A DNA stretch of 64,000 nt from Undaria pinnatifida. Its lineage: Eukaryota > Sar > Phaeophyceae > Laminariales > Alariaceae. Shown one piece after another: positions 1 through 64,000 of this stretch. The stretch is from positions 2,264,001 through 2,328,000 of the forward strand of contig JABAKD010000011.1 of assembly GCA_012845835.1 (NCBI GenBank), read 5' to 3'. A model generated the notes under the pieces. That model made no database searches. It worked only from the letters and a program-made list of their open reading frames with translations, and was not told where the DNA came from. Each line of letters opens with the position of its first letter. Within the stretch, counting starts at the first letter, position 1. Made by a program: the position numbers and the translations under genes.

Positions 1-1
1 C

Positions 2-184
2 TGCCCACGTCCGGCGCCGGTAGCCGAAGACCTGGTCATGCGCCGCGGTTCGCTGCCGGAGGGCGCGGCATGGGCTGCGGAACGGCCACGAGGTTCGGAC
101 CGCACTTGCTGTGGTGTCTTCCGATCAGCGGCCCCTCTGGATGGCTTGTTTGGTCTGCTTGGCGCCAGGGGTGGTTTCGTGTAG
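2..184 (+). CDS. Possible 3' end of a gene entering from the left edge
   Basis: The first 180 bases are much more GC-rich than what follows, and one frame stays open from the window edge to a TAG at 182-184. The peptide is rich in Ala, Arg, Gly and Pro and includes the stretch AEDLVMRRGSLPEGAAWAAE. I do not recognise it. A second plus-strand frame is open over the same bases, so the frame choice is weak. It could be the terminal coding exon of a gene lying mostly outside the window, or simply GC-rich non-coding DNA. Confidence 0.2.
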   Translation, partial: CPRPAPVAEDLVMRRGSLPEGAAWAAERPRGSDRTCCGVFRSAAPLDGLFGLLGARGGFV

Positions 185-2078
185 TGTAGACGTATGTTGT
201 GGCGTGTTTCGATTTCTAGTAGTCGCGTTAGAAGAGGGGTTTTTTCGAGCACGCCGTGTATGCCAGACAGCATGCATCGAACAGATTCAAAAACACCGTA
301 ACAACGCACAACCCGCTACCTTTCCACCTTGCCAGATGGATATCGCGAAGGGGGGACGAAGAGGGGCTACCTACCGGAGTTCCCGCAAGCGGTCGACGGG
401 AGAGTGATGCTGGACAATCGGCTGCCTCAAAAAAAGTGCTGCCGTGGCAACGGCAGCGCTCACTGTCACACGGCCTACTACGGCTGGCCACGGCAAAGCG
501 CGAGCTGCCGTGGCCTACGATACGGATGCATGAGTATGACTACAGTGGTGTAGTACCCACTTTAACATCATTATTTTTTATCCTCCGGCGGATGGGGCAA
601 AATAAAGCTTAAGCTCACCACACTCCCACGTATTTTCATGCACGTCGTGTGTCGATTTAACTCAATTGCATTCAATTCACAATCCAGAGCTAGCTGGCGT
701 GTCCTTTCGGTTTAACATAACCCCGTGAGAAGCCAATTTCGTGGCGTCGTCTCTACTCGACAATGAGCTTATATTTTACTAGATCCCTCCTATTAATAGC
801 GTGGGGGGACCCGTAGGGTATAATGCCGCTGTCGCCTTGCCGGTGACGAAAACCAAAGCAGAATCCACAGTAGTAGCAGACTAGCCTCTACCGTAGGCCT
901 ACCAACCGGCAAGGGGGGGTGTCGTTTCGCGCGTGTGCTCTGTTATCCTCACAGAGGTATGCACGTGAGACACTTGCAGCCTCGAGAGCAATCGTCACTA
1001 CACCCTCCCCCTTGCATTCGATCCTAAACGCCCATCCGTTGTCAGGACCCACCAGTATATCAGTACATCGTAGCAAGTATTTGATTACCTGGTTTTGAAC
1101 CAATCCGACATTTCGAAGAAATACACTGCCTTTTCATTCCTAGCAGGGTCTGAAGCAAATTCGACGGCGGTGTATAGATCTATGTTTTCACGAAAAAAAC
1201 AAAGCGGAAGAGCCTCGTAAAGACCTGCAAAACACATGGTGTGACGGGGGGGGAATATCATGGTAATCGATCTGCATCTCCGATCACCAAAACACACAGC
1301 CAGCATCGGAATCCATACTGTACTCGTATATTACGTAGCCCAGCACTGCCTGTGAAACCACACGTTGCCGCACCTCGACGAACTCTCAACGACTTACAGC
1401 GAAACCAGCGCGAGAAGAGTTGCCTGTTGTTTGTGTGTGCACAGGACCTCCCTTTGTGTGCGGCTTCAAGAACACTGTCCCTCTATAGTGTTGTTTGGGT
1501 AGTGTCTCGTATCTTGATATCATGGCTTTTGCGTTTTGTTTTTCTCTTGTCATGTGATCGAGATTTCCCGATTTCTACCACAAGTTAGCGACTTCAGCAG
1601 CGTGTGTGTGGTACAGCTGGGGTGTTCTGCAGCCTTCTTTGATTCTCACCCGCCGGCTAGTGCTGTTGAGGGTGACACTGAGGGAAGGACAGAACGCGTG
1701 GCTTGCTTCCGTGGGATCTTTCGTGAATCTTCAATCATAATTATATTTTCAACCTCTACTTTCTTCCTACATTTCACCTTGTTCTCCATGCATCTCCCTT
1801 TTTTGAGGGACATTCCTCGCCGCCTCCCCTACGACAAACTATATTCTACACATCAAGAGGATACGGTTTTTTTCTCTCATATTTTCTCCCCGCCTCCACT
1901 ACGCCGGTTTCCCCAGTAGGACAAGAGGGAAGATGTGGGGGGCGGACTCTGAGAGAACAGTACGCCGCCTGATGCGAGTGTGCCTTTCCAATCATAGTAA
2001 TCAGGACCAACTATGGTTAATAAAAACGAGGGAACAACTAGATTTTCGAGTATATGGTGGGTTCTGATCACAGTATAG
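185..2078. other. No gene recognised
   Basis: Only short frames without family resemblance or convincing splice signals are seen. A segment at about 570-600 containing TCCTCCGGCGGATGGGG recurs at about 40480-40497, so part of this stretch is dispersed repeat. A CTATTAATAG palindrome lies near 787. Confidence 0.5.
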
Positions 2079-3105
2079 GTCCCTCTATAGTGCCGGTTGA
2101 GTGCCGGTTGCCCGCTAGCGCCTATGACATTGCTTGGTGCATATGGGAAAACCAGTAATGGCAGTGTACGGAGTAGTGCCGGTTGCCGCTATAGTGCCGA
2201 TATTTCCGGCTGGTACGTACCGGCACTATATAGGAACCACTACTATACTGTGGTCCTCTGCAATAGCAACTCGCGCGAGTGGTGTTAAGCCGCTGAAGAA
2301 GCAGCCTTGCAGCCTTGCCATATCGTACGACCGACAGGGATGCGTTGAAAGCGGACAACGACGCCTTATCAATTCAAAAAATGGGAGCACCCCACTCTCT
2401 CCCCCCCCCACGAGGCAGCTAGATAGTATCCCCGTTGCTGTATCTAGAAGTAGCCACACCAGAAAATAAATCAATACATTAATAATTATAGTGCCGGTTG
2501 AGTAGTCCCGGTTGCGCACTGTATATAGTGCCTGTGGAATCGCTTGGCACAGACGCGAACAATCGGTAGTTATACCATGCGGAGTACGACGCCTTATCAG
2601 TTCAAATAATGGAAGCACCCCAACCCCTCCCCACGAGGCAGTTACATGGTGTCCCCGTTGCTGTCCCTGGATGTAGCCACACCAGAAAATAAAACAATGA
2701 ATATAAATACCAGGTATTAATTATAGTGCCGGTTGCGCGCTATAGTGCGCGTGGAATCGCTTGGCACAGACGGGAACAATAGGTAGGTTCAGCACGCGGA
2801 GTAGCGCCGGTTGCCGCTAGAGTGCCGTTTTTTCCGGCACACACCAGCGCTACTCGTATAGACGGACCACTACTACACAATGGTCATCGGCAAATAGCCA
2901 CTCGTCCGAGTGGCCTGGAGCCCTAGTAACCCCCCCCCCAAGCAGCCTTGGTACATGGTGCGACCGACAGGGACGGGTTGAAAGCGAACAACTATACCTT
3001 ATCAGTTAAAAAAATGGAAGCACCCCAAACCCCCCGCCACGAGGCAGTTGCGTAGTATCCTAGTTGCTGTCTTTGGAAGTGGCCACACCAGAAAATAAGT
3101 CAAAT
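2079..3105 (+). repeat. Tandem composite of CTATAGTGCCGGT MITEs and a second repeat
   Basis: A MITE-like unit starts at 2079 with GTCCCTCTATAGTGCCGGT and ends near 2238 with the inverse word. It is followed by a different block (about 2290-2465) containing GACGCCTTATCA, GGAGCACCCCA, CACGAGGCAG and GCCACACCAGAAAATAA. The pair then recurs twice in direct order: MITE parts at about 2487-2588 and 2722-2874, partner blocks at about 2588-2700 and 2935-3105. The copies differ by scattered substitutions and length changes, so the array is not recent. The MITE word also recurs in both orientations at many other sites in the window. Confidence 0.75.
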
Positions 3106-3106
3106 G

Positions 3107-3345
3107 AATTCGAGGCTGTCACCCATATGCAAGAAAGTACGCCCAAAGCGTCGATCTCCGCCTCACAAGTGGTTTCTTAGCAGGATGCAGCTCACCCTTC
3201 GAACGACTCGCCGAACACCTAACGGCGCTTCGGGCTTGGTGGACGCGACGCCTGCCTGGTAAGTGAAACCCCGACGTGCTCCATCCCGGCATTGTAGGAA
3301 TGCGAGAGTCTACAGTCGTACGACCACGGCTTTACATGAAATGAG
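3107..3345 (+). repeat. Dispersed repeat, copy 1 (family E)
   Basis: This stretch, with the words GCTGTCACCCATATGCAAGAAAG, CTTAGCAGGATGCAGC and CGACTCGCCGAACACC, recurs in reverse orientation at about 22843-23342 and as a shorter direct copy at 48195-48345. No coding capacity is evident. It is followed to about 3640 by a G-rich tract and a second piece matching the same family (CATGCATAGCCGTAG). Confidence 0.7.
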
Positions 3346-3726
3346 TACACCCCCCTCCCCTGCCTCTTCTGCCTTCCGCTCATCGCTGCTGTAGGAGCTC
3401 GCCCGAGTACCAGTTAAGGTGTGCGCGAAGCTGGATGGACGAGGTAGAACGAGTCGTGGACACGCATGGGGGCAGGTGGAGGGGGGGTGGGAGGGTTGGG
3501 GGGGGGAGGGGGGACTCATTTCATGCATAGCCGTAGCCGTATGACCATAGATCCTCGCATCCCTACTATGCCGGGAAAGAGGGAAGCCGTTTTGACCCCA
3601 GCAGAACTGCAACTGCACACTTGAGGGAATTGAAAACAAGAATCATAGTCGGGTGATTCTTGCAGTGTGAAACTGAAGAGCAAAGCGAAACTAGAGACGA
3701 AGGCCGCCGGGGGGGATTCCGTCTCT

Positions 3727-6700
3727 CTACGAAACCCTGACCTGTCTGGCTGCTGCGAAGGGGAGGTCTCGAGGGACGCCTATCCTGTCCCTCAGGTACT
3801 CCATGCAAAGCTGAACCTGCGCAAGCACGAAAACAAAAAATTAAATGGAAGCAATACACAAACAAAACACACTTACGATGGAGACGAAAAACAAATGTCG
3901 GCGACAACATAGACGTATCGATACACGCCCCTTGTGGCGTCGGCGGCAATCCTGGGGTATGGATTACTACTGCTATATAGGCATGGAGGCATGTATACTG
4001 TTGTACCCAACGTAATACACCTAAGAAGGTCAACACATAATATCAACCAAAAACGGCTCCACGCCGATAGATAGGGAACGTCTTGCCAAAATTAATTGTT
4101 TCGAGCGCGAAAGCGCGTAGATTCCCGTTTTTAAACATGTTCGTGGTCGTCTGTCTGGCTGCCGCCATCGTCGGTGTTGTTACTGCCACCGTCTTGGCAC
4201 TACTACTGTAGTACCCACACACAGCCATCGTGGTCTTGGCCTTTGTCGCGCGATCTAGATTTTTATTTCTAGATCTTACTGCAGCAACGTGACATTACCG
4301 CCATCGGTCTTGTTTCTGCCACCGTCGTGTCACTACTGTTACTGTATAGCAACCACAGCCGTCGTGACCTTGGCCTTTGTCGCGCCATCTAGATTATTCT
4401 TAGATACTACGGCAGCACCGTGACACCGTGTGGTTTCCGTCGCTCCAAGACCGTATGTAAGCGCTACTCATACCAGCTTGAATATAGCTGCAACAGCAGT
4501 AGTACCAGCTTCTGCATCTCACACCTGCCACAGTCTTGTGTGAAGTAAGTACCTGGTATCCGGGAAATGTGATGATGCAGGCGGCACGCATATAGGTCGC
4601 TCAGCAAAAGATTCTTAGAGGCTGCGTGGTACGTCCTATTGCTAGCAGCTGTTCCGTTCTCGGTTGCCCTGAGAATCGCAATACCATCTTCTTCTGCTGC
4701 CGTTGCTGCTGTCAATCAGTGCTGTTCCGCTGTAATACTGTACTGCTGCACTGCTGCTGCGGGAGCGGGTCTATGTTTTCGCTTGTCACCAGGTACTTGG
4801 TACCGGTACGTACCAGTACGAGCGAGTGTGGCATGCCTGCTGAATGAATATCCATGGGCGTACCTGTCGCGCTCGGTCAGGCCATGTCGTCTGTGCTTGC
4901 ACTTCGGTGCTGTGTGTGGTCTATTGCGTGCAAGTTCGGTACAAGCGTGGAGGCTCGCGCGGGCTGCACGGCATTCACTCTCGTTTGCGTGGACTGTCAT
5001 ACTGTCATGCAACCAGGAGGTATTTGTTGGTCCGGCCAGGTCCAGCGGGATGTCTTTTCGCGTCGACTAATCACACAAAGATGTACTATATCAAATGCGC
5101 AACAAAGCTCGATTTTCAGTGGTGCTTGTATTTCGGACATTTGCGGAAATTCGGTCTGTGATTCGTCAAATTCACCCATGCACTATATCAACATTGCCCT
5201 ACTTCTCGTCGCAGTGCCCCCAGAAAAACTCCCGAGTTTCACCACTGTCCTTTTTTGCCTCCCTCAATGCGGGTTCTATAGTTTCCGCGCGCAGAACGAT
5301 TGTAGGCTGAAGGTCTTAGCCGTGCTGACCCTGATACCAGCACGGGAGTCACTGGCCTACATCCAAAACTCGATGAAAATCGACGAGCACATAAAGCTGG
5401 AAAGTGGTAACGCTGAACCCTATGCGCGATAAAAATGAAGGCAAGCACCGGGGGGGTAAGAAGGGAAGACACCTGTGACCACGGCTTGTCCAGAGGGTAG
5501 CTGAGGGTAAAACCTCTTACGAGTGAGCTTGAGCGTAAAATCGATGATTTAATATAAACAGTAAAATTTATACCAGGTGTATATCTTTCATGAGGGCATA
5601 CACTCCCCGTCGTACGCGGGCGATCAAATGATCACACGCAGCTTGCAGAGACGAGTTTCGCCAAAATCAGATCTCACAGCTAAGGTGTCTTACTCTTTCG
5701 TTTTCGATTGGAATCCACCAACAGTGGGGTATCCGATTCAAGAGCCTCTCGGAACAGGCCGGCATTAGCGTGTTTGCGAGATACAGGTATCAGCTTTCAT
5801 TGCGTAGGAGTTGGGTAGGAAAACATATTATACTATTTATAGAATTGAAACCGTCGAATGTTTCACAATCCAAGGCCAACCCAACCCACGAAAAATCAGC
5901 GAAAAAAATGGTTTCACATATGTTTCAAAACCGCCGAACGGCACAACCCAAGGTCAACCCACGAAAAAACCACCAAAATTTATATTTCAAACATGTTTCC
6001 TGTTGAGGATAGGGGTTTTAGACTACCCTCTATCGAAGCAATGTTCAGTAGCATTGATTGGTTCATTGCTGTACTCGTGTCGTAGCAGAACTACAGTAGA
6101 AAGTAATATACGAGCGTTACAGTTGAACCGGAACTTTTCTTGGAGGAAATGTTCTAGAAAAGCGGCGGGATTACCACCTGTTCGACTACTGTTGTGTAGT
6201 TCGAGAAGATCGTATTGTACCAGGTAGTCGACTTCTCGATATCAGAAGCGTCTGAAAGGAGTAGTGCTCTGGACGTTGAGGCGGATGACGGGGGTGGCCC
6301 CACCCCATTCACTCTTCTCTCATCGTTCTATTCTTCCTCGTCAGTTTTCAGTGTCCCCTGAACTCTGGATACAGCAGTCCAATGTTCTTAGGTGTTTCTT
6401 TTCGTTCTATTCTTCCTCGTCAGTTTTCAGTGTCCCCTGAACTCTGGATACAGCAGTCCAATGTTCTTAGGTGTTTCTTTTCTTGGCCGAAAGCACCCGT
6501 TAAACCATCAATAAAACATCAATATATTTATGTCTCGTGCATCTTGCACTCTCGTTCGGTTAGTTTAATTGCTACCAGCGCCAGCCTCTGCGATCACGCC
6601 AGGTCGTATAGTCACATACGCCAACAGGTTTTAGAGCGTCCGGTCGCCCCGGTGGCGTATCAGGTTATCCTCGAGCCTGGTATATGTCAGATTCGTGAGT

Positions 6701-9700
6701 TCGGATCCCCCCGAGTGCATACTCGTATAAATTCGAGGGGATTTTTTCTTGTTCACAAATTGACTTGCGGAAAGCGCGAGAGCGTGGGTTAGCAACACTC
6801 GATGAAAAATCGAAGAGCAGTGGGATTGCTGAACCCGATGCGCGATAAAAACTGAAGGCAAGGACCGGGGGGGGAGAAGGGACGACACCTGTGACCACGG
6901 CTTGTCAGAAGCAGGAAAGTAGAAGTGTGCAAAAAAAAACAAAAAAAGCGCCACAACAGGAGTCTTCGAGGAGACGTCTTCGAGGAAATCTGCAATCTGG
7001 AACAGCAACAGGAGTGTCAACAAACACAGGACTGTCAACTGTGGAAGTTTGAAAAAATGCAAGTCAAGATTTTCGACAGCGGCTTGGATTTGATTGATTA
7101 TCTAGATTCAAGATAATTTGCACTGGTGGCCGAGTCCGTCTCGATCGTGTACTGCTGTCAGGAAGGATATCATCGTATCCACGCGCCGATATCGCTATAG
7201 GGGCGTTGTACTTTGCGTTTGCTTTTGTTGCACGAGTTGAGGGTAATGCGGCGTAATTACCGTACTTCTTGAGCCGTCGCAGATTGCGTTACGTCCGCTT
7301 GAGCCTCCACCAGCTGCAGCAACGACGGCACAGGTACGTCAGCTATTCGAACACGGGTCGAGAAAGGACTCGAGATGCTCAGCTGAGCCTGCACCAGCTG
7401 CAGCACCGACGGCACAGGTAGTGCACGTCAGTTATTCAAACAAAGGGTCGAGAAAGGACTCGAAACGTTCAGTGCCTGCACCAGCTGCAGCACCGACGGA
7501 CGGCACAAGTAGTGCGCGTCATTGGAACACGGGTCGAGAACAGACTCGAGGCGTCCAGTTGAGCCTGCACCAGCTGCAGCATAGAGGGCACGGGTAGTGT
7601 ACGTCAGAGGACCGCGTTGCACCAGCTGTAGCATAGACGGCACATGTAGTGTACGTCAGTACAAGAGGGCACAGGCCGAGCTTTGCAAACTCGGGGTGTG
7701 TTTTGGAGAAGCCTGCACAAGGATTGCAGCAAGGTATTTACAAATCCTTTACGTTCACCTCTGAGCGGGGGCGTTTGTCCATATCAAGGACGCCAACAAG
7801 CTCGGTCACACTTCGTGGGAAGGAAAGGTGTGCGGGTTCAGCCAGAACGAAAGCAACTAATTCCGTATCTGGAACCCCAAGACGCGTCGAGTTATCGAAA
7901 GCAGGAACATCGTCTTCATCGAAACACCACCGCACTTGCTTCCCCCTTTGACCCTGTGGCTTTCGCCGCTACAGGGTCTGGAAGCACCAACGTTTGACCT
8001 CAGCGGCAACAGCCTCGACGACAACTACTCTTCACGCAAAGACATGATACAGGATGCGAGAGACTATACGAGTGCTTTGGATTTCGACGCCAACGACCCA
8101 ATACTTATTATTACGCCCGGGAGTTCTTCGCCTGGGGGAGCCACACGCCTGGGGGAGCCACACCGCTGGAATCACCGTCTTCAGCTGTACCTGCGCGTGA
8201 CACTGCAGGTACAGATGTGACTGAAGACGGTGATTCCAGCGGTGTGGCTCCCCCAGGCAAGTAGTGGGCCGTTGGCGTCGAAATCCAAAGCACTCGTATA
8301 GCCTTTTGCATCTCGTATAGTCTTTTACATCCTATATCATGTCTTTGCGTGAAGAGTAGTTGTCGTCGAGGCTGTTGTCGCTCAGGCCAAACGTTGGTGC
8401 TTCCAAACCCTGTAGCGGCGAAAGCCACAGGGTCAAAGGGGGAAGCAAGTGCGGTGGTGTTTCGATGAAGACGACGTTCCTGCTTTCGATAACTCGGCGC
8501 GTCTTGGGTTCCAGATACGGAATGAGTTGCTCTCGCTCTGGCTGAATCCATTGTTGATGATAGGGGTTTTAGACTACCACCTATCGACGCAGTGTTCAGT
8601 AGCATTGATTGGTTCATTGCTGTACTCGTAGTCGTAGCAAAACTACAGTATAAAGTAATGTATATGCGTTACGGCTGAACCGAAGCTTTCTTGGAGGAAA
8701 TGTTCTAGAAAAGCGGCGGGATTACCACCTCTTCGACTACTGCTGTGTAGTGCGAGAAGATCGTATCGTACCAGGTAGTCGACTTCTCGATATCAGAGGC
8801 TTCCGGAAGGAGTAGTGCTCTGGGCGTTGAGACGGGTGACGGGGGTGGCCCCACCCCATTCACTCTTCTCTCATCCTTCCATTTTTCCTCGTCAGTTTTC
8901 AGTGTCCCCTGAATTCTGGACACAGCAGCCCATTGTCCTTAGGTGTTTCTTTTCTTGGCCGAAAGCGCCCGTTAAAACATCAATATATATATATATATAT
9001 ATCTGCCTCGTGCATCTTGCACGCTCCTTCGGTTAGCTTAATTGCTGCCAGCGCCAGCCTCTGCGATCACGCCAGTTCGTATCGGCACATGTGCCAATAT
9101 TTTCCTCGTACCATTTTTTTTATTTCGAACCTATGTTTTTCATGGGTGGTTGGCCTTGGGTGTATAACGTTCGTCGGTTTCAAATACTACTATTATTATT
9201 CCAACCCAAAGAAATTGGAAATTGCAACCACCCTATGAATCTTCCAGCTCTTATCTCCGCGCCGCTCTTATCTCAGATCGGGTACAGTACCACATACCAG
9301 GTGAGTTGTGCCGTAGCCACAAGGCGGGGCAAGCCGGTGTAACCCTTTTAGAACTGCAACAACTTTTTATGGGACAAAACACTTGGTAACAGTGCGAAAT
9401 AACGTCTTCAGTGGCGAAAGGGTGAAGTCCGGCTTTCCCTTATTTTGGACGCTCTTAAACCGGGTACCCCCTGTATGCAGCAGGGTGTAAAGTGTACAGC
9501 GACGCTGGCCTAGAGCTTCTATTGACCCCAGAGGGAAATGTGTGGAGGTATGTATGGGTAGGCGTTTTGTTGCGTGTCCCAAGGGCTAGCTTAACGTGTG
9601 CCACGTGTGACTGCTACTACCGCGTTTCGGTGACGAAAATCCCCAAAACATAAAGCTCTTGTGATATTGGAATCCAAGCTGGACGACTTCTGCAGTTGCA

Positions 9701-12700
9701 ATTAACAGGGATGGCGTGTTTTCGATCCTGGTTCGCGAACGATTCGCAGATCCATGTACGAGGCTCTCGAAAAAACTGTTAATCTTAAAGGTTCTAACAA
9801 CAGCCCGTATATAGAAACGCCTCCATTTACACCTTGTAAACCCATTTCTATCCTATTCTCACAATAAGGGGATGGTAGCTATCCACCCCCTACCGACAAT
9901 ACTACCGCAGGTATTGGCGGTAGCGGTTCTTGGGTGTGGTTCTCGCGATTGCTCATTTTGCGGTACCACCTGTAGGTGCGAGCTCAAACTTGCGGCAATA
10001 CGCATCCCTGGTTGCACCCGTTTTGTTGGGAACAAAACGACTGGAAAAAGTGTCGAATAAAGTTTTCGATTCTAAAAGGTCAGTTGCGGTTGTGGCTGTG
10101 GGTTATGGTTGTGGGTTGCGGGCTTCGGTTTTGGTATTGGGTATTCGGTTGTGGGTGTTGTTGTGGTCGTCGTTCTCACATGAACACGAAATAATCGCCA
10201 TAACCTAGCCCATGGTCAAGGGACAGGCTCCAGTCACGCTGGAGTGGAAATAATACCCCAGGCAAAAAAAATACTACAACCACAACACGCGAAACAAACC
10301 AAACCGATAATACCCACAACTGAAGCAAGTCGTACATCAGACAAAGAAGGTTAATGCTATCAGCAGTTCACGTTCGGGTAGGCTTGCACCTGCTTTTGGC
10401 AGATCTCCTCACTTGCCATTGACGTCATTGAGATAGAATCAAAGTGCTTCCAAACAAACCACCCCATGGCCGACAGTAGCCAACAACGAATAACACCGCA
10501 CACGACAAATATTGATAGCATTCTAACGATATTGAGTAGAGGAGCCCGGTCAGTCACAAACGGTTGGACCACAAGCGCTACCCGCCAATTTTTTTTCATC
10601 ACCTTCCCAGCTCAACTCTTAGGAGGTGTTCTTTACCCTCAGTGATCTTCTGGACAAGCCGTGGGTATTCGTAGGTATCTTCCCTTCTCCCCGCCGGCAC
10701 GTGCCTTCCTTTTTATCGAGCGTAGCGTTCAGCATTCCCACTTTTCACCTGTTCAAGCTCGTCGATTTTTCATCCCCTACCGCCGCCAGGGTTAGAGCTA
10801 AAAGTCAAACTTATATCGTACCTGGTCAACGGGGTTCTTCTGCGACAGTCCGGCAGCCTCAGCCTCCTCGTGCCCCTCCAGAAGGGCGTGCACCACGTGT
10901 CTGTCCATCACAGGGGGGCGGGGTTAAACTTACTCAAAACTATAGATCTTCAGCCCACAATTATGTGGCCATACGACTACAGCCACGTACGTACGAAATG
11001 AAAATCCTTCCCCCTCGAGCCCCAACCATGACTCACCTCAACGCAGCATCAACGGGCGCCTCGAAGTCCCTGTTGGGCTTCGCGTTAGGGTCGGCCAGTT
11101 CCGCCGCCACCCCGGGGACGCCGGGCAAACCCACCCCCCTTAGCGCGAACGGCACGATGGCCTTGCGGTTTCCGACGAGCTTGGCGGCGGCGAGACGCCG
11201 TGCAAGGGCGTCGGGGCAAAAATCGGAACCTACCGGCTCGAGGCCCCCCTCGGGGGACAGAGGTAGATGCCAAGAACCTGTTCGGCGTTTGTAGTATTGT
11301 TGCAAAAGAGGCGTTATAAAAAGGGATTTTTAACGGGTGCTGACCCGACCCGCGAGTTAAATGGAACGGTTTCCAAAGTCTCGCGGGTCGAGTCGGGTCG
11401 GGTCAGAAGGTAGTTCGGACCCTCAGGGTAGGACCAGACGGGTTTCAAATATCATAGGTATGTTCGGGTCACCCTGTCCCGACCCGACCTGCGAGAGGTG
11501 ACCACCCCCGTGAACAGCCCTGTAAAAAAATATGCTACAAAAGTTGCCACTGAGGTCGACGTATGGTGGATGCATCGTCCTCCTCGCCGTCTATCTCGTC
11601 ATCCCCCTGCCCCCCCTTCCCCCGACCCGGACCCTTGCGAGCGTATTGTGGAAAACCTTAACGTTACCACCGCTGTCGCTGCCATGGTTGGCGTTTTAAC
11701 ACCTCTAATAGAACTACCGTGCCAACGTCTTAGGAGAACGATTGCTTGGAAGACGCCTGGTACAATAGAGGTAGCACTTCTTCAGCCATTTTTTTTTGCC
11801 GAATAAAGGGGCTCCTTAACCCATCTTAACCCAAAATCCGTCGGAATTCCCTTCAATTATTGCCTTGCAAGGTAAATATACATATCTATATATATTGGGT
11901 GTATTTGTATACCTAGGCCATGGGGTTTGTTCATCGGATGACATTTTTCAGTTTACTCAAAAGCCAGTTTTGGGGTAAGGAATAAGAGGTCCTCAAGCCA
12001 CCACCCTCGGAAGGCAAAAACAGAGCCAGTGCACCTCCACCGTAGTAGGTATTTTGACACCGGTGTCGTTTTTCTTTTTGCGGTTCTGACAGGGATAACG
12101 CACCGTCGTTGCGGTCTATCTCCCCCCGCCCCCGCCCCCGCCCCCCCCCCCCCCCCCCTCCCCCGTCACCGGACACACACGCGATCCCTGTGACCACATA
12201 CGGCAGTACGGGCCTCCTAGTAAGAATATTTCAAAATAATAGAATTAGGATTGTTTTTGCCAGACACTTTTAACAAACTTGGCGTCGGACACGGTTGGTG
12301 CTCAAAATATTTCGCAGCGGTAAGAAACGGCGGAATAAGAAACATGCACCACAGGCATAAAATTCGAGAAAGCAAACATAAGACACTCAAGATAACACTT
12401 ACACCCTGCTGTTGCGCCCTCTTCCTCTTACGGTGGCCCACCACAAACACTCCGCATGCCCTCAAAGGTGGCTTTTTCTCGTATCGAGAATTGTTTTTTG
12501 GGTGGTTTTTCTTTCTTGGACCATTTCTCGAAGAAAGGCGTTTTCAATTCGGCGTAATATTTAAAATAGTAGACGGTCGATAACACGGCACTTCTGGTGT
12601 TTTTGGTTGATATACATGGGCCCCACACGAGCTAGACTTGACCGTTCCAGAACTGTCATCATCATTGCACGAGACAAACGACTTAGAAACAGTGTGGGAC

Positions 12701-13677
12701 AATTTTCGCAGATGATCAAAAAGGGATACAGGGGACACAGACTAGTGCGGGATACTTTTCTGTAAATCTAAAAGGTGTGTTGACGCAACGCACAACGCAC
12801 CGTCCTTGCCGTCTATCTCGTCCTTGTAAGGCACACCCTCCGCCTCTACGCGGCAGCCCCCTATCTGCGGGGGGAGGTCGTGGCAGTGTGTGTAGTAGTC
12901 GGACTTCGCCCCTCGGTAAACCTCGCGCGTGTCCATCGCATCGAACCACCTGGGGAGGGAACGAGGGCACCAATGGTCACGCTTTCAAGCGCGACGAGAC
13001 ACAAGAGGCGCCTGTCCAGGTCTGCACACACAAATCACACCAGATAAAATATCAAAACATGTTTCGATCATATATAATAGGGGTTTTTACGTTGTATTTT
13101 TTTTTCTAGTTTTTAGGTTTTGCAAATCACGAGAAGGCGTCGACTCAACCCAACCCTACCCCCAACAGGATAAGGCTCCCGGACATAAAGCGGGTAAGGG
13201 TTCATCTTAATCAGCGCCGAAAAAACGAGGCTTATCACGGTGTCTGGTAATCGAGACGGGGCGGGACGGAACTGTTTTGGCTTGTTTGCGGGAAAAAAAA
13301 TGAACACGGGACGGGACGGGACGGTAGAATGACGACCAAACAGGTTGTCGAGACGGGGCGGGACGGGACGGTGGGTGTACAATTTCTCAACGGGACGGGA
13401 CGGTAAATTTTAACTGGGTAGATTTTCACGGCGGGACGGGACGGTAAAATTCAACGGAATTTTTTTCTACAACGGGACGGGACAGTAAACATATTTTCTC
13501 GCGACGGGACGGGACGGTAAATGCAATTTTTCACGACGGGACGGGACGGTAATTTTTCTTCATGACGGGGCGGTCAATACAATTTTTCACGGCGGGACGG
13601 GACGGACGTACCATGGGACCGCCTTTTTGCCTGTCCCGAACGTGAGTCGTATACTATACAACGTACGTAGTAGTAGC

Positions 13678-13720
<43 letters not shown>

Positions 13721-16700
13721 CGGCATTGGATCATTGGATCATTGGATCAAGACAGTTGTTGTTCCAGAGGAACAAACGCAAAATAACCCTCGTCCGAATC
13801 GTACGTATGCATATAAAAATTCATCTTGAAATTGGTATTCCCATGATAAATCACACCGACAAGGCGACATCACACCAAATTACGCTAGGAACTCGTATTA
13901 TATACATACCTACATCATACTCGTATAGTACAGAACAAATAATATCATCATGCCTCTTCTACAGAAATAACCTCGACAGTCGTAGCGTTTTAGGCAGCGA
14001 CGGATGAGGCAGCCTCCGCGTCGAAGTTGGCCTTTAACGTCGCTACATCCTGGAGAACTTCCGCTAGCCCGGGGATCAAGTGCGAGTTGAGCTAAAAAAA
14101 CAGCATCTATATTCTCGATTTTGTCAGGCCCGAGGGAGGTGCGCCGTTGGCTAACAACTGCCGAAAGAGCAGATTAGTTTTCCTTTCTGCTTGGCAACTG
14201 GTGGTGGTGTCGATCTCTAGGTACACAGCCGAGCCAACAGTCCGACATGTGGCCAGCGAGCGGCCACGTCTCCATCTTTCCCGTTTTAACGTCTACTCCA
14301 TCCATCGCCTGTACCTTCCACGCGTTGAGTACATCGAACACAGGCGAATTCGACGCAACGGGCGTGTTCATGTATTTTTCATGTTTTCATATTTTCGTCT
14401 TTTCGTACTTCGTAAATTCGTAAATTCTATAACTTCAATTTAATGTGCATAACGAGTCTGCTGTGAACAATATAAACAAAGTGAATTTCCAATGTGAAAA
14501 AACAAAATTTTGCATAATGATCGTAAATTCTTGGTGGGAATGGACGGAAAGAAGAGACAACGGGCAGGGGTGAACCTTGGACGGAAGGGGGCAAGTTCTG
14601 TCGGCTGGACTGGACGGTGAAACACAACGGTGCAGGTTAGGATACCTGGACGGGACGGGACGGTACATGACAATATCTCGACGGGACGGGACGGTAATTC
14701 CCAATGGGAGTGGGAGTGAGTTTTTTTACGGGACGGGAAGATAAAGTCCAACGGGGCAGATTTTGATAACGGGACGGGACGGGACGGCAAGTGACAACGG
14801 TTGGATATTTGTCGACGGAACGGGATGGGACGACGGGATCAGTTTGACGACGGTTTTACCGCCCCGTCCCGTCCCGACGTTACGGTCGTTCCCGTCCCGT
14901 CCCGTCAAAATACCGTGATAAGCCTTGGGAAAAACACCATTCGTGATAAACCTTAATCAACGCAAAAAATTACCCTTCGAGACAAATCCTAACAAACGCA
15001 AAAAATCACCATTCGTAAAAACAAAATCATGACTACTGAAGTGACAAAAACATCACGATTCTTGACACCTGCCAATCTGCGTCATGTCACGTTTTTTACA
15101 AACAAAAATTGAAGGTTTTCAAAACTTTTTTTTGTACGATAACGTGTCGTAACTAATACCACGATTCGCGAAACTGTCACTTTTGCTTGTTACGCGGTAT
15201 ACGACTCGTGACAGTTTTGTTGGTTTGCTATGCCTAAATAATACCAATGATAAAAATAGCCCTGAAGGCCGTCCTGGAAAAGCCACGGGCGGCACAAATA
15301 ATCCTACGCACAAATTCAATACTTGCACACATAGGAGACAGACGGACAGACAGACCGAGTACAGCATATGCAGACAGACGCACAGGGGACACACACAGAC
15401 GCAGACAGACAGACGGTCACGCAGACACAGACGTATCCACTTTGACAGGCACACAACAGGCAGACACCGACACATGCACGTAGACAAGCACACATGTGCA
15501 CACAGACACGAATTCACGCAGATACATACAGGCACAGACACGGACAAAAAAACACAGACACATTAGTAGACACGACCCCCCCAAGGCTGGGATGAGAAGC
15601 TGCTACAGTAGCAATCCGAAGTTCAACTTTAAAGGAAGCAAGAGGCCGGTGTTCAGCAGGCAACACACTGAGAAACACGGACACAAAACAATCATGACAC
15701 ACAAGACACAGGCACACATGCAAACCATGAACATACGGTACCGGTCCCTCTATAGTGCCGGTATGTGCACTATAGAGGGAAATACTAGAACTGTAGCGGC
15801 AACCGGCACTATTCCGCATACTGCCACTACTGGTTTTCCCGTATTCACCAAGCAATTTCACAGGCACTTAGAATGGACAACCGGCACTACTCAATCAGCA
15901 CTATAGAGGGGTCACTATTCTACACAGACGTGCTCCGGCCGCAAGTTCGGCATAAACCATATACCAGCAAACGCGGTCAACAAAAAACAACTGTAACAGC
16001 AGTAGGGCCCCTACCCCCCAATAATCGTATTCAGAACATCACCTACGTACTTGGGGGCAAAACACTTGGAGTTAGCGTGTAAAGCTTTTTACAGTTCTAA
16101 ACGGGATTGTCTACAAAACCCACTTACCTGTCAATGTCCACAAAATACTTGGAAATAGCGTGGAATATTTTAGTCAGTTCTATGAAAAGGCTTTCTTGCC
16201 TTGAAACGAAAAAAAAAGTTCTCGGTCGCTTCGCTTCCTCGGTCTTGCCTCATTAAAAAGAACATCTGACATAACCCACGCACCTGTCAATGTTCGGCCA
16301 TCTAGGGTTTCCCCTTACACGGAGGCCTTTGTAGTACGGGAGAGATGCGCTCATCCGCTCTAGGAAAGGCGTATACATGAGGTCAACGTACGACAGCTCT
16401 TTGCCTTCGGAGCACAAATTGCGGGGGCGATTGAATAGAGGAGGGGGGAGGGGTTAGAGCTGGGGCTCAGGGGGGCGGGGTGAGCTGGACACGAAGCATC
16501 GACAAAACAAAAGCCTTCGAAGTGCTGACAAATACCCTCGTACAGCGACTCGACCAAAATGCATAAGAGTACCGGGCGGGCAAAAATTCATCTGCCGGTT
16601 TGTTGGTCTGATTCGCCGACGCTGGCATTCCAGCCGCCTAATTGTTTTTGGTAAAAAACGCTAAAGCACAAGCACGCTGCGGAGCCGTGCCGCTGCCCCT

Positions 16701-19700
16701 GCCGACCTCGAGCCCCCCAAAGGGCTGGAGTTCGGGTTGGCGTTACGGTTGGTGTTAGGCCTGGGTTTAGGTTGGTCTGGGCCGACGTGTAAGACTGAAA
16801 TTGACCCACCAACACGACTGGCAGGACTGTTCTTGCCTGTCCGTTCTGCAGTTGAGGGGGTCTCGGGCAGCTGGGAAGCTCATGGCTTCAACAAAAAAGG
16901 GCCCCAAAAGTTTGGGGCCTAAGGCTTATGGCTTACGGGTCAAGGCTCAATGGGTCTATAGGGCCAACACAGGCTGTTAAAGTTTCCAAGCTTCCGTTTT
17001 TTATGGGTTTGACATGGTCGAGGGCTCAATGATCAAAGGTCAGGGGTAAAATATCCAGGGCCTTTCGCGGGTCATCACCCGGCCCGCGGGTCGGGTCAGA
17101 AAGTTTTAAACAAATCACGCGGGTTGAGTCGGGTCGGGTCAGGAGGTGTCCGATACCAGGTATGTCACGGGTCGGGTCGGGTCGGGTTGTCTCCGGCAAG
17201 GACATTATCAAGTATGACACGTCGGGCCGGGTCACCCTGACCTGACCCGACCCGCGAGAAGTGATCCGACCCGCGAAAAAAAGACCTGACAACATCCAGG
17301 AGCCAAGGGCCAACATCAATGCCTCGTATTAGAAAAAATATATCGAAACAAGGTTTTTTGTCGAGGGTTGTGTAATATGTAATACCGGTATCAGGTTCTC
17401 GGCGGTTCTCGAACTCACATGCGGTTCGCATAAAACTTGGCAGTTTCGAGATTTTTGGGCTGGACCCCCGTGGAAAATGCCTCCTCCGTACACACGGGAA
17501 ATCCCTATGCCCCCCCCGTTTACAGTTTGGGAGTGTAAGAGTGCAAACAATGTCGGCTGCGGTTCTTACGAACGGTTTCCACATTTGACCGGTTTGCGGT
17601 ACTACCTGTACGCCGGCTCTTCTTGTCGCGGTACTGCAGTTACCGGTACGTCCGCTCTTCTTTCTGCGGTATTACCGGGTGCGTCCGCTCTTCTTTTTGC
17701 TGTAATTATCGGTACGTCCGCTCTTCTTTTTGCGATATTATCGGTACGTCCGCTCTTCTTTTTGCGGTATTACCGGTGCGTCCGCTCTTCTTTTTGCGGT
17801 ATTACCGGTACGTCCGCTCTTCTTTTTGCGGTATTACCGGTACGTCCGCTCTTCTTTTTTCGGCAATACCGGTACGTCCGCTCTTCTTTTTGCGGTATTA
17901 CCGGTACGTCCGCTCTTCTTTTTGCGGTATTACCGGTACGTCCGCTCTTCTTTTTGCGGTATTACCGGTACGCCCGCTCTTCTTTTTGCGGTATTATCGG
18001 TGCGTCCGCTCTTCTTTGGCGGTATTTCCGGTACGTCCGCTCTTCTTTTTGCGGTATTACCGGTACGTCCGCTCTTCTTTTTGCGGTATTACCGGTGCGC
18101 CCGCTCTTCTTGCGGTACTGGTATTACACGCGACGCGGGCTTCGACAGGGGTAGCAATTTTGGTAGAGCTGGAAGTCGGCGCGACTTAACTCACCAACTA
18201 GTTACTAGTCGGACTGATAGTCGTTTCCCGGAGGTGCCAACTAGACGACTTGTTGGGTCTTCCACACTTGCAATATAGGAAGGATTGTTTTACGCGGAGT
18301 GGGCTTTTTCTTTTTCGGCCGGGGTCCCCTCGGCCGGGAGAGGCTGACTTGGCTTGCTTCACTCGCCTAGCTTGAGTCGGCAAAGTCGGCTGACCATCAG
18401 GTGGTTTCGCCAGCCGACTTGCCGACTAAACCCACTTGGTTGGCTAACGTTACCTACCGAGTAGTTTCTTGTCTTGAAACACTGCCGACTCACAGCTCTA
18501 ACTTTCGGACAAACATGCTCACGGCTAAGGGGGGCGCTCCTCACCAAACATCGTAAGAATCCCGTTCACGTTTTACACATTCATCATGCGTTACCTAGGC
18601 CACGCGCTTTTGCTTGTTCATCGGACTGAAAGCATCCATTATTCGACCAAACGTGAGTTATTTGGTGAGCCGTAGAGCTCCTCAACACCTATAGAAACTG
18701 CACCCACCCTGTTAGTGGACACAATATTTGTGATAAAATTTCCTTTTTTTTCTTCCCCCAGCAGGAAACGGGTTAAGTGAGCAGCTTGAGACTTAAGAAG
18801 CATTTAGGTGCACCCTTACAACAGCACGTGTCACATCCATGCTTTTATCGCCGCCGGCAATCTCAACCAATAGGGTGTTTGCGAAATACCACGATTTGTT
18901 TGGATACTGCAGGGAAAACATATAAAAATGCAAGGTTCCCCTCCGAGATGTGGTCGGCTTGAACGCTGGGGTGTGTCTTAAGCTGAAAAGGTGGACAAAA
19001 CTCTCGTAAAAACTGACGAAAGGACAGTTAGCCGCCGCCGTTGTATCCCGGCAAGTAACACCGACCAGCCCAACACAAGTTTAACCCAAGGCCAGGCCAA
19101 CCCACCCAAAAAAACGGTTAGAAGACGCGTGCTACCTCTAGAGGTAGCACTTTTTTGACCGTTTTTTTTTTTCTGGATGATGACAGGGCTCCTTAACCCA
19201 AAAATCGTCGAAATTCAATTGTATCATGAAAAATATATATGATTGTTTTGAATACCTAGGCCATGATAACTTCTTCATCGGGTTGCGCTTTCAGTTTGCT
19301 CTACACTATTAATAAGGAGGACTTGGGGGTGAGGCGTAGAGCTCCTCAAGCCCAAGAACCTTCCAAGGAAAACATGATGAACCTCTATCGCAGCGTGAGT
19401 CAAAAGGGCGGACGTAACCGTTTTTTTTTTTGGGGGGGGGGTTGGGTCGTGGCCTTTGCAGGAAGGAGGATGGCACTATTGACCGATTTTTTTCGATATT
19501 TTTCGTAGGTTGTGTTGGCCTTGAGTTATGACGTTTGTCGGTTTTGATACCATCCAAACCTTGGGGTATTAGAACTAAAACGGTCGATACCTATTTTTAT
19601 CCTTGTATTTATGTAAAATAGTATATTTAAGTCTCTTCTTTTTGTGTTGTTGTCACTGTTATAAACGGCCTTGAAAATTAGTTATAAAATACATGTACAA

Positions 19701-22700
19701 TTGCTGCTGCTGCTCGGAGAAGGCTCCTCAGCTTTTCTTAGACGTATTTTTGGGCTTTTGCCGGGCTAGCTTGCGATGAGGATCACCCCTCGGCCCGAAA
19801 CTCCCTCATCTGGCTCCCTGACCCCGACTGTGTCGGAGGAGGCCTCGGGCGTGCTCGCATCGTGCCCGGGCTGTAGTCGTTTTTAGCAAAGCTATTTCAA
19901 ATGCGTCAGCTGTGAGTTCGACCAGTTGAGCGGTTTAGATTGAGCGTTGCAAGCTACGTGATTTATGAGTCTCGTGGCCAATGCATGCATAGGAGTACTC
20001 ACATACAGGAGAGATGAGAGGAGATAGCGTAGGTCCAGGTACATATGGTTGGACTACTAAAAATGATGATACAGCAACAGTACGTTCGAGGTATACGAGT
20101 TGGTTTGGCAATTACTGAAGATGTTGTAGTAGTTCCGCCATACTACCCGCCGGTACTCGTATGTACCTGCCATATGGCCCGATACTCATCATGCATTTCT
20201 CGTCCTCCCGACCGTTCCATTGCTCTCTCCCTTCAACACATACAACGCCCCTCCACACTCGCTCCACCTCATACTTGCAACACTACGAACTGATTCAATA
20301 GTACACCGTACTTCTTGGCAGTAATTTGTCGCTTCTACGGCCCCGCTCCGCTTTTTTTGCTACCTGTCTTACGGGCATGCGCGGAGCCGCAGGCGGGCGT
20401 CAGCCCACCGTGGCGAAGCCCCCCTGGTCTATAACTATTTTCATTATTTTCCCAACAGTTTATTATTACATGTCTTCCTACCCCGTCATATTTTGGAATC
20501 CCGCGGACACCCTACCAGCAATGGACAACGCAGCGGCCGTAATCCCTCACCTAGGAAGTAGGGGCCACCGCCGTCCTGGAGGGCAGCGTTCACCTTGTCC
20601 GCAGCGGCCATGAAAGAGACGGAGTTCATGCCAGAGCTGGTGAGCCACCCGAACCTTTGGGGCGGTACAGTGCGGTGCAGTGCGGTTTGAGGTGGGGGGG
20701 TAAGAGGAGAAAGAAAGGGTGCGACTAAGTTGACACATATAGATGCCCCGCAAGATCCATATGTCCAACTACCTAGAAAACTCGGGGATGCACCCAGGAT
20801 GTTCCCTGGCGATCACAAGAGGCGTGCTGCGTACGGTAGGGTTGCACGTAAAAACCTTCTGAGGCAGGCTTCTTTCTCACTTGAGCAGCTCTACAATCTC
20901 TTCCAGAAGCAAAAACATTTTCAGCGAAAAATTGAAGGGTCAACCTGAGGATTAACCCATTGCGTACTGTACGTGCAACAATGTATACACATCAAAAGTA
21001 TATACATCACATTTACTAGTATTATTATTAATAATAATATACTTCGAAATGCTAATAGTTATACTATTACACAATGAGTTTCTTCATTGGGTTGCAATTT
21101 TCCTTGTTCCTCTTTTTGTGAGGTCTATTCATAGAGCTCTTCGAGTCAGGAGATGAAAAAAAACCAGGTGCATCCCCACCGTACCATTAGCAGCATGTGT
21201 CAAGTGCTGCCTTCCAGGAGCTGCAGGTCTCTCGTACAGTTCTTAGGCAACACTATTAGCTGTAGGTGCAGTAGTGGGTGGTACAAAAGGGATTTCGCGC
21301 CCGCCGTTTTTTTAATTGGCCGAATTTTTAGGTTTTGTTATACGCTAGTGGTCCCTCTCTAGTGCCGGCATGTACACTATAGAGGGGAATATCTGCACTA
21401 TAGCGGCAACCAGCACTGCTGTTGAATTTTTCATGTTGCGCCCCTCGTTCACAAAATGTATCAATTACAAACAGCCTCTATGTATTACGTACATGACGGC
21501 TGTCTCGTACTTTTGTGACCACAATGCTTATTTCTCTTTCCAGGACGATGAATCGACACGGCCACCGATAGTGCTGTATTGTTTCTAACACAATTTTGCA
21601 GCAAAAACGAAGTAGCTAGCGTTGAAAACAAAACATCACATTTTCGGTGGGCCTTTTCTCACCACGCCGAAAATATTTGCCTCTCCAGCCTGAGCAGAGG
21701 GTCCACGCGCTCCGACAGAGGCGAGTCGGCGGGTGGAAGAAGAGGATTGTTTTCAGGAAACGTTGCCTCTAGTATCTGCCACAAGACCAGGCCAGGCCCG
21801 TTTTCCCATCATTCCCGGCAGAAGGAGGGAAGGAGGGAAGAAAGGAGGGAGGGAGGGAGGGAGGGAGGGAGGAAGGGAGGGAGGAAGGGAGGGAGGGAGG
21901 AAGGGAGGGAGGGAGGGAGAAAAAAAAGGCAAAGGGGGGAGAGAGAGGGTGACAATGGGGGAGGGCGGGTGCGGTGAATAAAAAGGAACGGGGGGAGGGG
22001 GGAGGGTAAAAACAAAAACAAATTGAGGAAGGGAGGGAGAATAAGAAAGTAGGGGGGGGCAGAGAGGGAGAATAAGAAAGAGGGGGGGGGGGGGAGGGGG
22101 GGTGCAAAAAAAGGAAATGGGGGGAGGGAATGAGAACAAAAAGAAAGGAGGAGAGGGGGAGGGTAGAAAGGGGGGAGTTTACGAGTTTGGGAGTTTGGGC
22201 GGGAGGGAGAACAGACGAGGAGGGGGGGGACGGAGGGGGGAGAAGGAGGGAGGGAAGGGGGGAGAATGAGAGAGCAACGCGTTGAATCAGACCGCAGCAC
22301 GCTCGATTGAATCGCATCACATCGCATCGCACCGCACCGCACCGCACCGCACCGCACCGCACCGCAGTGCGCAGCATTATACAGCATCACACCGCGAACC
22401 CGAAGATTGACAGCACCGCATCGCACCGTACGTGCATGGTGACGTTCGACTCAAAAAAAGAACGCAAGCCGAGAGGTGATCGCACAGCACCCGCATGAGG
22501 ACGACCCATTAATAATACTAATGCAGACAGTAGATACTCGGTCGCACCGCACCTGCATGATGACGTTCGATTCTGAAATAACGCGACCGTCGATGTTGGC
22601 CACGGGCACCGCTCCCGAGGGAGACACCTGCCGGAACCAGGCAGGCTTGTCTCCGTAGCATCTCATCGGAACCTTCAAGGCCATCGAACAAAAGCAGGAG

Positions 22701-24814
22701 GAAACAGGGGAGGGCGGGGGATAAGGAGGAGAAGGAAGAGGAGGGAGGGGGAGGAGAGGGCGGCGGGGCGAGGGGAGGAGGGGTCGGGGTAAGGAGGGGA
22801 GAAGGAGGGGAGGGGGGGGGAAAGGGGGGGGGCGGGTGATTCATGCATAGCCGTAGTCTTGAGACCATAAACCCCCTCATTCCTGCAACGCCGGGACGGA
22901 GCAGAGCACGTCGGCTTCTCAACGACCAGGCAGACATCGCATGCACCAAGCGCGAGGGGGGAGTGGGGGGTAGGAAGAGGGGGGGGGGGGTAGGAAGAGG
23001 GGGGGGGGGGGGGGGGGGAGAAGGAGGGGGGGGTATACTCGTTCCATGCATAGCCGTAGTCGTATGACCATAGACCCTCGCATCCCTATTACGCTGGGAC
23101 GGAGCACGTCGGGTTTTCACGGACTAGGCAGACATCGCGTGCACCAAGTGCGAAGCGCCGTGAGGTGCTCGGCGAGTCGCATGAAGGGTGAGCCGCATCC
23201 TACTAAGAACCGCTTGTGAAGCGGGCATCCGGCGAGTCGCATGAAGGGTGGGCTGCATCCAGCTAAGAACCGCTTGGGAAGCGGAAATCCGCACCTTGTG
23301 CCTACTTTCTTGCATATGGATGACAGCTTCGAATGAATTGACTTGTTTGCTGATGTGGCCATTTCTACAGGCAGCAAACAAGGACACTATGTAACTGCAT
23401 CGTGGGTGCCTTGCCACGTGCACACTGTTTTCTACTCACCTTCTCTACGCGGTAGGGTATCCGCTTCTCTTCCAGTTGAAGCCATACTTTCTCGCAGTAC
23501 GGGCACCACGCCGCGTGGTCTCGGTACAGCGTTACACGAGGCTCTTGTTCCGTACAGAAGAAAAGGACGGGAAAAAGGGGGTAGGGACGCGCGGATACGG
23601 AGGGGGACGGATGGTCAAGGGGGCGGGGTTCAGGGGGGGTGGGAGCGCTGGTGGGAAGGGGCGGGAGGCCAGGGACGGGGGGTCGAGGTGGCGGGCGGAG
23701 GGGGGGGGGAAAGGGGGGTGGGGGAAGTCAATTTTTTCTTGCCTTAGCCATTTGAACATAGACCGCGCATCTCTTTCGAGACGGCGCACCGTCCCAATGG
23801 AGACACCTGCACCTTTGGGCGATCATTGCAGTTCTTCCACTTATTACATAAAACTTTTTGCTCATCTTGTTTCGTTCCTGTTTGGCCGTATGTGGTGGGG
23901 GAGGCGAGACGGGGGAGACGGGATGCAAGAGGGGGGGGGGGGGGGGGGGGGGGCAGCAACAACTCGTTTGTCCAACAAATTCTACCCGTGTCGTAGTACG
24001 CACCACTTTCATAAAACCTACTAATAACGGAACGGGGGGACGGGGGAGGGGGGCGTTTTGGGATATACGCGCTACAAAAAAATCACGTTTGCCTCATAGT
24101 CGCGCGGGCAGCTACTAAACACCAGGTGTAAAATACAAACAGTAGTAGCGGGGGGCTCTCAATAGTGCCGGTTGAATAGTGCCACTGCTCTCTATAGTGC
24201 CGGTTGAATAGTGTCACTGCTCTTTATAATGCCGGCGGGATCGCTTGGCATGACTGGAACTCTCCAGAGCAACTATTTTTGTAGTAACAGGTAACCCTAT
24301 CCCCGCTAGTGGTGCCGGTGCCGGGAACAGTGGTGGTACATTGGGCTGGCACATACCGGCACTATTGGGAGCCCCCCACTGCAACTACTAAATATCAGGT
24401 GCACTATTCATAAATTAAGCTACCAACTCGTTTGGGCTGGTCGGCGTAACTTAACGGGCTACATGCGCGGTGGCTAAAAGGCTGAGTGGTAGTCTCGTTT
24501 AGTTTTTACAAGGGCGTGGTCCCCCTTGTCAGATCGCAACACAACCCGGGGATCAAGCCAACCACATCGCGAAGGGGAAAATTGTACCAGGTAACAGACT
24601 ACAGACTATGTGCATTAGCAGCAGCAGCAGCAGCAACAACAACAACTGCAGCCGCGACAGTAGCGCTGGCCGCAGTGGCAATACCTGTTCCTTCGGGGGC
24701 GTCGAACAACCGCAGCGTGGCTAGGGAGCTGGTGGGCCCGTACCCGCGGTCCCTGAGGGCGACGGCCTCCTTCTCCTCCGGCGTCTGACGCTCTTCGAGG
24801 AGCGTCTCCAGCCT
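3727..24814 (-). CDS. Glutathione S-transferase-like protein, CPYC type, at least ten exons
   Basis: Exons in transcript order: 24814-24685, 23543-23440, 22672-22553, 21775-21663, 20654-20551, 16404-16284, 12949-12801, 11277-11037, 10900-10822, 3816-3727. All junctions keep frame (phases 1,0,0,2,1,2,1,2,0), giving about 416 residues. Exon 2 carries [19 protein letters not shown], a thioredoxin-fold segment with a CPYC thiol centre near residues 57-60. Exon 3 holds PSGAVPV (cis-Pro loop) and an ES glutathione-binding pair. Exons 5-6 give PYFLG then [17 protein letters not shown], typical of the GST C-terminal domain. Exon 7 has WFDAMD and [11 protein letters not shown]. Exons 8-10 form a C-terminal extension ending with [11 protein letters not shown]. 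Cysteine-type GSTs usually act in glutathione-dependent thiol transfer or reduction; substrate and location are unknown. Four acceptors are AAG rather than CAG or TAG. The start is not found; a GC-rich patch at 25100-25200 may hold it. The last exon either ends at a TAG (3729-3727) or splices on from 3742. The longest intron (about 7 kb) contains a Ty1/copia fossil and SINEs. Confidence 0.85.
4160..4435. repeat. Two-copy tandem repeat, period about 133 bp
   Basis: The segment with CTTGGCCTTTGTCGCGC followed by ATCTAGAT occurs near 4221 and again near 4354, with GCCACCGTC and CACTACT words aligned in both copies. It lies in the last intron of the GST-like gene. The copies are clearly diverged. 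Confidence 0.65.
5170..5760 (+). repeat. Dispersed repeat (family D), interrupted by a SINE fragment
   Basis: The left part (about 5170-5360, with GGGTTCTATAGTTTCCGCGC) and the right part (about 5580-5720, with CAGCTTGCAGAGACGAGTTTCG) are contiguous in a second copy at 38640-38900. A third, partial copy lies on the minus strand at about 30058-30180. Here the two halves are separated by about 215 bases whose core matches the SINE copies at 6636 and 44546, so a SINE piece appears to have inserted into an older repeat. Confidence 0.65.
5363..5535 (+). mobile_element. SINE fragment (family S1, 3' part)
   Basis: This matches the 3' two-thirds of the elements at 6636-6945 and 44546-44872, including GCGATAAAAATGAAGGCAAG and CCTGTGACCACGGCTTGTCC. 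The tRNA-like head is missing, as expected for a 5'-truncated SINE insertion. It sits inside a family D repeat. Confidence 0.65.
5820..5995 (-). repeat. Two short copies of a CCAAGGCCAACCC repeat
   Basis: Two adjacent related blocks carry the words CCAAGG-C-AACCCA, ACCCACGAAAAA and a GGTTTCAA-like word read on the opposite strand. The same block recurs at about 9118-9190 and 19440-19560 in the opposite orientation and at about 19070-19120 in this orientation. These may be termini of a small DNA element. Confidence 0.5.
6001..6626 (+). mobile_element. LTR-like repeat, copy 1
   Basis: This segment begins TGTTGA and ends CCAACA. It is repeated in the same orientation at 8552-9099, and the copies differ at roughly one base in ten by eye, plus length differences. 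Size, ends and the nearby Ty1/copia fragment suggest an old long terminal repeat. It carries an internal tandem duplication at 6321-6480. No target-site duplication was made out. The element is a broken fossil. Confidence 0.5.
6321..6480 (+). repeat. 80-bp tandem duplication
   Basis: An 80-base block starting CGTTCTATTCTTCCTCGTCAG and ending GGTGTTTCTTTT is present twice back to back with almost no differences. The related repeat at 8552-9099 has only one copy, so the duplication is younger than the split between the two repeats. Confidence 0.85.
6636..6945 (+). mobile_element. tRNA-derived SINE, family S1, copy 1
   Basis: The head contains a pol III A-box-like TGGCGTATCAGG and, about 45 bases on, a B-box-like GAGTTCGGATCC. 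The body ends in an A-rich tail. A second full-length copy at 44546-44872 matches across the whole length (head, ATTCGAGGGGATTTTTTCTTG-like block, GACTTGCGGAAA, CCTGTGACCACGGCTTGTC). A truncated copy lies at 5363. This one starts directly after the LTR-like repeat ending at 6626. Confidence 0.75.
7290..7660 (+). repeat. About five tandem copies of an 80-110 bp CACCAGCTGCAGCA unit
   Basis: CACCAGCTGCAGCA is followed each time by GACGGCACA-GTA-T-CGTCAG and, in most units, by CGGGTCGAGAA-GACTCGA. Units begin near 7309, 7390, 7479, 7567 and 7619. Both the CAGCTG core and the TCGAGAAAGGACTCGA part are near-palindromic. No coding function is apparent. Confidence 0.7.
7838..8545. mobile_element. Ty1/copia pol fragment in inverted duplicate (fossil)
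   Basis: Two arms of roughly 330-360 bases (about 7838-8195 and 8220-8545) are reverse complements around a short spacer near 8196-8219. Each arm carries a piece recognisable as the Ty1/copia pol region between integrase and reverse transcriptase, one on each strand. The element is broken, with no continuous pol, gag or protease seen. LTR-like repeats lie on both sides (6001-6626, 8552-9099). The whole sits inside the last GST intron. Confidence 0.6.
8552..9099 (+). mobile_element. LTR-like repeat, copy 2
   Basis: This is the same repeat as 6001-6626, beginning TGTTGA and ending near GTGCCAATA. It has a short TA microsatellite near 8984. It abuts the inverted copia fragment. The likely reading is the surviving terminal repeat of an old LTR element that was later rearranged. 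Confidence 0.5.
9100..10200. other. Intron DNA with repeat pieces, no gene seen
   Basis: This is intronic to the GST-like gene. It has a short copy of the CCAAGGCCAACCC repeat at 9118-9190, a fragment near 9345-9400 related to GGGACTAAACACTTGG repeats at 16040, 49900 and 61540, and a GTTGTGG-rich run at 10080-10170. Nothing else is recognised. Confidence 0.5.
10150..10268 (+). repeat. Dispersed repeat (family C), copy 1
   Basis: The block has GTCGTTCTCACAT, then GGACAGGCTCCAGTCACGC, TGGAGTGG and TACCCCAGG. The CTCCAGTCAC-CTGGAG part can form a hairpin. Copies recur at about 34590-34690, 43030-43130 and 62870-62960 in the same orientation. Confidence 0.7.
11338..11505. repeat. GGGTC-word region, copy 1
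   Basis: The words GGGTCGGGTC and the inverse GACCCGACCC recur densely in both orientations, with a shared CGGGTCACCCTG block near 11463. Similar regions lie at 17035-17290 and 62640-62815. It falls in the GST intron between exons 7 and 8. Closely spaced G-runs give G-quadruplex potential. Confidence 0.7.
11586..12122 (-). repeat. Two partial copies of the exon 7 / donor junction inside the following intron
   Basis: At 12097-12122 there is a 26-base match (two mismatches) to 12794-12819, the last exon bases plus the GTGCGTT donor of GST exon 7. At 11586-11600 a further 15-base exact match to the same exon end (12808-12822) is seen. Both are in the same orientation as the exon. The stretch between them includes a family B repeat copy (11865-12062). 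Confidence 0.6.
11865..12062 (+). repeat. Dispersed repeat (family B), copy 1
   Basis: Shared words, in order, are ATACCTAGGCCATG, TTCATCGG, a CAGTTT-CTC block, GTAGAGCTCCTCAAG or a variant, and CACC-TGTAG. Related copies lie at 18590-18720, 19195-19395, 21060-21215 and 57540-57850. They differ strongly, so the family is old. No coding frame is conserved. Confidence 0.55.
13226..14932. mobile_element. 1.7-kb element with GGCTTATCACGGT ends and GGGACGG-word interior
   Basis: The left end reads GAGGCTTATCACGGTG at about 13226, and the right end reads the inverse, ACCGTGATAAGCCT, at about 14917-14930. Inside, 13250-13620 and 14600-14910 are dense in GGGACGGGACGG words, mostly on the plus strand and turning to CCGTCCC just before the right end. 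The middle holds an (AGT)n microsatellite (13667-13720) and unrecognised DNA. No transposase is seen, so it would be a non-autonomous DNA element. It lies in the GST intron between exons 6 and 7. Confidence 0.55.
13667..13720 (+). repeat. (AGT)n microsatellite
   Basis: About seventeen near-perfect trinucleotide units, followed by a triplicated GGATCATT word. Confidence 0.9.
15330..15565 (+). repeat. ACAG/ACAC-rich low-complexity tract
   Basis: CAGACAGACGCACA-type words dominate for about 230 bases. Frames across it are open on both strands only because of this composition. It is intronic to the GST-like gene. Confidence 0.7.
15744..15912 (-). mobile_element. CTATAGTGCCGGT MITE
   Basis: The left end is GTCCCTCTATAGTGCCGGT, and the right end carries the inverse CACTATAGAGGGGTCAC. 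The internal words CTATAG, GCGGCAACCGGCACTA and TTTCACAGGCAC match the family. The orientation is opposite to the copies at 2079 and 60613. No coding frame. Confidence 0.75.
16405..17034. other. Intron DNA, no gene seen
   Basis: Nothing recognised apart from short G-rich runs (16440-16490). Confidence 0.4.
17035..17290. repeat. GGGTC-word region, copy 2
   Basis: GGGTCGGGTC words in both orientations, with the shared GGGTCACCCTGACC block near 17230, match the regions at 11338 and 62640. A TACCAGGTA motif lies near 17155. Confidence 0.7.
17616..18120 (+). repeat. 32-bp minisatellite, about 15 copies
   Basis: The unit contains GCGGTATTACCGGTACGTCC followed by GCTCTTCTTTTT and repeats every 32 bases with a few substitutions (for example GGTGCG for GGTACG) and two shortened units near the right end. 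The core GGTATTACCGGTAC is near-palindromic. Because 32 is not a multiple of three, each plus-strand frame reads the same 32-residue peptide repeat in a different phase, and all three are open. I take this as a composition effect, not a gene. It is within the GST intron between exons 5 and 6. Confidence 0.9.
18180..18540. repeat. GTCGGC/CCGACT-word region
   Basis: The words GTCGGC, CCGACTTG and AGTCGG recur irregularly on both strands. It lies in the same GST intron. No end motif was identified. Confidence 0.45.
18560..20040. other. Intron DNA with family B and CCAAGGCCAACCC repeat pieces
   Basis: Holds family B copies (18590-18720, 19195-19395) and CCAAGG-type repeats (19070-19120, 19440-19560). 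The rest is AT-rich and unrecognised. Confidence 0.5.
21349..21425 (+). mobile_element. Truncated CTATAGTGCCGGT MITE
   Basis: Begins GGTCCCTCTCTAGTGCCGGC with CACTATAGAGGGGAA and CTATAGCGGCAACC following, then stops matching. Only one terminus is present. Confidence 0.6.
21815..22275 (+). repeat. Long purine-only-like tract (GGGA/GGAA)
   Basis: Nearly all plus-strand bases over about 460 bp are purines, starting with uninterrupted GGGA units (21825-21915). Related shorter tracts lie at 22690-22840, 22960-23035, 23560-23730 and 23920-23955. Such tracts can form triplex or G-quadruplex DNA. Pro/Ser-rich minus-strand frames here are composition artefacts. All lie in GST introns. Confidence 0.9.
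22318..22375 (+). repeat. CCGCA-unit tandem repeat
   Basis: About ten CACCG/CCGCA pentamers. On the gene strand this reads GTGCG, the same bases as the donor of GST exon 3 (22552 downward), and it lies in the intron that follows that exon. Confidence 0.75.
22421..22573 (-). repeat. Repeated copies of the GST exon 3 / donor junction
   Basis: The 32 bases spanning the exon 3 end and donor (22542-22573) recur at 22421-22452 with four mismatches. A shorter third copy lies around 22470-22496. All keep the orientation of the exon. Confidence 0.6.
22843..23342 (-). repeat. Dispersed repeat (family E), copy 2
   Basis: Reverse-oriented match to 3107-3345. It contains two internal direct copies of a block with CATGCATAGCCGTAGTC (near 22846 and 23045) and two copies of GAGTCGCATGAAGGGTG (near 23171 and 23231), so it is itself duplicated. 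It lies in the GST intron between exons 2 and 3. Confidence 0.7.
23730..23885 (-). repeat. Dispersed repeat (family J), copy 1
   Basis: Matches 49370-49530 over GCATC-CTTTCGAGACGG, the GCACCGT block, CACCT and a CTTGT-TTTC-TTCCTGTTT block. Weak open frames on both strands look related between the copies (NGAPSRKG-like), but no family is recognised. Confidence 0.55.
24149..24381 (+). mobile_element. CTATAGTGCCGGT MITE, GGGGGCTC subfamily
   Basis: The left end GGGGGCTCTCAATAGTGCCGG and right end CCGGCACTATTGGGAGCCCCC are inverted. Internal units GAATAGTG-CACTGCTCT occur twice. A second subfamily member is at 39551-39735. Confidence 0.75.
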
Positions 24815-24844
24815 CTGCCCTTCCGTCGGCGGCCGGAGGAAATT

Positions 24845-25060
24845 AAACCAAGCGAACACGGAAACGAAAACATAAGAGAAAATGAAATCGAAAACAAAAG
24901 CAAAAACGTAAGTGAAAACGAGACCGATGACAAAAGCGAGTACGAAAACGAACACGAGCACGAACACATATGAACAAGCGAACACGAAACCAAGTGGGAA
25001 ACGACAAAGTACAGCGAAAACGAAAGACAAGAACGAAAACGAGCGCAAAACGGAAATAAT
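24845..25060 (+). repeat. GAAAAC-word tract
   Basis: Words of the type CGAAAACG or CGAACACG recur about every 6-12 bases for 200 bp. The minus-strand frame across it is an artefact (Val/Phe-rich). It lies just upstream (transcript sense) of the first GST exon found. Confidence 0.7.
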
Positions 25061-25099
25061 ACGATAGTAGATTGGCTTTATTGTAGCGGGATGTTGGGA

Positions 25100-25200
25100 T
25101 ATCGGCATTCGCTCCCTGTGTTCCTGAGCCTGTGCTTGACGAGGGTTCCGAGTTTCTACCGCGTGTGGACCACGGCGAGCAACCGCGCCGGAGAATGTTA
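25100..25200 (-). other. GC-rich patch, possible N-terminal GST exon
   Basis: On the minus strand, about 100 GC-rich bases read without stops in two frames, with a weak GTAGAA donor. Position and composition fit a first exon or transit peptide for the GST-like gene, but neither frame can be confirmed. Confidence 0.2.
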
Positions 25201-25304
25201 TGAATGGTTATGATACTGTGTTCCTAGATACTCATCCAGTGGCAAGGGGAGGGCCCGGGAGATCACTGCTGATGAGATTGGTGCTACGAGCTCCAAAATA
25301 TTAC

Positions 25305-25440
25305 ACTGTACAAGAGCTCCGCTCCGCGGGTGGCTGACGCCGCCCGCTACGCTCGCGCAAGGAAGAATGCAACTATAACATGTAACGGGGGCAGAAAGAA
25401 GAGGCCCATGATTTGGTGCGAACAGCGGTTTGATAGTGCC
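25305..25440 (+). repeat. GTACAAG-GCTCCG hairpin repeat, copy 1 (family K)
   Basis: TGTACAAGAGCTCCGCTCCGCGG is followed by GC-rich bases, CTCGCGCAAGGAAGAATGCA and CCATGATTTGGTGCG. The inverse copy is at 54880-54975. Other loci with the same TACAAGGGCT start followed by a GC-rich hairpin are 32915-32970 and, inverted, 37855-37900. Confidence 0.6.
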
Positions 25441-26070
25441 AAGAGCTGCTTGTGCAGAGCAAATTGCCCCGTGTTGTGCCGTGTGCTTGTTGGCGGTGCC
25501 ACGTTCTGATCGGCAGTATGGATGTAAATTGCGTGGGGGGAAAAACATGGGGACCGAGAGAGATCAAACAAATGAAGAAAAATAAAAAAGAATACACAAC
25601 ACTGCGTATTATACTTGGTACTGCTCTATCTTTGAAAGAAAGCACAGCGCAGCACGACATAGCACCGCAGCGCAGGGCAAGGCACGGCACCGCACGGTGC
25701 TACGCTGCGCTGCTGGGCTACGTATATATAGCTGGACTGATCTGAGCTGGGCGTGCATTGTGATCCAACACCGTAGTACCTGATGGTATGTACAAACCTG
25801 GTGTAGTAGTACCGGTACGTACGTGTATTTTTATAAAATCGAAAAACGTCAGCCGTGAGTACGACCGATTGATTAGTTGAAACTCAACTTACTACGTGGT
25901 ACCGAGTAAAAAAAAAAAAAAATCTGACAAGTGCTGAGAAGCGCTGTTTCGGGCATCCGAGCCCCCCGCTCACCGTTCGGAGAGGAGAATATCTTAAACT
26001 TAGTGTGGGAAACAAACAAAAAGGAGGCCGCTCAAAAGATCGATATTATTTGTAAGATAGGTCTACAGGA

Positions 26071-26172
26071 CTATCCACTAGATCACAGAGCCACTGCTGT
26101 GACGTTGTGGTCTAGTGGATAGACTGTCCACTTCTAAGCCTGGTGTGCGTGGGTTCGAATCCCGGTGTAATC
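26071..26172 (+). mobile_element. tRNA-like unit 1 with mirrored 5' half
   Basis: From 26099 the sequence resembles a tRNA: A-box TGGTCTAGTGG, D-arm pairing GGTC/GACT, B-box GGGTTCGAATCCC, and a loop that would read TCT. Its first 24 bases are preceded by their near-perfect reverse complement (26071-26093), so the head can fold into a long hairpin. An A-run follows. A functional tRNA is unlikely because the anticodon and T stems are poor. Confidence 0.65.
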
Positions 26173-26221
26173 ATAAAAAAAAAAAATGCCGTGGTACTCA
26201 TGACAAAGCATTGATAGTATA

Positions 26222-26820
26222 CTACATAAAAAAAGGAGACGGTGAGAAGCGCTGAGAAGAACACCACAAAGTCACTGCTGTGACTTTGTGGTCTTCAACA
26301 AGTAGTAGATAGAAAACTGTCCGCTCATGACCCTGGTGTTCGTTGGTTCGAATCCGGGTGTCACCGGGAAAAAAAAAATGATGAAAAAAGCGTTGGGTCA
26401 GTCGTCCGGAGAGGAGAATGTCTTAAAGTTAGTGCGGAAAATGGAGGCCTCATGAAAAAAGCATTGATACTATACTCATAAAAAAGGAGACGGTGAGAAG
26501 CGCTGAGAAGAACACCACATAGCCATTATGAATATGTGGTCTAGTGGATAGACTGTCCGCTTATAAACCTGGTCTTCGTTGGTTTGAATCCGGGTGTTAT
26601 CTGAAAAAAAAATGATCCTCATGAAAAAATGAGAAGAATCGATTATTGTAAAAAAGTACCTCTATAATAGATGAGGCGTGATAGTATACTAACCACAAGA
26701 GACGGTGAGAAGCGCTGAGATTAACACCACAGCAGTCACTGTGACTTCGTGGTCTAGTGGATAGACTGTCCGCTTATAAACCTGGTCTTCGTTGGTTCGC
26801 ATCCAGGTGGCATCGGAAAA
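26222..26820 (+). repeat. Array of three further tRNA-like hairpin units
   Basis: Units have heads near 26281, 26527 and 26741. Each is preceded by GGAGACGGTGAGAAGCGCTGAGA and by a reverse complement of the tRNA-like 5' end (for example CACAAAGTCAC before GTGACTTTGTGG). Each keeps GGTCTAGTGGATAGACTGTC and a B-box-like GGTTCGAATCC, followed by an A-run. Spacing is 200-250 bases. The first has extra bases in the D-arm. Confidence 0.7.
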
Positions 26821-26914
26821 AAAAGACCCTCATCAGGCCATTTCTTATAATAGCGTATCCGGAACACAAAATGAACGTTTTCGGATATCAAATCCTGTTT
26901 GGCTATCTCATAGC

Positions 26915-28125
26915 CCCGAAAATGGCGATTTTTCCAAGGGCTTGCATGGGCCCCATGCAAGAGGGATGGGACGGTTTCGCTCGCGCAGGCGGGAATTTTT
27001 TGGGTCCCATATTTGTGTGGGATGGGATCTCATGGTCATTTGTTGCCGCTCCCACTTTAAAAAATGGGAATGGGACCACTTGCGTTTTACTTGGGATGGG
27101 AATGGGACGGGAAGTTGGAATGTTTCGCCATGATGGGACCAAATGGGAATCCACAAAAATCGAGATGGGATGGGATGGGACTGTTGTGTCATAGGGGGGA
27201 TGGCGGGACGCCGCCGCGAAATGTGGGATTTAACATGGGATCCAGTATGGGACAACACCGGGAAAGACGATCTGGAAACCTGCGCGGGAGTAGGAAGCCC
27301 TTCCCCAGCATACATACTCTACGTGGACCAAAAGTGGGGCTTGCAAACAGACCAACAGAAGCACGTTCACGGTCGTCTTATTGTCTTACTAATTGCTTAA
27401 TTCGTAGCCCAAAACGAAAACAAAGATATATCAACAACCAACCCCGATCGAAAAGCAAACATTAATATTTGCAGGGGTGTGTTAACTTGTACAATGTGTT
27501 AACTCCAAGGATCAATGAACATGCCCCACCAACCCTAAACAAAGTAGACGAGAAAAATTAAAAAAAAAATGGGTACATGAATGCATCTAATGGAAAAATG
27601 AAAAATGAACACGGACAAAAGTCTCCTGTCTAGTCAGCACTCTCATCTTCCTACGAAACTGTAACAGGGGAAACATGCCAAGATTTTTATTTTTTTTTTA
27701 CGTTCAGATTCAACCCGCGTGCGTGGGTGTTGGCCCAGTGGCCCGGGCGCTGCGGGACATTCTATTTGGAATAAAATGGGGAACTGGCATATGGGAAGTT
27801 GCGCTCACAGTGCACACTGGGGCGGGAGTGGCTACTTTTACAGTGGGATTGGGACGGGAGTAGCTGTGCCGATGGTGAGATGGGAAGGAGGTGGGATGGG
27901 AAGGAGGTGGGATGGGAAGGAGGTGGGATGGGAGCGGTGCTATATCGGTTATGTGGGAGTAAGTGGGGCAGGAATTTTAGATGGGATGGGACTTGGTGGG
28001 ATGGGAAGCGCGTATCCCACTGTGGGATTCCCATGCCATTACCATCCCATCCCATATTAGATGGGATTCCCATCCCATTTGTTCCCATGCAAGCCCTTGG
28101 ATTTTTCAGGCTTGCATTTTCGGGT
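26915..28125. mobile_element. 1.2-kb element with CCAAGGGCTTGCATGGG ends and GGGATGG-word interior
   Basis: The left end carries CGAAAATGG and CCAAGGGCTTGCATGG (26915-26950), and the right end is the inverse (about 28084-28125, CCATGCAAGCCCTTGG then CATTTTCG). The interior is dense in GGGATGGGA words at 26965-27250 and 27880-28010, switching to CCCATCCC at 28040-28080. The middle (27270-27760) is unrecognised. No transposase. G-runs give G-quadruplex potential. Confidence 0.6.
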
Positions 28126-28199
28126 ACCGTTTTCGCATGGGTCTCCAGCAGGAAAAGGGGGTCCATTTTCTGATGAAATGCCCATCCGAAAATGGCATC

Positions 28200-28260
28200 C
28201 GGATTTGGTTTTACACATATCATGGGACATCCGGATTTGGTTTTACACATGTCATGGGAG
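28200..28260 (+). repeat. 29-bp tandem duplication
   Basis: CATCCGGATTTGGTTTTACAC followed by AT-TCATGGGA occurs twice in a row. Confidence 0.75.
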
Positions 28261-28305
28261 GCAACAAGCGTGGTGACAAGTCGAAAACAGAGTAGTAGTA
28301 CTGCT

Positions 28306-28308
28306 GTA

Positions 28309-28370
<62 letters not shown>

Positions 28371-28372
28371 CT
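28306..28372 (+). repeat. (TAG)n microsatellite
   Basis: About twenty near-perfect TAG units. Confidence 0.9.
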
Positions 28373-29071
28373 AGACACAAGACACACGCATCAGAAACAT
28401 CGACTGTCTGCTGAGCAAGCGACACGTATCATAGGGGTACTCGTGCTCCTGTTGCTGTGTCCCGCCATCAGCTGGCACATACCTCCGGCCTCACCACGAG
28501 CCGACGGGATCGGATAGGGATGGTGGCGACTACTAATACGAAAGCCTTGCCACTCTCCTCGCAGTCGTGATTGCCACTGTCCATTCGACAAACACACGAC
28601 ACACGCTACGACTACGAACTCGTATTTGTCGAGGACGAAAACAGCCGTCGTCTGCGACATGTCATTGTTGATGCACGAGATCGACGGGGGCGAGGGGAAA
28701 GACAACCCTCCTCGCGTGAAGCGCATACGGCGTGTTTCCCTCGGCTCACCGACAAAGCTTGATCTGCGTGTGCGCTGAGATGCTCTCGTCGGGCGACCTC
28801 GTGGGAGTACGAAGTCGAGCGATCGCCGTTGTTGATTACTTTTCACGAGGGCTTTCTTCAAAAACCAACCTGTAAATTCGGGTTTCGTTATAAGGGCCGT
28901 TAATCCGATTCTTCACGTCTGATTCTTCCGTCCGAAAATCAAGCTCTATTAAAGAGCTCACTTTCTGTTTCGGATACTCTATTATAAGAGATGGCCTTAT
29001 AAGAAAAACGATATTTAGTTGTAAAAAAATACTAGATAAGTTGTAATAAAGTAAGTATATAATAGATAAGG

Positions 29072-29215
29072 CGTGATATTATACTAACCAAAAAAAGGAG
29101 ACGGTGATAAGTGCTGATATGAACGCCACAGAGTCGCTGTGACTTTGTGGTCTAGTAGATAGACTGTCTGCTTAAAAGCCTGGTCGTTGTTGGTTTGAAT
29201 CCGGGTGTCATGAAA
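29072..29215 (+). mobile_element. tRNA-like hairpin unit 5
   Basis: Same design as the array at 26071-26820: GGAGACGGTGATAAG-GCTGA, mirrored head (CCACAGAGTC before GACTTTGTGG), GGTCTAGTAGATAGACTGTC, B-box-like GGTTTGAATCC, then an A-run. It lies 2.3 kb from the array. Confidence 0.65.
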
Positions 29216-29404
29216 AAAAAATATCCCCACAAAAAAATCAACATTTATTAGTGAAAAAATACCAGACAAGGTGGAGCAAGAAATCAAAGAAAAGCTGGAC
29301 CGATCCGGAGGTAACGCACGGAGGCGGTGTCGAAGTGGGAACCAAGGTTGCACCAACCAAGCACTTTCAGCAGAAATATAAAAATAAGTACTTCTATAGC
29401 ACTA

Positions 29405-29455
29405 TCCAATAGGCCACTCAGTCACGGCTGTGACTCAGTGACGTATTGGATAGAG
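29405..29455 (+). repeat. Inverted repeat with tRNA-like ATTGGATAGAGCG head
   Basis: ACTATCCAATA-G-CACT-AGTCAC is followed at once by its reverse complement and then AGAGCGTTATACCAACC. This is the same mirrored-head layout as the neighbouring units but with a different head sequence. No B-box was identified. Confidence 0.5.
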
Positions 29456-30256
29456 CGTTATACCAACCAACAGCCCCTTTGCTATAAAGGGGATCCGCAA
29501 GGATCGCCTCGTGCACATAATATCGGTTACCACCCAGGTAGCCATCGCGAGGATGCCTCGATTTAAACTCTAACTGCTGTGTAGACGATAAGCTGAAAGG
29601 GGCGGGGGAGCGGGGGTGGCAGGCTGACACCCATTGCGTGGCGATGGCACCTGGGCGCGGCTTAGGAGGAAAATACACGAGGGAGATTGATAAACTAAGG
29701 AAAGGGCATAGAAAGGGCAACGGGAACGATTTTAGGCCGGGATTAGGTAGATAAATTCAACGTAAATCACGCGAGTGAAGTTAACGAACCACTTGTTTGG
29801 TTTCCCGGTGGACTTTCTTTTGTTGCAGATTGCTACAATATGAGTCAGAGGGATGTGAGCTGGACATGCCCGGAGGGCAAATATATTCCTACTCAGTGAA
29901 CAACTACAGTATAGCGACGGCTACTGCTATTAATAGCGCTTCTGATCTACTAATAATGTGAGAATATCAACACCACCATCATCATCACCATCACCATAAT
30001 CAGCGGTAGTGTCAGCAATCAGCAACGGCGGTTGTGTTCACAAAAAAAAAAAAAAAATACCAGACAGCTGTGAGATCGAGGATTACGTCGAAACTCATCT
30101 TTGCACGCTTGTGATATCTCAATCGCGCGTGTTACGGGGTGTGTACGTCCTCATCAAGGTTACAGGTCGGTGACTCCCTTTAGCGCTAGCTAGTAGCAGG
30201 GTCAGTAAGGTGATGCAAAGATGTTCAGACGTTAATCATTCTGCGCACGGATCGGA

Positions 30257-30403
30257 TCATCTTGCCTCCCACGAAGGAGCCTTGTCTTCAAAGTCGGCAG
30301 GTACGGAGCCCATCGCCCCCGAGAGCACGCTGCCCACGCTCTTGGCCAAGCCGGAGAAAGGGTTGAAGGAAGCAGTCAGGCCTGTTTTCGGAGCCTGCAG
30401 GTG
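30257..30403 (-). CDS. 3'-terminal exon of an unrecognised gene
   Basis: On the minus strand a GC-rich exon-like block runs from an acceptor (GGGGACAG before 30403, or CACCTGCAG before 30394) to a TGA at 30259-30257. It includes TASFNPFSGLAKSVGSVLSG and ends FEDKAPSWEAR. Composition and strand fit real coding sequence. No upstream exon could be linked, so the rest may lie in the repeat-rich DNA above 30.4 kb. I do not recognise the family. Confidence 0.45.
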   Translation of the reverse strand, partial: HLQAPKTGLTASFNPFSGLAKSVGSVLSGAMGSVPADFEDKAPSWEAR

Positions 30404-31019
30404 CTGTCCCCTCAGTAGGCTGTCGAGAATGGATGAAACCCAACGTTGGAGGGCGTGGAAAAGATGTCAGTCAACTGAGTATACTGGACTATACGTGGTA
30501 CACAATACTTTTTTCGATAAACATAACTAACGGGAAGCCATGAACGCACACCGCATCAGTAGACATACAGCATGCCTGCATAAACGAAGTACCAGGTATT
30601 CTACTACCAGTTATATACTACTAATACGAGCACAGCCAAGCAGAGAAGCTACTGGCTGTCCTATACCGTCGTATTGTTGTCTTCCTGAGCAACAAGCGCT
30701 ACTTTGTACGAAGTATCATATCACATTACGAACCATAACTTGGATCATGTTGTAAAGTTCGTTGTCCGAGTATATAAGATGACACGATGATACTGCTGGA
30801 GTGTCAGAGGTCAGAGCTGGGGTACAGCACCGGTGCTCTGATACGAACCGAGATATTGGTTTTAAGCTAGATATCTTGTTTGAGAAACGTTGTGTCCTTC
30901 ACTAATTTCAGTATACCAACTGTCGAATTTATTTTCCCGGGAAAGCTGCAGGCTAAGTTTCTTGTGGGGCTCTTTCATATGAGAGGGCCCCTAGTGTATC
31001 AGGTATCAATGATCCGCTG

Positions 31020-31740
31020 GCCTTACCGCCTAGCCCATGTTACCGGGTGGGAGCAGTACGATCTGCATGATCTAGCAAATTTTCCAGGGTTGGATCTGTA
31101 CTTTTTGCATACAGACCCTGCACGACATATCATAACGGCAGATGCAGTATTTACTGTAGATGATCTATATGATCTGTATGATCTGTACGGTCTAGATCGT
31201 GATCTGTCCGAGGTGTGAAAATTTCCCACGCATCCGACAGATCGCGATCTAGATAGTGTAAATCCAAAACCAATCGTTATGGTAGGCTGTGCACGATCTG
31301 TGAAGCACAGACCCAACCCAGGAAACTCGTGCTAGAAAACTCACATCATCCAGCTCTCACCTAGCAACATGGACTAGTTCATGCAGATCATATATACCAG
31401 GGATCTGTCTTCCCTCAAAGCCACAGATCATCAATAGGGATGCGGTCTATCCGATGCGTCAAGCTTTCACGGCAAACTTACAAACGTCCGACAGATCATC
31501 AATTCCCACTTGATGATATAGATCTTGCAGGGAAGATCTGTATGGTCTAGCTCACGTCACCGGGTGGGAGCCGCACGATCTGCCCTGTCTATTAATAGTA
31601 CATGCTTCCTGGGTTGGATCTCATCTGTACTCGTTATACACAGATCCCGCAGAACATATCATAACGGCAGCTATAGGATCTATTGTAAGTGATCTACTAC
31701 TGTAGATCGTTATCTGTCCGAGGTGTGTGAACTTTAAATG
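31020..31740. repeat. GATCTG-word region with a direct duplication
   Basis: GATCTGT/AGATCA words recur densely. Two blocks (about 31020-31215 and 31555-31725) match in order: CACCGGGTGGGAG-like, GATCTGC, GGGTTGGATCT, CATATCATAACGGCAG, and a final ATCTGTCCGAGGTGTG. The ends read inward CACACCTCGGACAGAT, close to the CACACCCTGGACAATAG end of the next region. Confidence 0.6.
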
Positions 31741-31754
31741 GAGCACATAGTAGT

Positions 31755-32225
31755 TCTAGTACAGCACACCCTGGACAATAGGTTCAGGTCAACAGGCAAT
31801 CGATAGGATCCTATTCCAATAGGAAACCTATTGTTGCCCGCGATACGTATCGATGGGTACTTTTCGTAGCATATTGGGGCCGACAACGGGTATCGAATGG
31901 CATCTTCAATGATCTACTGCTTGGCCAATAGCCTCTTGTACCTATTTATCTGAACATACTGATACAACAAGCAGGTATCGATAAACATTTTCAGGACGGT
32001 ATTGTTTGGGCGACAGGATATTGACGCTGAGAGACGGAACCTATGGGTTTGCCCGATAGGTATTGAAATACTTTTCACCAAACCTATTGATTCGGAAAAT
32101 TGGTATCGATAGACCTTTCACAATTCTATTGTATTGGATGATGGGTATTGACAGACCTTTCACTACCCTATTTTTTTGGATGATAGGCATCGGTACGTAG
32201 ACCTTTCGCCGTTTTATTGTTTCAG
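31755..32225. repeat. CCTATTG/ATCGATA-word region, part 1
   Basis: CAATAGG, CCTATTG and GTATCGAT words recur on both strands from a left end GTACAGCACACCCTGGACAATAG. It continues at 32490-32920. A closely related region is at 38930-39405. Confidence 0.6.
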
Positions 32226-32396
32226 TGTTGGAGAGCAAAGGCGCTCGAATACAGCCCGTCTAGGCACAATTAACTCTAGTTCGCCATTCATCATCAACGC
32301 CGCACGCCCCCCCAGCCCAGCGGAGAATCCCCGAAAACGGCGCTGTCTATTCGCGTTGTGCCCTAAAAAGCGCAATGTGGATGGTCTCAACAACAA

Positions 32397-32466
32397 GGTG
32401 GCGATTACTACTTATGTGTGTTCGATGCGAAGCTCAAGCCTGCAGTGCTTTACAGCGACCTGTTTG
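32397..32466 (+). CDS. Very weak exon candidate
   Basis: Between a possible CAACAAG acceptor and a GTGAGC donor, 22 codons read GDYYLCVFDAKLKPAVLYSD plus LF. The peptide looks protein-like, but another plus frame is also open and no partner exon was found. Confidence 0.15.
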
Positions 32467-32489
32467 TGAGCCGTCGAGTTCCTTCTTAT

Positions 32490-32920
32490 ACCGTGGATAA
32501 TACCCTATCGAAAAGGCTATTGGGCCAACAATAGGTCCGCAGCTATGAGGATCGATACCTATCGCGGGGCACAATAGCTCGGTTTCGGGGTCTATCGATA
32601 GGTATTGTGAGCAACAATAGGGTTAAGGCAGTGGCCACAATAGCCTATTGTGCGGCCGATATGCTTGCGAAGGTGTATATCGATAGATATCTTGGGCACC
32701 AACATAATTGAAAATGACTCCCAATAGGCTATCGTTCGAACAATACCTTTTTATCGCCACCAGGCAATACCTATTGGTTAAAGCGATAGGTGTGCGATGA
32801 TATCGATCGATACCTATTGCTCAATGTAATAGGTTCGCAAGGGTATCGATCAATGCCTATTGCCCAATTTAGTAGGTTCTCAAGGGTATCGATCTATACC
32901 TACTGACAATTTATTAGACG
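32490..32920. repeat. CCTATTG/ATCGATA-word region, part 2
   Basis: The same words as 31755-32225, spaced about every 15-40 bases in both orientations (for example GATCGATACCTATTG). No gene. Confidence 0.6.
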
Positions 32921-32970
32921 TACAAGGGCTCCGCATGGGCGCCGGCATTCGCCGGCGCCCATGCTTCGGG
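32915..32970. repeat. GC-rich palindromic hairpin after GTACAAGGGCTCCGC
   Basis: ATGGGCGCCGGC and its exact reverse complement are separated by four bases (about 32935-32962). It belongs with the family K loci at 25305, 37855 and 54880. Confidence 0.65.
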
Positions 32971-32999
32971 TAGGGCAAGGCAGCACTTCGACAACTTAA

Positions 33000-33650
33000 G
33001 GTGTAGCTATCCGATTTGGCATGCATTGAACTTTTAAGTAATGCCAAGAGTTTAATACGAACATGGGATTCTGAAAGTCATGCATTGACAAAAGAAAAAA
33101 CGTAATATTATACAACAAAGTATTATTGAGAACCTGCGTCGCCTCTAGGCGAAACAAAAGAGGCCTTGGCATTAATGAAGAGACTGCACTGCTGTCCCCG
33201 TGGCAATGGAGGTTCGAAGTCGACAGGATGCAAAGTCGGTTTGCATCAAACGTCGACATGAGGACATGTCAGCCGGCGAGGTTTTGGAAGAAGATTGCTT
33301 TGTTTGTTACGTGAAGGCTGTCGCATTGATTGGTCTGCGTGGTCGCGGACGAGAAGGAAAACGTAGAAGAGGAGGGCGATCTCTCGTTGAGGCGGCGTTG
33401 TCTAAGATTGGTGCGGGGGTGGCTTTGCTCGTACGGGAGGTTGGCGTAGCGCTTCTTCTCTGTTTTTTCTCGGGAAGGCGGGATATGTGAGTCTGCTGCC
33501 TTTTCTTCGTGGGGGCTTTCACGTTGTCGAAATTGGACGCGTCCCCTCAATGCATAATATCCGGAATGTCTCTACCATGACGACTGCTGATAGTGCCGTG
33601 CGTATTTCCTAGACACTGACATATTATTTACTGGTAGTAATAATAATATA
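33000..33650. other. No gene assigned
   Basis: Open frames exist on both strands at 33126-33550, but none resembles a known family and the strand cannot be chosen. Confidence 0.4.
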
Positions 33651-33654
33651 CCTT

Positions 33655-33990
33655 TGCAACATTTTTTTTTCTTCATCCCATTTATTATCCCCGCACCACT
33701 CTCGCGCTCCCTCCCAGTATTAACTCAGATCCGGGGTCAATAGCGGGCCCTCCTCCTCCCTCCCCACTTCGGCACGTGCTTTCATTTTTACCGCGAGGAG
33801 AATCCAGCATTTTCTTCCCTCGTCGACTCGCGTCGAACCAACCCACGCTGCTAGGCGCTCTCAGCAGTTGATCCCTGTTTTTTTTTTTTTGCATTTTTGC
33901 AAATAAAGTCAAATCTCATCGTGGTGGGTGTCGAACTCAAGGGCAACCAAACGTTAGTAGTATTCGAGGGCAAAACCACTATTATTAATA
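33655..33990 (-). mobile_element. tRNA-derived SINE, family S2, copy 1
   Basis: Read on the minus strand: a tRNA-like head with A-box region (here carrying an extra TTATTAATA) and B-box-like GAGTTCGACACCC, a body with GCGAG-like and CCCGGATCTGAGTTAATACTGG blocks, and an A-rich tail. Copies at 46020-46405 and, truncated, 40105-40280 match the body closely. Confidence 0.7.
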
Positions 33991-34164
33991 GACCACCGGG
34001 GCGGCCGGCTGACAAATGATTGATAAAAAACAGGATCTTTGCATAGAGATTACATTCCCTCCCCCATATTGTATGATATTACGATGGTTGACGCGATATG
34101 TATAGAATAAAGCGCCAAATACCTAAGTATCAGCGTACGCGGAGTTTTAGATATCATGAATAAC

Positions 34165-34400
34165 GAACGACCGCGACGGCAGAGCACGGCAAAGCATAGC
34201 GCGTCGCTCTGCTGAGCTAGCGGTGCGCTGCTGAGCTGAGCCGCAGGGCATCGCAGGGCATCGCAGGGCACTGCACGGTGCTTCGTTGCTGTAAGCTATA
34301 GCGCTGCGATAGGGTGCTGGGCGGTGTCAAGCTGATGAGCCAAGCCCAGATCTCAGCCGCTGAAGCTTCGTCAAGTACAAAACAAATGGTGCGAATCAAA
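34165..34400. repeat. GCTG/GGGCA-word low-complexity region
   Basis: Words such as GAGCACGGCAAAGCA, CTGCTGAGCT and three GGGCATCGCA units. Similar regions occur at 25640-25720 and, inverted, at 54240-54650. Confidence 0.55.
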
Positions 34401-34589
34401 GAAAAACTAAAGCTGGACCGTTCCGCAACTAATGCACAGGCGGCAAATTAGCGGCAGTAGGAAATTCAACTTACTAGACAAAAAGGAAGAAAAAATCGCG
34501 AAAAAGTTCAAAATCGTGTTGGCAGAAAAACCAAGTTTGCAGGAAGCAGCTGAAAGGTCAAGATAACAGGCAATGTTTCAGTTGTTGTT

Positions 34590-34690
34590 GTTGTTGTTGT
34601 CGTTCTCACATTAACTCGCGTAATCAAGTCCGTGGTCACAGGACAGGCTCCAGTCACTCTGGAGCTGAGGAATACCCTAGGGGAAAAACA
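34590..34690 (+). repeat. Dispersed repeat (family C), copy 2
   Basis: Contains TCAAGTCCGTGGTCACAGG, ACAGGCTCCAGTCACTCTGG and a TACCC block, matching 10150, 43030 and 62870. Confidence 0.75.
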
Positions 34691-34699
34691 CAAAACCAA

Positions 34700-35358
34700 A
34701 GGTGGTACACGCATAAATCACAGCTGACGCAATTCATGCCTCCACCAGAAGCATATAAAAGTGAAATCGGGAGTCAGTCTACGATGTGCCAGGTCCATAC
34801 CGGTGCACACGTCTCATTACTCGCGCCTGGAAAAACCGACTATACCGCTTGCCAACCAAGAAAGACTACCACGTATATATTACACGTGGTATCTATCACT
34901 ACGCATGCGCACAACAGACGCAAGTCAATTGGCAAAAAAAAACAAACAAAGAGAAAGGAAAGGAAATGGGTGCATGGGGCCAAGAAAAAGAAAAGGTAAA
35001 TACATTTTGGGGGGTCTACTGGCGAGTCTCGCCACCAGCACGATGCCACGTGGTTTTTCGACGATCTACAGCAGTACTACGAACGACTTCCGATACACCC
35101 ACCGAAGCACGGACTACCGGCGAATGACGCGATCGACAGCTGGCCGTGGTTGTCACGTGTCTCTGTGTTGGGGGCCCCTGTGCGCTGCCTCTTGTTGGCT
35201 CTTGTTTGGGTAAAACATGCGGTGTGCTCGATGGTCTCACGGCACCAGAATCAGAACGTCCGCTCGTACGACGTATCATTCTTACAGGAAATAAATGTAA
35301 CACCCAATTGTAATACCTGGTATTTTTTTCTCCATCAATATGAACATAAAACGGTTGT
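34700..35358. other. No gene assigned
   Basis: Several 60-150 codon frames overlap on the plus strand at 34736-35213 and one lies on the minus strand. None has recognisable motifs, and I do not call a gene. Confidence 0.4.
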
Positions 35359-35359
35359 T

Positions 35360-35575
35360 ATTTATTGGACAGAGTGATGCGTGTACTACTAAACTTGCCA
35401 ACGGCACTCGTACTGCACTTTGAGCTATCCGCTGTGGTTCTGGTTGCTACTAGTTGCTGCTGTATGTGCTAGAAGTTTCGCCCTTCGGCTACTGCTGCTG
35501 CACCTGATGTTGTGTGTTTGCCAATGTTGTCAGTTGGCGTTCATGCTCGTCGTGCATACTGCTGTTCTCACCCAG
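35360..35575 (+). repeat. 215-bp direct duplication, copy 1
   Basis: From TTATTGGACAGAGTGA to CTGCTGTTCTCACCC this block recurs at 35832-36047 with only a few differences (a changed base, an AGTT insertion). Both copies carry an identical short hydrophobic frame beginning MSY. The high identity suggests a recent segmental duplication. Confidence 0.85.
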
Positions 35576-35831
35576 CCCGTACGGGTTTCCTCGTACCTCG
35601 ACGGCACGACGACGAGCTCAAAACAGAAGGGAGGTGACATGAAATGGCATGGACAATGGCCACATAGAAGCGAGCACAGCGGGATAGTTCGCTGCGAATC
35701 AACCTCACTCGTTCATGCCTACAGCAGAGGCTGCCTGGAGTGTCAGCGGCCGTGCTAAAGCCAAGGCCAAAGGCCGAAGAGACAGCTCTTCTGCCTGCTT
35801 GGTTTGTCTCGAGATGCTGTCATATATAGAC

Positions 35832-36047
35832 TATTGGACAGAGTGACGCGTGTACGAATAAACTTGCCAACTGCACTCGTACTGCACTTTGAGCTATCTG
35901 CTGTGGTTCTGGTTGCTACTAGTTGCTGCAGTATGTGCTAGAAGTTTCGCCCTTCGGCTACTGCTGCTGCACCTGATGTTGTGTGTTTGCCAATGTCGTC
36001 AGTTAGTTGGCGTTCATGCTCGTCGTACATACTGCTGTTCTCACCCG
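35832..36047 (+). repeat. 215-bp direct duplication, copy 2
   Basis: Second copy of 35360-35575, about 470 bases downstream in the same orientation. Confidence 0.85.
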
Positions 36048-36890
36048 GTACGCAAAATTCCAAACATCATCACGTACCGTTTGGAAATGATGCCAATTTT
36101 CTAAAACATTCAGGCGTTGCAGCCATTAAGATTCAACATTTTTTCCAAAATTCCTCCTCGACACTCGCTCGTCTCGCTCGGCACCCGTCCGCGTTCACGT
36201 CGATGTGCGGAACGGACACGGCAGGGCGAAGGGCGTTGGAGCCGCCCCCCGAAGGCGGCGCTCGAACCAAGCCATGTTCGACCGAGAATTCCAGTTCCGC
36301 GAATCGCATACTCAGGCCGAGACAAAAAACTCCTGACCAAAGTCCATGACACCAAGGAATGACTCGATATTCAAGGAATGATTTTATATATATTTATTTG
36401 CAAGGGTTTCCTACTGCTTGTAAATGTATACCCTCGTACTGCTTAGAACATACACCCCGGGCTATTGTTTGAATGAATACCTTGGATAATAGCAGTAATA
36501 TGTACCTTGACCTACTTTTTGCCTTTTGTTTCAAAATAGCAGCTTTATGACAATACCTGGTATTAAAATAAGTTTAAATTAATCGATAGGCTTGTGAGGA
36601 TTTCAATCGATATGTAAGGAAAGGAAGCAGTAGATTAAAGATGTTGGGAAAAAAAATGGGGAAATGGTTGGCAGAACATACCACTGCTGTATATTCGACT
36701 TCATAGATACTGCTTTATGGAAGGATATTCGATTCACATCGGAATCGCATCTACGCCAATTCGTCGGAGGGCAAACACAATAAAAATACGTATCTAATTT
36801 TTACTTTTCCCAGATTGTAAGTTAAAATAAAAATATGTTTTCAAGATATAAATCTATATATCTTAGTTCGCTTATCACATATGCACATCC

Positions 36891-37784
36891 TTACGTCTGC
36901 GGATATCTCCCGCGTCTGACCGCCTTTCCGCGCGGTTTCTTCGCTGAGGCGTGCCCCCGCCTCGCCTGCAACCACCGGCTCAGCTGATCCGCCCGCTCGG
37001 CGCCGTAGCGCGCGCGCGAGGCCTCGACGTTGAGATCTACGACGAGATCTCCGAAAAATCGTGCCCTGTGAGACGTTTGGTGCGTAGTCTGCACACAGGG
37101 CTAATGTCTTCGCGTTATTTCTTCGGTACGTGTTCTCTGACCTCCGACACACGGGGGGGGGTCGATTACCTGGCCGGCGTCGCCATTGTAAAGGCCACTA
37201 AGCGAGGTTTGTGCTAGGATCTGGGGAAGAAACGTTCGTAATCCCCGAGAACACATGCCACCCAGGCGTAGTGGAGAACTGCGAAGTCTACAGCAGCACG
37301 TATACATGTACATGATGTACAGCAGTAGCTGAAGCTATGATGAGCCTACAGCATCACGAAGCTACAAATGGTATATGCACAGCAGCATCACGAAGCTACA
37401 AATGGTATATGCACAGCAGAATCACGAAGCTACAAATGGTATATGCACAGCAGCAGCTAGGCGTCGTGGAGAACTGCGAACTCTCAATATTTTTGAACCC
37501 CCGGTAGTCTACAGCAGCACGTATAAATCAGCAGCACGTACATGTACATGATGTACAGCAGTAGCTGAAGCTATGATGAGCCTGCAGCATAACGAAGCTA
37601 CAAATGGTATATGCACAGCGGCAGCTGTGGCCGCGCCTTTCTGCGTAGCAACGCAGAGCGTCACCCAGCTGGGGTGAACCGCCATGCTCTCCCATAATTT
37701 CCAGGCTGCCTTCTCGCATTGTTCCGCCGCACACGGGAAATCGGGAAAAAATTGTCGGCATTTTCCCTTTCCAGTATCTCCCAT
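36891..37784 (-). CDS. Small three-exon gene, unrecognised
   Basis: Exons in transcript order are 37784-37665, 37220-37170 and 37088-36891. The first starts with an ATG (MGDTGKGKCRQFFPDF) and ends ESMAVHPSW before a GTGACG donor. The second lies between CTTCCCCAG and GTAATC and reads ILAQTSLSGLYNGDAGQ. The third follows GTGTGCAG, includes FFGDLVVDLNVEASRARYGA, turns strongly basic (KKPRGKAVRRG) and ends in TAA. All junctions are phase 0, giving 122 residues. No family is recognised. The first intron contains tandem repeats (37300-37640). The weaker points are the first-exon start and its donor; the middle exon's splice signals are strong. Confidence 0.45.
37275..37640. repeat. 34-bp tandem units inside a larger direct repeat
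   Basis: The 34-base unit ATCACGAAGCTACAAATGG plus TATATGCACAGCAG occurs three times (from about 37352, 37386, 37420). A larger block with ACATGTACATGATGTACAGC occurs at about 37298 and 37540. It lies in the first intron of the 36891-37784 gene. Confidence 0.8.
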
Positions 37785-38130
37785 ATATGAATTAACAAAC
37801 TTCGTCTAACTCTTGGCATTACTTCTTACCCTCTTAATATTTACTATCCTGCGCTGCGACCGGCGGCCGTCCAGGCCGCCGGCGTAGCCCCTTGTACTAT
37901 GATATGATAAGTTTTTAATAAGTTAAGTTTTATAAAAACTTGAAAGTTTAAAAATATATTTTAATTATCCCGACATTCATGCTATATACCAAACCTAACA
38001 AATCTGCTAGAATAATAAACAATGCCAGGCAGGTGATATAAACTGATGCATTCCTTCTACAACTGTCAGATTTGCCCCCTTGAAGGATTTTTAGTTTCCG
38101 CGCACATATTGAGTTGTCCCCCCCCCCCCC
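37785..38130. other. AT-rich stretch, no gene
   Basis: Contains an inverted family K hairpin (CCGGCGGCC-GGCCGCCGG at about 37858-37882 followed by CCCCTTGTAC) and otherwise AT-rich DNA. Confidence 0.5.
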
Positions 38131-38132
38131 CG

Positions 38133-38410
38133 ATCCCTCTTGTTCAAACGCCCCACCTAAAATCAAATTCTGCCAGAGTAATAAACACTACCAGGCAGCT
38201 GATACCACCTCATTATCTTTCTAGCCATCCATGCCGTAGCTCCAAACTCACCCCCCCCCCCCCCCCCCTTTATTTTTCCCTGCTCCTTCTTGTTCAAACA
38301 CCTCACCTAAAGTCAAAATATGCCAGAGTAATAAACACTACCAGGCAGTTGATATCACCTCATTATATTTCTAGCCATCCATGCCGTAGCTCCAATTCAT
38401 CCCCCCCCCA
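38133..38410 (+). repeat. Two tandem copies of an about 150-bp unit
   Basis: CTTGTTCAAAC-CC-CACCTAAA, GCCAGAGTAATAAACACTACC and AGCCATCCATGCCGTAGCTCC are each present twice, separated by a C-run. A partial third copy lies at 37985-38045. Confidence 0.8.
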
Positions 38411-38639
38411 AAAAAAAAAACGCTCCCTCCTTCCCCACCACCCGAACCATCGCCTAGACCTAGCACCACGTGTGCAGAAAGTACCTACATCTATGCGACC
38501 TAAAGCTGTTGGAAATTCCCTTCTCTCCCCCCCTTCTCCCCCTTCCCCCCCTTCCCCGACCCCCCCCCCCCAACCCTGCGAACACTCTGCTCGCTCCGCA
38601 CTGGTTGTACGACTTACAGCATACACTTGATAAACTGAT

Positions 38640-38900
38640 GCATTCCCTTCCACCGCTGTCAGATTTTGTCTCCTCAAAAACGGGTTTTATAGTTTCCGCG
38701 CACAGACTAACTAACATCACCCTGTTGGCCCTGGTACAAGGTACACTGTAGTTCGAAGGGGAGTCGCCGACCTATATCCTTATGAGGACACACACACAGT
38801 AATACGCGCGATCGGAGTATCACATACAGCTTGCAAATATGAGTTTCGGCAAAATCTTCGATCTCACAGCTGGAGTGTATTTTTAGTTTTATAATATTAT
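38640..38900 (+). repeat. Dispersed repeat (family D), uninterrupted copy
   Basis: Contains GGGTTTTATAGTTTCCGCGC, GGGAGTCGCCGACCTA and CAGCTTGCAAATATGAGTTTCG in one continuous block. It serves as the empty-site reference for the interrupted copy at 5170-5760. Confidence 0.65.
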
Positions 38901-38929
38901 CGGAGGGCAAAAATAATGAGAATATTATT

Positions 38930-39405
38930 CAATTAATCGATATTCGATACACCAACTTGTGGACACACCAGCAGGCGTATCCAATACGTGGTAGACAACT
39001 GTGTAGGGCTATATACCTACTACTCATAGGAATAGATATCTATCGACCATTTCACATAAATATTGGTCAAACAATAGATGTCGATCGACACTTTCACGAA
39101 CCTATTGGTCACAGTAATAGGTATCGATCGACAGTGTGACATAACTATTGTAAGAACAATAGCCTATCGTGCCGATTTATCAGAACCTATTGGTCGAAGA
39201 AATAGGTATCGAAGATTCACACACCTATCTTAAGAACAATAGCCTGTTGTACCAAATTATCTCGACCTATTGGTCCAAGCAATGAGTATCGATCGACGAA
39301 TTCGCATACCTATCGAACGTGTTAATATATATGGATATGCAATACCCCAACCTATTGACACTCAATAGGCATATTCAATAGGCTATTGTCCGGGGTGTGG
39401 TACAG
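38930..39405. repeat. CCTATTG/ATCGATA-word region, second locus
   Basis: CCTATTGGTC, AATAGGTATCGATCGAC and related words recur densely. The right end (CTATTGTCCGGGGTGTGGTAC, 39379-39400) is the near-inverse of the left end of the 31755 region. Confidence 0.6.
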
Positions 39406-39498
39406 AGCAGACGCGAGCACCGGGAGGTCATGACAAAAGCTTGTCGTGGCTTGCGTGCAGACGCAAGGGAATAACGGGTGAGTCTTCTTGCAGCAGTA

Positions 39499-39522
39499 CC
39501 CTAACCCTAACCCTAACCCTAT
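39499..39522 (+). repeat. Short telomere-like (CCCTAA)n tract
   Basis: Just over three and a half perfect CCCTAA units, the complement of TTAGGG. It is too short to be a telomere. It may be an interstitial relic or a chance run. Confidence 0.7.
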
Positions 39523-39550
39523 CCCAGCAACAATGCGTGCAGTAGTAGTT

Positions 39551-39735
39551 GGGGGCTCCCAATAATGCCGGTTGAATAGTGCCACTGCTCTATAGTGTCG
39601 GTGAAATCGCTTGGTACGACTGGAACTCCCTGTAGTAACTACCAGGTATATCGTAACCCTATTCCCAACAGTGCCGGTGCCCTGAATAGTGCGGTGCAAT
39701 GGGCTGGCACATGCCGGCACTATTTGGAGCCCCCA
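39551..39735 (+). mobile_element. CTATAGTGCCGGT MITE, GGGGGCTC subfamily
   Basis: The ends GGGGGCTCCCAATAATGCCGG and CCGGCACTATTTGGAGCCCCC are inverted. The interior matches 24149-24381 except that it carries a TACCAGGTAT insertion near 39640 absent from that copy. Confidence 0.75.
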
Positions 39736-40104
39736 CTACTGTATCAATGCACGAAGCATTTGTCTTCTTATTTATACGAGTACAGCCGTTTCGTCTTGCG
39801 TTACCGCGTACAAGGTAAGCGGTAGGGCCTGTCTGTTACCAGTTGTCAGTTTCATCCTCTCCTGTATTTTATGGTGAATACACTAGTACTCCACTGTACA
39901 ACAGGAGAGTATGAGAGAAAGTCGTTCGTGCAAGCCGGAAACATAATCACGCGAGCACTGGCAGCTCGTGTGCCATAGGCCATCAGACAGCCAGGCCGCA
40001 GGTCGCTGCCAACCATGCTGTCCGTTACACACATCCCGTTTATCATCTTACTGGTACGCTTCACACGTAAACGAGTCAGGTACTCATACAGATTGTTTGC
40101 TTTT

Positions 40105-40280
40105 CTCGTTCCATTAATTATCTTCGCACTTTTCACTTCTCCTTCTCCCTCCCTAGACGTAACTCAGACCCGGGGTCATTAAGCAGGCTCTGCCCCCCCT
40201 TCCCCACTACGGTACAGGCCTTCATTTTTGTGGAAGAATTCGGCACTTTCTCCCTCGTCGACTTGAGTCGAATTGTGTTG
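40105..40280 (-). mobile_element. tRNA-derived SINE, family S2, truncated
   Basis: Matches the body of 33655-33990 and 46020-46405 (GTAACTCAGACCCGGGGTC, TTCATTTTT, CCCTCGTCGACT). The tRNA-like head is missing. Confidence 0.6.
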
Positions 40281-40424
40281 GAATTGTGCCTACGCTAGAA
40301 GGTTCTCACGGCAGTTTAGTGTCTAGTCTAGTCTACTGTAAAAAACAAAAATATACCTGGTATTTTTTACATCTACACTCGCCTGACACATGTTCCATGT
40401 ACTTGGTAATTCGCACCGTGGTAC

Positions 40425-41054
40425 CGGGATTTGAACCCCTGACTCCAACCTTATCTTTTTTTTTTTTTTTTTTTTTTTATCCTCCGGCGGATGGGGAAAA
40501 ATATCATCTGTTTGTTGTAGTACATAGCAGCATACGAGAGAAATATGTTCGTGCAAGCCACAAACATGACCACGCGAGCATTACAACACTGATAACTCGT
40601 GTGCCATAGCCCACCGGGCTTGGACACGAACGATGCAGACACTGCAGGTAGGCCAGGGCATACTGCGGACAAGACGACATGGGTCGTAACGATAACACCG
40701 TACGAGGTGTAACGTAAAAAATGCTACCAGAGGTCATGGAACATGTGTCAGGCGAGTGTAGATGTAAAAAATACAAGTTTACCTGCTGTGCACCGGGTTG
40801 CCCACTCGAAACCCGTGGGCGCGTTTAAACGAGATAAAAATCGCCGCCAGGGGTAGTGGTAGGGAGAGCTGATATAGAAGACCCATCCCTTGCCCTTGCG
40901 CACAGTTCTCGAGCTTGATGTTTCAGAGTGACCACGTTCGAAAACCTCAACTCGATCCCTGAATTTTCTACCACGTTTCCCGAACAGAAAATCGTTCCAG
41001 GTCAAGTACAACTCCCTCCTTCAATCAACTTTTTCAGTTTTACCTTTTATTCAA
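40425..41054. other. No gene assigned; T-run and B-box-like piece
   Basis: A minus-strand GGGGTTCAAATCCC word near 40430-40444 looks like a tRNA B-box but has no partner A-box. A long T-run (40459-40480) is followed by the TCCTCCGGCGGATGGGG repeat word also at 570-600. Confidence 0.4.
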
Positions 41055-41182
41055 GTGGTGTCTCAACCAAGCACATCCCGGTACGAAGAATTGGGAAGCG
41101 GTTGCACTTGCAACCTTTGTAGAGACCTTTCGGGGCGAGCTAGTTCCCGAGCTCCCTTCGGAAGGTTACCGCCAACGAACGG

Positions 41183-41967
41183 GTGTTTCGCTACCTGTTC
41201 TTACTCGGCGCGGCACGTTCCACGCGTGGCAGCGAATCCCCGGTCGAGGTCTCAGCCCAGTTTCGACCTGGCCTCAATGTGAATCGGCCACCTGCCTGCT
41301 TTACCCTAACCATTAGGGCTCCATTGCGAGGTATAGCACGCAGTGCGCCGCTTGCCTCGCCCGGCAACCCACTAGGCATGCGCTGGAGATTACACCCCCG
41401 CCGCGAACCTGTCTCTCGGTGGCGTCTGCACGGGGGGAGGACGGCTGGAACTAGTCCGACTTCCCGTCACGGAAACGAGCGGCATGTTGTCGCTGGCTTC
41501 TCCAGGTATTGCAGCACCAGCAGCAACAGCAGTATAGGCGGCAGTAGCAGCAGCAGAGGCAGAGGCAGAGGCAGAGGCAGACCTCTCTCACAACGGCGGT
41601 GCTTGGCAGGAGTTATCCTAGCTACTGCTCAGGCCTGCGGCTGCTCGGCTTCGATGACTGGGGTGCTGGCTATCTCGGGCTGGTTGACACTCGCGCGAGC
41701 ATCGGAAGCCGCTTTTGAAGGTAGCTTTTTTCAGGGGTCCAATTCGATACGGGATACGAAAAGCGCAGGAGGTGCAGAAAATTCAGCGAGTAGGCGCTTA
41801 CGAGGAGGAGGAGGAGGACGCGGGGGGGGCGAAGGAGGGGGAGGAGCAGGAGGCACAGCGACAGGAATCGGTGATGATACGCCTCGTCTACTCGATGGAG
41901 CAATGTCAGGCCTGCACGTTGCGGCGGCGGCAGCGGCAGCAGCAACAGTGGAAGGTGTACTGGACAC
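41183..41967 (+). CDS. Possible exon(s) of an unrecognised gene
   Basis: One frame is open from 41183 across a CAG/AGAGGC-repeat segment (Ser and Arg-Gly rich) to 41967, followed by a GTGAGT donor. A strong acceptor (CTTTTTTCAG) ends at 41734, so 41735-41967 may be a separate exon. In that exon another frame reads IRYGIRKAQEVQKIQRVGAY, which looks more protein-like than the long frame. The frame is therefore undecided and no family is recognised. Confidence 0.3.
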
Positions 41968-42049
41968 GTGAGTCGTTGGGCCAATTGTTCCGACCCCTCA
42001 TCCGACTTTTTTTGCTGTTTGTTACTTTCGTTGCGCCTCCATGATACCT

Positions 42050-43029
42050 CGAAAACAGCAGGGTACCAAGAGAGTAGGCTTTCGTAGGCGACGTGGACAT
42101 GCAGATAGTACCTGTGTATGAGTACCAGCTGATGAGTACGAGTGGGTGCCTATTGTTCGACCAGAGAACGCGAGAGGCCGACAGAGTAGCAGTTGATTCG
42201 TATACTCGTACACTCGTACGGACCAGTGTTACTTCGCATAGATGCTAGAATACTGTCTGTACTCTTATTAATATGAAATTGTGGTACGAACGTTCTACAT
42301 TTTCGTTCTTGCTTGTGTCGGCTCCATTTTACATTTCGTGCAAGTACGACGTAGAGATTTTAGAACTGCACATGTTTTTATGCTGATTTGGACACGCATT
42401 TGTGTTGATTATGTGTGAAAAACGTTCAACATTTTAGCCGCGCGGTACATGGTACCGATTTTTGTGGAAATTCTTCGCGAAGTATTTCCAAGTGTTATTC
42501 CAAGTATTTGGTCTCCCAAAAGGCGGGCTCCTTCTCCCTGTTCCTCGCACATACCCGAAAGGAAGGGGAACGTGAACATGTGAACATTTAGAAACATGCA
42601 AGCAAGCACGCCACACCACCACACACTTCCACACTACGTATTGGAGTCTGAATTGGACCAGCTTGCTCCCGAACCACGCAACTGCGACACTTTTTGTATC
42701 GCAAGTCAGATCCATATTGTAGCTGCCACAGCAGAGAGTTGTATTTTGGGGTCATTACTTGCAGCTGGTGAGTTTTGGCGTAACAACAGAGCGTATCACA
42801 TATGACACTTGAACTAAAGGACACTTCGGGCTCGTACTCTGGCAGTAGAGAACTCGCGCGCTGCTGTAAATATGTAAATAACGGCGATACGTAACACGAC
42901 AACAGCAGCAGTCTCTCCTTCGTATTATATGATTATGCGAATGGCGGCGATAGTTATTATATGGGTACTGGTATTTACGTTCGCACGTTCGCACGGTGTT
43001 CTGCTCGCAGTCCGCATACCAGGTACAGC
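42050..43029. other. No gene recognised
   Basis: Short frames only, with no repeats shared elsewhere that I could see apart from TACTCGTA-type words. Confidence 0.4.
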
Positions 43030-43130
43030 ATATTGTGGTTGTCCTCACTTTAACTCGCATAATCAAGTCCGTGGTCACAGGACAGGCTTCAATCACTGGA
43101 GTGGAAGGATACCCCATGGCAAAATGTTAT
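43030..43130 (+). repeat. Dispersed repeat (family C), copy 3
   Basis: Contains TCAAGTCCGTGGTCACAGG and ACAGGCTTCAATCACTGGAG, with a shortened hairpin relative to the other copies. Confidence 0.7.
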
Positions 43131-43604
43131 CACACCCCTATTAATACCGGGTACCTGCTTAGAGTGTGGCAGCGAAACTCCTTTGCAACCACTGATATCA
43201 CGCCCTTTTTTATCACACCCCGTAGTGTATGCTACCCCGGTGATGAGCTTTATCAAATCCCAATATAATCACTCACTTTATCACCGGTACGTATACGCTG
43301 TGTAACACACGGATGATGAGTATTTGAGAGGCCCAAATGTTATCACCGGGGGTTTGGTATACTTTTCCATGGCTGAAGCAAATCGCACTCCGCCAAAAAA
43401 GATTAAAGTGAATTCGGAAGTCAGCGTACGTACGTATCAGGCCCTTAGTGGTACAAGCATGTCAAGATTCGCAGCTGACATCGACTACCGGGTACCTGGT
43501 ACACCGAATGCCACCAAGGAGTCCAAGCTAGCCAAACAATGTACAAATCCGAGGCAAAAAAGCAGAGGAAGAAATAATAATGTACGTATCACCGTAAAAT
43601 CGTC

Positions 43605-44290
43605 TCTGATTAACCCCCGGGGAGGCGTTTTTATTTTTTTGTGAGTGCACACCCATCCCCCGGGGGGGACAAAAAAAAGAGGGGGGAATCTTTTTTTTTT
43701 CGACATTACCCCGGGGGAACATCTAGCCGGGGGGGAAGCAAGAAAATACACACACACCACACACACATGAAACATGGACAAGATCTACGAGCAGCAGTTC
43801 AGCAAGGAGAGGAAGAAGGAGGAGGAGGAGAACACGTGGGGATGCTTGGCCCGTCCCGACGGTGCTGGATCCTCCAAAAAAAAGGAAGGGTCCGCCTGCT
43901 AGGGAATACCCAGACCCGCCGTTCACGCTGCGCAAGATGACCGGAAGCACTGGGCGCACCTCGTACGAGCTCAGTCAAAAGCTTGACGCTCTACGCTACC
44001 CCCGGCAGAAGTGCGCGAATGGGGGCGAAGTGGGAAGGCATGGAACGGCAAAGCATGCTCAGTATCGAAAACCCTTCGCGACTGGGCACCTGACCCGAAA
44101 ACCTTCTACCCCCGGGGGGATCTCCGGCAAAAAAACACACCCCGGGGGTAAATCCAGGAAGAGGGGGGGGTCTTTTTTTTTTTCGAAAAAAACCATTCCC
44201 ACGGGGATAAATCAGAGAAATCGTGCGTCCAGGCCGAAAAGGTGGTGGGGGGGGAGTAAATCCGTAACGCAGGGGTAAATCAGAGACGAT
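43605..44290. repeat. CCCCGGGG-word region around a small open frame
   Basis: Words like TTACCCCCGGGG and CCCCGGGGGTAAATC recur on both strands at 43610-43730 and 44105-44280, with long T or A runs nearby. Short words of the same kind occur at 50940-50990 and 62020-62065. The GC-moderate centre (43770-44040) has coding character. Confidence 0.55.
43774..43902 (+). CDS. Small open frame or 5' exon, unrecognised
   Basis: An ATG opens a 42-codon frame starting MDKIYEQQFSKERKKEEEEN and ending KKKEGSAC before TAG. It is Glu/Lys-rich and could be a coiled coil. The next 90 bases are protein-like in another frame (DPPFTLRKMTGSTGRTSYEL), so an unseen splice or a broken gene is possible. No family is recognised. 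Confidence 0.35.
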   Translation: MDKIYEQQFSKERKKEEEENTWGCLARPDGAGSSKKKEGSAC

Positions 44291-44545
44291 TACGTCATGT
44301 ACCTGGTAGTATGATATACCTGGTCTACAACGGCAGTGCAGCATTAGTACACGATCAACGAGAACATGACAACCTCGAACGTCGTAATACAATGTACTAA
44401 CTTTCAAGTACCCCAGGTTACGTGTGACGAACTCGTTGTAAATGTATGAGACTTACGCGAAATCGCTAAATAGAATCGCCACTCAGCAATCAACAATCTT
44501 TTGCAATCAGTAATCAAAGATCAGTCAGCTATTCAGCTGGAGCCG

Positions 44546-44872
44546 TCGTGGCGTCGCCCCGGTCGCCTCGGTGGCGTATCAGGTTATCCTCGAGCCTGGT
44601 ATAGGTCAGCTTCGTGAGTTCGAGCCCCGCCGAGTGCATACTCGTATAAATTCGTAGGGACTTTTTCTTGTGCACAAATTGACTTGCGGAAACGCGAGAG
44701 CGTGAGTTAGCAACAATCGATCAAAAATCGACGAGCAGTGGGATTGCTGAATCCTGCACGCGATAAAAATCAAAGGCGAGAACCGGGGGGGAGAAGGAAC
44801 AACCCCTGTGACCACGGCTTGTCCAGAGGCTGGAAAGTAGAAGTGTGACAAAAAAAAAAATGCTTGCGTAAT
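44546..44872 (+). mobile_element. tRNA-derived SINE, family S1, copy 2
   Basis: Full-length match to 6636-6945: A-box-like TGGCGTATCAGG, B-box-like GAGTTCGAGCCCC, the same body and an A-run at the end (44850-44860). The B-box here is closer to consensus than in copy 1. Confidence 0.75.
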
Positions 44873-44950
44873 GTCAGGGCGCTGCACTGGCACAGCATGT
44901 ATTTTGTATTTGCAGTAGATTTATAAGGCAGTACTTGCAGTAGATTACAC

Positions 44951-45244
44951 ATGGCAGCAGTTCTGATTGCGCGAGTAGATGCTGCCAGTAGATTTGATCA
45001 TACACACGTGCAAGAAACACGCCGTAATCTACTACGGAAACCCATCAAATGCGTTTCGGGAGGAGCTATTAACAGAGGAGAGGAGGCTATCAGAATGCTT
45101 TGTTTATTATACGCGTATGGGAACGAAAACAACGAAAATCACGGCATGATCGCCACACGTTTCGCGCATTTCTCTGATTTTTTTCCTCAACTCTTTTCTG
45201 TGTCTTGCGATGATGATCGCGATAACGCAGTAATCACCATTTGA
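44951..45244 (+). CDS. Open frame of 97 codons, unrecognised
   Basis: ATG to TGA, reading MAAVLIARVDAASRFDHTHV at the start and DDDRDNAVITI at the end. Amino-acid composition is unremarkable and the frame is not repeat-derived, which favours coding, but no motif or homologous family is recognised. Confidence 0.25.
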   Translation: MAAVLIARVDAASRFDHTHVQETRRNLLRKPIKCVSGGAINRGEEAIRMLCLLYAYGNENNENHGMIATRFAHFSDFFPQLFSVSCDDDRDNAVITI

Positions 45245-45269
45245 CTTTTTTTTTGTTTTTTGAGCCCCA

Positions 45270-45431
45270 ATGGTGATGGTGAATTATCCGTTCTTTTTTG
45301 CCCACCTGCCGGAGGGGGGCGATTTGCCGAACAACGCTCGGCTGTTTTCGCTTTGCGCGGCGTTTTTCCCTTCGCTCGACCAGCGTACTGATGAAAACCA
45401 AGTGTACCGATTGCCGTCGCAAGCAGTGTAA
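45270..45431 (+). CDS. Open frame of 53 codons, unrecognised
   Basis: The ATG follows an in-frame TGA by two codons. It includes HLPEGGDLPNNARLFSLCAA and ends at TAA. It looks like coding sequence by codon character. It may be an independent small gene or an exon whose acceptor I cannot place. Confidence 0.3.
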   Translation: MVMVNYPFFFAHLPEGGDLPNNARLFSLCAAFFPSLDQRTDENQVYRLPSQAV

Positions 45432-46019
45432 TTGCTACAGGCCGACGCTGCCAGTGCACAGCCCCATAAATGCCTTTGTTCATATATGCGTGTGCTTAGT
45501 TTTAAGGACTTTCAAGTGCCAGTGTTTTCTTACGACGCGGTGCGGTTCGGTGCGTGTAGGAAAACCCGCACGGACCGCATTTTGTGTGATCATACGAATT
45601 TGGTGTTTACACGCCGCACCGCACCCTACCGCACCGTAGGATTCTTGAAAATAATGTGACCTATTTTGAGATCGCTGTTGCACGATCGCCGACCGTCGCC
45701 CAGAGTTGTACCGTCCACCAACGCGCGAAGTTGACTTATATATACTGCTGGGCTGGTTCCTACAGCTCACCTTCTAGCGACGGCTACTCGTGTACCGTAT
45801 TTATCTTTCGAATAGATTTGCATACCTGGTTTATAGAACGTGTGCCCTTCGCCATAAACTGGCGCTTCCTAAATATTTCGGAATTTTGAAGTTTGGGCTG
45901 CTCTCCAGGGTTCACAGACGAAGTACGATCTACCAGGCAACAGCATCATTTTTAGTCGGAACTATCATACAGAACAACGGAACACAGCTATAAATATACC
46001 GGGCACCTGGTCCATAGCA

Positions 46020-46405
46020 GCAGTAGTAGTTCTTTTCTTTTCTTTTCTTTTTTTTCTTCATCCCATTTGTTATCCTCGCACTTCTCTCGCTCTCCCTCCC
46101 AGTAGTAACTCAGATTCGGGGTCACATAGCGGGCCCTCCTCCTCCCTCCCCACTACGGTACGTGCCTTCATTTTTATCGCGAGAAGAATTCAGCATTTTC
46201 TTCGCTCGTCGACTCACGTCGAATTGTACCTACCCACCCTCGTAGTATTAATAGGCGCTCTCAGCAGTTGATCTTTTTTTTTGCTTTTTTTTTGCTTTTT
46301 TTTTGCAAATAAATCAAAATCTCACCTAGGCGGGAATCGAACTCAACGACCAACGCTAGCAGTATTCGAGGGTAACCACTAGACCCCTCGAGCGACCGGC
46401 TACGT
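46020..46405 (-). mobile_element. tRNA-derived SINE, family S2, copy 2
   Basis: Read on the minus strand from 46405: GGGTCTAGTGGTTACCC (A-box region), then GAGTTCGATTCCCGCC (B-box), body, and an A-rich tail (the TTTTCTTTTC run at 46032-46060). This is the best-preserved head of the family. It carries an extra TATTAATAG near 46240 relative to 33655-33990. Confidence 0.75.
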
Positions 46406-46652
46406 ACGTATATCATATGTGTACGAACACTACCGAGTTGCGGGCATAACCTCGTAATTTTTACTGGCTCGTGCCTGGTTGTAATTGATCATTGGTGGTT
46501 AATAGGACTGCTGTGAACTTAGCTGACTATACAGGTACTAATAGTAAGTCGCCGACTAATCATTAGTTGGCTAGATATTATATGTTTACAGGTTATGTGT
46601 TCTTGTATTTGGCGGGTGTGGTTGTGGCTCGCAATGTGTGTTATACTTTAAT

Positions 46653-46808
46653 GGCCCCTGTATAGTGCCGGTATGTGCACTATAAAGGGAAGTACCGCCA
46701 CTATAGCGGCAGCCGACACTTCTCCGCATACCGCCACCATTAATACTGATTTTCCCTTGCGTGCGGAAATTTCACAGACAATCGGGCAACCGGCACTATA
46801 CAGGGACT
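46653..46808 (-). mobile_element. CTATAGTGCCGGT MITE
   Basis: The ends GGCCCCTGTATAGTGCCGG and CCGGCACTATACAGGGAC are inverted, with the interior words CTATAGCGGCAGCC and TTTCACAGACA. Confidence 0.75.
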
Positions 46809-46811
46809 ACT

Positions 46812-47000
46812 ACTGCTGTATCGAGAAATGCTTGAAAAGCTATCATGGGTGGTTGGCGTTCTCCGCCACCCAACTACCCTATACTATTAATAGATAAACA
46901 CGCAAACTACTGCTGTATCGAGAAATGTTTGAAAAGCTATCATGGGTGGTTGGCGTTCTCCGCCACCCAACTACCTTATACTATTAATAGGTAAAAAACA
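46812..47000 (+). repeat. Tandem duplication, period about 98 bp, with hairpin
   Basis: ACTGCTGTATCGAGAAATG, GGGTGGTTGGCGTTCTCCGCC and CTATTAATAG each occur twice in order. GGGTGG-TTGGCG can pair with CGCCACCC in each unit. Only a few bases differ, so it is recent. Confidence 0.85.
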
Positions 47001-47210
47001 CGCAAGATATCGCACCCCGTCGGACGATGTGTGAAGATGATTTTGTCGACTATGGGGAGGATGCAAGCGCCGGTCGATGCGTCGATCTCGACGATATCTT
47101 TCCAAATCGACCCTTCTTGTTTTGTGTGCCCGCCCCCCTTTTGGGGGGAACATGGGCTCAGAAATTTCCTCCCAAGGGTGTGTGTGTTGTCTTGCGTATT
47201 GTACGGTAAT
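47000..47210. other. Open on both strands, possible exon
   Basis: A plus frame from an ATG at 47027 reads MCEDDFVDYGEDASAG, and a minus frame reads IWKDIVEIDASTGACILPIV. Both look protein-like and neither has firm splice signals, so I do not choose between them. Confidence 0.25.
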
Positions 47211-47259
47211 ATGCTAGCCGTCCAGTTATGTGTACGTGTCCAGGTTTTTGGCTCGTGTT

Positions 47260-47480
47260 CGGATTATCTTATTTTGGTTTTACTTTACTTTATTTTATTT
47301 CATTTTATTATGTTTCTTTTCCGAGCTTTGGCTCTCCTTTGCGGTTGGGTTGTTTCTTCGATTTCCCCTTCATTTTGTTTGTTTCATTTTTTGTTTTATT
47401 TTTATCTTTGTTTTTATTTGTTTTCTTATTTTGTTTTTGTTTTTTGTTTTTGTTTTTGTTTTTGTTTATTTCGTATTTCT
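47260..47480 (+). repeat. T-rich low-complexity tract
   Basis: TTTTA, TTTTG and GTTTTT words for over 200 bases, ending in a (TTTTTG)n run. Hydrophobic open frames here are composition artefacts. Confidence 0.75.
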
Positions 47481-47720
47481 CTCTTCCAATGTATTTCTGT
47501 TGCTGACGTATGTATGTTGTGCCTGTCGTACCCAGTACTAGGGCATGACATTGCGTTGTCGAATGCATTACGATGCATTATCTCTGTGTCGTGGCTTGTG
47601 ACCACAGAGCTGATCTTTCTAGGGTGAAGAATCAGTACGGACACTGGGTGTGCTGGATGTCGACGAGTAGAAGAACGGTTTAATGTGAAGAACACACACA
47701 CACGGTAATATGCTAGCCGT

Positions 47721-48094
47721 CCAGTTCTGCCACCTCGAAGACTTCGTACGAATCGGAACTACAGAACAACGCAACACAGCTAGCACAGCGCGAGTGGCGC
47801 TCATATACCTCGCGGTTTGTTGTAAGTTGGCGATGAAGCCTGCTAGAACCGCACCCTGGTTGTTGTTGGTATCGTTCGGGACGGGCCACTGGCAGCCTTA
47901 ATCGCGACCAGTTCTGCCACCTCGAAGACTTCGTACGAATCGGAACTACAGAACAACGGAACACAGCTAGCACAGCGCGAGTGGCGCTCATATACCTCGC
48001 GGTTTGTTGTAAGTTGGCGATGAAGCCTGCTAGAACCGCACCCTGGTTGTTGTTGGTATCGTTCGGGACGGGCCACTGGCAGTCTTAATCGCGA
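47721..48094 (+). repeat. Two tandem copies of a 187-bp unit
   Basis: Units at 47721-47907 and 47908-48094 are almost identical (CCAGTTCTGCCACCTCG at each start). The bases just before unit 1 (GGTAATATGCTAGCCGTCCAG) also occur at about 47207-47227. A diverged piece of the unit lies near 45955-45995. Confidence 0.9.
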
Positions 48095-48194
48095 CTGAAG
48101 ATATGATACTGACAGCGTCAGTAACCAGTATACTGGACTGCATCAGTATAATGATCGAGCGAGGCGAGTAAAAGTAGTAACGTAGTGAAGCCAA

Positions 48195-48350
48195 CCAACT
48201 TCCTTCCCTTCGTGCGACTCGCCGAATACCCCACGGCGCTTCGCGCATGGTGCAAGCAGTGTCTGCCTGGTCGGTGTATCCCGACGTGATCCGTCCCGGC
48301 ATTGTACGGGTGGGAGGGTCTATGGTGTTGCGACTACGGACATGCATGAT
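48195..48350 (+). repeat. Dispersed repeat (family E), copy 3
   Basis: Contains CGACTCGCCGAATACCCCACG and GTCCCGGCATTGTACGGGTGG, matching 3185-3320. Confidence 0.65.
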
Positions 48351-48362
48351 ATGATTACATGC

Positions 48363-48599
48363 CTACCCCGCGGCTGGTGAGGAGAGCCCGCTGGAAGCGC
48401 CGCCGTAGGCAAACAAATACACGTTTTCTCGCTTCGTTTCACAGCGCATTTGAGGGTCAGTGCTGTACTTGCTGGGGATGGTTGCGGTCATCGTCACGGA
48501 AAACAGCGGTGGGGAAAACAAAACACGCATGAAACGTATGACGATGGTGCAACGATGTCCTTTTTCGTTGTGTTCGCGCAGGCACGTCATGTGTAACAC
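48363..48599 (-). CDS. Open frame, unrecognised
   Basis: A 78-codon minus-strand frame whose second half (TATIPSKYSTDPQMRCETKR then YLFAYGGASSG) has protein-like composition and ends at TAG. The opposite strand is also partly open. No family or splice partner was found. Confidence 0.25.
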   Translation of the reverse strand: MLHMTCLREHNEKGHRCTIVIRFMRVLFSPPLFSVTMTATIPSKYSTDPQMRCETKRENVYLFAYGGASSGLSSPAAG

Positions 48600-49062
48600 T
48601 CTTGCTGCTCATGTGTGGCGCACTCTTCTTATTGCGCCATCGCTCCTACTATTGAGGCATACGGTAGCAGGTTCTCACAAGGTTGGAGGCATTCACCAGC
48701 AAACAGCGCACACGTAACCGTAAGACATAGGTTTACTCCGCCGAACACAGCGCAAGCAAACACAATACTAGACTGGTCTTGTGCTTCCGTGTGCTTTGGT
48801 TGATAGCAGAATGCTACCTGGTCTGTCGTGTCCTATCCTTACTTGGTTGCTGTTTTCTGGTGAAAGTCTGCTAGCCCATGCCCCAAGGGCAGGAACGATG
48901 GATGTGAAAAAAAGAAAACTGATGCGCCTTGCGCGATTGCAAAGAAAGGGATGATCTCCACATTATTCCGACAGGTCCCATACAGTTCAGGTTTCTTTAC
49001 TTATTTCCTCCGCTCTGTTGTGCGTCGATGACCGGAACTGCCCGCGGTCATTATAGTACAAC

Positions 49063-49240
49063 AGTAGGTGGCCCTATATAGTGCGGGTATGTGTCACGAA
49101 AATTTACCCGCACTATACCGCGCACCCGCACTATAAAAAAACCAGCCACTATAGAGGGGTCTGTATTGTGCCAAACGATTTCACCCGCACAATATCGGAC
49201 ACCCGCACTATATGACCCGCACTATATAGGGCCACCTACT
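49063..49240. mobile_element. MITE with perfect 26-bp terminal inverted repeats
   Basis: Bases 49063-49088 (starting AGTAGGTGGCCCTATATAG) and 49215-49240 are exact reverse complements. The interior repeats ACCCGCACTATA several times, a variant of the CTATAGTGCCGGT word with GCGGGT in place of GCCGGT. The perfect ends suggest recent insertion. No target-site duplication was clear. Confidence 0.85.
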
Positions 49241-49369
49241 CTACCTGGTATTGATTCCCGACGGTGACGGAAAAGAAAGCGAAAACGCCCGTATGATTTC
49301 ACTCCGTGGGCGCCTCCAGCCCCCCCCCCCCCCGTCACCAGCCGGGAGGGAGGACGGGCGTACTCTTTT

Positions 49370-49530
49370 TTTGCTTGCGTTAGTCATTGGACCGTTGGCC
49401 ACGCATCCCTTTCGAGACGGAGCACCGTTCCTACTCTCAATAGAACACTTCCGAGACACCTCCAAAATTTGGGCACTGATTTCGTTTTTTTCAGATTTTC
49501 CATAAAAAACGTTTTGCTTGTGTTGTTTCC
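49370..49530 (-). repeat. Dispersed repeat (family J), copy 2
   Basis: Matches 23730-23885 (GCATCCCTTTCGAGACGGAG, GCACCGTTCC, CACCTCC and a TTGTGTTGTTTCCCTTCCTG block). Confidence 0.55.
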
Positions 49531-49584
49531 CTTCCTGTTTTGCCTTTTGTGACCACCATCTGTGCCGTATACAGGACTCTTCGC

Positions 49585-49750
49585 CTAGACGTGTTTGGGC
49601 TGGTCGATGTTACTTGTCCGGTTACTTACTTGGGCAGTGGCTTATTGTATTTTCGTTAGTTTCAGTAGACTAAACAACTATACCTGGTAAAGTCGTTTGG
49701 GCTGGTCGATGTTGCTTGCCCCGTTAATTGCACGGTGGCTCGTACTTGTC
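49585..49750 (+). repeat. Two copies of a GTTTGGGCTGGTCG repeat
   Basis: GTTTGGGCTGGTCGATGTT-CTTG-CC and GTGGCT occur near 49598 and 49693. A third copy is at about 24430-24478. Confidence 0.65.
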
Positions 49751-50290
49751 TTTATTTTCATGTTTCGAGACCTGTTCTACGCTATACATGAAGCAGTCCC
49801 TAGTGATAGCTCGTACATATAGGAGCGCCTGTGTTCCCCCTTTTCAACTTGCAACGCCCCCCGGAATTTTAACCCTTTTAGTATCGCACTCCCGATGTGG
49901 GGACTAAACACTTGGAGTTAGACTAGGATAAGTCTAGGACTTGGAAATAAGTTAAGCCAACCACACCCCGAAGGGGAACCTTGCGCACTAATAAATACAT
50001 GTGTAACCTGCGGTCGGTCTGGCAGCTGAGCTGTCTTATCTCGCTCTGTTTGGGCGGTTAACTAGCTTCCATGTTTTGTTTTATTTTCCTTTAGCTTTTT
50101 CGCTCGTAGCTTTCGTTGAAGTTTTTTTCTTTCAGAGAACGGTTTTCAATACTCGTACCAAGTATTATACGAAATAAGGTTTATTTTTAGATAATCTACT
50201 TCCACACACTTGGGCCACGCGTTATGGCACCAGTCGCGGTACCATACAAAGCGAGTGGCCTTAGGTTGAAATGCCCGGCGCTCACATCTT
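49751..50290. other. No gene recognised
   Basis: Contains a CGCACTCCCGATGTGGGGACTAAACACTTGG-type repeat piece (49885-49920), also seen near 16040, 57315, 57905 and 61540. Confidence 0.4.
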
Positions 50291-50309
50291 CACCTAGGTG
50301 CGGAAGCCA

Positions 50310-50440
50310 TTATACCTGCCCAAAATACCCGTTTTACTTCGCGGGATAGTAAGAAAACACCGGTACACTCCTCAGAATGCCCCCCGCACTCTCCCGATAA
50401 CTTTTTAGGATAGTAATCCGTTTCTCCAAAATCGGAGTTT
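50310..50440 (+). repeat. Short dispersed repeat (family M)
   Basis: CGTTTTACTTCGCGGGATAG and the following CACTCCTCAGAATG resemble 52510-52600 (TTTTTCTCGTCGGGACAG, CACTCCTTAAGATTG). Confidence 0.4.
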
Positions 50441-51059
50441 TTTCTTTTTTGCCATGTTTTTTAGTCCCTGCGCGCCTCTTAACCCCCTTGCCACCGCGAA
50501 AATTGCCCCCCATTCTTTCCAAGTAGTTTGTCCCCCAAATGTGGGTGCAATTCTAAACGGCTTCACCTGGCCAATACAAACGAGTAGAACTTTCCGGGAG
50601 TTTTGGCCGCGACCACGCTGTAAGAACTACTGCAGTTCGAGGGACGTACATACGCACGTCGCCCGTAGTCTACGCTCTTATCCTGAAAGAAAAAAAATCG
50701 AAGGGAAGAGTCGGAAGAAGAGCGAATGTGGATGCGTATAATTGTCGTGTTTTTTGTTTTGTCTTCGGACCCATCTGTTCGTGCTCGTACTTTTGTCCGA
50801 AACGTTAGGTGGGGGTCGACACAATTTGACCGTTTGGGTCACGTTGCCGGAGGTTTGGGCGCGATCCGTGGAGTGTGTCGCTCGTGGCAAGCATTTTTAA
50901 CTTTTTTGGCCTTGGCCTTGGGCATGGATCCAAGGTAAATCCCCGGGTTTCCGCAACATCCCCGGGGATAGTGTTTCCGCATCCCCTATCCCCGTGTACG
51001 CACGTACGATTTGGATGCAAACCGTTTTTTTTGCTCCTAGATGGTACACGTACATTTTC

Positions 51060-51560
51060 CTGTTGCACAGAGCACCACGCTACGATCCTGCCGCCCAGCA
51101 GCAGTCCAGCCCCCTAGCAGCAGCCTGCAACTCTATGCGCGTGTGGCTGCTGTTGTAGCAGCTGATTGCTTCGATCGGAGCCTGCGATGCTAGACCCGCC
51201 TGTACGCCACTGCCTCTCGCTGCTGCCTGCTGCTGCTGCTTCTGTCAAGTGTCAAGTGGCATGTCGGCGTAAATTGTAAGGATCGTTTGAATATCATATT
51301 AGTACTCAAATGGTCCTTACATTTGGTGTTTATGTTGGTGTGCTTCGCATATAATACCGTACTATACCAAGAAAGCACAACGCTACAACTCTGCCGCACA
51401 GCAGCAGCGGTAGGCAAGACCTTTTATGTAAGATCGCAGATGACAGACAGCAGACAACATGCGGAGAGCACAACGCTACAGCCCTGCCGCACAGCAGCAG
51501 CGGTAGGCAACACCATTTATGTACGCGTGGCGTGTCCTCGCTATGCTGCGGCGAGATGCT
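51060..51560 (+). repeat. Tandem repeats with CACAACGCTACA-CTGCCGCACAGCAGCAGC
   Basis: GAGCACCACGCTACGATCC, GAAAGCACAACGCTACAAC and GAGAGCACAACGCTACAGCC begin related units of roughly 100 bases. A detached piece (GATCGCAGATGACAGACAAC) lies at 51768-51830. A hairpin (GTAAGGA... TCCTTAC) spans 51275-51325. Confidence 0.65.
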
Positions 51561-51829
51561 TGTGTCGGAGCCTGTCAAAAATTGTCACCTCACCATATTA
51601 CACGTTTCTGCTGTGCTGCCGCTCTGGGTGCGCGTGTCCATCGATGCGGAAACATAGGGACCTTTCTTTGTAATAGGAATACTTTAGATACCAACCCATC
51701 CTTATACATTTACGTCCACAGGGGCAGTTTTTTAACGAGTATTTTTTCTGTTTTTTTTATTGCGAAGATCGCAGATGACAGACAACAGACAACATGCAGA
51801 GGGCAAAACGCTACAGGGAGGACCATGTG

Positions 51830-53690
51830 CGCGTGCGGTATCCTCTCTTTACGGCAGCGAGTTGCTTTTGTCATAGCCTTCCACGTATTGTCATCTTGCT
51901 CCCTCGTTCTCAATACGTTCTCTTTACATAATACTTCGAAGTATTATTTAATGTATGCCGCATCCCACACCACACGTGCCCCTTCTCGCTTCCTGACGGC
52001 CCCTAAGCTGCAGTTCGAAGTGTGACGCTCTTCTCGAAATCATACATATCATACGGTGTAAAAGTTTTGTGTATTGTCAAGTGGTGTTGTGTGTATTTCT
52101 CATCGTTACATCGTTTGTGGGCACGTCTATATCGAATACCCAAAGGTGCTAAAAGTACTGCTATTGAGTACCTCGTACACCCAAGAAGTACTGCGGGTAA
52201 AATGCGAATTCATTATTTTTCCGGGCAAGTTTTTTTTGTATGTAAAAACAAATGTAATGGTCATTGCGCTTGGTAGTGATAATAATGTGTCCTTGCGCCA
52301 CTCCCCTAGGCACTTCCCGGAGGGGAACCTTGCAATATGTACAATTACACTATTAACAGTCTGCTCGTCTACTTGTTTAATATAGCCACTGGTGTGGAGC
52401 TACCGGCAACCACGCCAACCCAGCCAGTGTTGATGTTACGTGTTACCATCTAGAAAGTGTTGTAAACGATCTGACCAACTATTGTGAGAAACGTTCTTTT
52501 TCGGCTCCAGGAACTGCCTTTTAGGGTCAATACACCCCTTTTTCTCGTCGGGACAGTAAAAAAAAATCCGATGCACTCCTTAAGATTGGCGCCGGGGATT
52601 ATTCTGGGCGTTTTTTGGAGCATTTTTCATTTTTTCGGCGGTCCCAGTTTGATTTTTGGTGCAGCCACTCAATGTTCTCCTGAGGCTCCTGTTCGTCGTA
52701 ACTGGTGCCCAAAAAACAGGACCATTGGCGAAAAACGATAAACTGGCATCGTATACAGCAGTATGCCAATTTGTTGCCGCAGAGGGCATGTTAGTCTTGG
52801 CGTTCGCGCATGAATGTGCTCGTCGTAAAAGTGTCAGTAAACGAGTACCGGTTATTGCAAATGTGAATATAGTGTAACGTGTAATCTATCGATATTACGA
52901 ACCAGGTGTTGGACATGGTTCCATTGCTGACAAGGCCTTTTGCAGAGCAGCAGAGCGCTCTTCCGAATTGTGATTGGTAACATGGTGTTTAGCTGGTATA
53001 TACCTGGCATGTACGATATATACAGCAGTACTTGGTACCTGGTGTTCACGTTGATGACTCCTGCTGCTCATGTGGTATGCTATGTATAACTACATTTTTC
53101 TGTCTTTTTCGAGACGGTTCTGTTGGTTCATCTGTGCATCCCACAGTAGGGGTGCAGCATATTCTAAGAATTTTCTGAGCCTAACGTAAGGAGCTAGCTC
53201 AATATCTCACCCGAAACATGACTTGGAAGGCGTTCGCTCGCGCAAGCCGACCAACGTCTCTGCGCTAGTCCGAAAAATAACCATTGCACTCGTAAGATTA
53301 CCTTACTAACCAATAGTTCTAAGCTTGAGCTCTGCAGGTCAGAAAAAACGTTTAGCCCAAAAACTGCAACACCTACCGCGAGATGACTAAGTGGTGGTGG
53401 TTTATCGACTTCATTGCTAAGACGGCACTATTTTCCCTTGACGGACGTCCGTCAAGGAACCCTCCTTACAAAAATTAACATGTCCAAGTCTTCGTATACA
53501 TTGACGGGTCAACACTTGTTCGGTAGGTAGTCCATCAAGAGATATTTGGTGTGTAAAAAAGTGCTGCGAGTACGGGTATCAGGTACGAGCGTGTATGTCG
53601 AGCGCTGCCGCTGCCGCTACCGCTGCTGCTGCTGCTGCCACTATCCTGAGTTAGCTACATACTGCAACTGCTTTGGGATAGCCGACGAGA
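51830..53690. other. No gene recognised
   Basis: Only short frames; a family M piece at 52510-52600. Nothing else could be assigned. Confidence 0.4.
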
Positions 53691-53691
53691 C

Positions 53692-53805
53692 CGCCACCCT
53701 GTCTACTTCTGGTGTTCATGCCAAGCTCGCAACAGGGACACGATGATGCGCCACCCTGTCTACTTCTGGTGTTCATGCCAAGCTCGCAACAGGGACACCA
53801 TGATA
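53692..53805 (+). repeat. 57-bp tandem duplication
   Basis: GCCACCCTGTCTACTTCTGG to ACAGGGACAC is present twice with a 57-base period and almost no differences. Confidence 0.9.
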
Positions 53806-53852
53806 CCCCTTCTCCCATCTTCCGTGTGCAGCATCAAGAACACGGCTCTAGC

Positions 53853-54013
53853 GGTCCCGCTCTAGTGCTGTTTGAGTAGTGCTGGTTACCCATTATAGTG
53901 CCTGTGAACATCTTGGCAAATATGGGAAGATTAAGTATTGGAGTATTGGGAATATGCGGAGTAATGCCGGTTGCCGCTACAGTGCCGGTATTTCCCGCTG
54001 GTACTATGGAAAG
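53853..54013 (+). mobile_element. CTATAGTGCCGGT MITE, degenerate
   Basis: GGTCCCGCTCTAGTGCTG, TTATAGTGCCTGTGAACATC, GCGGAGTAATGCCGGTTGCC and TACTATGGAAAGCCAC follow the family layout of 2079-2238, with more substitutions. Confidence 0.65.
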
Positions 54014-54239
54014 CCACTGCGGTACTTGAATCAAGTTAAAAAAAGCGACACGTAACGTCGATTTCACAGCGACACGAACCGACGAACCTTCGTGCTCCGA
54101 TGTAAAAAAATTACCCGTCCCTTACTTGCTGGCCTCTCAAGACCTCCCACTTGGAAACCGCCTCCTTGCGTTTCTTGCGGAACGGTCCAGCGTTTCTTTG
54201 ATTTCTCTTGTTTTTTTAGTTGTACGAAGTATCATCGTG

Positions 54240-54650
54240 CCAGATCCCAGCCGAGCTCAGCTCAGCTCAGCAGCGCACTGCAGCGCTAGCACAGCAGAGC
54301 AACGCCCTGCGGCGGGCGCCGTGCGGTTCCGTGCCCTGCCGTGCGGTGGGGTACTGTTCGGTGCTGTGCCGTGCTGTGCCGTGCTGTGCCGTGCTGTGCT
54401 GTGCTGTTTGCTTTGCTGTACTTACTCTTTCGTACAAGCTAGGTATCATTCGAAGTATATACCAGGAACCGGTAGCACTAAATACTTGCATCAGGTTTGC
54501 ACCTGTTGTACTACATTGTTAACCACAAAAAATGCACTCCCACCTCACCTCAGCCCAGCTATAGCTTAGCAGCGCAGGCCGTGCGGTGCCACGCGGTGTC
54601 TTGCCCTGCGATGTGGTGCTGTGCCGTGCTGTGCTGTGCTTTCTTTGGAA
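54240..54650 (+). repeat. GTGCTGTGCC-word low-complexity region
   Basis: GAGCTCAGCTCAGCTC, GTGCCGTGCTGTGCCGTGCTG and similar words in two blocks (54245-54420, 54560-54645). This is the inverse of the 34165 region. Confidence 0.7.
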
Positions 54651-54879
54651 CATGCAGTACCAGGTAGCATGCGAAGTACCAGGTACCGGTATGTACGCGT
54701 GTACTCGTCATTGTTCTTGCTCATTTGATTGTCCTGTCTCGGACCTCTTCTTCATGTTTCCCCCCCTCGCAAAGTGCACCCGTACAGCCGATGTGCACGT
54801 GACATCGCCAAAATAAACACAGCACAGCACAGGGCAACCAGATCTGCACACGTTACTCTTGGCATTATCAACTAGCTAG

Positions 54880-54975
54880 TTGCACCAAATCTTGGACCTC
54901 TTCTTGCTGCCCCCTTCACATTTAGTTGTATTCTTCCTTGCGCGAGCGTCGCGGGCGGACCGGAGCCCTTGTACT
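54880..54975 (-). repeat. GTACAAG-GCTCCG repeat, inverted copy (family K)
   Basis: Reverse-oriented match to 25305-25440 (TGCACCAAATC-TGG, GTATTCTTCCTTGCGCGAGCG, GGAGCCCTTGTAC). It lies directly upstream of the RING gene, so the open frame through it is probably not part of that protein. Confidence 0.65.
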
Positions 54976-55083
54976 ATGCTATATCTCACAACTCACGTTT
55001 TTCTTTGCTCCCTTACCCTCGCCCCAAACGCGCCCTGCATCTGTAACTACAACTGTAATGGTAACGATTTGTTTCGCAAACAG

Positions 55084-58000
55084 GCCATTAAGCGGCAGCG
55101 GCGGCAAGAGCACCCCGGATACCCCCGGCGCGGCGCGAGATCGCGACCGCCGTTCCCAAGGCGCCGAGTTGTTTTCCAGCCCACACGGGGGAGATTGGTG
55201 GGCAGGAGTTCTGGTTGGAGGGCGGGAGGAGGGGGCCGGCGCTGATTGCGGCCACTATCGCGTAGCTAAAGGCGAAGCCGGAGTCGGCGAAGCTAGAGGC
55301 GAAACCGGCTTTGTTGAAGCCAGCGTTGGAGTTGCTGTGGAGGAGGCGGAAGATAATGGGGGAGGAAAAAACGAAGCTGGGGATGCTGCGGGTGTTTTGT
55401 TTGAAGCCCAAGGCGAAGATGACTTTGGAGTTGCGGTTGAGGAGGGGGGAGATAGGCGGAGGGGAGGAAAGCTTGAAGCTGGGGATGCCGTGGGTGTTTT
55501 TTTTGTTTCGCGGAGGACCCAAGCAGGCGGCGGCGGTGGTGGTGGAGGCGGCGGCGGTGGCGGTGGTGGTGGTGGCGGTGATGGTAACGACAGTGGTAAT
55601 GACGGGGAGGACGAGGAGGAGGCGGGGGAGGGCGAGGAGGAGGGGGGGGAGGACGAGGACGAAGGGGAGGAGGAGGTGGACGGGCAGGACGAGGAAGAAC
55701 GGCAGGTGACTACCAGCAGGGAGAGCATGCTGCTCACCATCTCCATCGTCGTCGGCTGTGGTCTGGTCACGCTCATTATTTTGTGCGTCGTTCGAAAGGT
55801 GCGTGTCGGTGGGTGGGTGGGTGGGTATGTGGGTATGTGGCTTTGTGGGTATGTGAGTATGTAGGTATGTGGGTGGGTGAATGGGTGGATGGGCGGTTGG
55901 GTGAGTACTTGACTTGGTACATGCGTACGTTGTCATGTTGGTGAGCGGGGTGGGGTGGGGTGAGGTGGTGGGTGGGGTGGGGGATAGGACGGGTGGTTTG
56001 GTGGGTGGGTGGGTGGGGAGGGTGGGGAGAGTGAGTGGATGAGTGGTGGGTAGGTGGGCGGGTAGGTGGGTCGGAGGGTACCGTGGTGGCGGTGAACTTG
56101 TCTGGGAGCGTGTGTGGGGCGTTCTGTCGCTTTTCGCCTGTTGTGTCTGTGATGCTTTTTATAAGCCTTTCGGCCGTTGCTTTGGGCTGCCAACGGTAAG
56201 ATTGTATAGAGGTTTCTCAAGACGATACCGTAGGCGTTCATGTGGTGGCAACTTCATAATGTTTTTCGTGATGGTTCTTTGCTCACGGAATGCTGCAGAT
56301 CGAAAATGTTATCTGATTCCGTGAGAGGGATGTTTTGCGGCTCGTCTGATATTTTCAACGTTTTGGTCGTTTTTCCCACTGCTTCTCCTCTTTCCCCTCT
56401 TCCCGTTGTGGTTCCCAGATCATGGACCTCTGCCTCTTGCGCAACGACCCCACGGGAAGCCTCCGCTACTCCCAGGAGGAAGGGTTGCCGAAGAGCACGA
56501 TTGAGCGCCTACCGCAGACGCGCTATAAAAAGCCCGCGGTGAAAAAGGGTATCAATAAGCTCAAGCGTGGGGGATCCGGACGTGGGACGGCGGTGGGCGG
56601 CGTAGAAGAAGGCATGTCTGGGGAGGGGACGGCAGCAAGCGTCCCCGATCCGGCCGGACCCAGGACGGCGGCCGTGGTTGGCGCGGTCGATGAGCGAGAT
56701 AGCACCGCTGACATGTGCGCTATATGTCTGGTGGAGTACGAGACCGGCGATGAGCTTCGCGTCATCCCTGGCTGCCAGCACCACTTCCACAAGGTGCGTG
56801 GGCGCGTGTGCGTGCGCATGTGCGCTCGTGCATGCTAGCATGAATGTTCCTTGATATTGGTCTGTTGATAGGCTTGTTTCGGAGGCGTCCCGTGTATTTG
56901 TCGTCCCCGAGCCAAATAATTGATTATATAGTGGATAGCCTTACATTAATTGTCAGATTTTTGTGTTTTTTGTTGTTGTTGTGTTACTGTGTTTTTTTAC
57001 GAGAGGGACCATGCGCGTACCCCCCCTTCCGACTCCTTCCCGCTTAACAATATTCCGGAACTCCCATGGCACGCGTTCGTATTTCTGTGTTCATATTTGT
57101 AGGACTGCATCGATCCATGGCTGGAGACGAAGGCCGTGTGCGCATACTGCAAGGCCAAGGTGGAGGCGCGGAAGTCGTGCTGCGACCGCGTCTTGGGCTC
57201 GCTGTCCTCCCGCGTCGGTCTGAACCTCGTGGCCCCTACCACTATCCGGTTCTCCAGCAGCCGCCGTACCTACACCAACCAGGATGTGAGAGCTATTAAC
57301 TATTTACTATTTTAGCGCTGCCCCCCCGGTATGGGGACAACATCACCTCGGCGCGTGTTACGATAGGCAGGTAGCACTCTTTGGTTGGGAAAAAAAAAGA
57401 AAAAAAATAGTTTCTGAATGACGGGTTTTCCTGAACCCGTTTCCAATTCCTATTTTTTTTCCTAGTCTACGTCTAAGTGTTTTGTCCCCATGTCTGGAGT
57501 GCGGTGCTAAAAGGGTTTCCAGTTGTGAAGGCGCTCAAATTCGTCGGAATGCCATTCATTATTGCCTTGCACAGTGCATATATATTGTATACCAGATATA
57601 TGGTATACCTAGACCATGGTGTTTGTTTGGTCAAGTTGCGTGTAAGATTGAACGTAGGAATCATGGAGTTTGTGGAGCGGGAATGGGTCTTAGTGTATTT
57701 GGAAGGCATGTTTACATGTGTATTAGGCGATATTATAGTACTAAAAAAAAGTAGTTTTGGCATGAGGCAGGTATAGAGCTCTATTCAAGCAACCACCCGC
57801 AGAAGGAAAAATAAAATGGTCCACCTCTAAGGTAGCATGTGAGAGCTGTTAAATTAACTTTTATTCACTGTCATTGACTCTTATTCACTCTTAAATATGC
57901 TAGCATCGCACTCCCGGTATGGAGAGAAGATCACGTGAAATTTTCGCCAACACAATGCTAGAAGTTGGTGGAAGGGTTGGCGTCTTTTGGATCTGCTACA

Positions 58001-58148
58001 CTCCCATTTTTGGTAATATATTGCTTGGGATTAGTGTGAGAATATTTGTTGCACCACTGTTCGTGGTACTAATAATAGGAGTCAATGGGAGAAGAATTAA
58101 GTAGAATACGTTGTGTCGGTCGGTCGGTCGGTCGGTCGGTCTGAGGAT

Positions 58149-58181
<33 letters not shown>

Positions 58182-59206
58182 TGTTTGTCTTTCCCCGTCT
58201 GTCTGTCTTTCTGTTTGTCTGGCAGACTGAGTGAGTGTCTTGCGATTGTTGATACTGTTGCTTTTCGTTGTTGATGCTATTTTCGATTCGTTGTTTCGCG
58301 TGTTGTTGTTTCGTGTGTGTGTTTTGTGGCTTTGTAATTTATGTTTTTATTGTTTTTTTCGTTTTGATTTTTCGGTCGTTTTCGTTTGCTGCGGTTGTCG
58401 TGTTGCTGTGGTTGTCTTGCGTTTTGTCAAATATGTTTATTTATTTATTTCTCCATCCCCTCTCCCCTCCCCGATCTCCGACGAGACAGGTCCAGCAAGC
58501 CATGGGCCCCCCCCTCCCCCCCTCCTACGGCCACTCAGAAATGGACTACGTCGGGTCCATGGTCGCACCACTACCTGGGGAAGGCGGTTCAGAGGCGGGG
58601 GCAGGGGGAGTGGGAGGGGGAGGGGCATTGAGCGCCGTGGCTGGGGGGGGGTCGATTGGGTCTCGGGGAGCAGTGTACGACGAGGAGCAGCAGGGGTCCA
58701 TCGTCGCCCAACCCGCTTCGGCCCCGAGCTTCATCGTGGTGCCAAGAGACGGCTCCTTTGGCGCTGATGGCATTGTTGGTGGTGTTGTTAGTGGCGGTGG
58801 AGGTGGTGGTGGTGGTGGTGTTGGCGATAGCTTTAGTGCCGGTGCGCGGCAGGAGAGAGCCGCGAGAGGGATTCTGGGACGGGCTGGAAACGGGGGCATG
58901 GAAGAGAAGGAGGAAACGCGAGGGGGAGTAGGGGGGTCGGGGAGCGGTAGTGGAGGTGGCGGCAATGTCGTGATGATGGATGCCGTGAGTGGAGCTAGCG
59001 GAGCGAGTGTAGCCGGTCGGCCGGGAGATAGGAGGAGGGGAATGAGCGGGGGCGGACTCCGCGACGTAGTTTTCGGGGGGGACACTCCGGAATTCAGGGA
59101 GGCAGAGGCGGAGGCAAGGGCGAGGGCGGGGGCGAGGGAGGGGACGGGAATGGAGGAGGAGGGCTCCGATAGAGGCTCGGATCGCCGACCGGCCGTGGAA
59201 GTTTGA
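55084..59206 (+). CDS. Single-pass membrane RING-H2 finger protein (probable E3 ubiquitin ligase)
   Basis: Four exons: 55084-55798, 56419-56793, 57103-57285 and 58490-59206 (stop TGA). All three introns are phase 0 with GTGCGT, GTGCGT and GTGAGA donors, giving about 660 residues. The N-terminal part is Gly/Glu/Asp-rich, with two tandem related segments (GVAVEE...EAGDA, each about 36 residues), a poly-Gly run and an acidic stretch. A membrane helix follows (LLTISIVVGCGLVTLIILCV, near residue 225). The RING-H2 domain starts MCAICLVEYETGDELRVIPG, continues CQHHFHK at the end of exon 2 and finishes DCIDPWLETKAVCAYC in exon 3. The spacing C-x2-C-x15-C-x-H-x2-H-x2-C-x10-C-x2-C is canonical. The tail is Gly/Arg/Glu-rich. 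This membrane-plus-RING layout is typical of ligases that ubiquitinate substrates at membranes. The exon 1 start is uncertain: 55084 follows a CAG acceptor, and an upstream signal-peptide exon is likely. Confidence 0.85.
55800..56085 (+). repeat. GGGT/GTGG-rich tract in RING intron 1
   Basis: GTGGGTGGGTGGGTGGGT-type words for about 280 bases directly after the donor of exon 1. Tandem G-runs give G-quadruplex potential on the coding strand. Confidence 0.8.
57286..58489 (+). repeat. RING intron 3: repeat insertions and microsatellites
   Basis: Holds CCCGGTATGGGGACA-type repeat pieces (about 57318-57345, inverted at 57478-57515, and 57905-57930), a family B copy (57540-57850), (GGTC)n at 58112-58140, (TGCC)n at 58150-58182 and a T-rich tract to 58440. 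The repeat ends flanking 57315-57515 are inverted, so a small element may sit here. Confidence 0.6.
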
Positions 59207-59289
59207 GGCATGTTTCGTTTCGTCTCTTCTCGTGTCGTTTTAAGGGTTATATACGGGGTCTGCTGGTGGAGGGGACGGAGAAAGGTTAG

Positions 59290-59860
59290 CTGGTGCCGCA
59301 GCCTCGCGCGAGTCTACCTCCGGTCCTGTCGGGGTTCGCGCGTAAATCCATGCGTGCCGAACTGCACCGTCCCGTGCTTTCGTGTACGGCTTTTTGCGTC
59401 TGCGCGTGTGCCGTTGTCTTTTGGGGAGCCGGTTTAGGAACGCTTCCGAAGGGCCTCGCCAATTTGGCAACCATTTGGGTGGGGTGTGCCGCCTCGCGTG
59501 AGTCTTCCTCTAGTCGTGTCGCGATCGTGGTTTTGTCCATCCGTACCGTATCGAACCGCACCGTGTGTCGTACGTGGCTGCACGGTTTTTCCCGTTTGTG
59601 CGTATATCGCGTTGTCTTCGGAGGGCCCCGCCATCCTACCAGTCATTTGGGTGGGTTGTATAATATGGCCTCGCGTGGGTCTTCGTCTGGCCCTGTCGAG
59701 TTCGCGCGTAAATCCATCGGTACCGAAGCGCACCGTACCGTGCCGAGGTTTGCTGTACCGTTTTTCCCGTTTGGGCGTGTGTCGTCGTCTTTTGGGAAGG
59801 TGCCGATTTGGGGGCGTGTGCGAGCCCCCCCGCCGAGTTGCCATCCCTTTCGGTGGGTTA
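59290..59860 (+). repeat. Three tandem copies of an about 185-bp unit
   Basis: GCCTCGCG-GAGTCT begins units near 59300, 59491 and 59670. Each contains CGCACCGT-like words, TTTTTCCCGTTTG-GCGTGT or a variant, and GTTGTCTTTGG. Long frames on both strands follow the repeat and are probably not genes. It is immediately 3' of the RING gene. Confidence 0.75.
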
Positions 59861-60612
59861 GTTGTAGGTCACCCCGAGAGGAGCTCCTAAACTTGTTTTC
59901 TTTTTTTTTTGGCGAAAATTATATGCGCGGGAGGTGTGACCGTCTTGACTTGGCTTGCTTCCTTGATTCGAAGTTTGTTGTTGAACCGAAGACTGTCTTT
60001 CGCGACTGAAAGCGTACTGAGTATACGTACGTTGTGTGCGAACCAGAGGTTTCCTTTGAAGACATTGGCTGGGCAATGGGAAAACTGCCCGCAATTTTTT
60101 CGCGTTTCAGTACTCGCGTATTCGTGTATATGTGTACGGTAGCTTTGTTGGCGACGGTTTCATGATTTTTTTTTTGCCATTTTTTCGCTGTTTTTTTTCG
60201 CGTTTTTTTTTTTTTTCCTCCCCATCTGGCGACACGCGGCACCACTGTCCCTAACCCGACATAACCTGACATTGTCATGTTTTGCGTTGTCTCGTGTAAC
60301 CCCTTGTCAAAAAGATTTCCAGAAGGCGTGTAGGCGGGAGCAGGCTTTTAAGAGCGTTCCCTGCCCTACCCTGCCCGCGCGCCTTTGTATTGCAATCTGC
60401 CACGGTTTTCATGCATGTATTTTGTATTATATCTTATTGTTCTAGTTCTTGCCCTTATTTTGTTTCGGTATTGAAGCGATCCAGTAGCGGTGTTGTAGTG
60501 CGTGCTGCTTGCTGCTCTGTACGCGTACTATCTTTTTGCACTCGGTACGTAGGTTTCGGCGATGCCTTTTTTTTCCTGTTTAGATGGCAAACATTATGAG
60601 TAGCTTTGCGCT

Positions 60613-60908
60613 AGAGGGCTCTCTATAGTGCCGGTTGAGTAGTGCCGATTGCCCGCCATAGTGCCTGTGGAATCGCCCACAGTAGAGTTCCCTCTATAGT
60701 GCCGGTTGCGTAGTGCCGATTGCCCGCCATAGTGCCTGTGGAATTGCCCACAGTAGAGATCCCTCCATAGTGCCGGTTGCCCGCTATAGGGCCTGTGCAA
60801 TCGCCTGCCACAGATGGGAACATCTAGTAGGGGCTTTACGCGGAGTAGTCCCGGTTGCCGCTACAGTGCCGACATGGCTGACACATTCCGGCACTATAAA
60901 GGGACCAC
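60613..60908 (+). mobile_element. Composite CTATAGTGCCGGT MITE with triplicated left end
   Basis: The left portion TCTATAGTGCCGGTTG, GCCCGCCATAGTGCCTGTGG and CACAGTAGAG is present nearly three times in tandem (from about 60613, 60688, 60765) before a single right portion ending CCGGCACTATAAAGGGACCAC. Confidence 0.8.
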
Positions 60909-60922
60909 TACTGTAATGGTTC

Positions 60923-61292
60923 CAAGGGTGTGTTCGGTAGGGTATATATGTACTCGGAAAGCCGGGTAAACTCTGGGAATACCCGGGTGCATAACCAAGT
61001 ATGACTGCAACAAACAGGGGAGGGTACCCGGGTACCCAAGGGTGTATACCCGACTAAAACCCACCCTCGAAGTTGTGCTTTCTGTTTTTTCTTCGTTTTG
61101 TTTTCCGCGGCTTAAGGAGAGATAGAAAAAGCGCGTTCCTGACGAAAATGTCAAGATTTCGAGAGCGTGCCTCGTAGGGCATATCATCTGGACATTCCTG
61201 AGTATCTGCCCGGCTATGACCAACGTAGACAGGGTTGGTACCCGAGTGCCCGGGTACCCTAGAATGTGTACCTTTTACTAAACGCAGCCTTG
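60923..61292. mobile_element. 370-bp element with imperfect CAAGGGTGTGTTCGGTA ends and CCGGGTACC words
   Basis: The left end CAAGGGTGTGTTCGGTAGGGTA and the right end (reverse complement CAAGGCTGCGTTTAGTAAAAGGTA) are imperfect inverted repeats. The interior carries ACCCGGGTGC, GGGTACCCGGGTACCC and TGCCCGGGTACCCT words near both ends. No coding frame, so probably a non-autonomous DNA element. Confidence 0.55.
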
Positions 61293-61299
61293 CAAGATT

Positions 61300-62630
61300 T
61301 CAATATTATCGTGTTTTTTTTGTGTGTATGCTGCCGCGAATGTGCGCTTCGTTCATTTCGTTCGTTTCGTTTATTCACTCCTCTGCTGTTTTTTTTTGTC
61401 CCCTGCGAGTGTGGTCGAAAACCGTGAGATTGAAAACAAAACACAAAATCTTGAAGGAAGCTTGAAAGGGAGGAAAGCAAGGGAAAATCGTCGGTTCTTA
61501 GCCCTTTTTTTTCACAGCTGCGCCCTATTTTCGGGGACTAACTACTTGGAATTAGTGTTGGATATTTGATCAGTAGTGAAAGGTTTGAAATCCGCCGATG
61601 TCGGGTTATAATAGACATAGTTTGCGGCTGGTTTGGGCTCTCTCCTTTGGTGTACCTGTTTTTTAGTTTTTTTTCACCCTCTCTTGAGTTGTGAGTTTTT
61701 TCCCTTATGAACTGAACTGCGTCCGCCTTTTTGTGGTTGAATGACCTGGAATTTGTTTTGTGTTTTTTGCGGTTCAAACACGGCTAAGGCGGGTCGGTGC
61801 GTTCGTGCAGAAACGAAACAGAACAGCAGAATGTGCGCGCAGGCAGGAGGGGGTGGCTTTGTTTGTGGTGTAAGTTTATGAATAGTATGAAATATGCCGC
61901 AAAATATTGTGCTGGCAACTCCCGATGAGTGGTTCATAAATTGGTTCGCGTTCGGCGACGGTTGTGCTTTTTGTGAGGGGGGGGGGGGGGGGGCGTCTTG
62001 TGGCTTCCAGGGGATATCCTGGGTTGAACCCCGGAGGACATCCTGGGTGCATCCCCGGGTTTCCTTGGTAGATGATACACGAAAGCAAGCATTTTTTTTT
62101 TTCCCCGACAGATCGATCGATCGAGCAGGCAGGGCAGAGCGACCATTATTGGGGAAATACGTTGTTTTGTTGCATGGGGTGCCATGTACAGCGAGCAGCA
62201 GCAGCGAGACGCAGCCTGCATGCAGTAGGCAGGTAGCAAACCTTGTAGTCGGAACACTTTTTTTTTTTGGTGATCCGGCTTCGACTTCTTGTTGATGTGC
62301 TATATAGTTGGAGGCTTATAATATATGATGATAAAACTTGGAATGATTTATTATCTATACTTTGGTATGGTACGATACCTGGTAGGTGTAAAACTGCGTC
62401 ATGTGTAACGGCGAATCGCTTAACGTAGTTTTTAGTGTTTTGTTTCCTCATCGTGATTGGACAGGGGGTTCCGCCGGGCGGTCGCCGCACTGCTGCTTGG
62501 TGTGTGGAGGTCGATAAAATAATAGCAATGGAACTGAATAAAAATTGAAAAATATCAACAGCAGCAGCAGCAGTAGTACCAGGTACGAAGCTTCCTGCTC
62601 TGATACTTGTTTTCAGGGCTTTTCAGGAGG
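61300..62630. other. No gene recognised
   Basis: Contains a GGGACTAACTACTTGG repeat piece (61535-61555), a G-run (61976-61993), a CATCCTGGGTGCATCCCCGGG word cluster (62020-62065) and a short CAG run (62561-62573). Confidence 0.4.
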
Positions 62631-62639
62631 GTCACTTCT

Positions 62640-62815
62640 TCTTGCGGGCCGGACTGGGCCACGGTGACCCAGCCCGTCCCGTGAGATTCGAAAGTCTTCT
62701 AGCCCGACCCGATTCAACCCGTGAAATTGTGGACACCTCTCTCGATCCCCAGCGGAGTCGACCCGGGAGATTTTAAAGAACGTCCTGACCCGATCCGTGG
62801 GTCGGATCAAGGCCG
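62640..62815. repeat. GGGTC-word region, copy 3
   Basis: CCCGACCCG and CCGTGAGAT words with a GGTGACCCAGCCCG block at 62661; degenerate relative to 11338 and 17035. Confidence 0.55.
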
Positions 62816-62869
62816 TGAAAAGCTCTTGCTTGTTTTTGGTGCTTTTTGTTGTGTTTCATGGCTCTTCTT

Positions 62870-62960
62870 CTTGCTGTTCACATCGCTGTGATCAAGTCCG
62901 TCGGTGGTCACAGGACAGGCTCCAGTCACTCTGGAGTGGAAGAATACCCCAGGACAAAAA
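62870..62960 (+). repeat. Dispersed repeat (family C), copy 4
   Basis: TCAAGTCCGTC-GGTGGTCACAGG, ACAGGCTCCAGTCACTCTGG and GAATACCCCAGGAC match 10150, 34590 and 43030. Confidence 0.75.
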
Positions 62961-63795
62961 ATGAAGATGATATATAGCTGAAGCAAAGTAAAGTGCATCA
63001 GCCGAGAACTACACGTGAATAATAAATGTTTTACGAGTCTTTTCGCTCGGGTGAGAGTCGGATCGACACACTGCACCGACAAAATAAGCCGGTAATCGCC
63101 CGTTGATTGCCGTAAAAAGACTTGCTGTGTGTGTGGTATATCATGATGAGTCGCTTTAACGAAGGCACTCAACGACGTAAAAAACGGACAGCTAAGCAGC
63201 GTTTCCGAGGCGAAAAAGCAAACGCGGCTGTCATTCATCCAGCCGGACAATTAATTTCAGTCACAGCAGCGCAAACGAAGTTGGCGGGCCATTTTCCGCG
63301 ACATGCCTTAACAAGGCAAACATAAGAAAAAGAAAGGAACTATGAAAACGGGAAACGGAGAACAAAAAAAGAAGTGTATAACCCACCAATCTTCGTTGCA
63401 CTTATTACTAACGTATTGTAGTCGTATCGCACCAGAAGAGGCCCACTAGCAGCGGCACACGATAGAGAAACGCTATCATGTATCAGGTATAAGCTTAAGT
63501 TTACGCGTATCACACGGCTTTTTCACTCTTGACAAAAAAACGAGAAAACGTTAATCCAACACGTTCTAAGCGCCCCCCCACCCCGCTAGCTACACGAACG
63601 TGCCCTCCCTCCCTCCCTCCCACGCTCTCCGGGAAAAAGAGACAAGCATAACGCCTGCGTTATCACCTTCAAAACCCCACTCCGCCGACTCAGCTGCGTT
63701 GGCCTTCTTACTAGTGCAAAAAGTAACCCCCCTAATTCCCAGTATGTTGTCCTCAAAGCGAGGTCGCAGTTAGTCGTAATTAAACCACGACAGGA
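62961..63795. other. No gene assigned
   Basis: A basic 60-codon plus frame near 63143-63325 and a minus frame at 62807-63250 overlap; neither is convincing. (CCCT)n at 63602-63620. Confidence 0.35.
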
Positions 63796-63899
63796 TTACT
63801 TTCCGATAAAAATGAAGTTCATGAAGCGACCCCGCCAAAGAACTGGCAACCGACCTATTGCCGCCCGAAAGCCAGCCTCACCGGCGTGCGCCGCCGCTC
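63796..63899 (-). CDS. Possible 3'-terminal exon of a gene entering from the right edge
   Basis: On the minus strand a good acceptor (GTGTGTTTTGCAG) precedes 63899, after which a frame reads AHAGEAGFRAAIGRLPVLWR and ends FIFIGK before TAA at 63798-63796. On the plus strand an ATG at 63812 also opens a basic, Pro/Arg-rich frame to the window end, so strand assignment is uncertain. No family is recognised. Confidence 0.3.
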
Positions 63900-64000
63900 C
63901 TGCAAAACACACGCCAAGCCGTACACTGCGCGTAAGGCCCCCACCCTGCCCACGCGAGACACATGCCAAATCATGCAAATGCGCGGAAGAAGCGTTCCGA

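Follow-up and report, generated by a model that had tools for sequence, protein, structure and literature searches.

Subterminal repeats recognised by the transposase have been described in several hAT systems. In maize, the hexamer AAACGG recurs in the outer ~200 bp of Ac/Ds and is bound cooperatively by the Ac transposase, and Ds2 keeps ~200-bp ends around filler DNA, as the account in PMC3260210 has it. In Hermes, a BED domain reads subterminal repeats at precise positions relative to the terminal inverted repeat (TIR), according to the part of PMC10368747 that deals with the ends. The proteins of CGGBP-type hATs (hAT-19) usually prefer CGG- or CGC-containing words, with diverse specificities, and for the four hAT-encoded proteins with a motif that are treated in the relevant part of PMC8097297, all four motifs score high in their own subterminal regions.

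The window analysed here, 64,000 nucleotides of the Undaria pinnatifida genome, holds several repeat families, each of which reiterates its own short word: A (GGGACGG), B (GGGATGG), D (CCTATTG) and E (GATCTG), together with a candidate family C. With a probability of roughly 0.87, A, B, D and E are non-autonomous hAT cut-and-paste elements with three-part ends, a group that C may join. They resemble Ac/Ds, as presented in PMC3260210, in 8-bp duplications, short TIRs, subterminal repeats and internal deletions or filler; they differ in their words and TIRs, in longer, word-rich arrays (13–33 words per A copy), and in that several families with different words coexist in one genome. Ac/Ds moves in trans (PMC3260210), whereas movement of the Undaria elements is indicated only indirectly. 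The likeness to Hermes, within what that part of PMC10368747 covers, lies in asymmetric ends and in a first right-end motif placed within the TIR, but the Hermes motif is AAGT whereas the words here are mostly of 6–7 bp, and the word within the TIR is compared here across several families. In contrast to the CGGBP-type hATs described in PMC8097297, no CGGBP domain was identified here, and the likeness of GGGACGG to their words is only suggestive. The original prediction that no named group has exactly this layout was thus too strong, since Ac/Ds and Hermes, as far as these accounts go, have similar subterminal repeats and Ds2 has its ~200-bp ends. Our verdict is that the word-repeat elements are non-autonomous hATs of the Ds2 kind, having a middle without a transposase gene flanked by conserved, repeat-bearing subterminal ends; the class is ordinary and the modular rule that governs the ends is the interesting part.

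Ends, duplications and word arrays of families A and B

End words and interior words are present in the window where they had been predicted. When counted against 200 dinucleotide shuffles per region, the words numbered 29 in the A region (GGGACGG; shuffle mean 0.69, maximum 4), 14 in the B region (GGGATGG; 0.71, 4), 17 in the D region (CCTATTG; 1.10, 5), 14 in the E region (GATCTG; 0.94, 4) and 7, overlapping and palindromic, in the C region (0.12, 2). Some spacers between words form tandem units of 32–43 bp. Copies were then sought in the 511-Mb genome that the window comes from, and the fetched places are the best-scoring ones in these searches, not a random sample. The features of A and B are as follows.

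13226–14927, forward strand: family A element, non-autonomous hAT type, 1702 bp, with paired ends and multiple copies in the genome
13226–13241, forward strand: A left TIR CGAGGCTTATCACGGT; common form CAAGGCTTATCACGGT
14912–14927, reverse strand: A right TIR
13218–13225, unstranded: A left target-site flank CGAAAAAA, matching 6 of 8 positions of the right flank GGAAAAAC at 14928–14935 (copy L024)
13263–13605, forward strand: A left subterminal array, words all forward
14652–14903, unstranded: A right subterminal array, forward words, reversed within the last 64 bp
26935–28099, forward strand: family B element, 1165 bp, without the interior held by longer hAT copies; other copies split at query 745–750 (window ~27676)
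26927–26934, unstranded: B left 8-bp target-site duplication GATTTTTC, repeated exactly at 28100–28107 (copy L052)
26963–27203, forward strand: B left subterminal array
27893–28076, unstranded: B right subterminal array, in which the strand flips at ~28042

Paired TIRs were seen directly at 15 of 26 fetched A loci, with L032 and L033 standing in for L025 and L027 at the same places. The 8-bp flanks match at 7 or more positions in 10 of the 15 paired copies, as compared to 3.3% of cross-copy pairings, a pattern of hAT target-site duplication; the 10 may amount to ~8 independent cases, because a single insertion that was duplicated may account for L034 and L036, and perhaps for L037 too. A good duplication is absent from the other 5 of the 15. 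For B, each locus that had been fetched twice entered the count a single time (L065=L082, L054=L087, L055=L097, L056=L098, L057=L099, L062=L095, L066=L086, L067=L096, L073=L100, L074=L088, L076=L085, L077=L093/L094, L079=L101, L081=L092), and 27 of the resulting 35 distinct loci could be paired with pairs chosen by TIR mismatches alone. Here the 8-bp flanks agree at 7 or more positions in 23 of the 27 paired copies, 18 of them exactly, again as in hAT duplications, and in 18 of 702 cross-copy pairings (2.6%). Four of the 27 are without a good duplication; L079, one of these four, has 8 TIR mismatches and is probably a false pairing. An earlier count of 36 paired rows, 30 with at least 7 of 8 and a cross-copy rate of 4.0%, had picked pairs partly by flank match.

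The words of A lie in the first and last 400 bp of the element, with 0–2 in the middle and 0–1 in the flanks of each of the 15 copies, which hold 13–33 words each. The word-position, distance and column-conservation counts for B were made on 26 copies, with L079 left out, and the B words likewise occur almost only in the outer ~400 bp, the middle being word-free or nearly so and the flanks holding 0–2 per copy. Because of this confinement, which is directly visible in both families, the proposed description "built almost wholly of" binding-site arrays is wrong for either. The strand flip predicted near the right end is real in both and recurs at near-fixed distances across the genome copies: reverse words stand mostly 31, 54, 59 and 64 bp from the right end in A (15 copies) and 30, 53, 58 and 69 bp from it in B (26 copies), and the nearest forward word lies 94–111 bp from the right end in 11 of 15 A copies and 102–107 bp from it in 23 of 26 B copies. 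An apparent flip of the A arrays relative to the interior merely reflected the strand of the stored loci. For A and B, therefore, what had been named in advance as counting against mobility (no further copies, no duplications, arrays running past the ends) is replaced by many copies, 8-bp duplications and arrays that stop. At the A left ends word columns are better conserved than their neighbours (0.861 versus 0.752, p 2e-7), marginally so at the A right ends (p 0.039), and in B they are no better conserved on either side (p 0.76 left, p 0.17 right), a contrast that is soft because MAFFT may favour word columns.

Relatives that carry a transposase had also been called for, and B has one. Two long B copies, L082 (5125 bp) and L083 (5256 bp), have the same ends, the same arrays and exact 8-bp duplications. 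L082 matches the hAT dimerisation profile PF05699 (5.2e-07, 29.8 bits, cut-off 21.4) and is the transposase-bearing relative, and L083 gives a sub-threshold match only (18.1 bits). The B transposase is split across several ORFs, of which the N-terminal ones match no Pfam domain, the BED finger included; against PDB sequences the B ORF gave a single irrelevant hit (E 0.39). A scan of 10 ORFs from the three longest A copies with paired ends (2.3–3.3 kb) found no transposase; its only two hits, both sub-threshold, are unrelated to transposases. A profile search of the genome yielded at least 150 hAT dimer matches (150 scored of 371 candidates), none tied to A. Eight window ORFs scanned against Pfam gave as their only match a RING finger in one ORF, and Rfam and bacterial ARAGORN scans gave nothing. 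When IMG/VR was scanned for the end patterns of B and D, 20 and 3 contigs came back, about the chance number by our own estimate, with no blastn similarity to the window and 0–4 GGGATGG per locus.

Families D and E, a sister element, and smaller elements of the window

31765–39399, forward strand: family D element, a ~2.05-kb hAT-like unit enlarged by two insertions
31765–32918, forward strand: left part of D, including a word array; 40 of 40 scored candidates match it
32919–36409, unstranded: first insertion in D, CAAGGG at both junctions, absent here in 3 of 3 full-length copies compared
36795–38893, unstranded: second insertion in D, absent here in the same 3 of 3 full-length copies
38894–39399, forward strand: D right part, array and right end
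31201–31217, reverse strand: family E end CACACCTCGGACAGATC, exact, with 282 exact 18-mer ends in the genome
31227–31727, unstranded: possible degenerate E unit, left-like end at 31227–31243 (3 mismatches) and right end at 31711–31727 (1 mismatch)
24152–24375, forward strand: MITE-like element F with GGGGCTCCCAATAGTGCCGG inverted ends, similar to 39552–39733
39552–39733, forward strand: second MITE-like copy of F
60923–61292, forward strand: candidate family C (GGGTACCC), with imperfect ends and unconfirmed membership

The ends described for the CCTATTG region are as predicted; its left part (31765) and right part (39383–39399), though, belong to one element with two insertions. The D left end occurs as 67 exact 18-mers in the genome (control 0), and among the best 40 of 421 candidates for the left part, window included, 38 match over nearly the whole length. 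We directly observed flanks agreeing at 7 or more of 8 positions in 5 of 6 resolved copies outside the window and in 0 of 30 cross-copy pairings, consistent with an 8-bp target-site duplication; the window copy has a duplication of 6 bp only. D comes close to the description "built almost wholly of" word arrays that fails for A and B.

D has TIRs of 17 bp and outer ends CACACC..GGTGTG, which bring two other superfamilies into view. CACTA/EnSpm elements carry subterminal motif arrays, and their CAC..GTG termini together with such arrays recall D and E; EnSpm duplications are of 3 bp, and those of the wider group of 2–5 bp, whereas 5 of the 6 resolved D copies show duplications of 8 bp, so that on duplication length we rejected CACTA/EnSpm, a very improbable assignment for D and E. 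A KDZ (Kyakuja-Dileera-Zisupton) origin of the CACACC group is unlikely but less so: KDZ elements make 7–8-bp duplications and Kyakuja termini are CA..TG, which the ends and the 8-bp duplications of D fit, and KDZ is abundant in a brown alga, making up 1.8% of the Ectocarpus genome. Against it, described fungal Kyakuja are without TIRs, as opposed to the 17-bp TIRs of D, and a hAT domain lies inside a sister element that shares this outer end. A search of the genome with PF18758 (KDZ) gave no match, and its controls were equally silent.

This sister element, G, was reached through a hAT match near a D end at C19. It spans 2.2 kb, has the D/E outer half at both ends and end arrays in which a word of its own, GAGCTA, occurs 42 times, and encloses PF05699 (1.1e-13, 51.1 bits); its flanks match at only 6 of 8 positions, and a TAG stop lies within the stretch that the genome search matched. 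hAT domains are thus enclosed by ends of these types in B and in one D/E-type element, G, and it is through G that D and E are linked to hAT. No hAT transposase was found inside a D or E element itself. A candidate autonomous D at C21, where a hAT match lies 2.5 kb from a D end, was rejected, the D words and right end being missing in the 3 kb beyond.

Family E is high-copy, with 282 exact 18-mer ends genome-wide and none in the control. The ends and words predicted for the GATCTG region are present in the window, and no clean paired element accompanies them; the possible degenerate unit matches the intact copy L134 over short stretches only. This intact copy (n=1) is 1887 bp long with flanks matching at 7 of 8 positions, and in one E copy outside the window the strand flips in the last ~22 bp. 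At C21, three E ends follow one another at a period of 982 bp. Evidence that E is a mobile, mostly non-autonomous element is thinner than for A, B and D, for which the prediction of non-autonomous mobile DNA was borne out.

At C, end and interior words are present as predicted; the ends are imperfect, with 4 of 15 positions mismatched, and are without the interior word, the flanks do not match, and no full-length copy was found in the genome, so that C does not qualify as hAT on these points. The predicted F elements (CTATAGTGCCGGT) do have inverted ends and occur as two alignable copies within the window.

Terminal repeats and array words across families

Across families the terminal repeat tends to consist of a shared outer half, with CAAGG... 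or CACACCnnGGAC common to sister families, and an inner half that contains the word of the array, which then extends ~250–1150 bp inward. As predicted, the interior word recurs within the ends of D and E, and the same holds in other families, C excepted. Words of the own array lie inside the inner TIR half in 6 of 7 units. An inner half contains on average 2.14 of the 8 top 5-mers of its own family and 0.14 of those of other families, and 2 of 5040 permutations do equally well, for a rule that was noticed before it was tested and on a set in which C and C2 are related, E is represented by one end and G was found through its end. The word counts of A, B and G covered the outer 450 bp, those of the others the whole body; the own-family word of C scores 0 against its own inner end.

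These data also bear on whether the words are ordinary satellite or tandem expansions in old elements with no binding role. The 32–43-bp tandem units and the row of three E ends at C21 would suit such an origin, but the near-absence of words beyond the element ends (15 copies of A, 26 of B), the near-fixed distances of the words from the right end and the presence of own array words in 6 of 7 inner TIR halves make it quite improbable. We favour instead family words that are putative transposase-binding (docking) sites, each for its own transposase, within non-autonomous hAT elements. The outer TIR half would be read by the catalytic core of the transposase, and the word in the inner half together with the array by its DNA-binding domain; the array may concentrate transposase at both ends, and the left/right asymmetry created by the strand flip near the right end may aid end pairing in the productive orientation. 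Copies with both ends and no transposase gene would move in trans. New families could arise when word and inner half change together, as would fit a diverged DNA-binding domain.

More tentatively, and at a little under even odds, we propose that in several hAT families of this genome the outer TIR half is held constant for the catalytic core and the inner half and array switch with the DNA-binding domain. A and B would then be snapshots of such a switch, with near-equal right-end word positions and words one base apart (GGGACGG to GGGATGG), and a single CACACC outer half would have been joined to three further words, those of D, E and G. The combination of a word array with a shared outer end offers a handle to find and group hAT families that repeat annotation has perhaps left unclassified. 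If the modular rule holds, one genome contains a natural series of transposases paired with binding sites that have altered in specificity on an unchanged layout, and the co-evolution of hAT transposases with their ends, as well as the mobilisability of non-autonomous copies, would become directly testable.

Families A and B are hAT-type elements with word arrays at their ends

The window (G000:C13:2264001-2328000, from an assembly of 511,146,479 bases in 68 contigs) is rich in repeats and has a eukaryotic look, including an ORF with a RING finger, while bacterial ARAGORN reported no tRNA in it and Rfam gave no match. The inverted ends proposed in the original prediction were found in the window, and each family word exceeds dinucleotide shuffles in its own region. 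The proposed layout held in part: words and ends exist, but the words of families A (GGGACGG) and B (GGGATGG) flank a word-free middle instead of filling the interior.

Word arrays of families A and B in the window, from word positions
13263-13605, left array of A
14652-14903, right array of A, after a word-free middle of about 1 kb
26963-27203, left array of B
27893-28076, right array of B, after a word-free middle

Further copies with the same ends were recovered from the genome. Among 26 loci fetched for A, 15 copies had paired ends, and in these the words are confined to the outermost 400 bp on either side; 0-2 words lie further in, and the flanks contain 0-1. For B, where pairs were picked on mismatches in the terminal inverted repeat (TIR) alone, 27 of 35 distinct loci were paired; the middle is free of words in 25/26 paired copies and has a single one in the other, with 0-2 in the flanks. 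The arrays of A and B stop, or nearly so, at the element ends. Target-site duplications, which the prediction implied, were also found and are 8 bp long: the flanks agree at at least seven positions in 10/15 A copies, compared to 3.3% of cross-copy pairings, and 95/120 flank positions match over all A copies, compared to 22-38 at six shifted offsets. In B, agreement at at least seven positions was seen in 23/27 (exact in 18/27), against 18/702 cross-copy pairings, and the window copy has an exact GATTTTTC on both flanks. These ends and duplications are those expected of hAT elements.

Other genome copies match the B query in two parts, divided at query position 745-750: the window copy lacks an interior present in longer ones. 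Two fetched loci hold such B-type elements.

Longer B-type elements, each with the same TIRs, the same arrays and an exact 8-bp duplication
L082, 5125 bp
L083, 5256 bp

For B, L082 supplies a relative of the kind the prediction called for, with the same ends and a transposase: it codes for a hAT dimerisation region of the C-terminal type (PF05699, 29.8 bits against a cut-off of 21.4). The match in L083 is weaker and sub-threshold (18.1 bits), and the other eight scanned ORFs gave no match; the coding sequence appears as several open frames, which may be either exons or decay. For A, no transposase-bearing copy turned up; nothing relevant came from the three longest copies with paired ends.

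Most reverse-strand words of A are found 31, 54, 59 and 64 bp from the right end, and most of those of B 30, 53, 58 and 69 bp from it; the nearest forward word is 94-111 bp away in 11/15 A and 102-107 bp away in 23/26 B copies. The word itself differs, as does the terminal repeat (CAAGGCTTATCACGGT in A, CAAGGGCTTGCATGGG in B), and A and B look like sister families that would have retained the word layout while changing word and TIR. Word columns are more conserved than their neighbours at A left ends (p 2e-7) and marginally so at A right ends (p 0.039); at B ends, which are more alike throughout, they are no better conserved.

Other repeats were seen in the window. Just before B, repeated tRNA-like units (26040-26830 and 29120-29220; GTGGTCTAGTGGATAGACTGTCC ... 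GGTTCGAATCCCGG), linked by a similar GGAGACGGTGAGAAGCGCTGAG spacer and not reported by ARAGORN or Rfam, look like a tRNA-derived SINE or a degenerate tRNA cluster. A 32-bp tandem repeat (17640-18111, 14.7 copies, TTACCGGTACGTCCGCTCTTCTTTTTGCGGTA) showed no link to the word arrays, and an inverted repeat of about 240 bp (7837-8546, arms 94% identical, spacer about 230 bp) is possibly a further foldback or TIR element.

Families D and E and the class of the CACACC group

The left 1154 bp of D (word CCTATTG) matched in all 40 scored of 421 candidates, window copy included, at 86-93% identity in the other 39 and over about the whole length in 38/40; the left-end 18-mer occurs exactly 67 times in the genome (control, 0). 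The start is sharp at the CACACC end in five aligned copies, and three copies traced to the right end measure 2047-2079 bp. The window D spans 7.6 kb because of two insertions.

Insertions in the window D copy, relative to three full-length copies
32919-36409, insertion 1
36795-38893, insertion 2

The first (3.5 kb) has CAAGGG at both junctions and a left-edge palindrome, GCATGGGCGCCGGC..GCCGGCGCCCATGC; a short telomere-like CCCTAACCCTAACCCTAACCCTA run lies inside the contig at 39499-39523, between D and a MITE-like copy. Flanks of 8 bp agree at at least seven positions in 5/6 resolved D copies, obtained partly by a right-end search that succeeded for 3/10 left ends tried, and in 0/30 cross-copy pairings. 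GTACAG on both sides of the window copy would fit an 8-mer minus two bases on the right. D words are distributed over much of the element, and D thus comes nearest to the idea of elements built almost wholly of words, whereas A and B middles are nearly word-free.

Family E (word GATCTG) is represented in the window by ends and scraps, while its 18-mer end occurs exactly 282 times in the genome (control, 0).

Intact copy of E, same contig as the window
C13:785647-787533, 1887 bp, exact 17-bp ends, flanks matching at 7/8

This copy has words in both end regions and a strand flip within the last ~22 bp. Among the matches listed, E ends stand in a row at an exact 982-bp period (C21:11505676, 11506658, 11507640), and doubled ends 63-144 bp apart (C1:4428833/4428970, C2:14429953/14430097, C13:3394386/3394449, C22:2511147/2511212) recall the adjacent E ends in the window. 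A and B are shown to be cut-and-paste elements of the hAT type with end arrays; D and E are so less directly.

Element G, a sister of D and E
C19:8700535-8702752, both ends starting with the CACACCnnGGAC outer half of D/E

Its end arrays hold GAGCTA/TAGCTC 42 times, its flanks match at 6/8, and it encloses a hAT dimerisation domain (PF05699, 1.1e-13, 51.1 bits); the genome search gave 50.5 bits over a stretch that contains a TAG stop. G, a single and probably decayed element, is the best evidence for placing the CACACC group in hAT. Such transposons abound in this genome, all 150 scored of 371 candidates lying above the PF05699 cut-off. That D and E are instead KDZ elements is unlikely, and CACTA/EnSpm is disfavoured, as the duplication length does not fit.

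Terminal repeats and array words

D, E and G agree almost fully over their outer 12 bases, and directly inside these comes the family word or a piece of it (AATAGG in D, AGATC in E and, on the left side of G, AGCTC); at the right end of G, GAGCT comes only ~20 bp in. The inner half ends in ACGGT in A and ATGGG in B, both parts of their own arrays. Over seven units (A, B, D, E, G, the candidate family C at 60923-61292, and C2, a C-like element with a CGGTACCG word in locus L130), of an array's 8 top 5-mers the inner half holds a mean of 2.14 when the array is its own and 0.14 when it belongs to another unit; 2/5040 label permutations do as well, in a rule noticed first and then tested on the same material. 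The exception is C, with an inner half that lacks its own word and matches that of C2. In L130, from base 1956 (C21 ~7450136), the end CAAGGGTGTGTTCGGTACGG precedes the CGGTACCG array; it is the same outer end as in C, with another word.

The transposon class is already known. A title-level literature search found no publication describing this set of families, and "subterminal" is absent from the main text of a brown-alga transposon paper (PMC12477816), both weak evidence of absence. Ac transposase is reported to bind repeated subterminal hexamers cooperatively (PMC3260210). In Hermes, the BED domains are reported to recognise precisely placed subterminal repeats, and the first motif of the right end falls within the terminal repeat (PMC10368747). 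For one hAT type, the encoded proteins are described with diverse word preferences that match the subterminal regions of their own elements (PMC8097297). In this genome the words are putative transposase-binding sites, and each family may track the binding domain of its own transposase.
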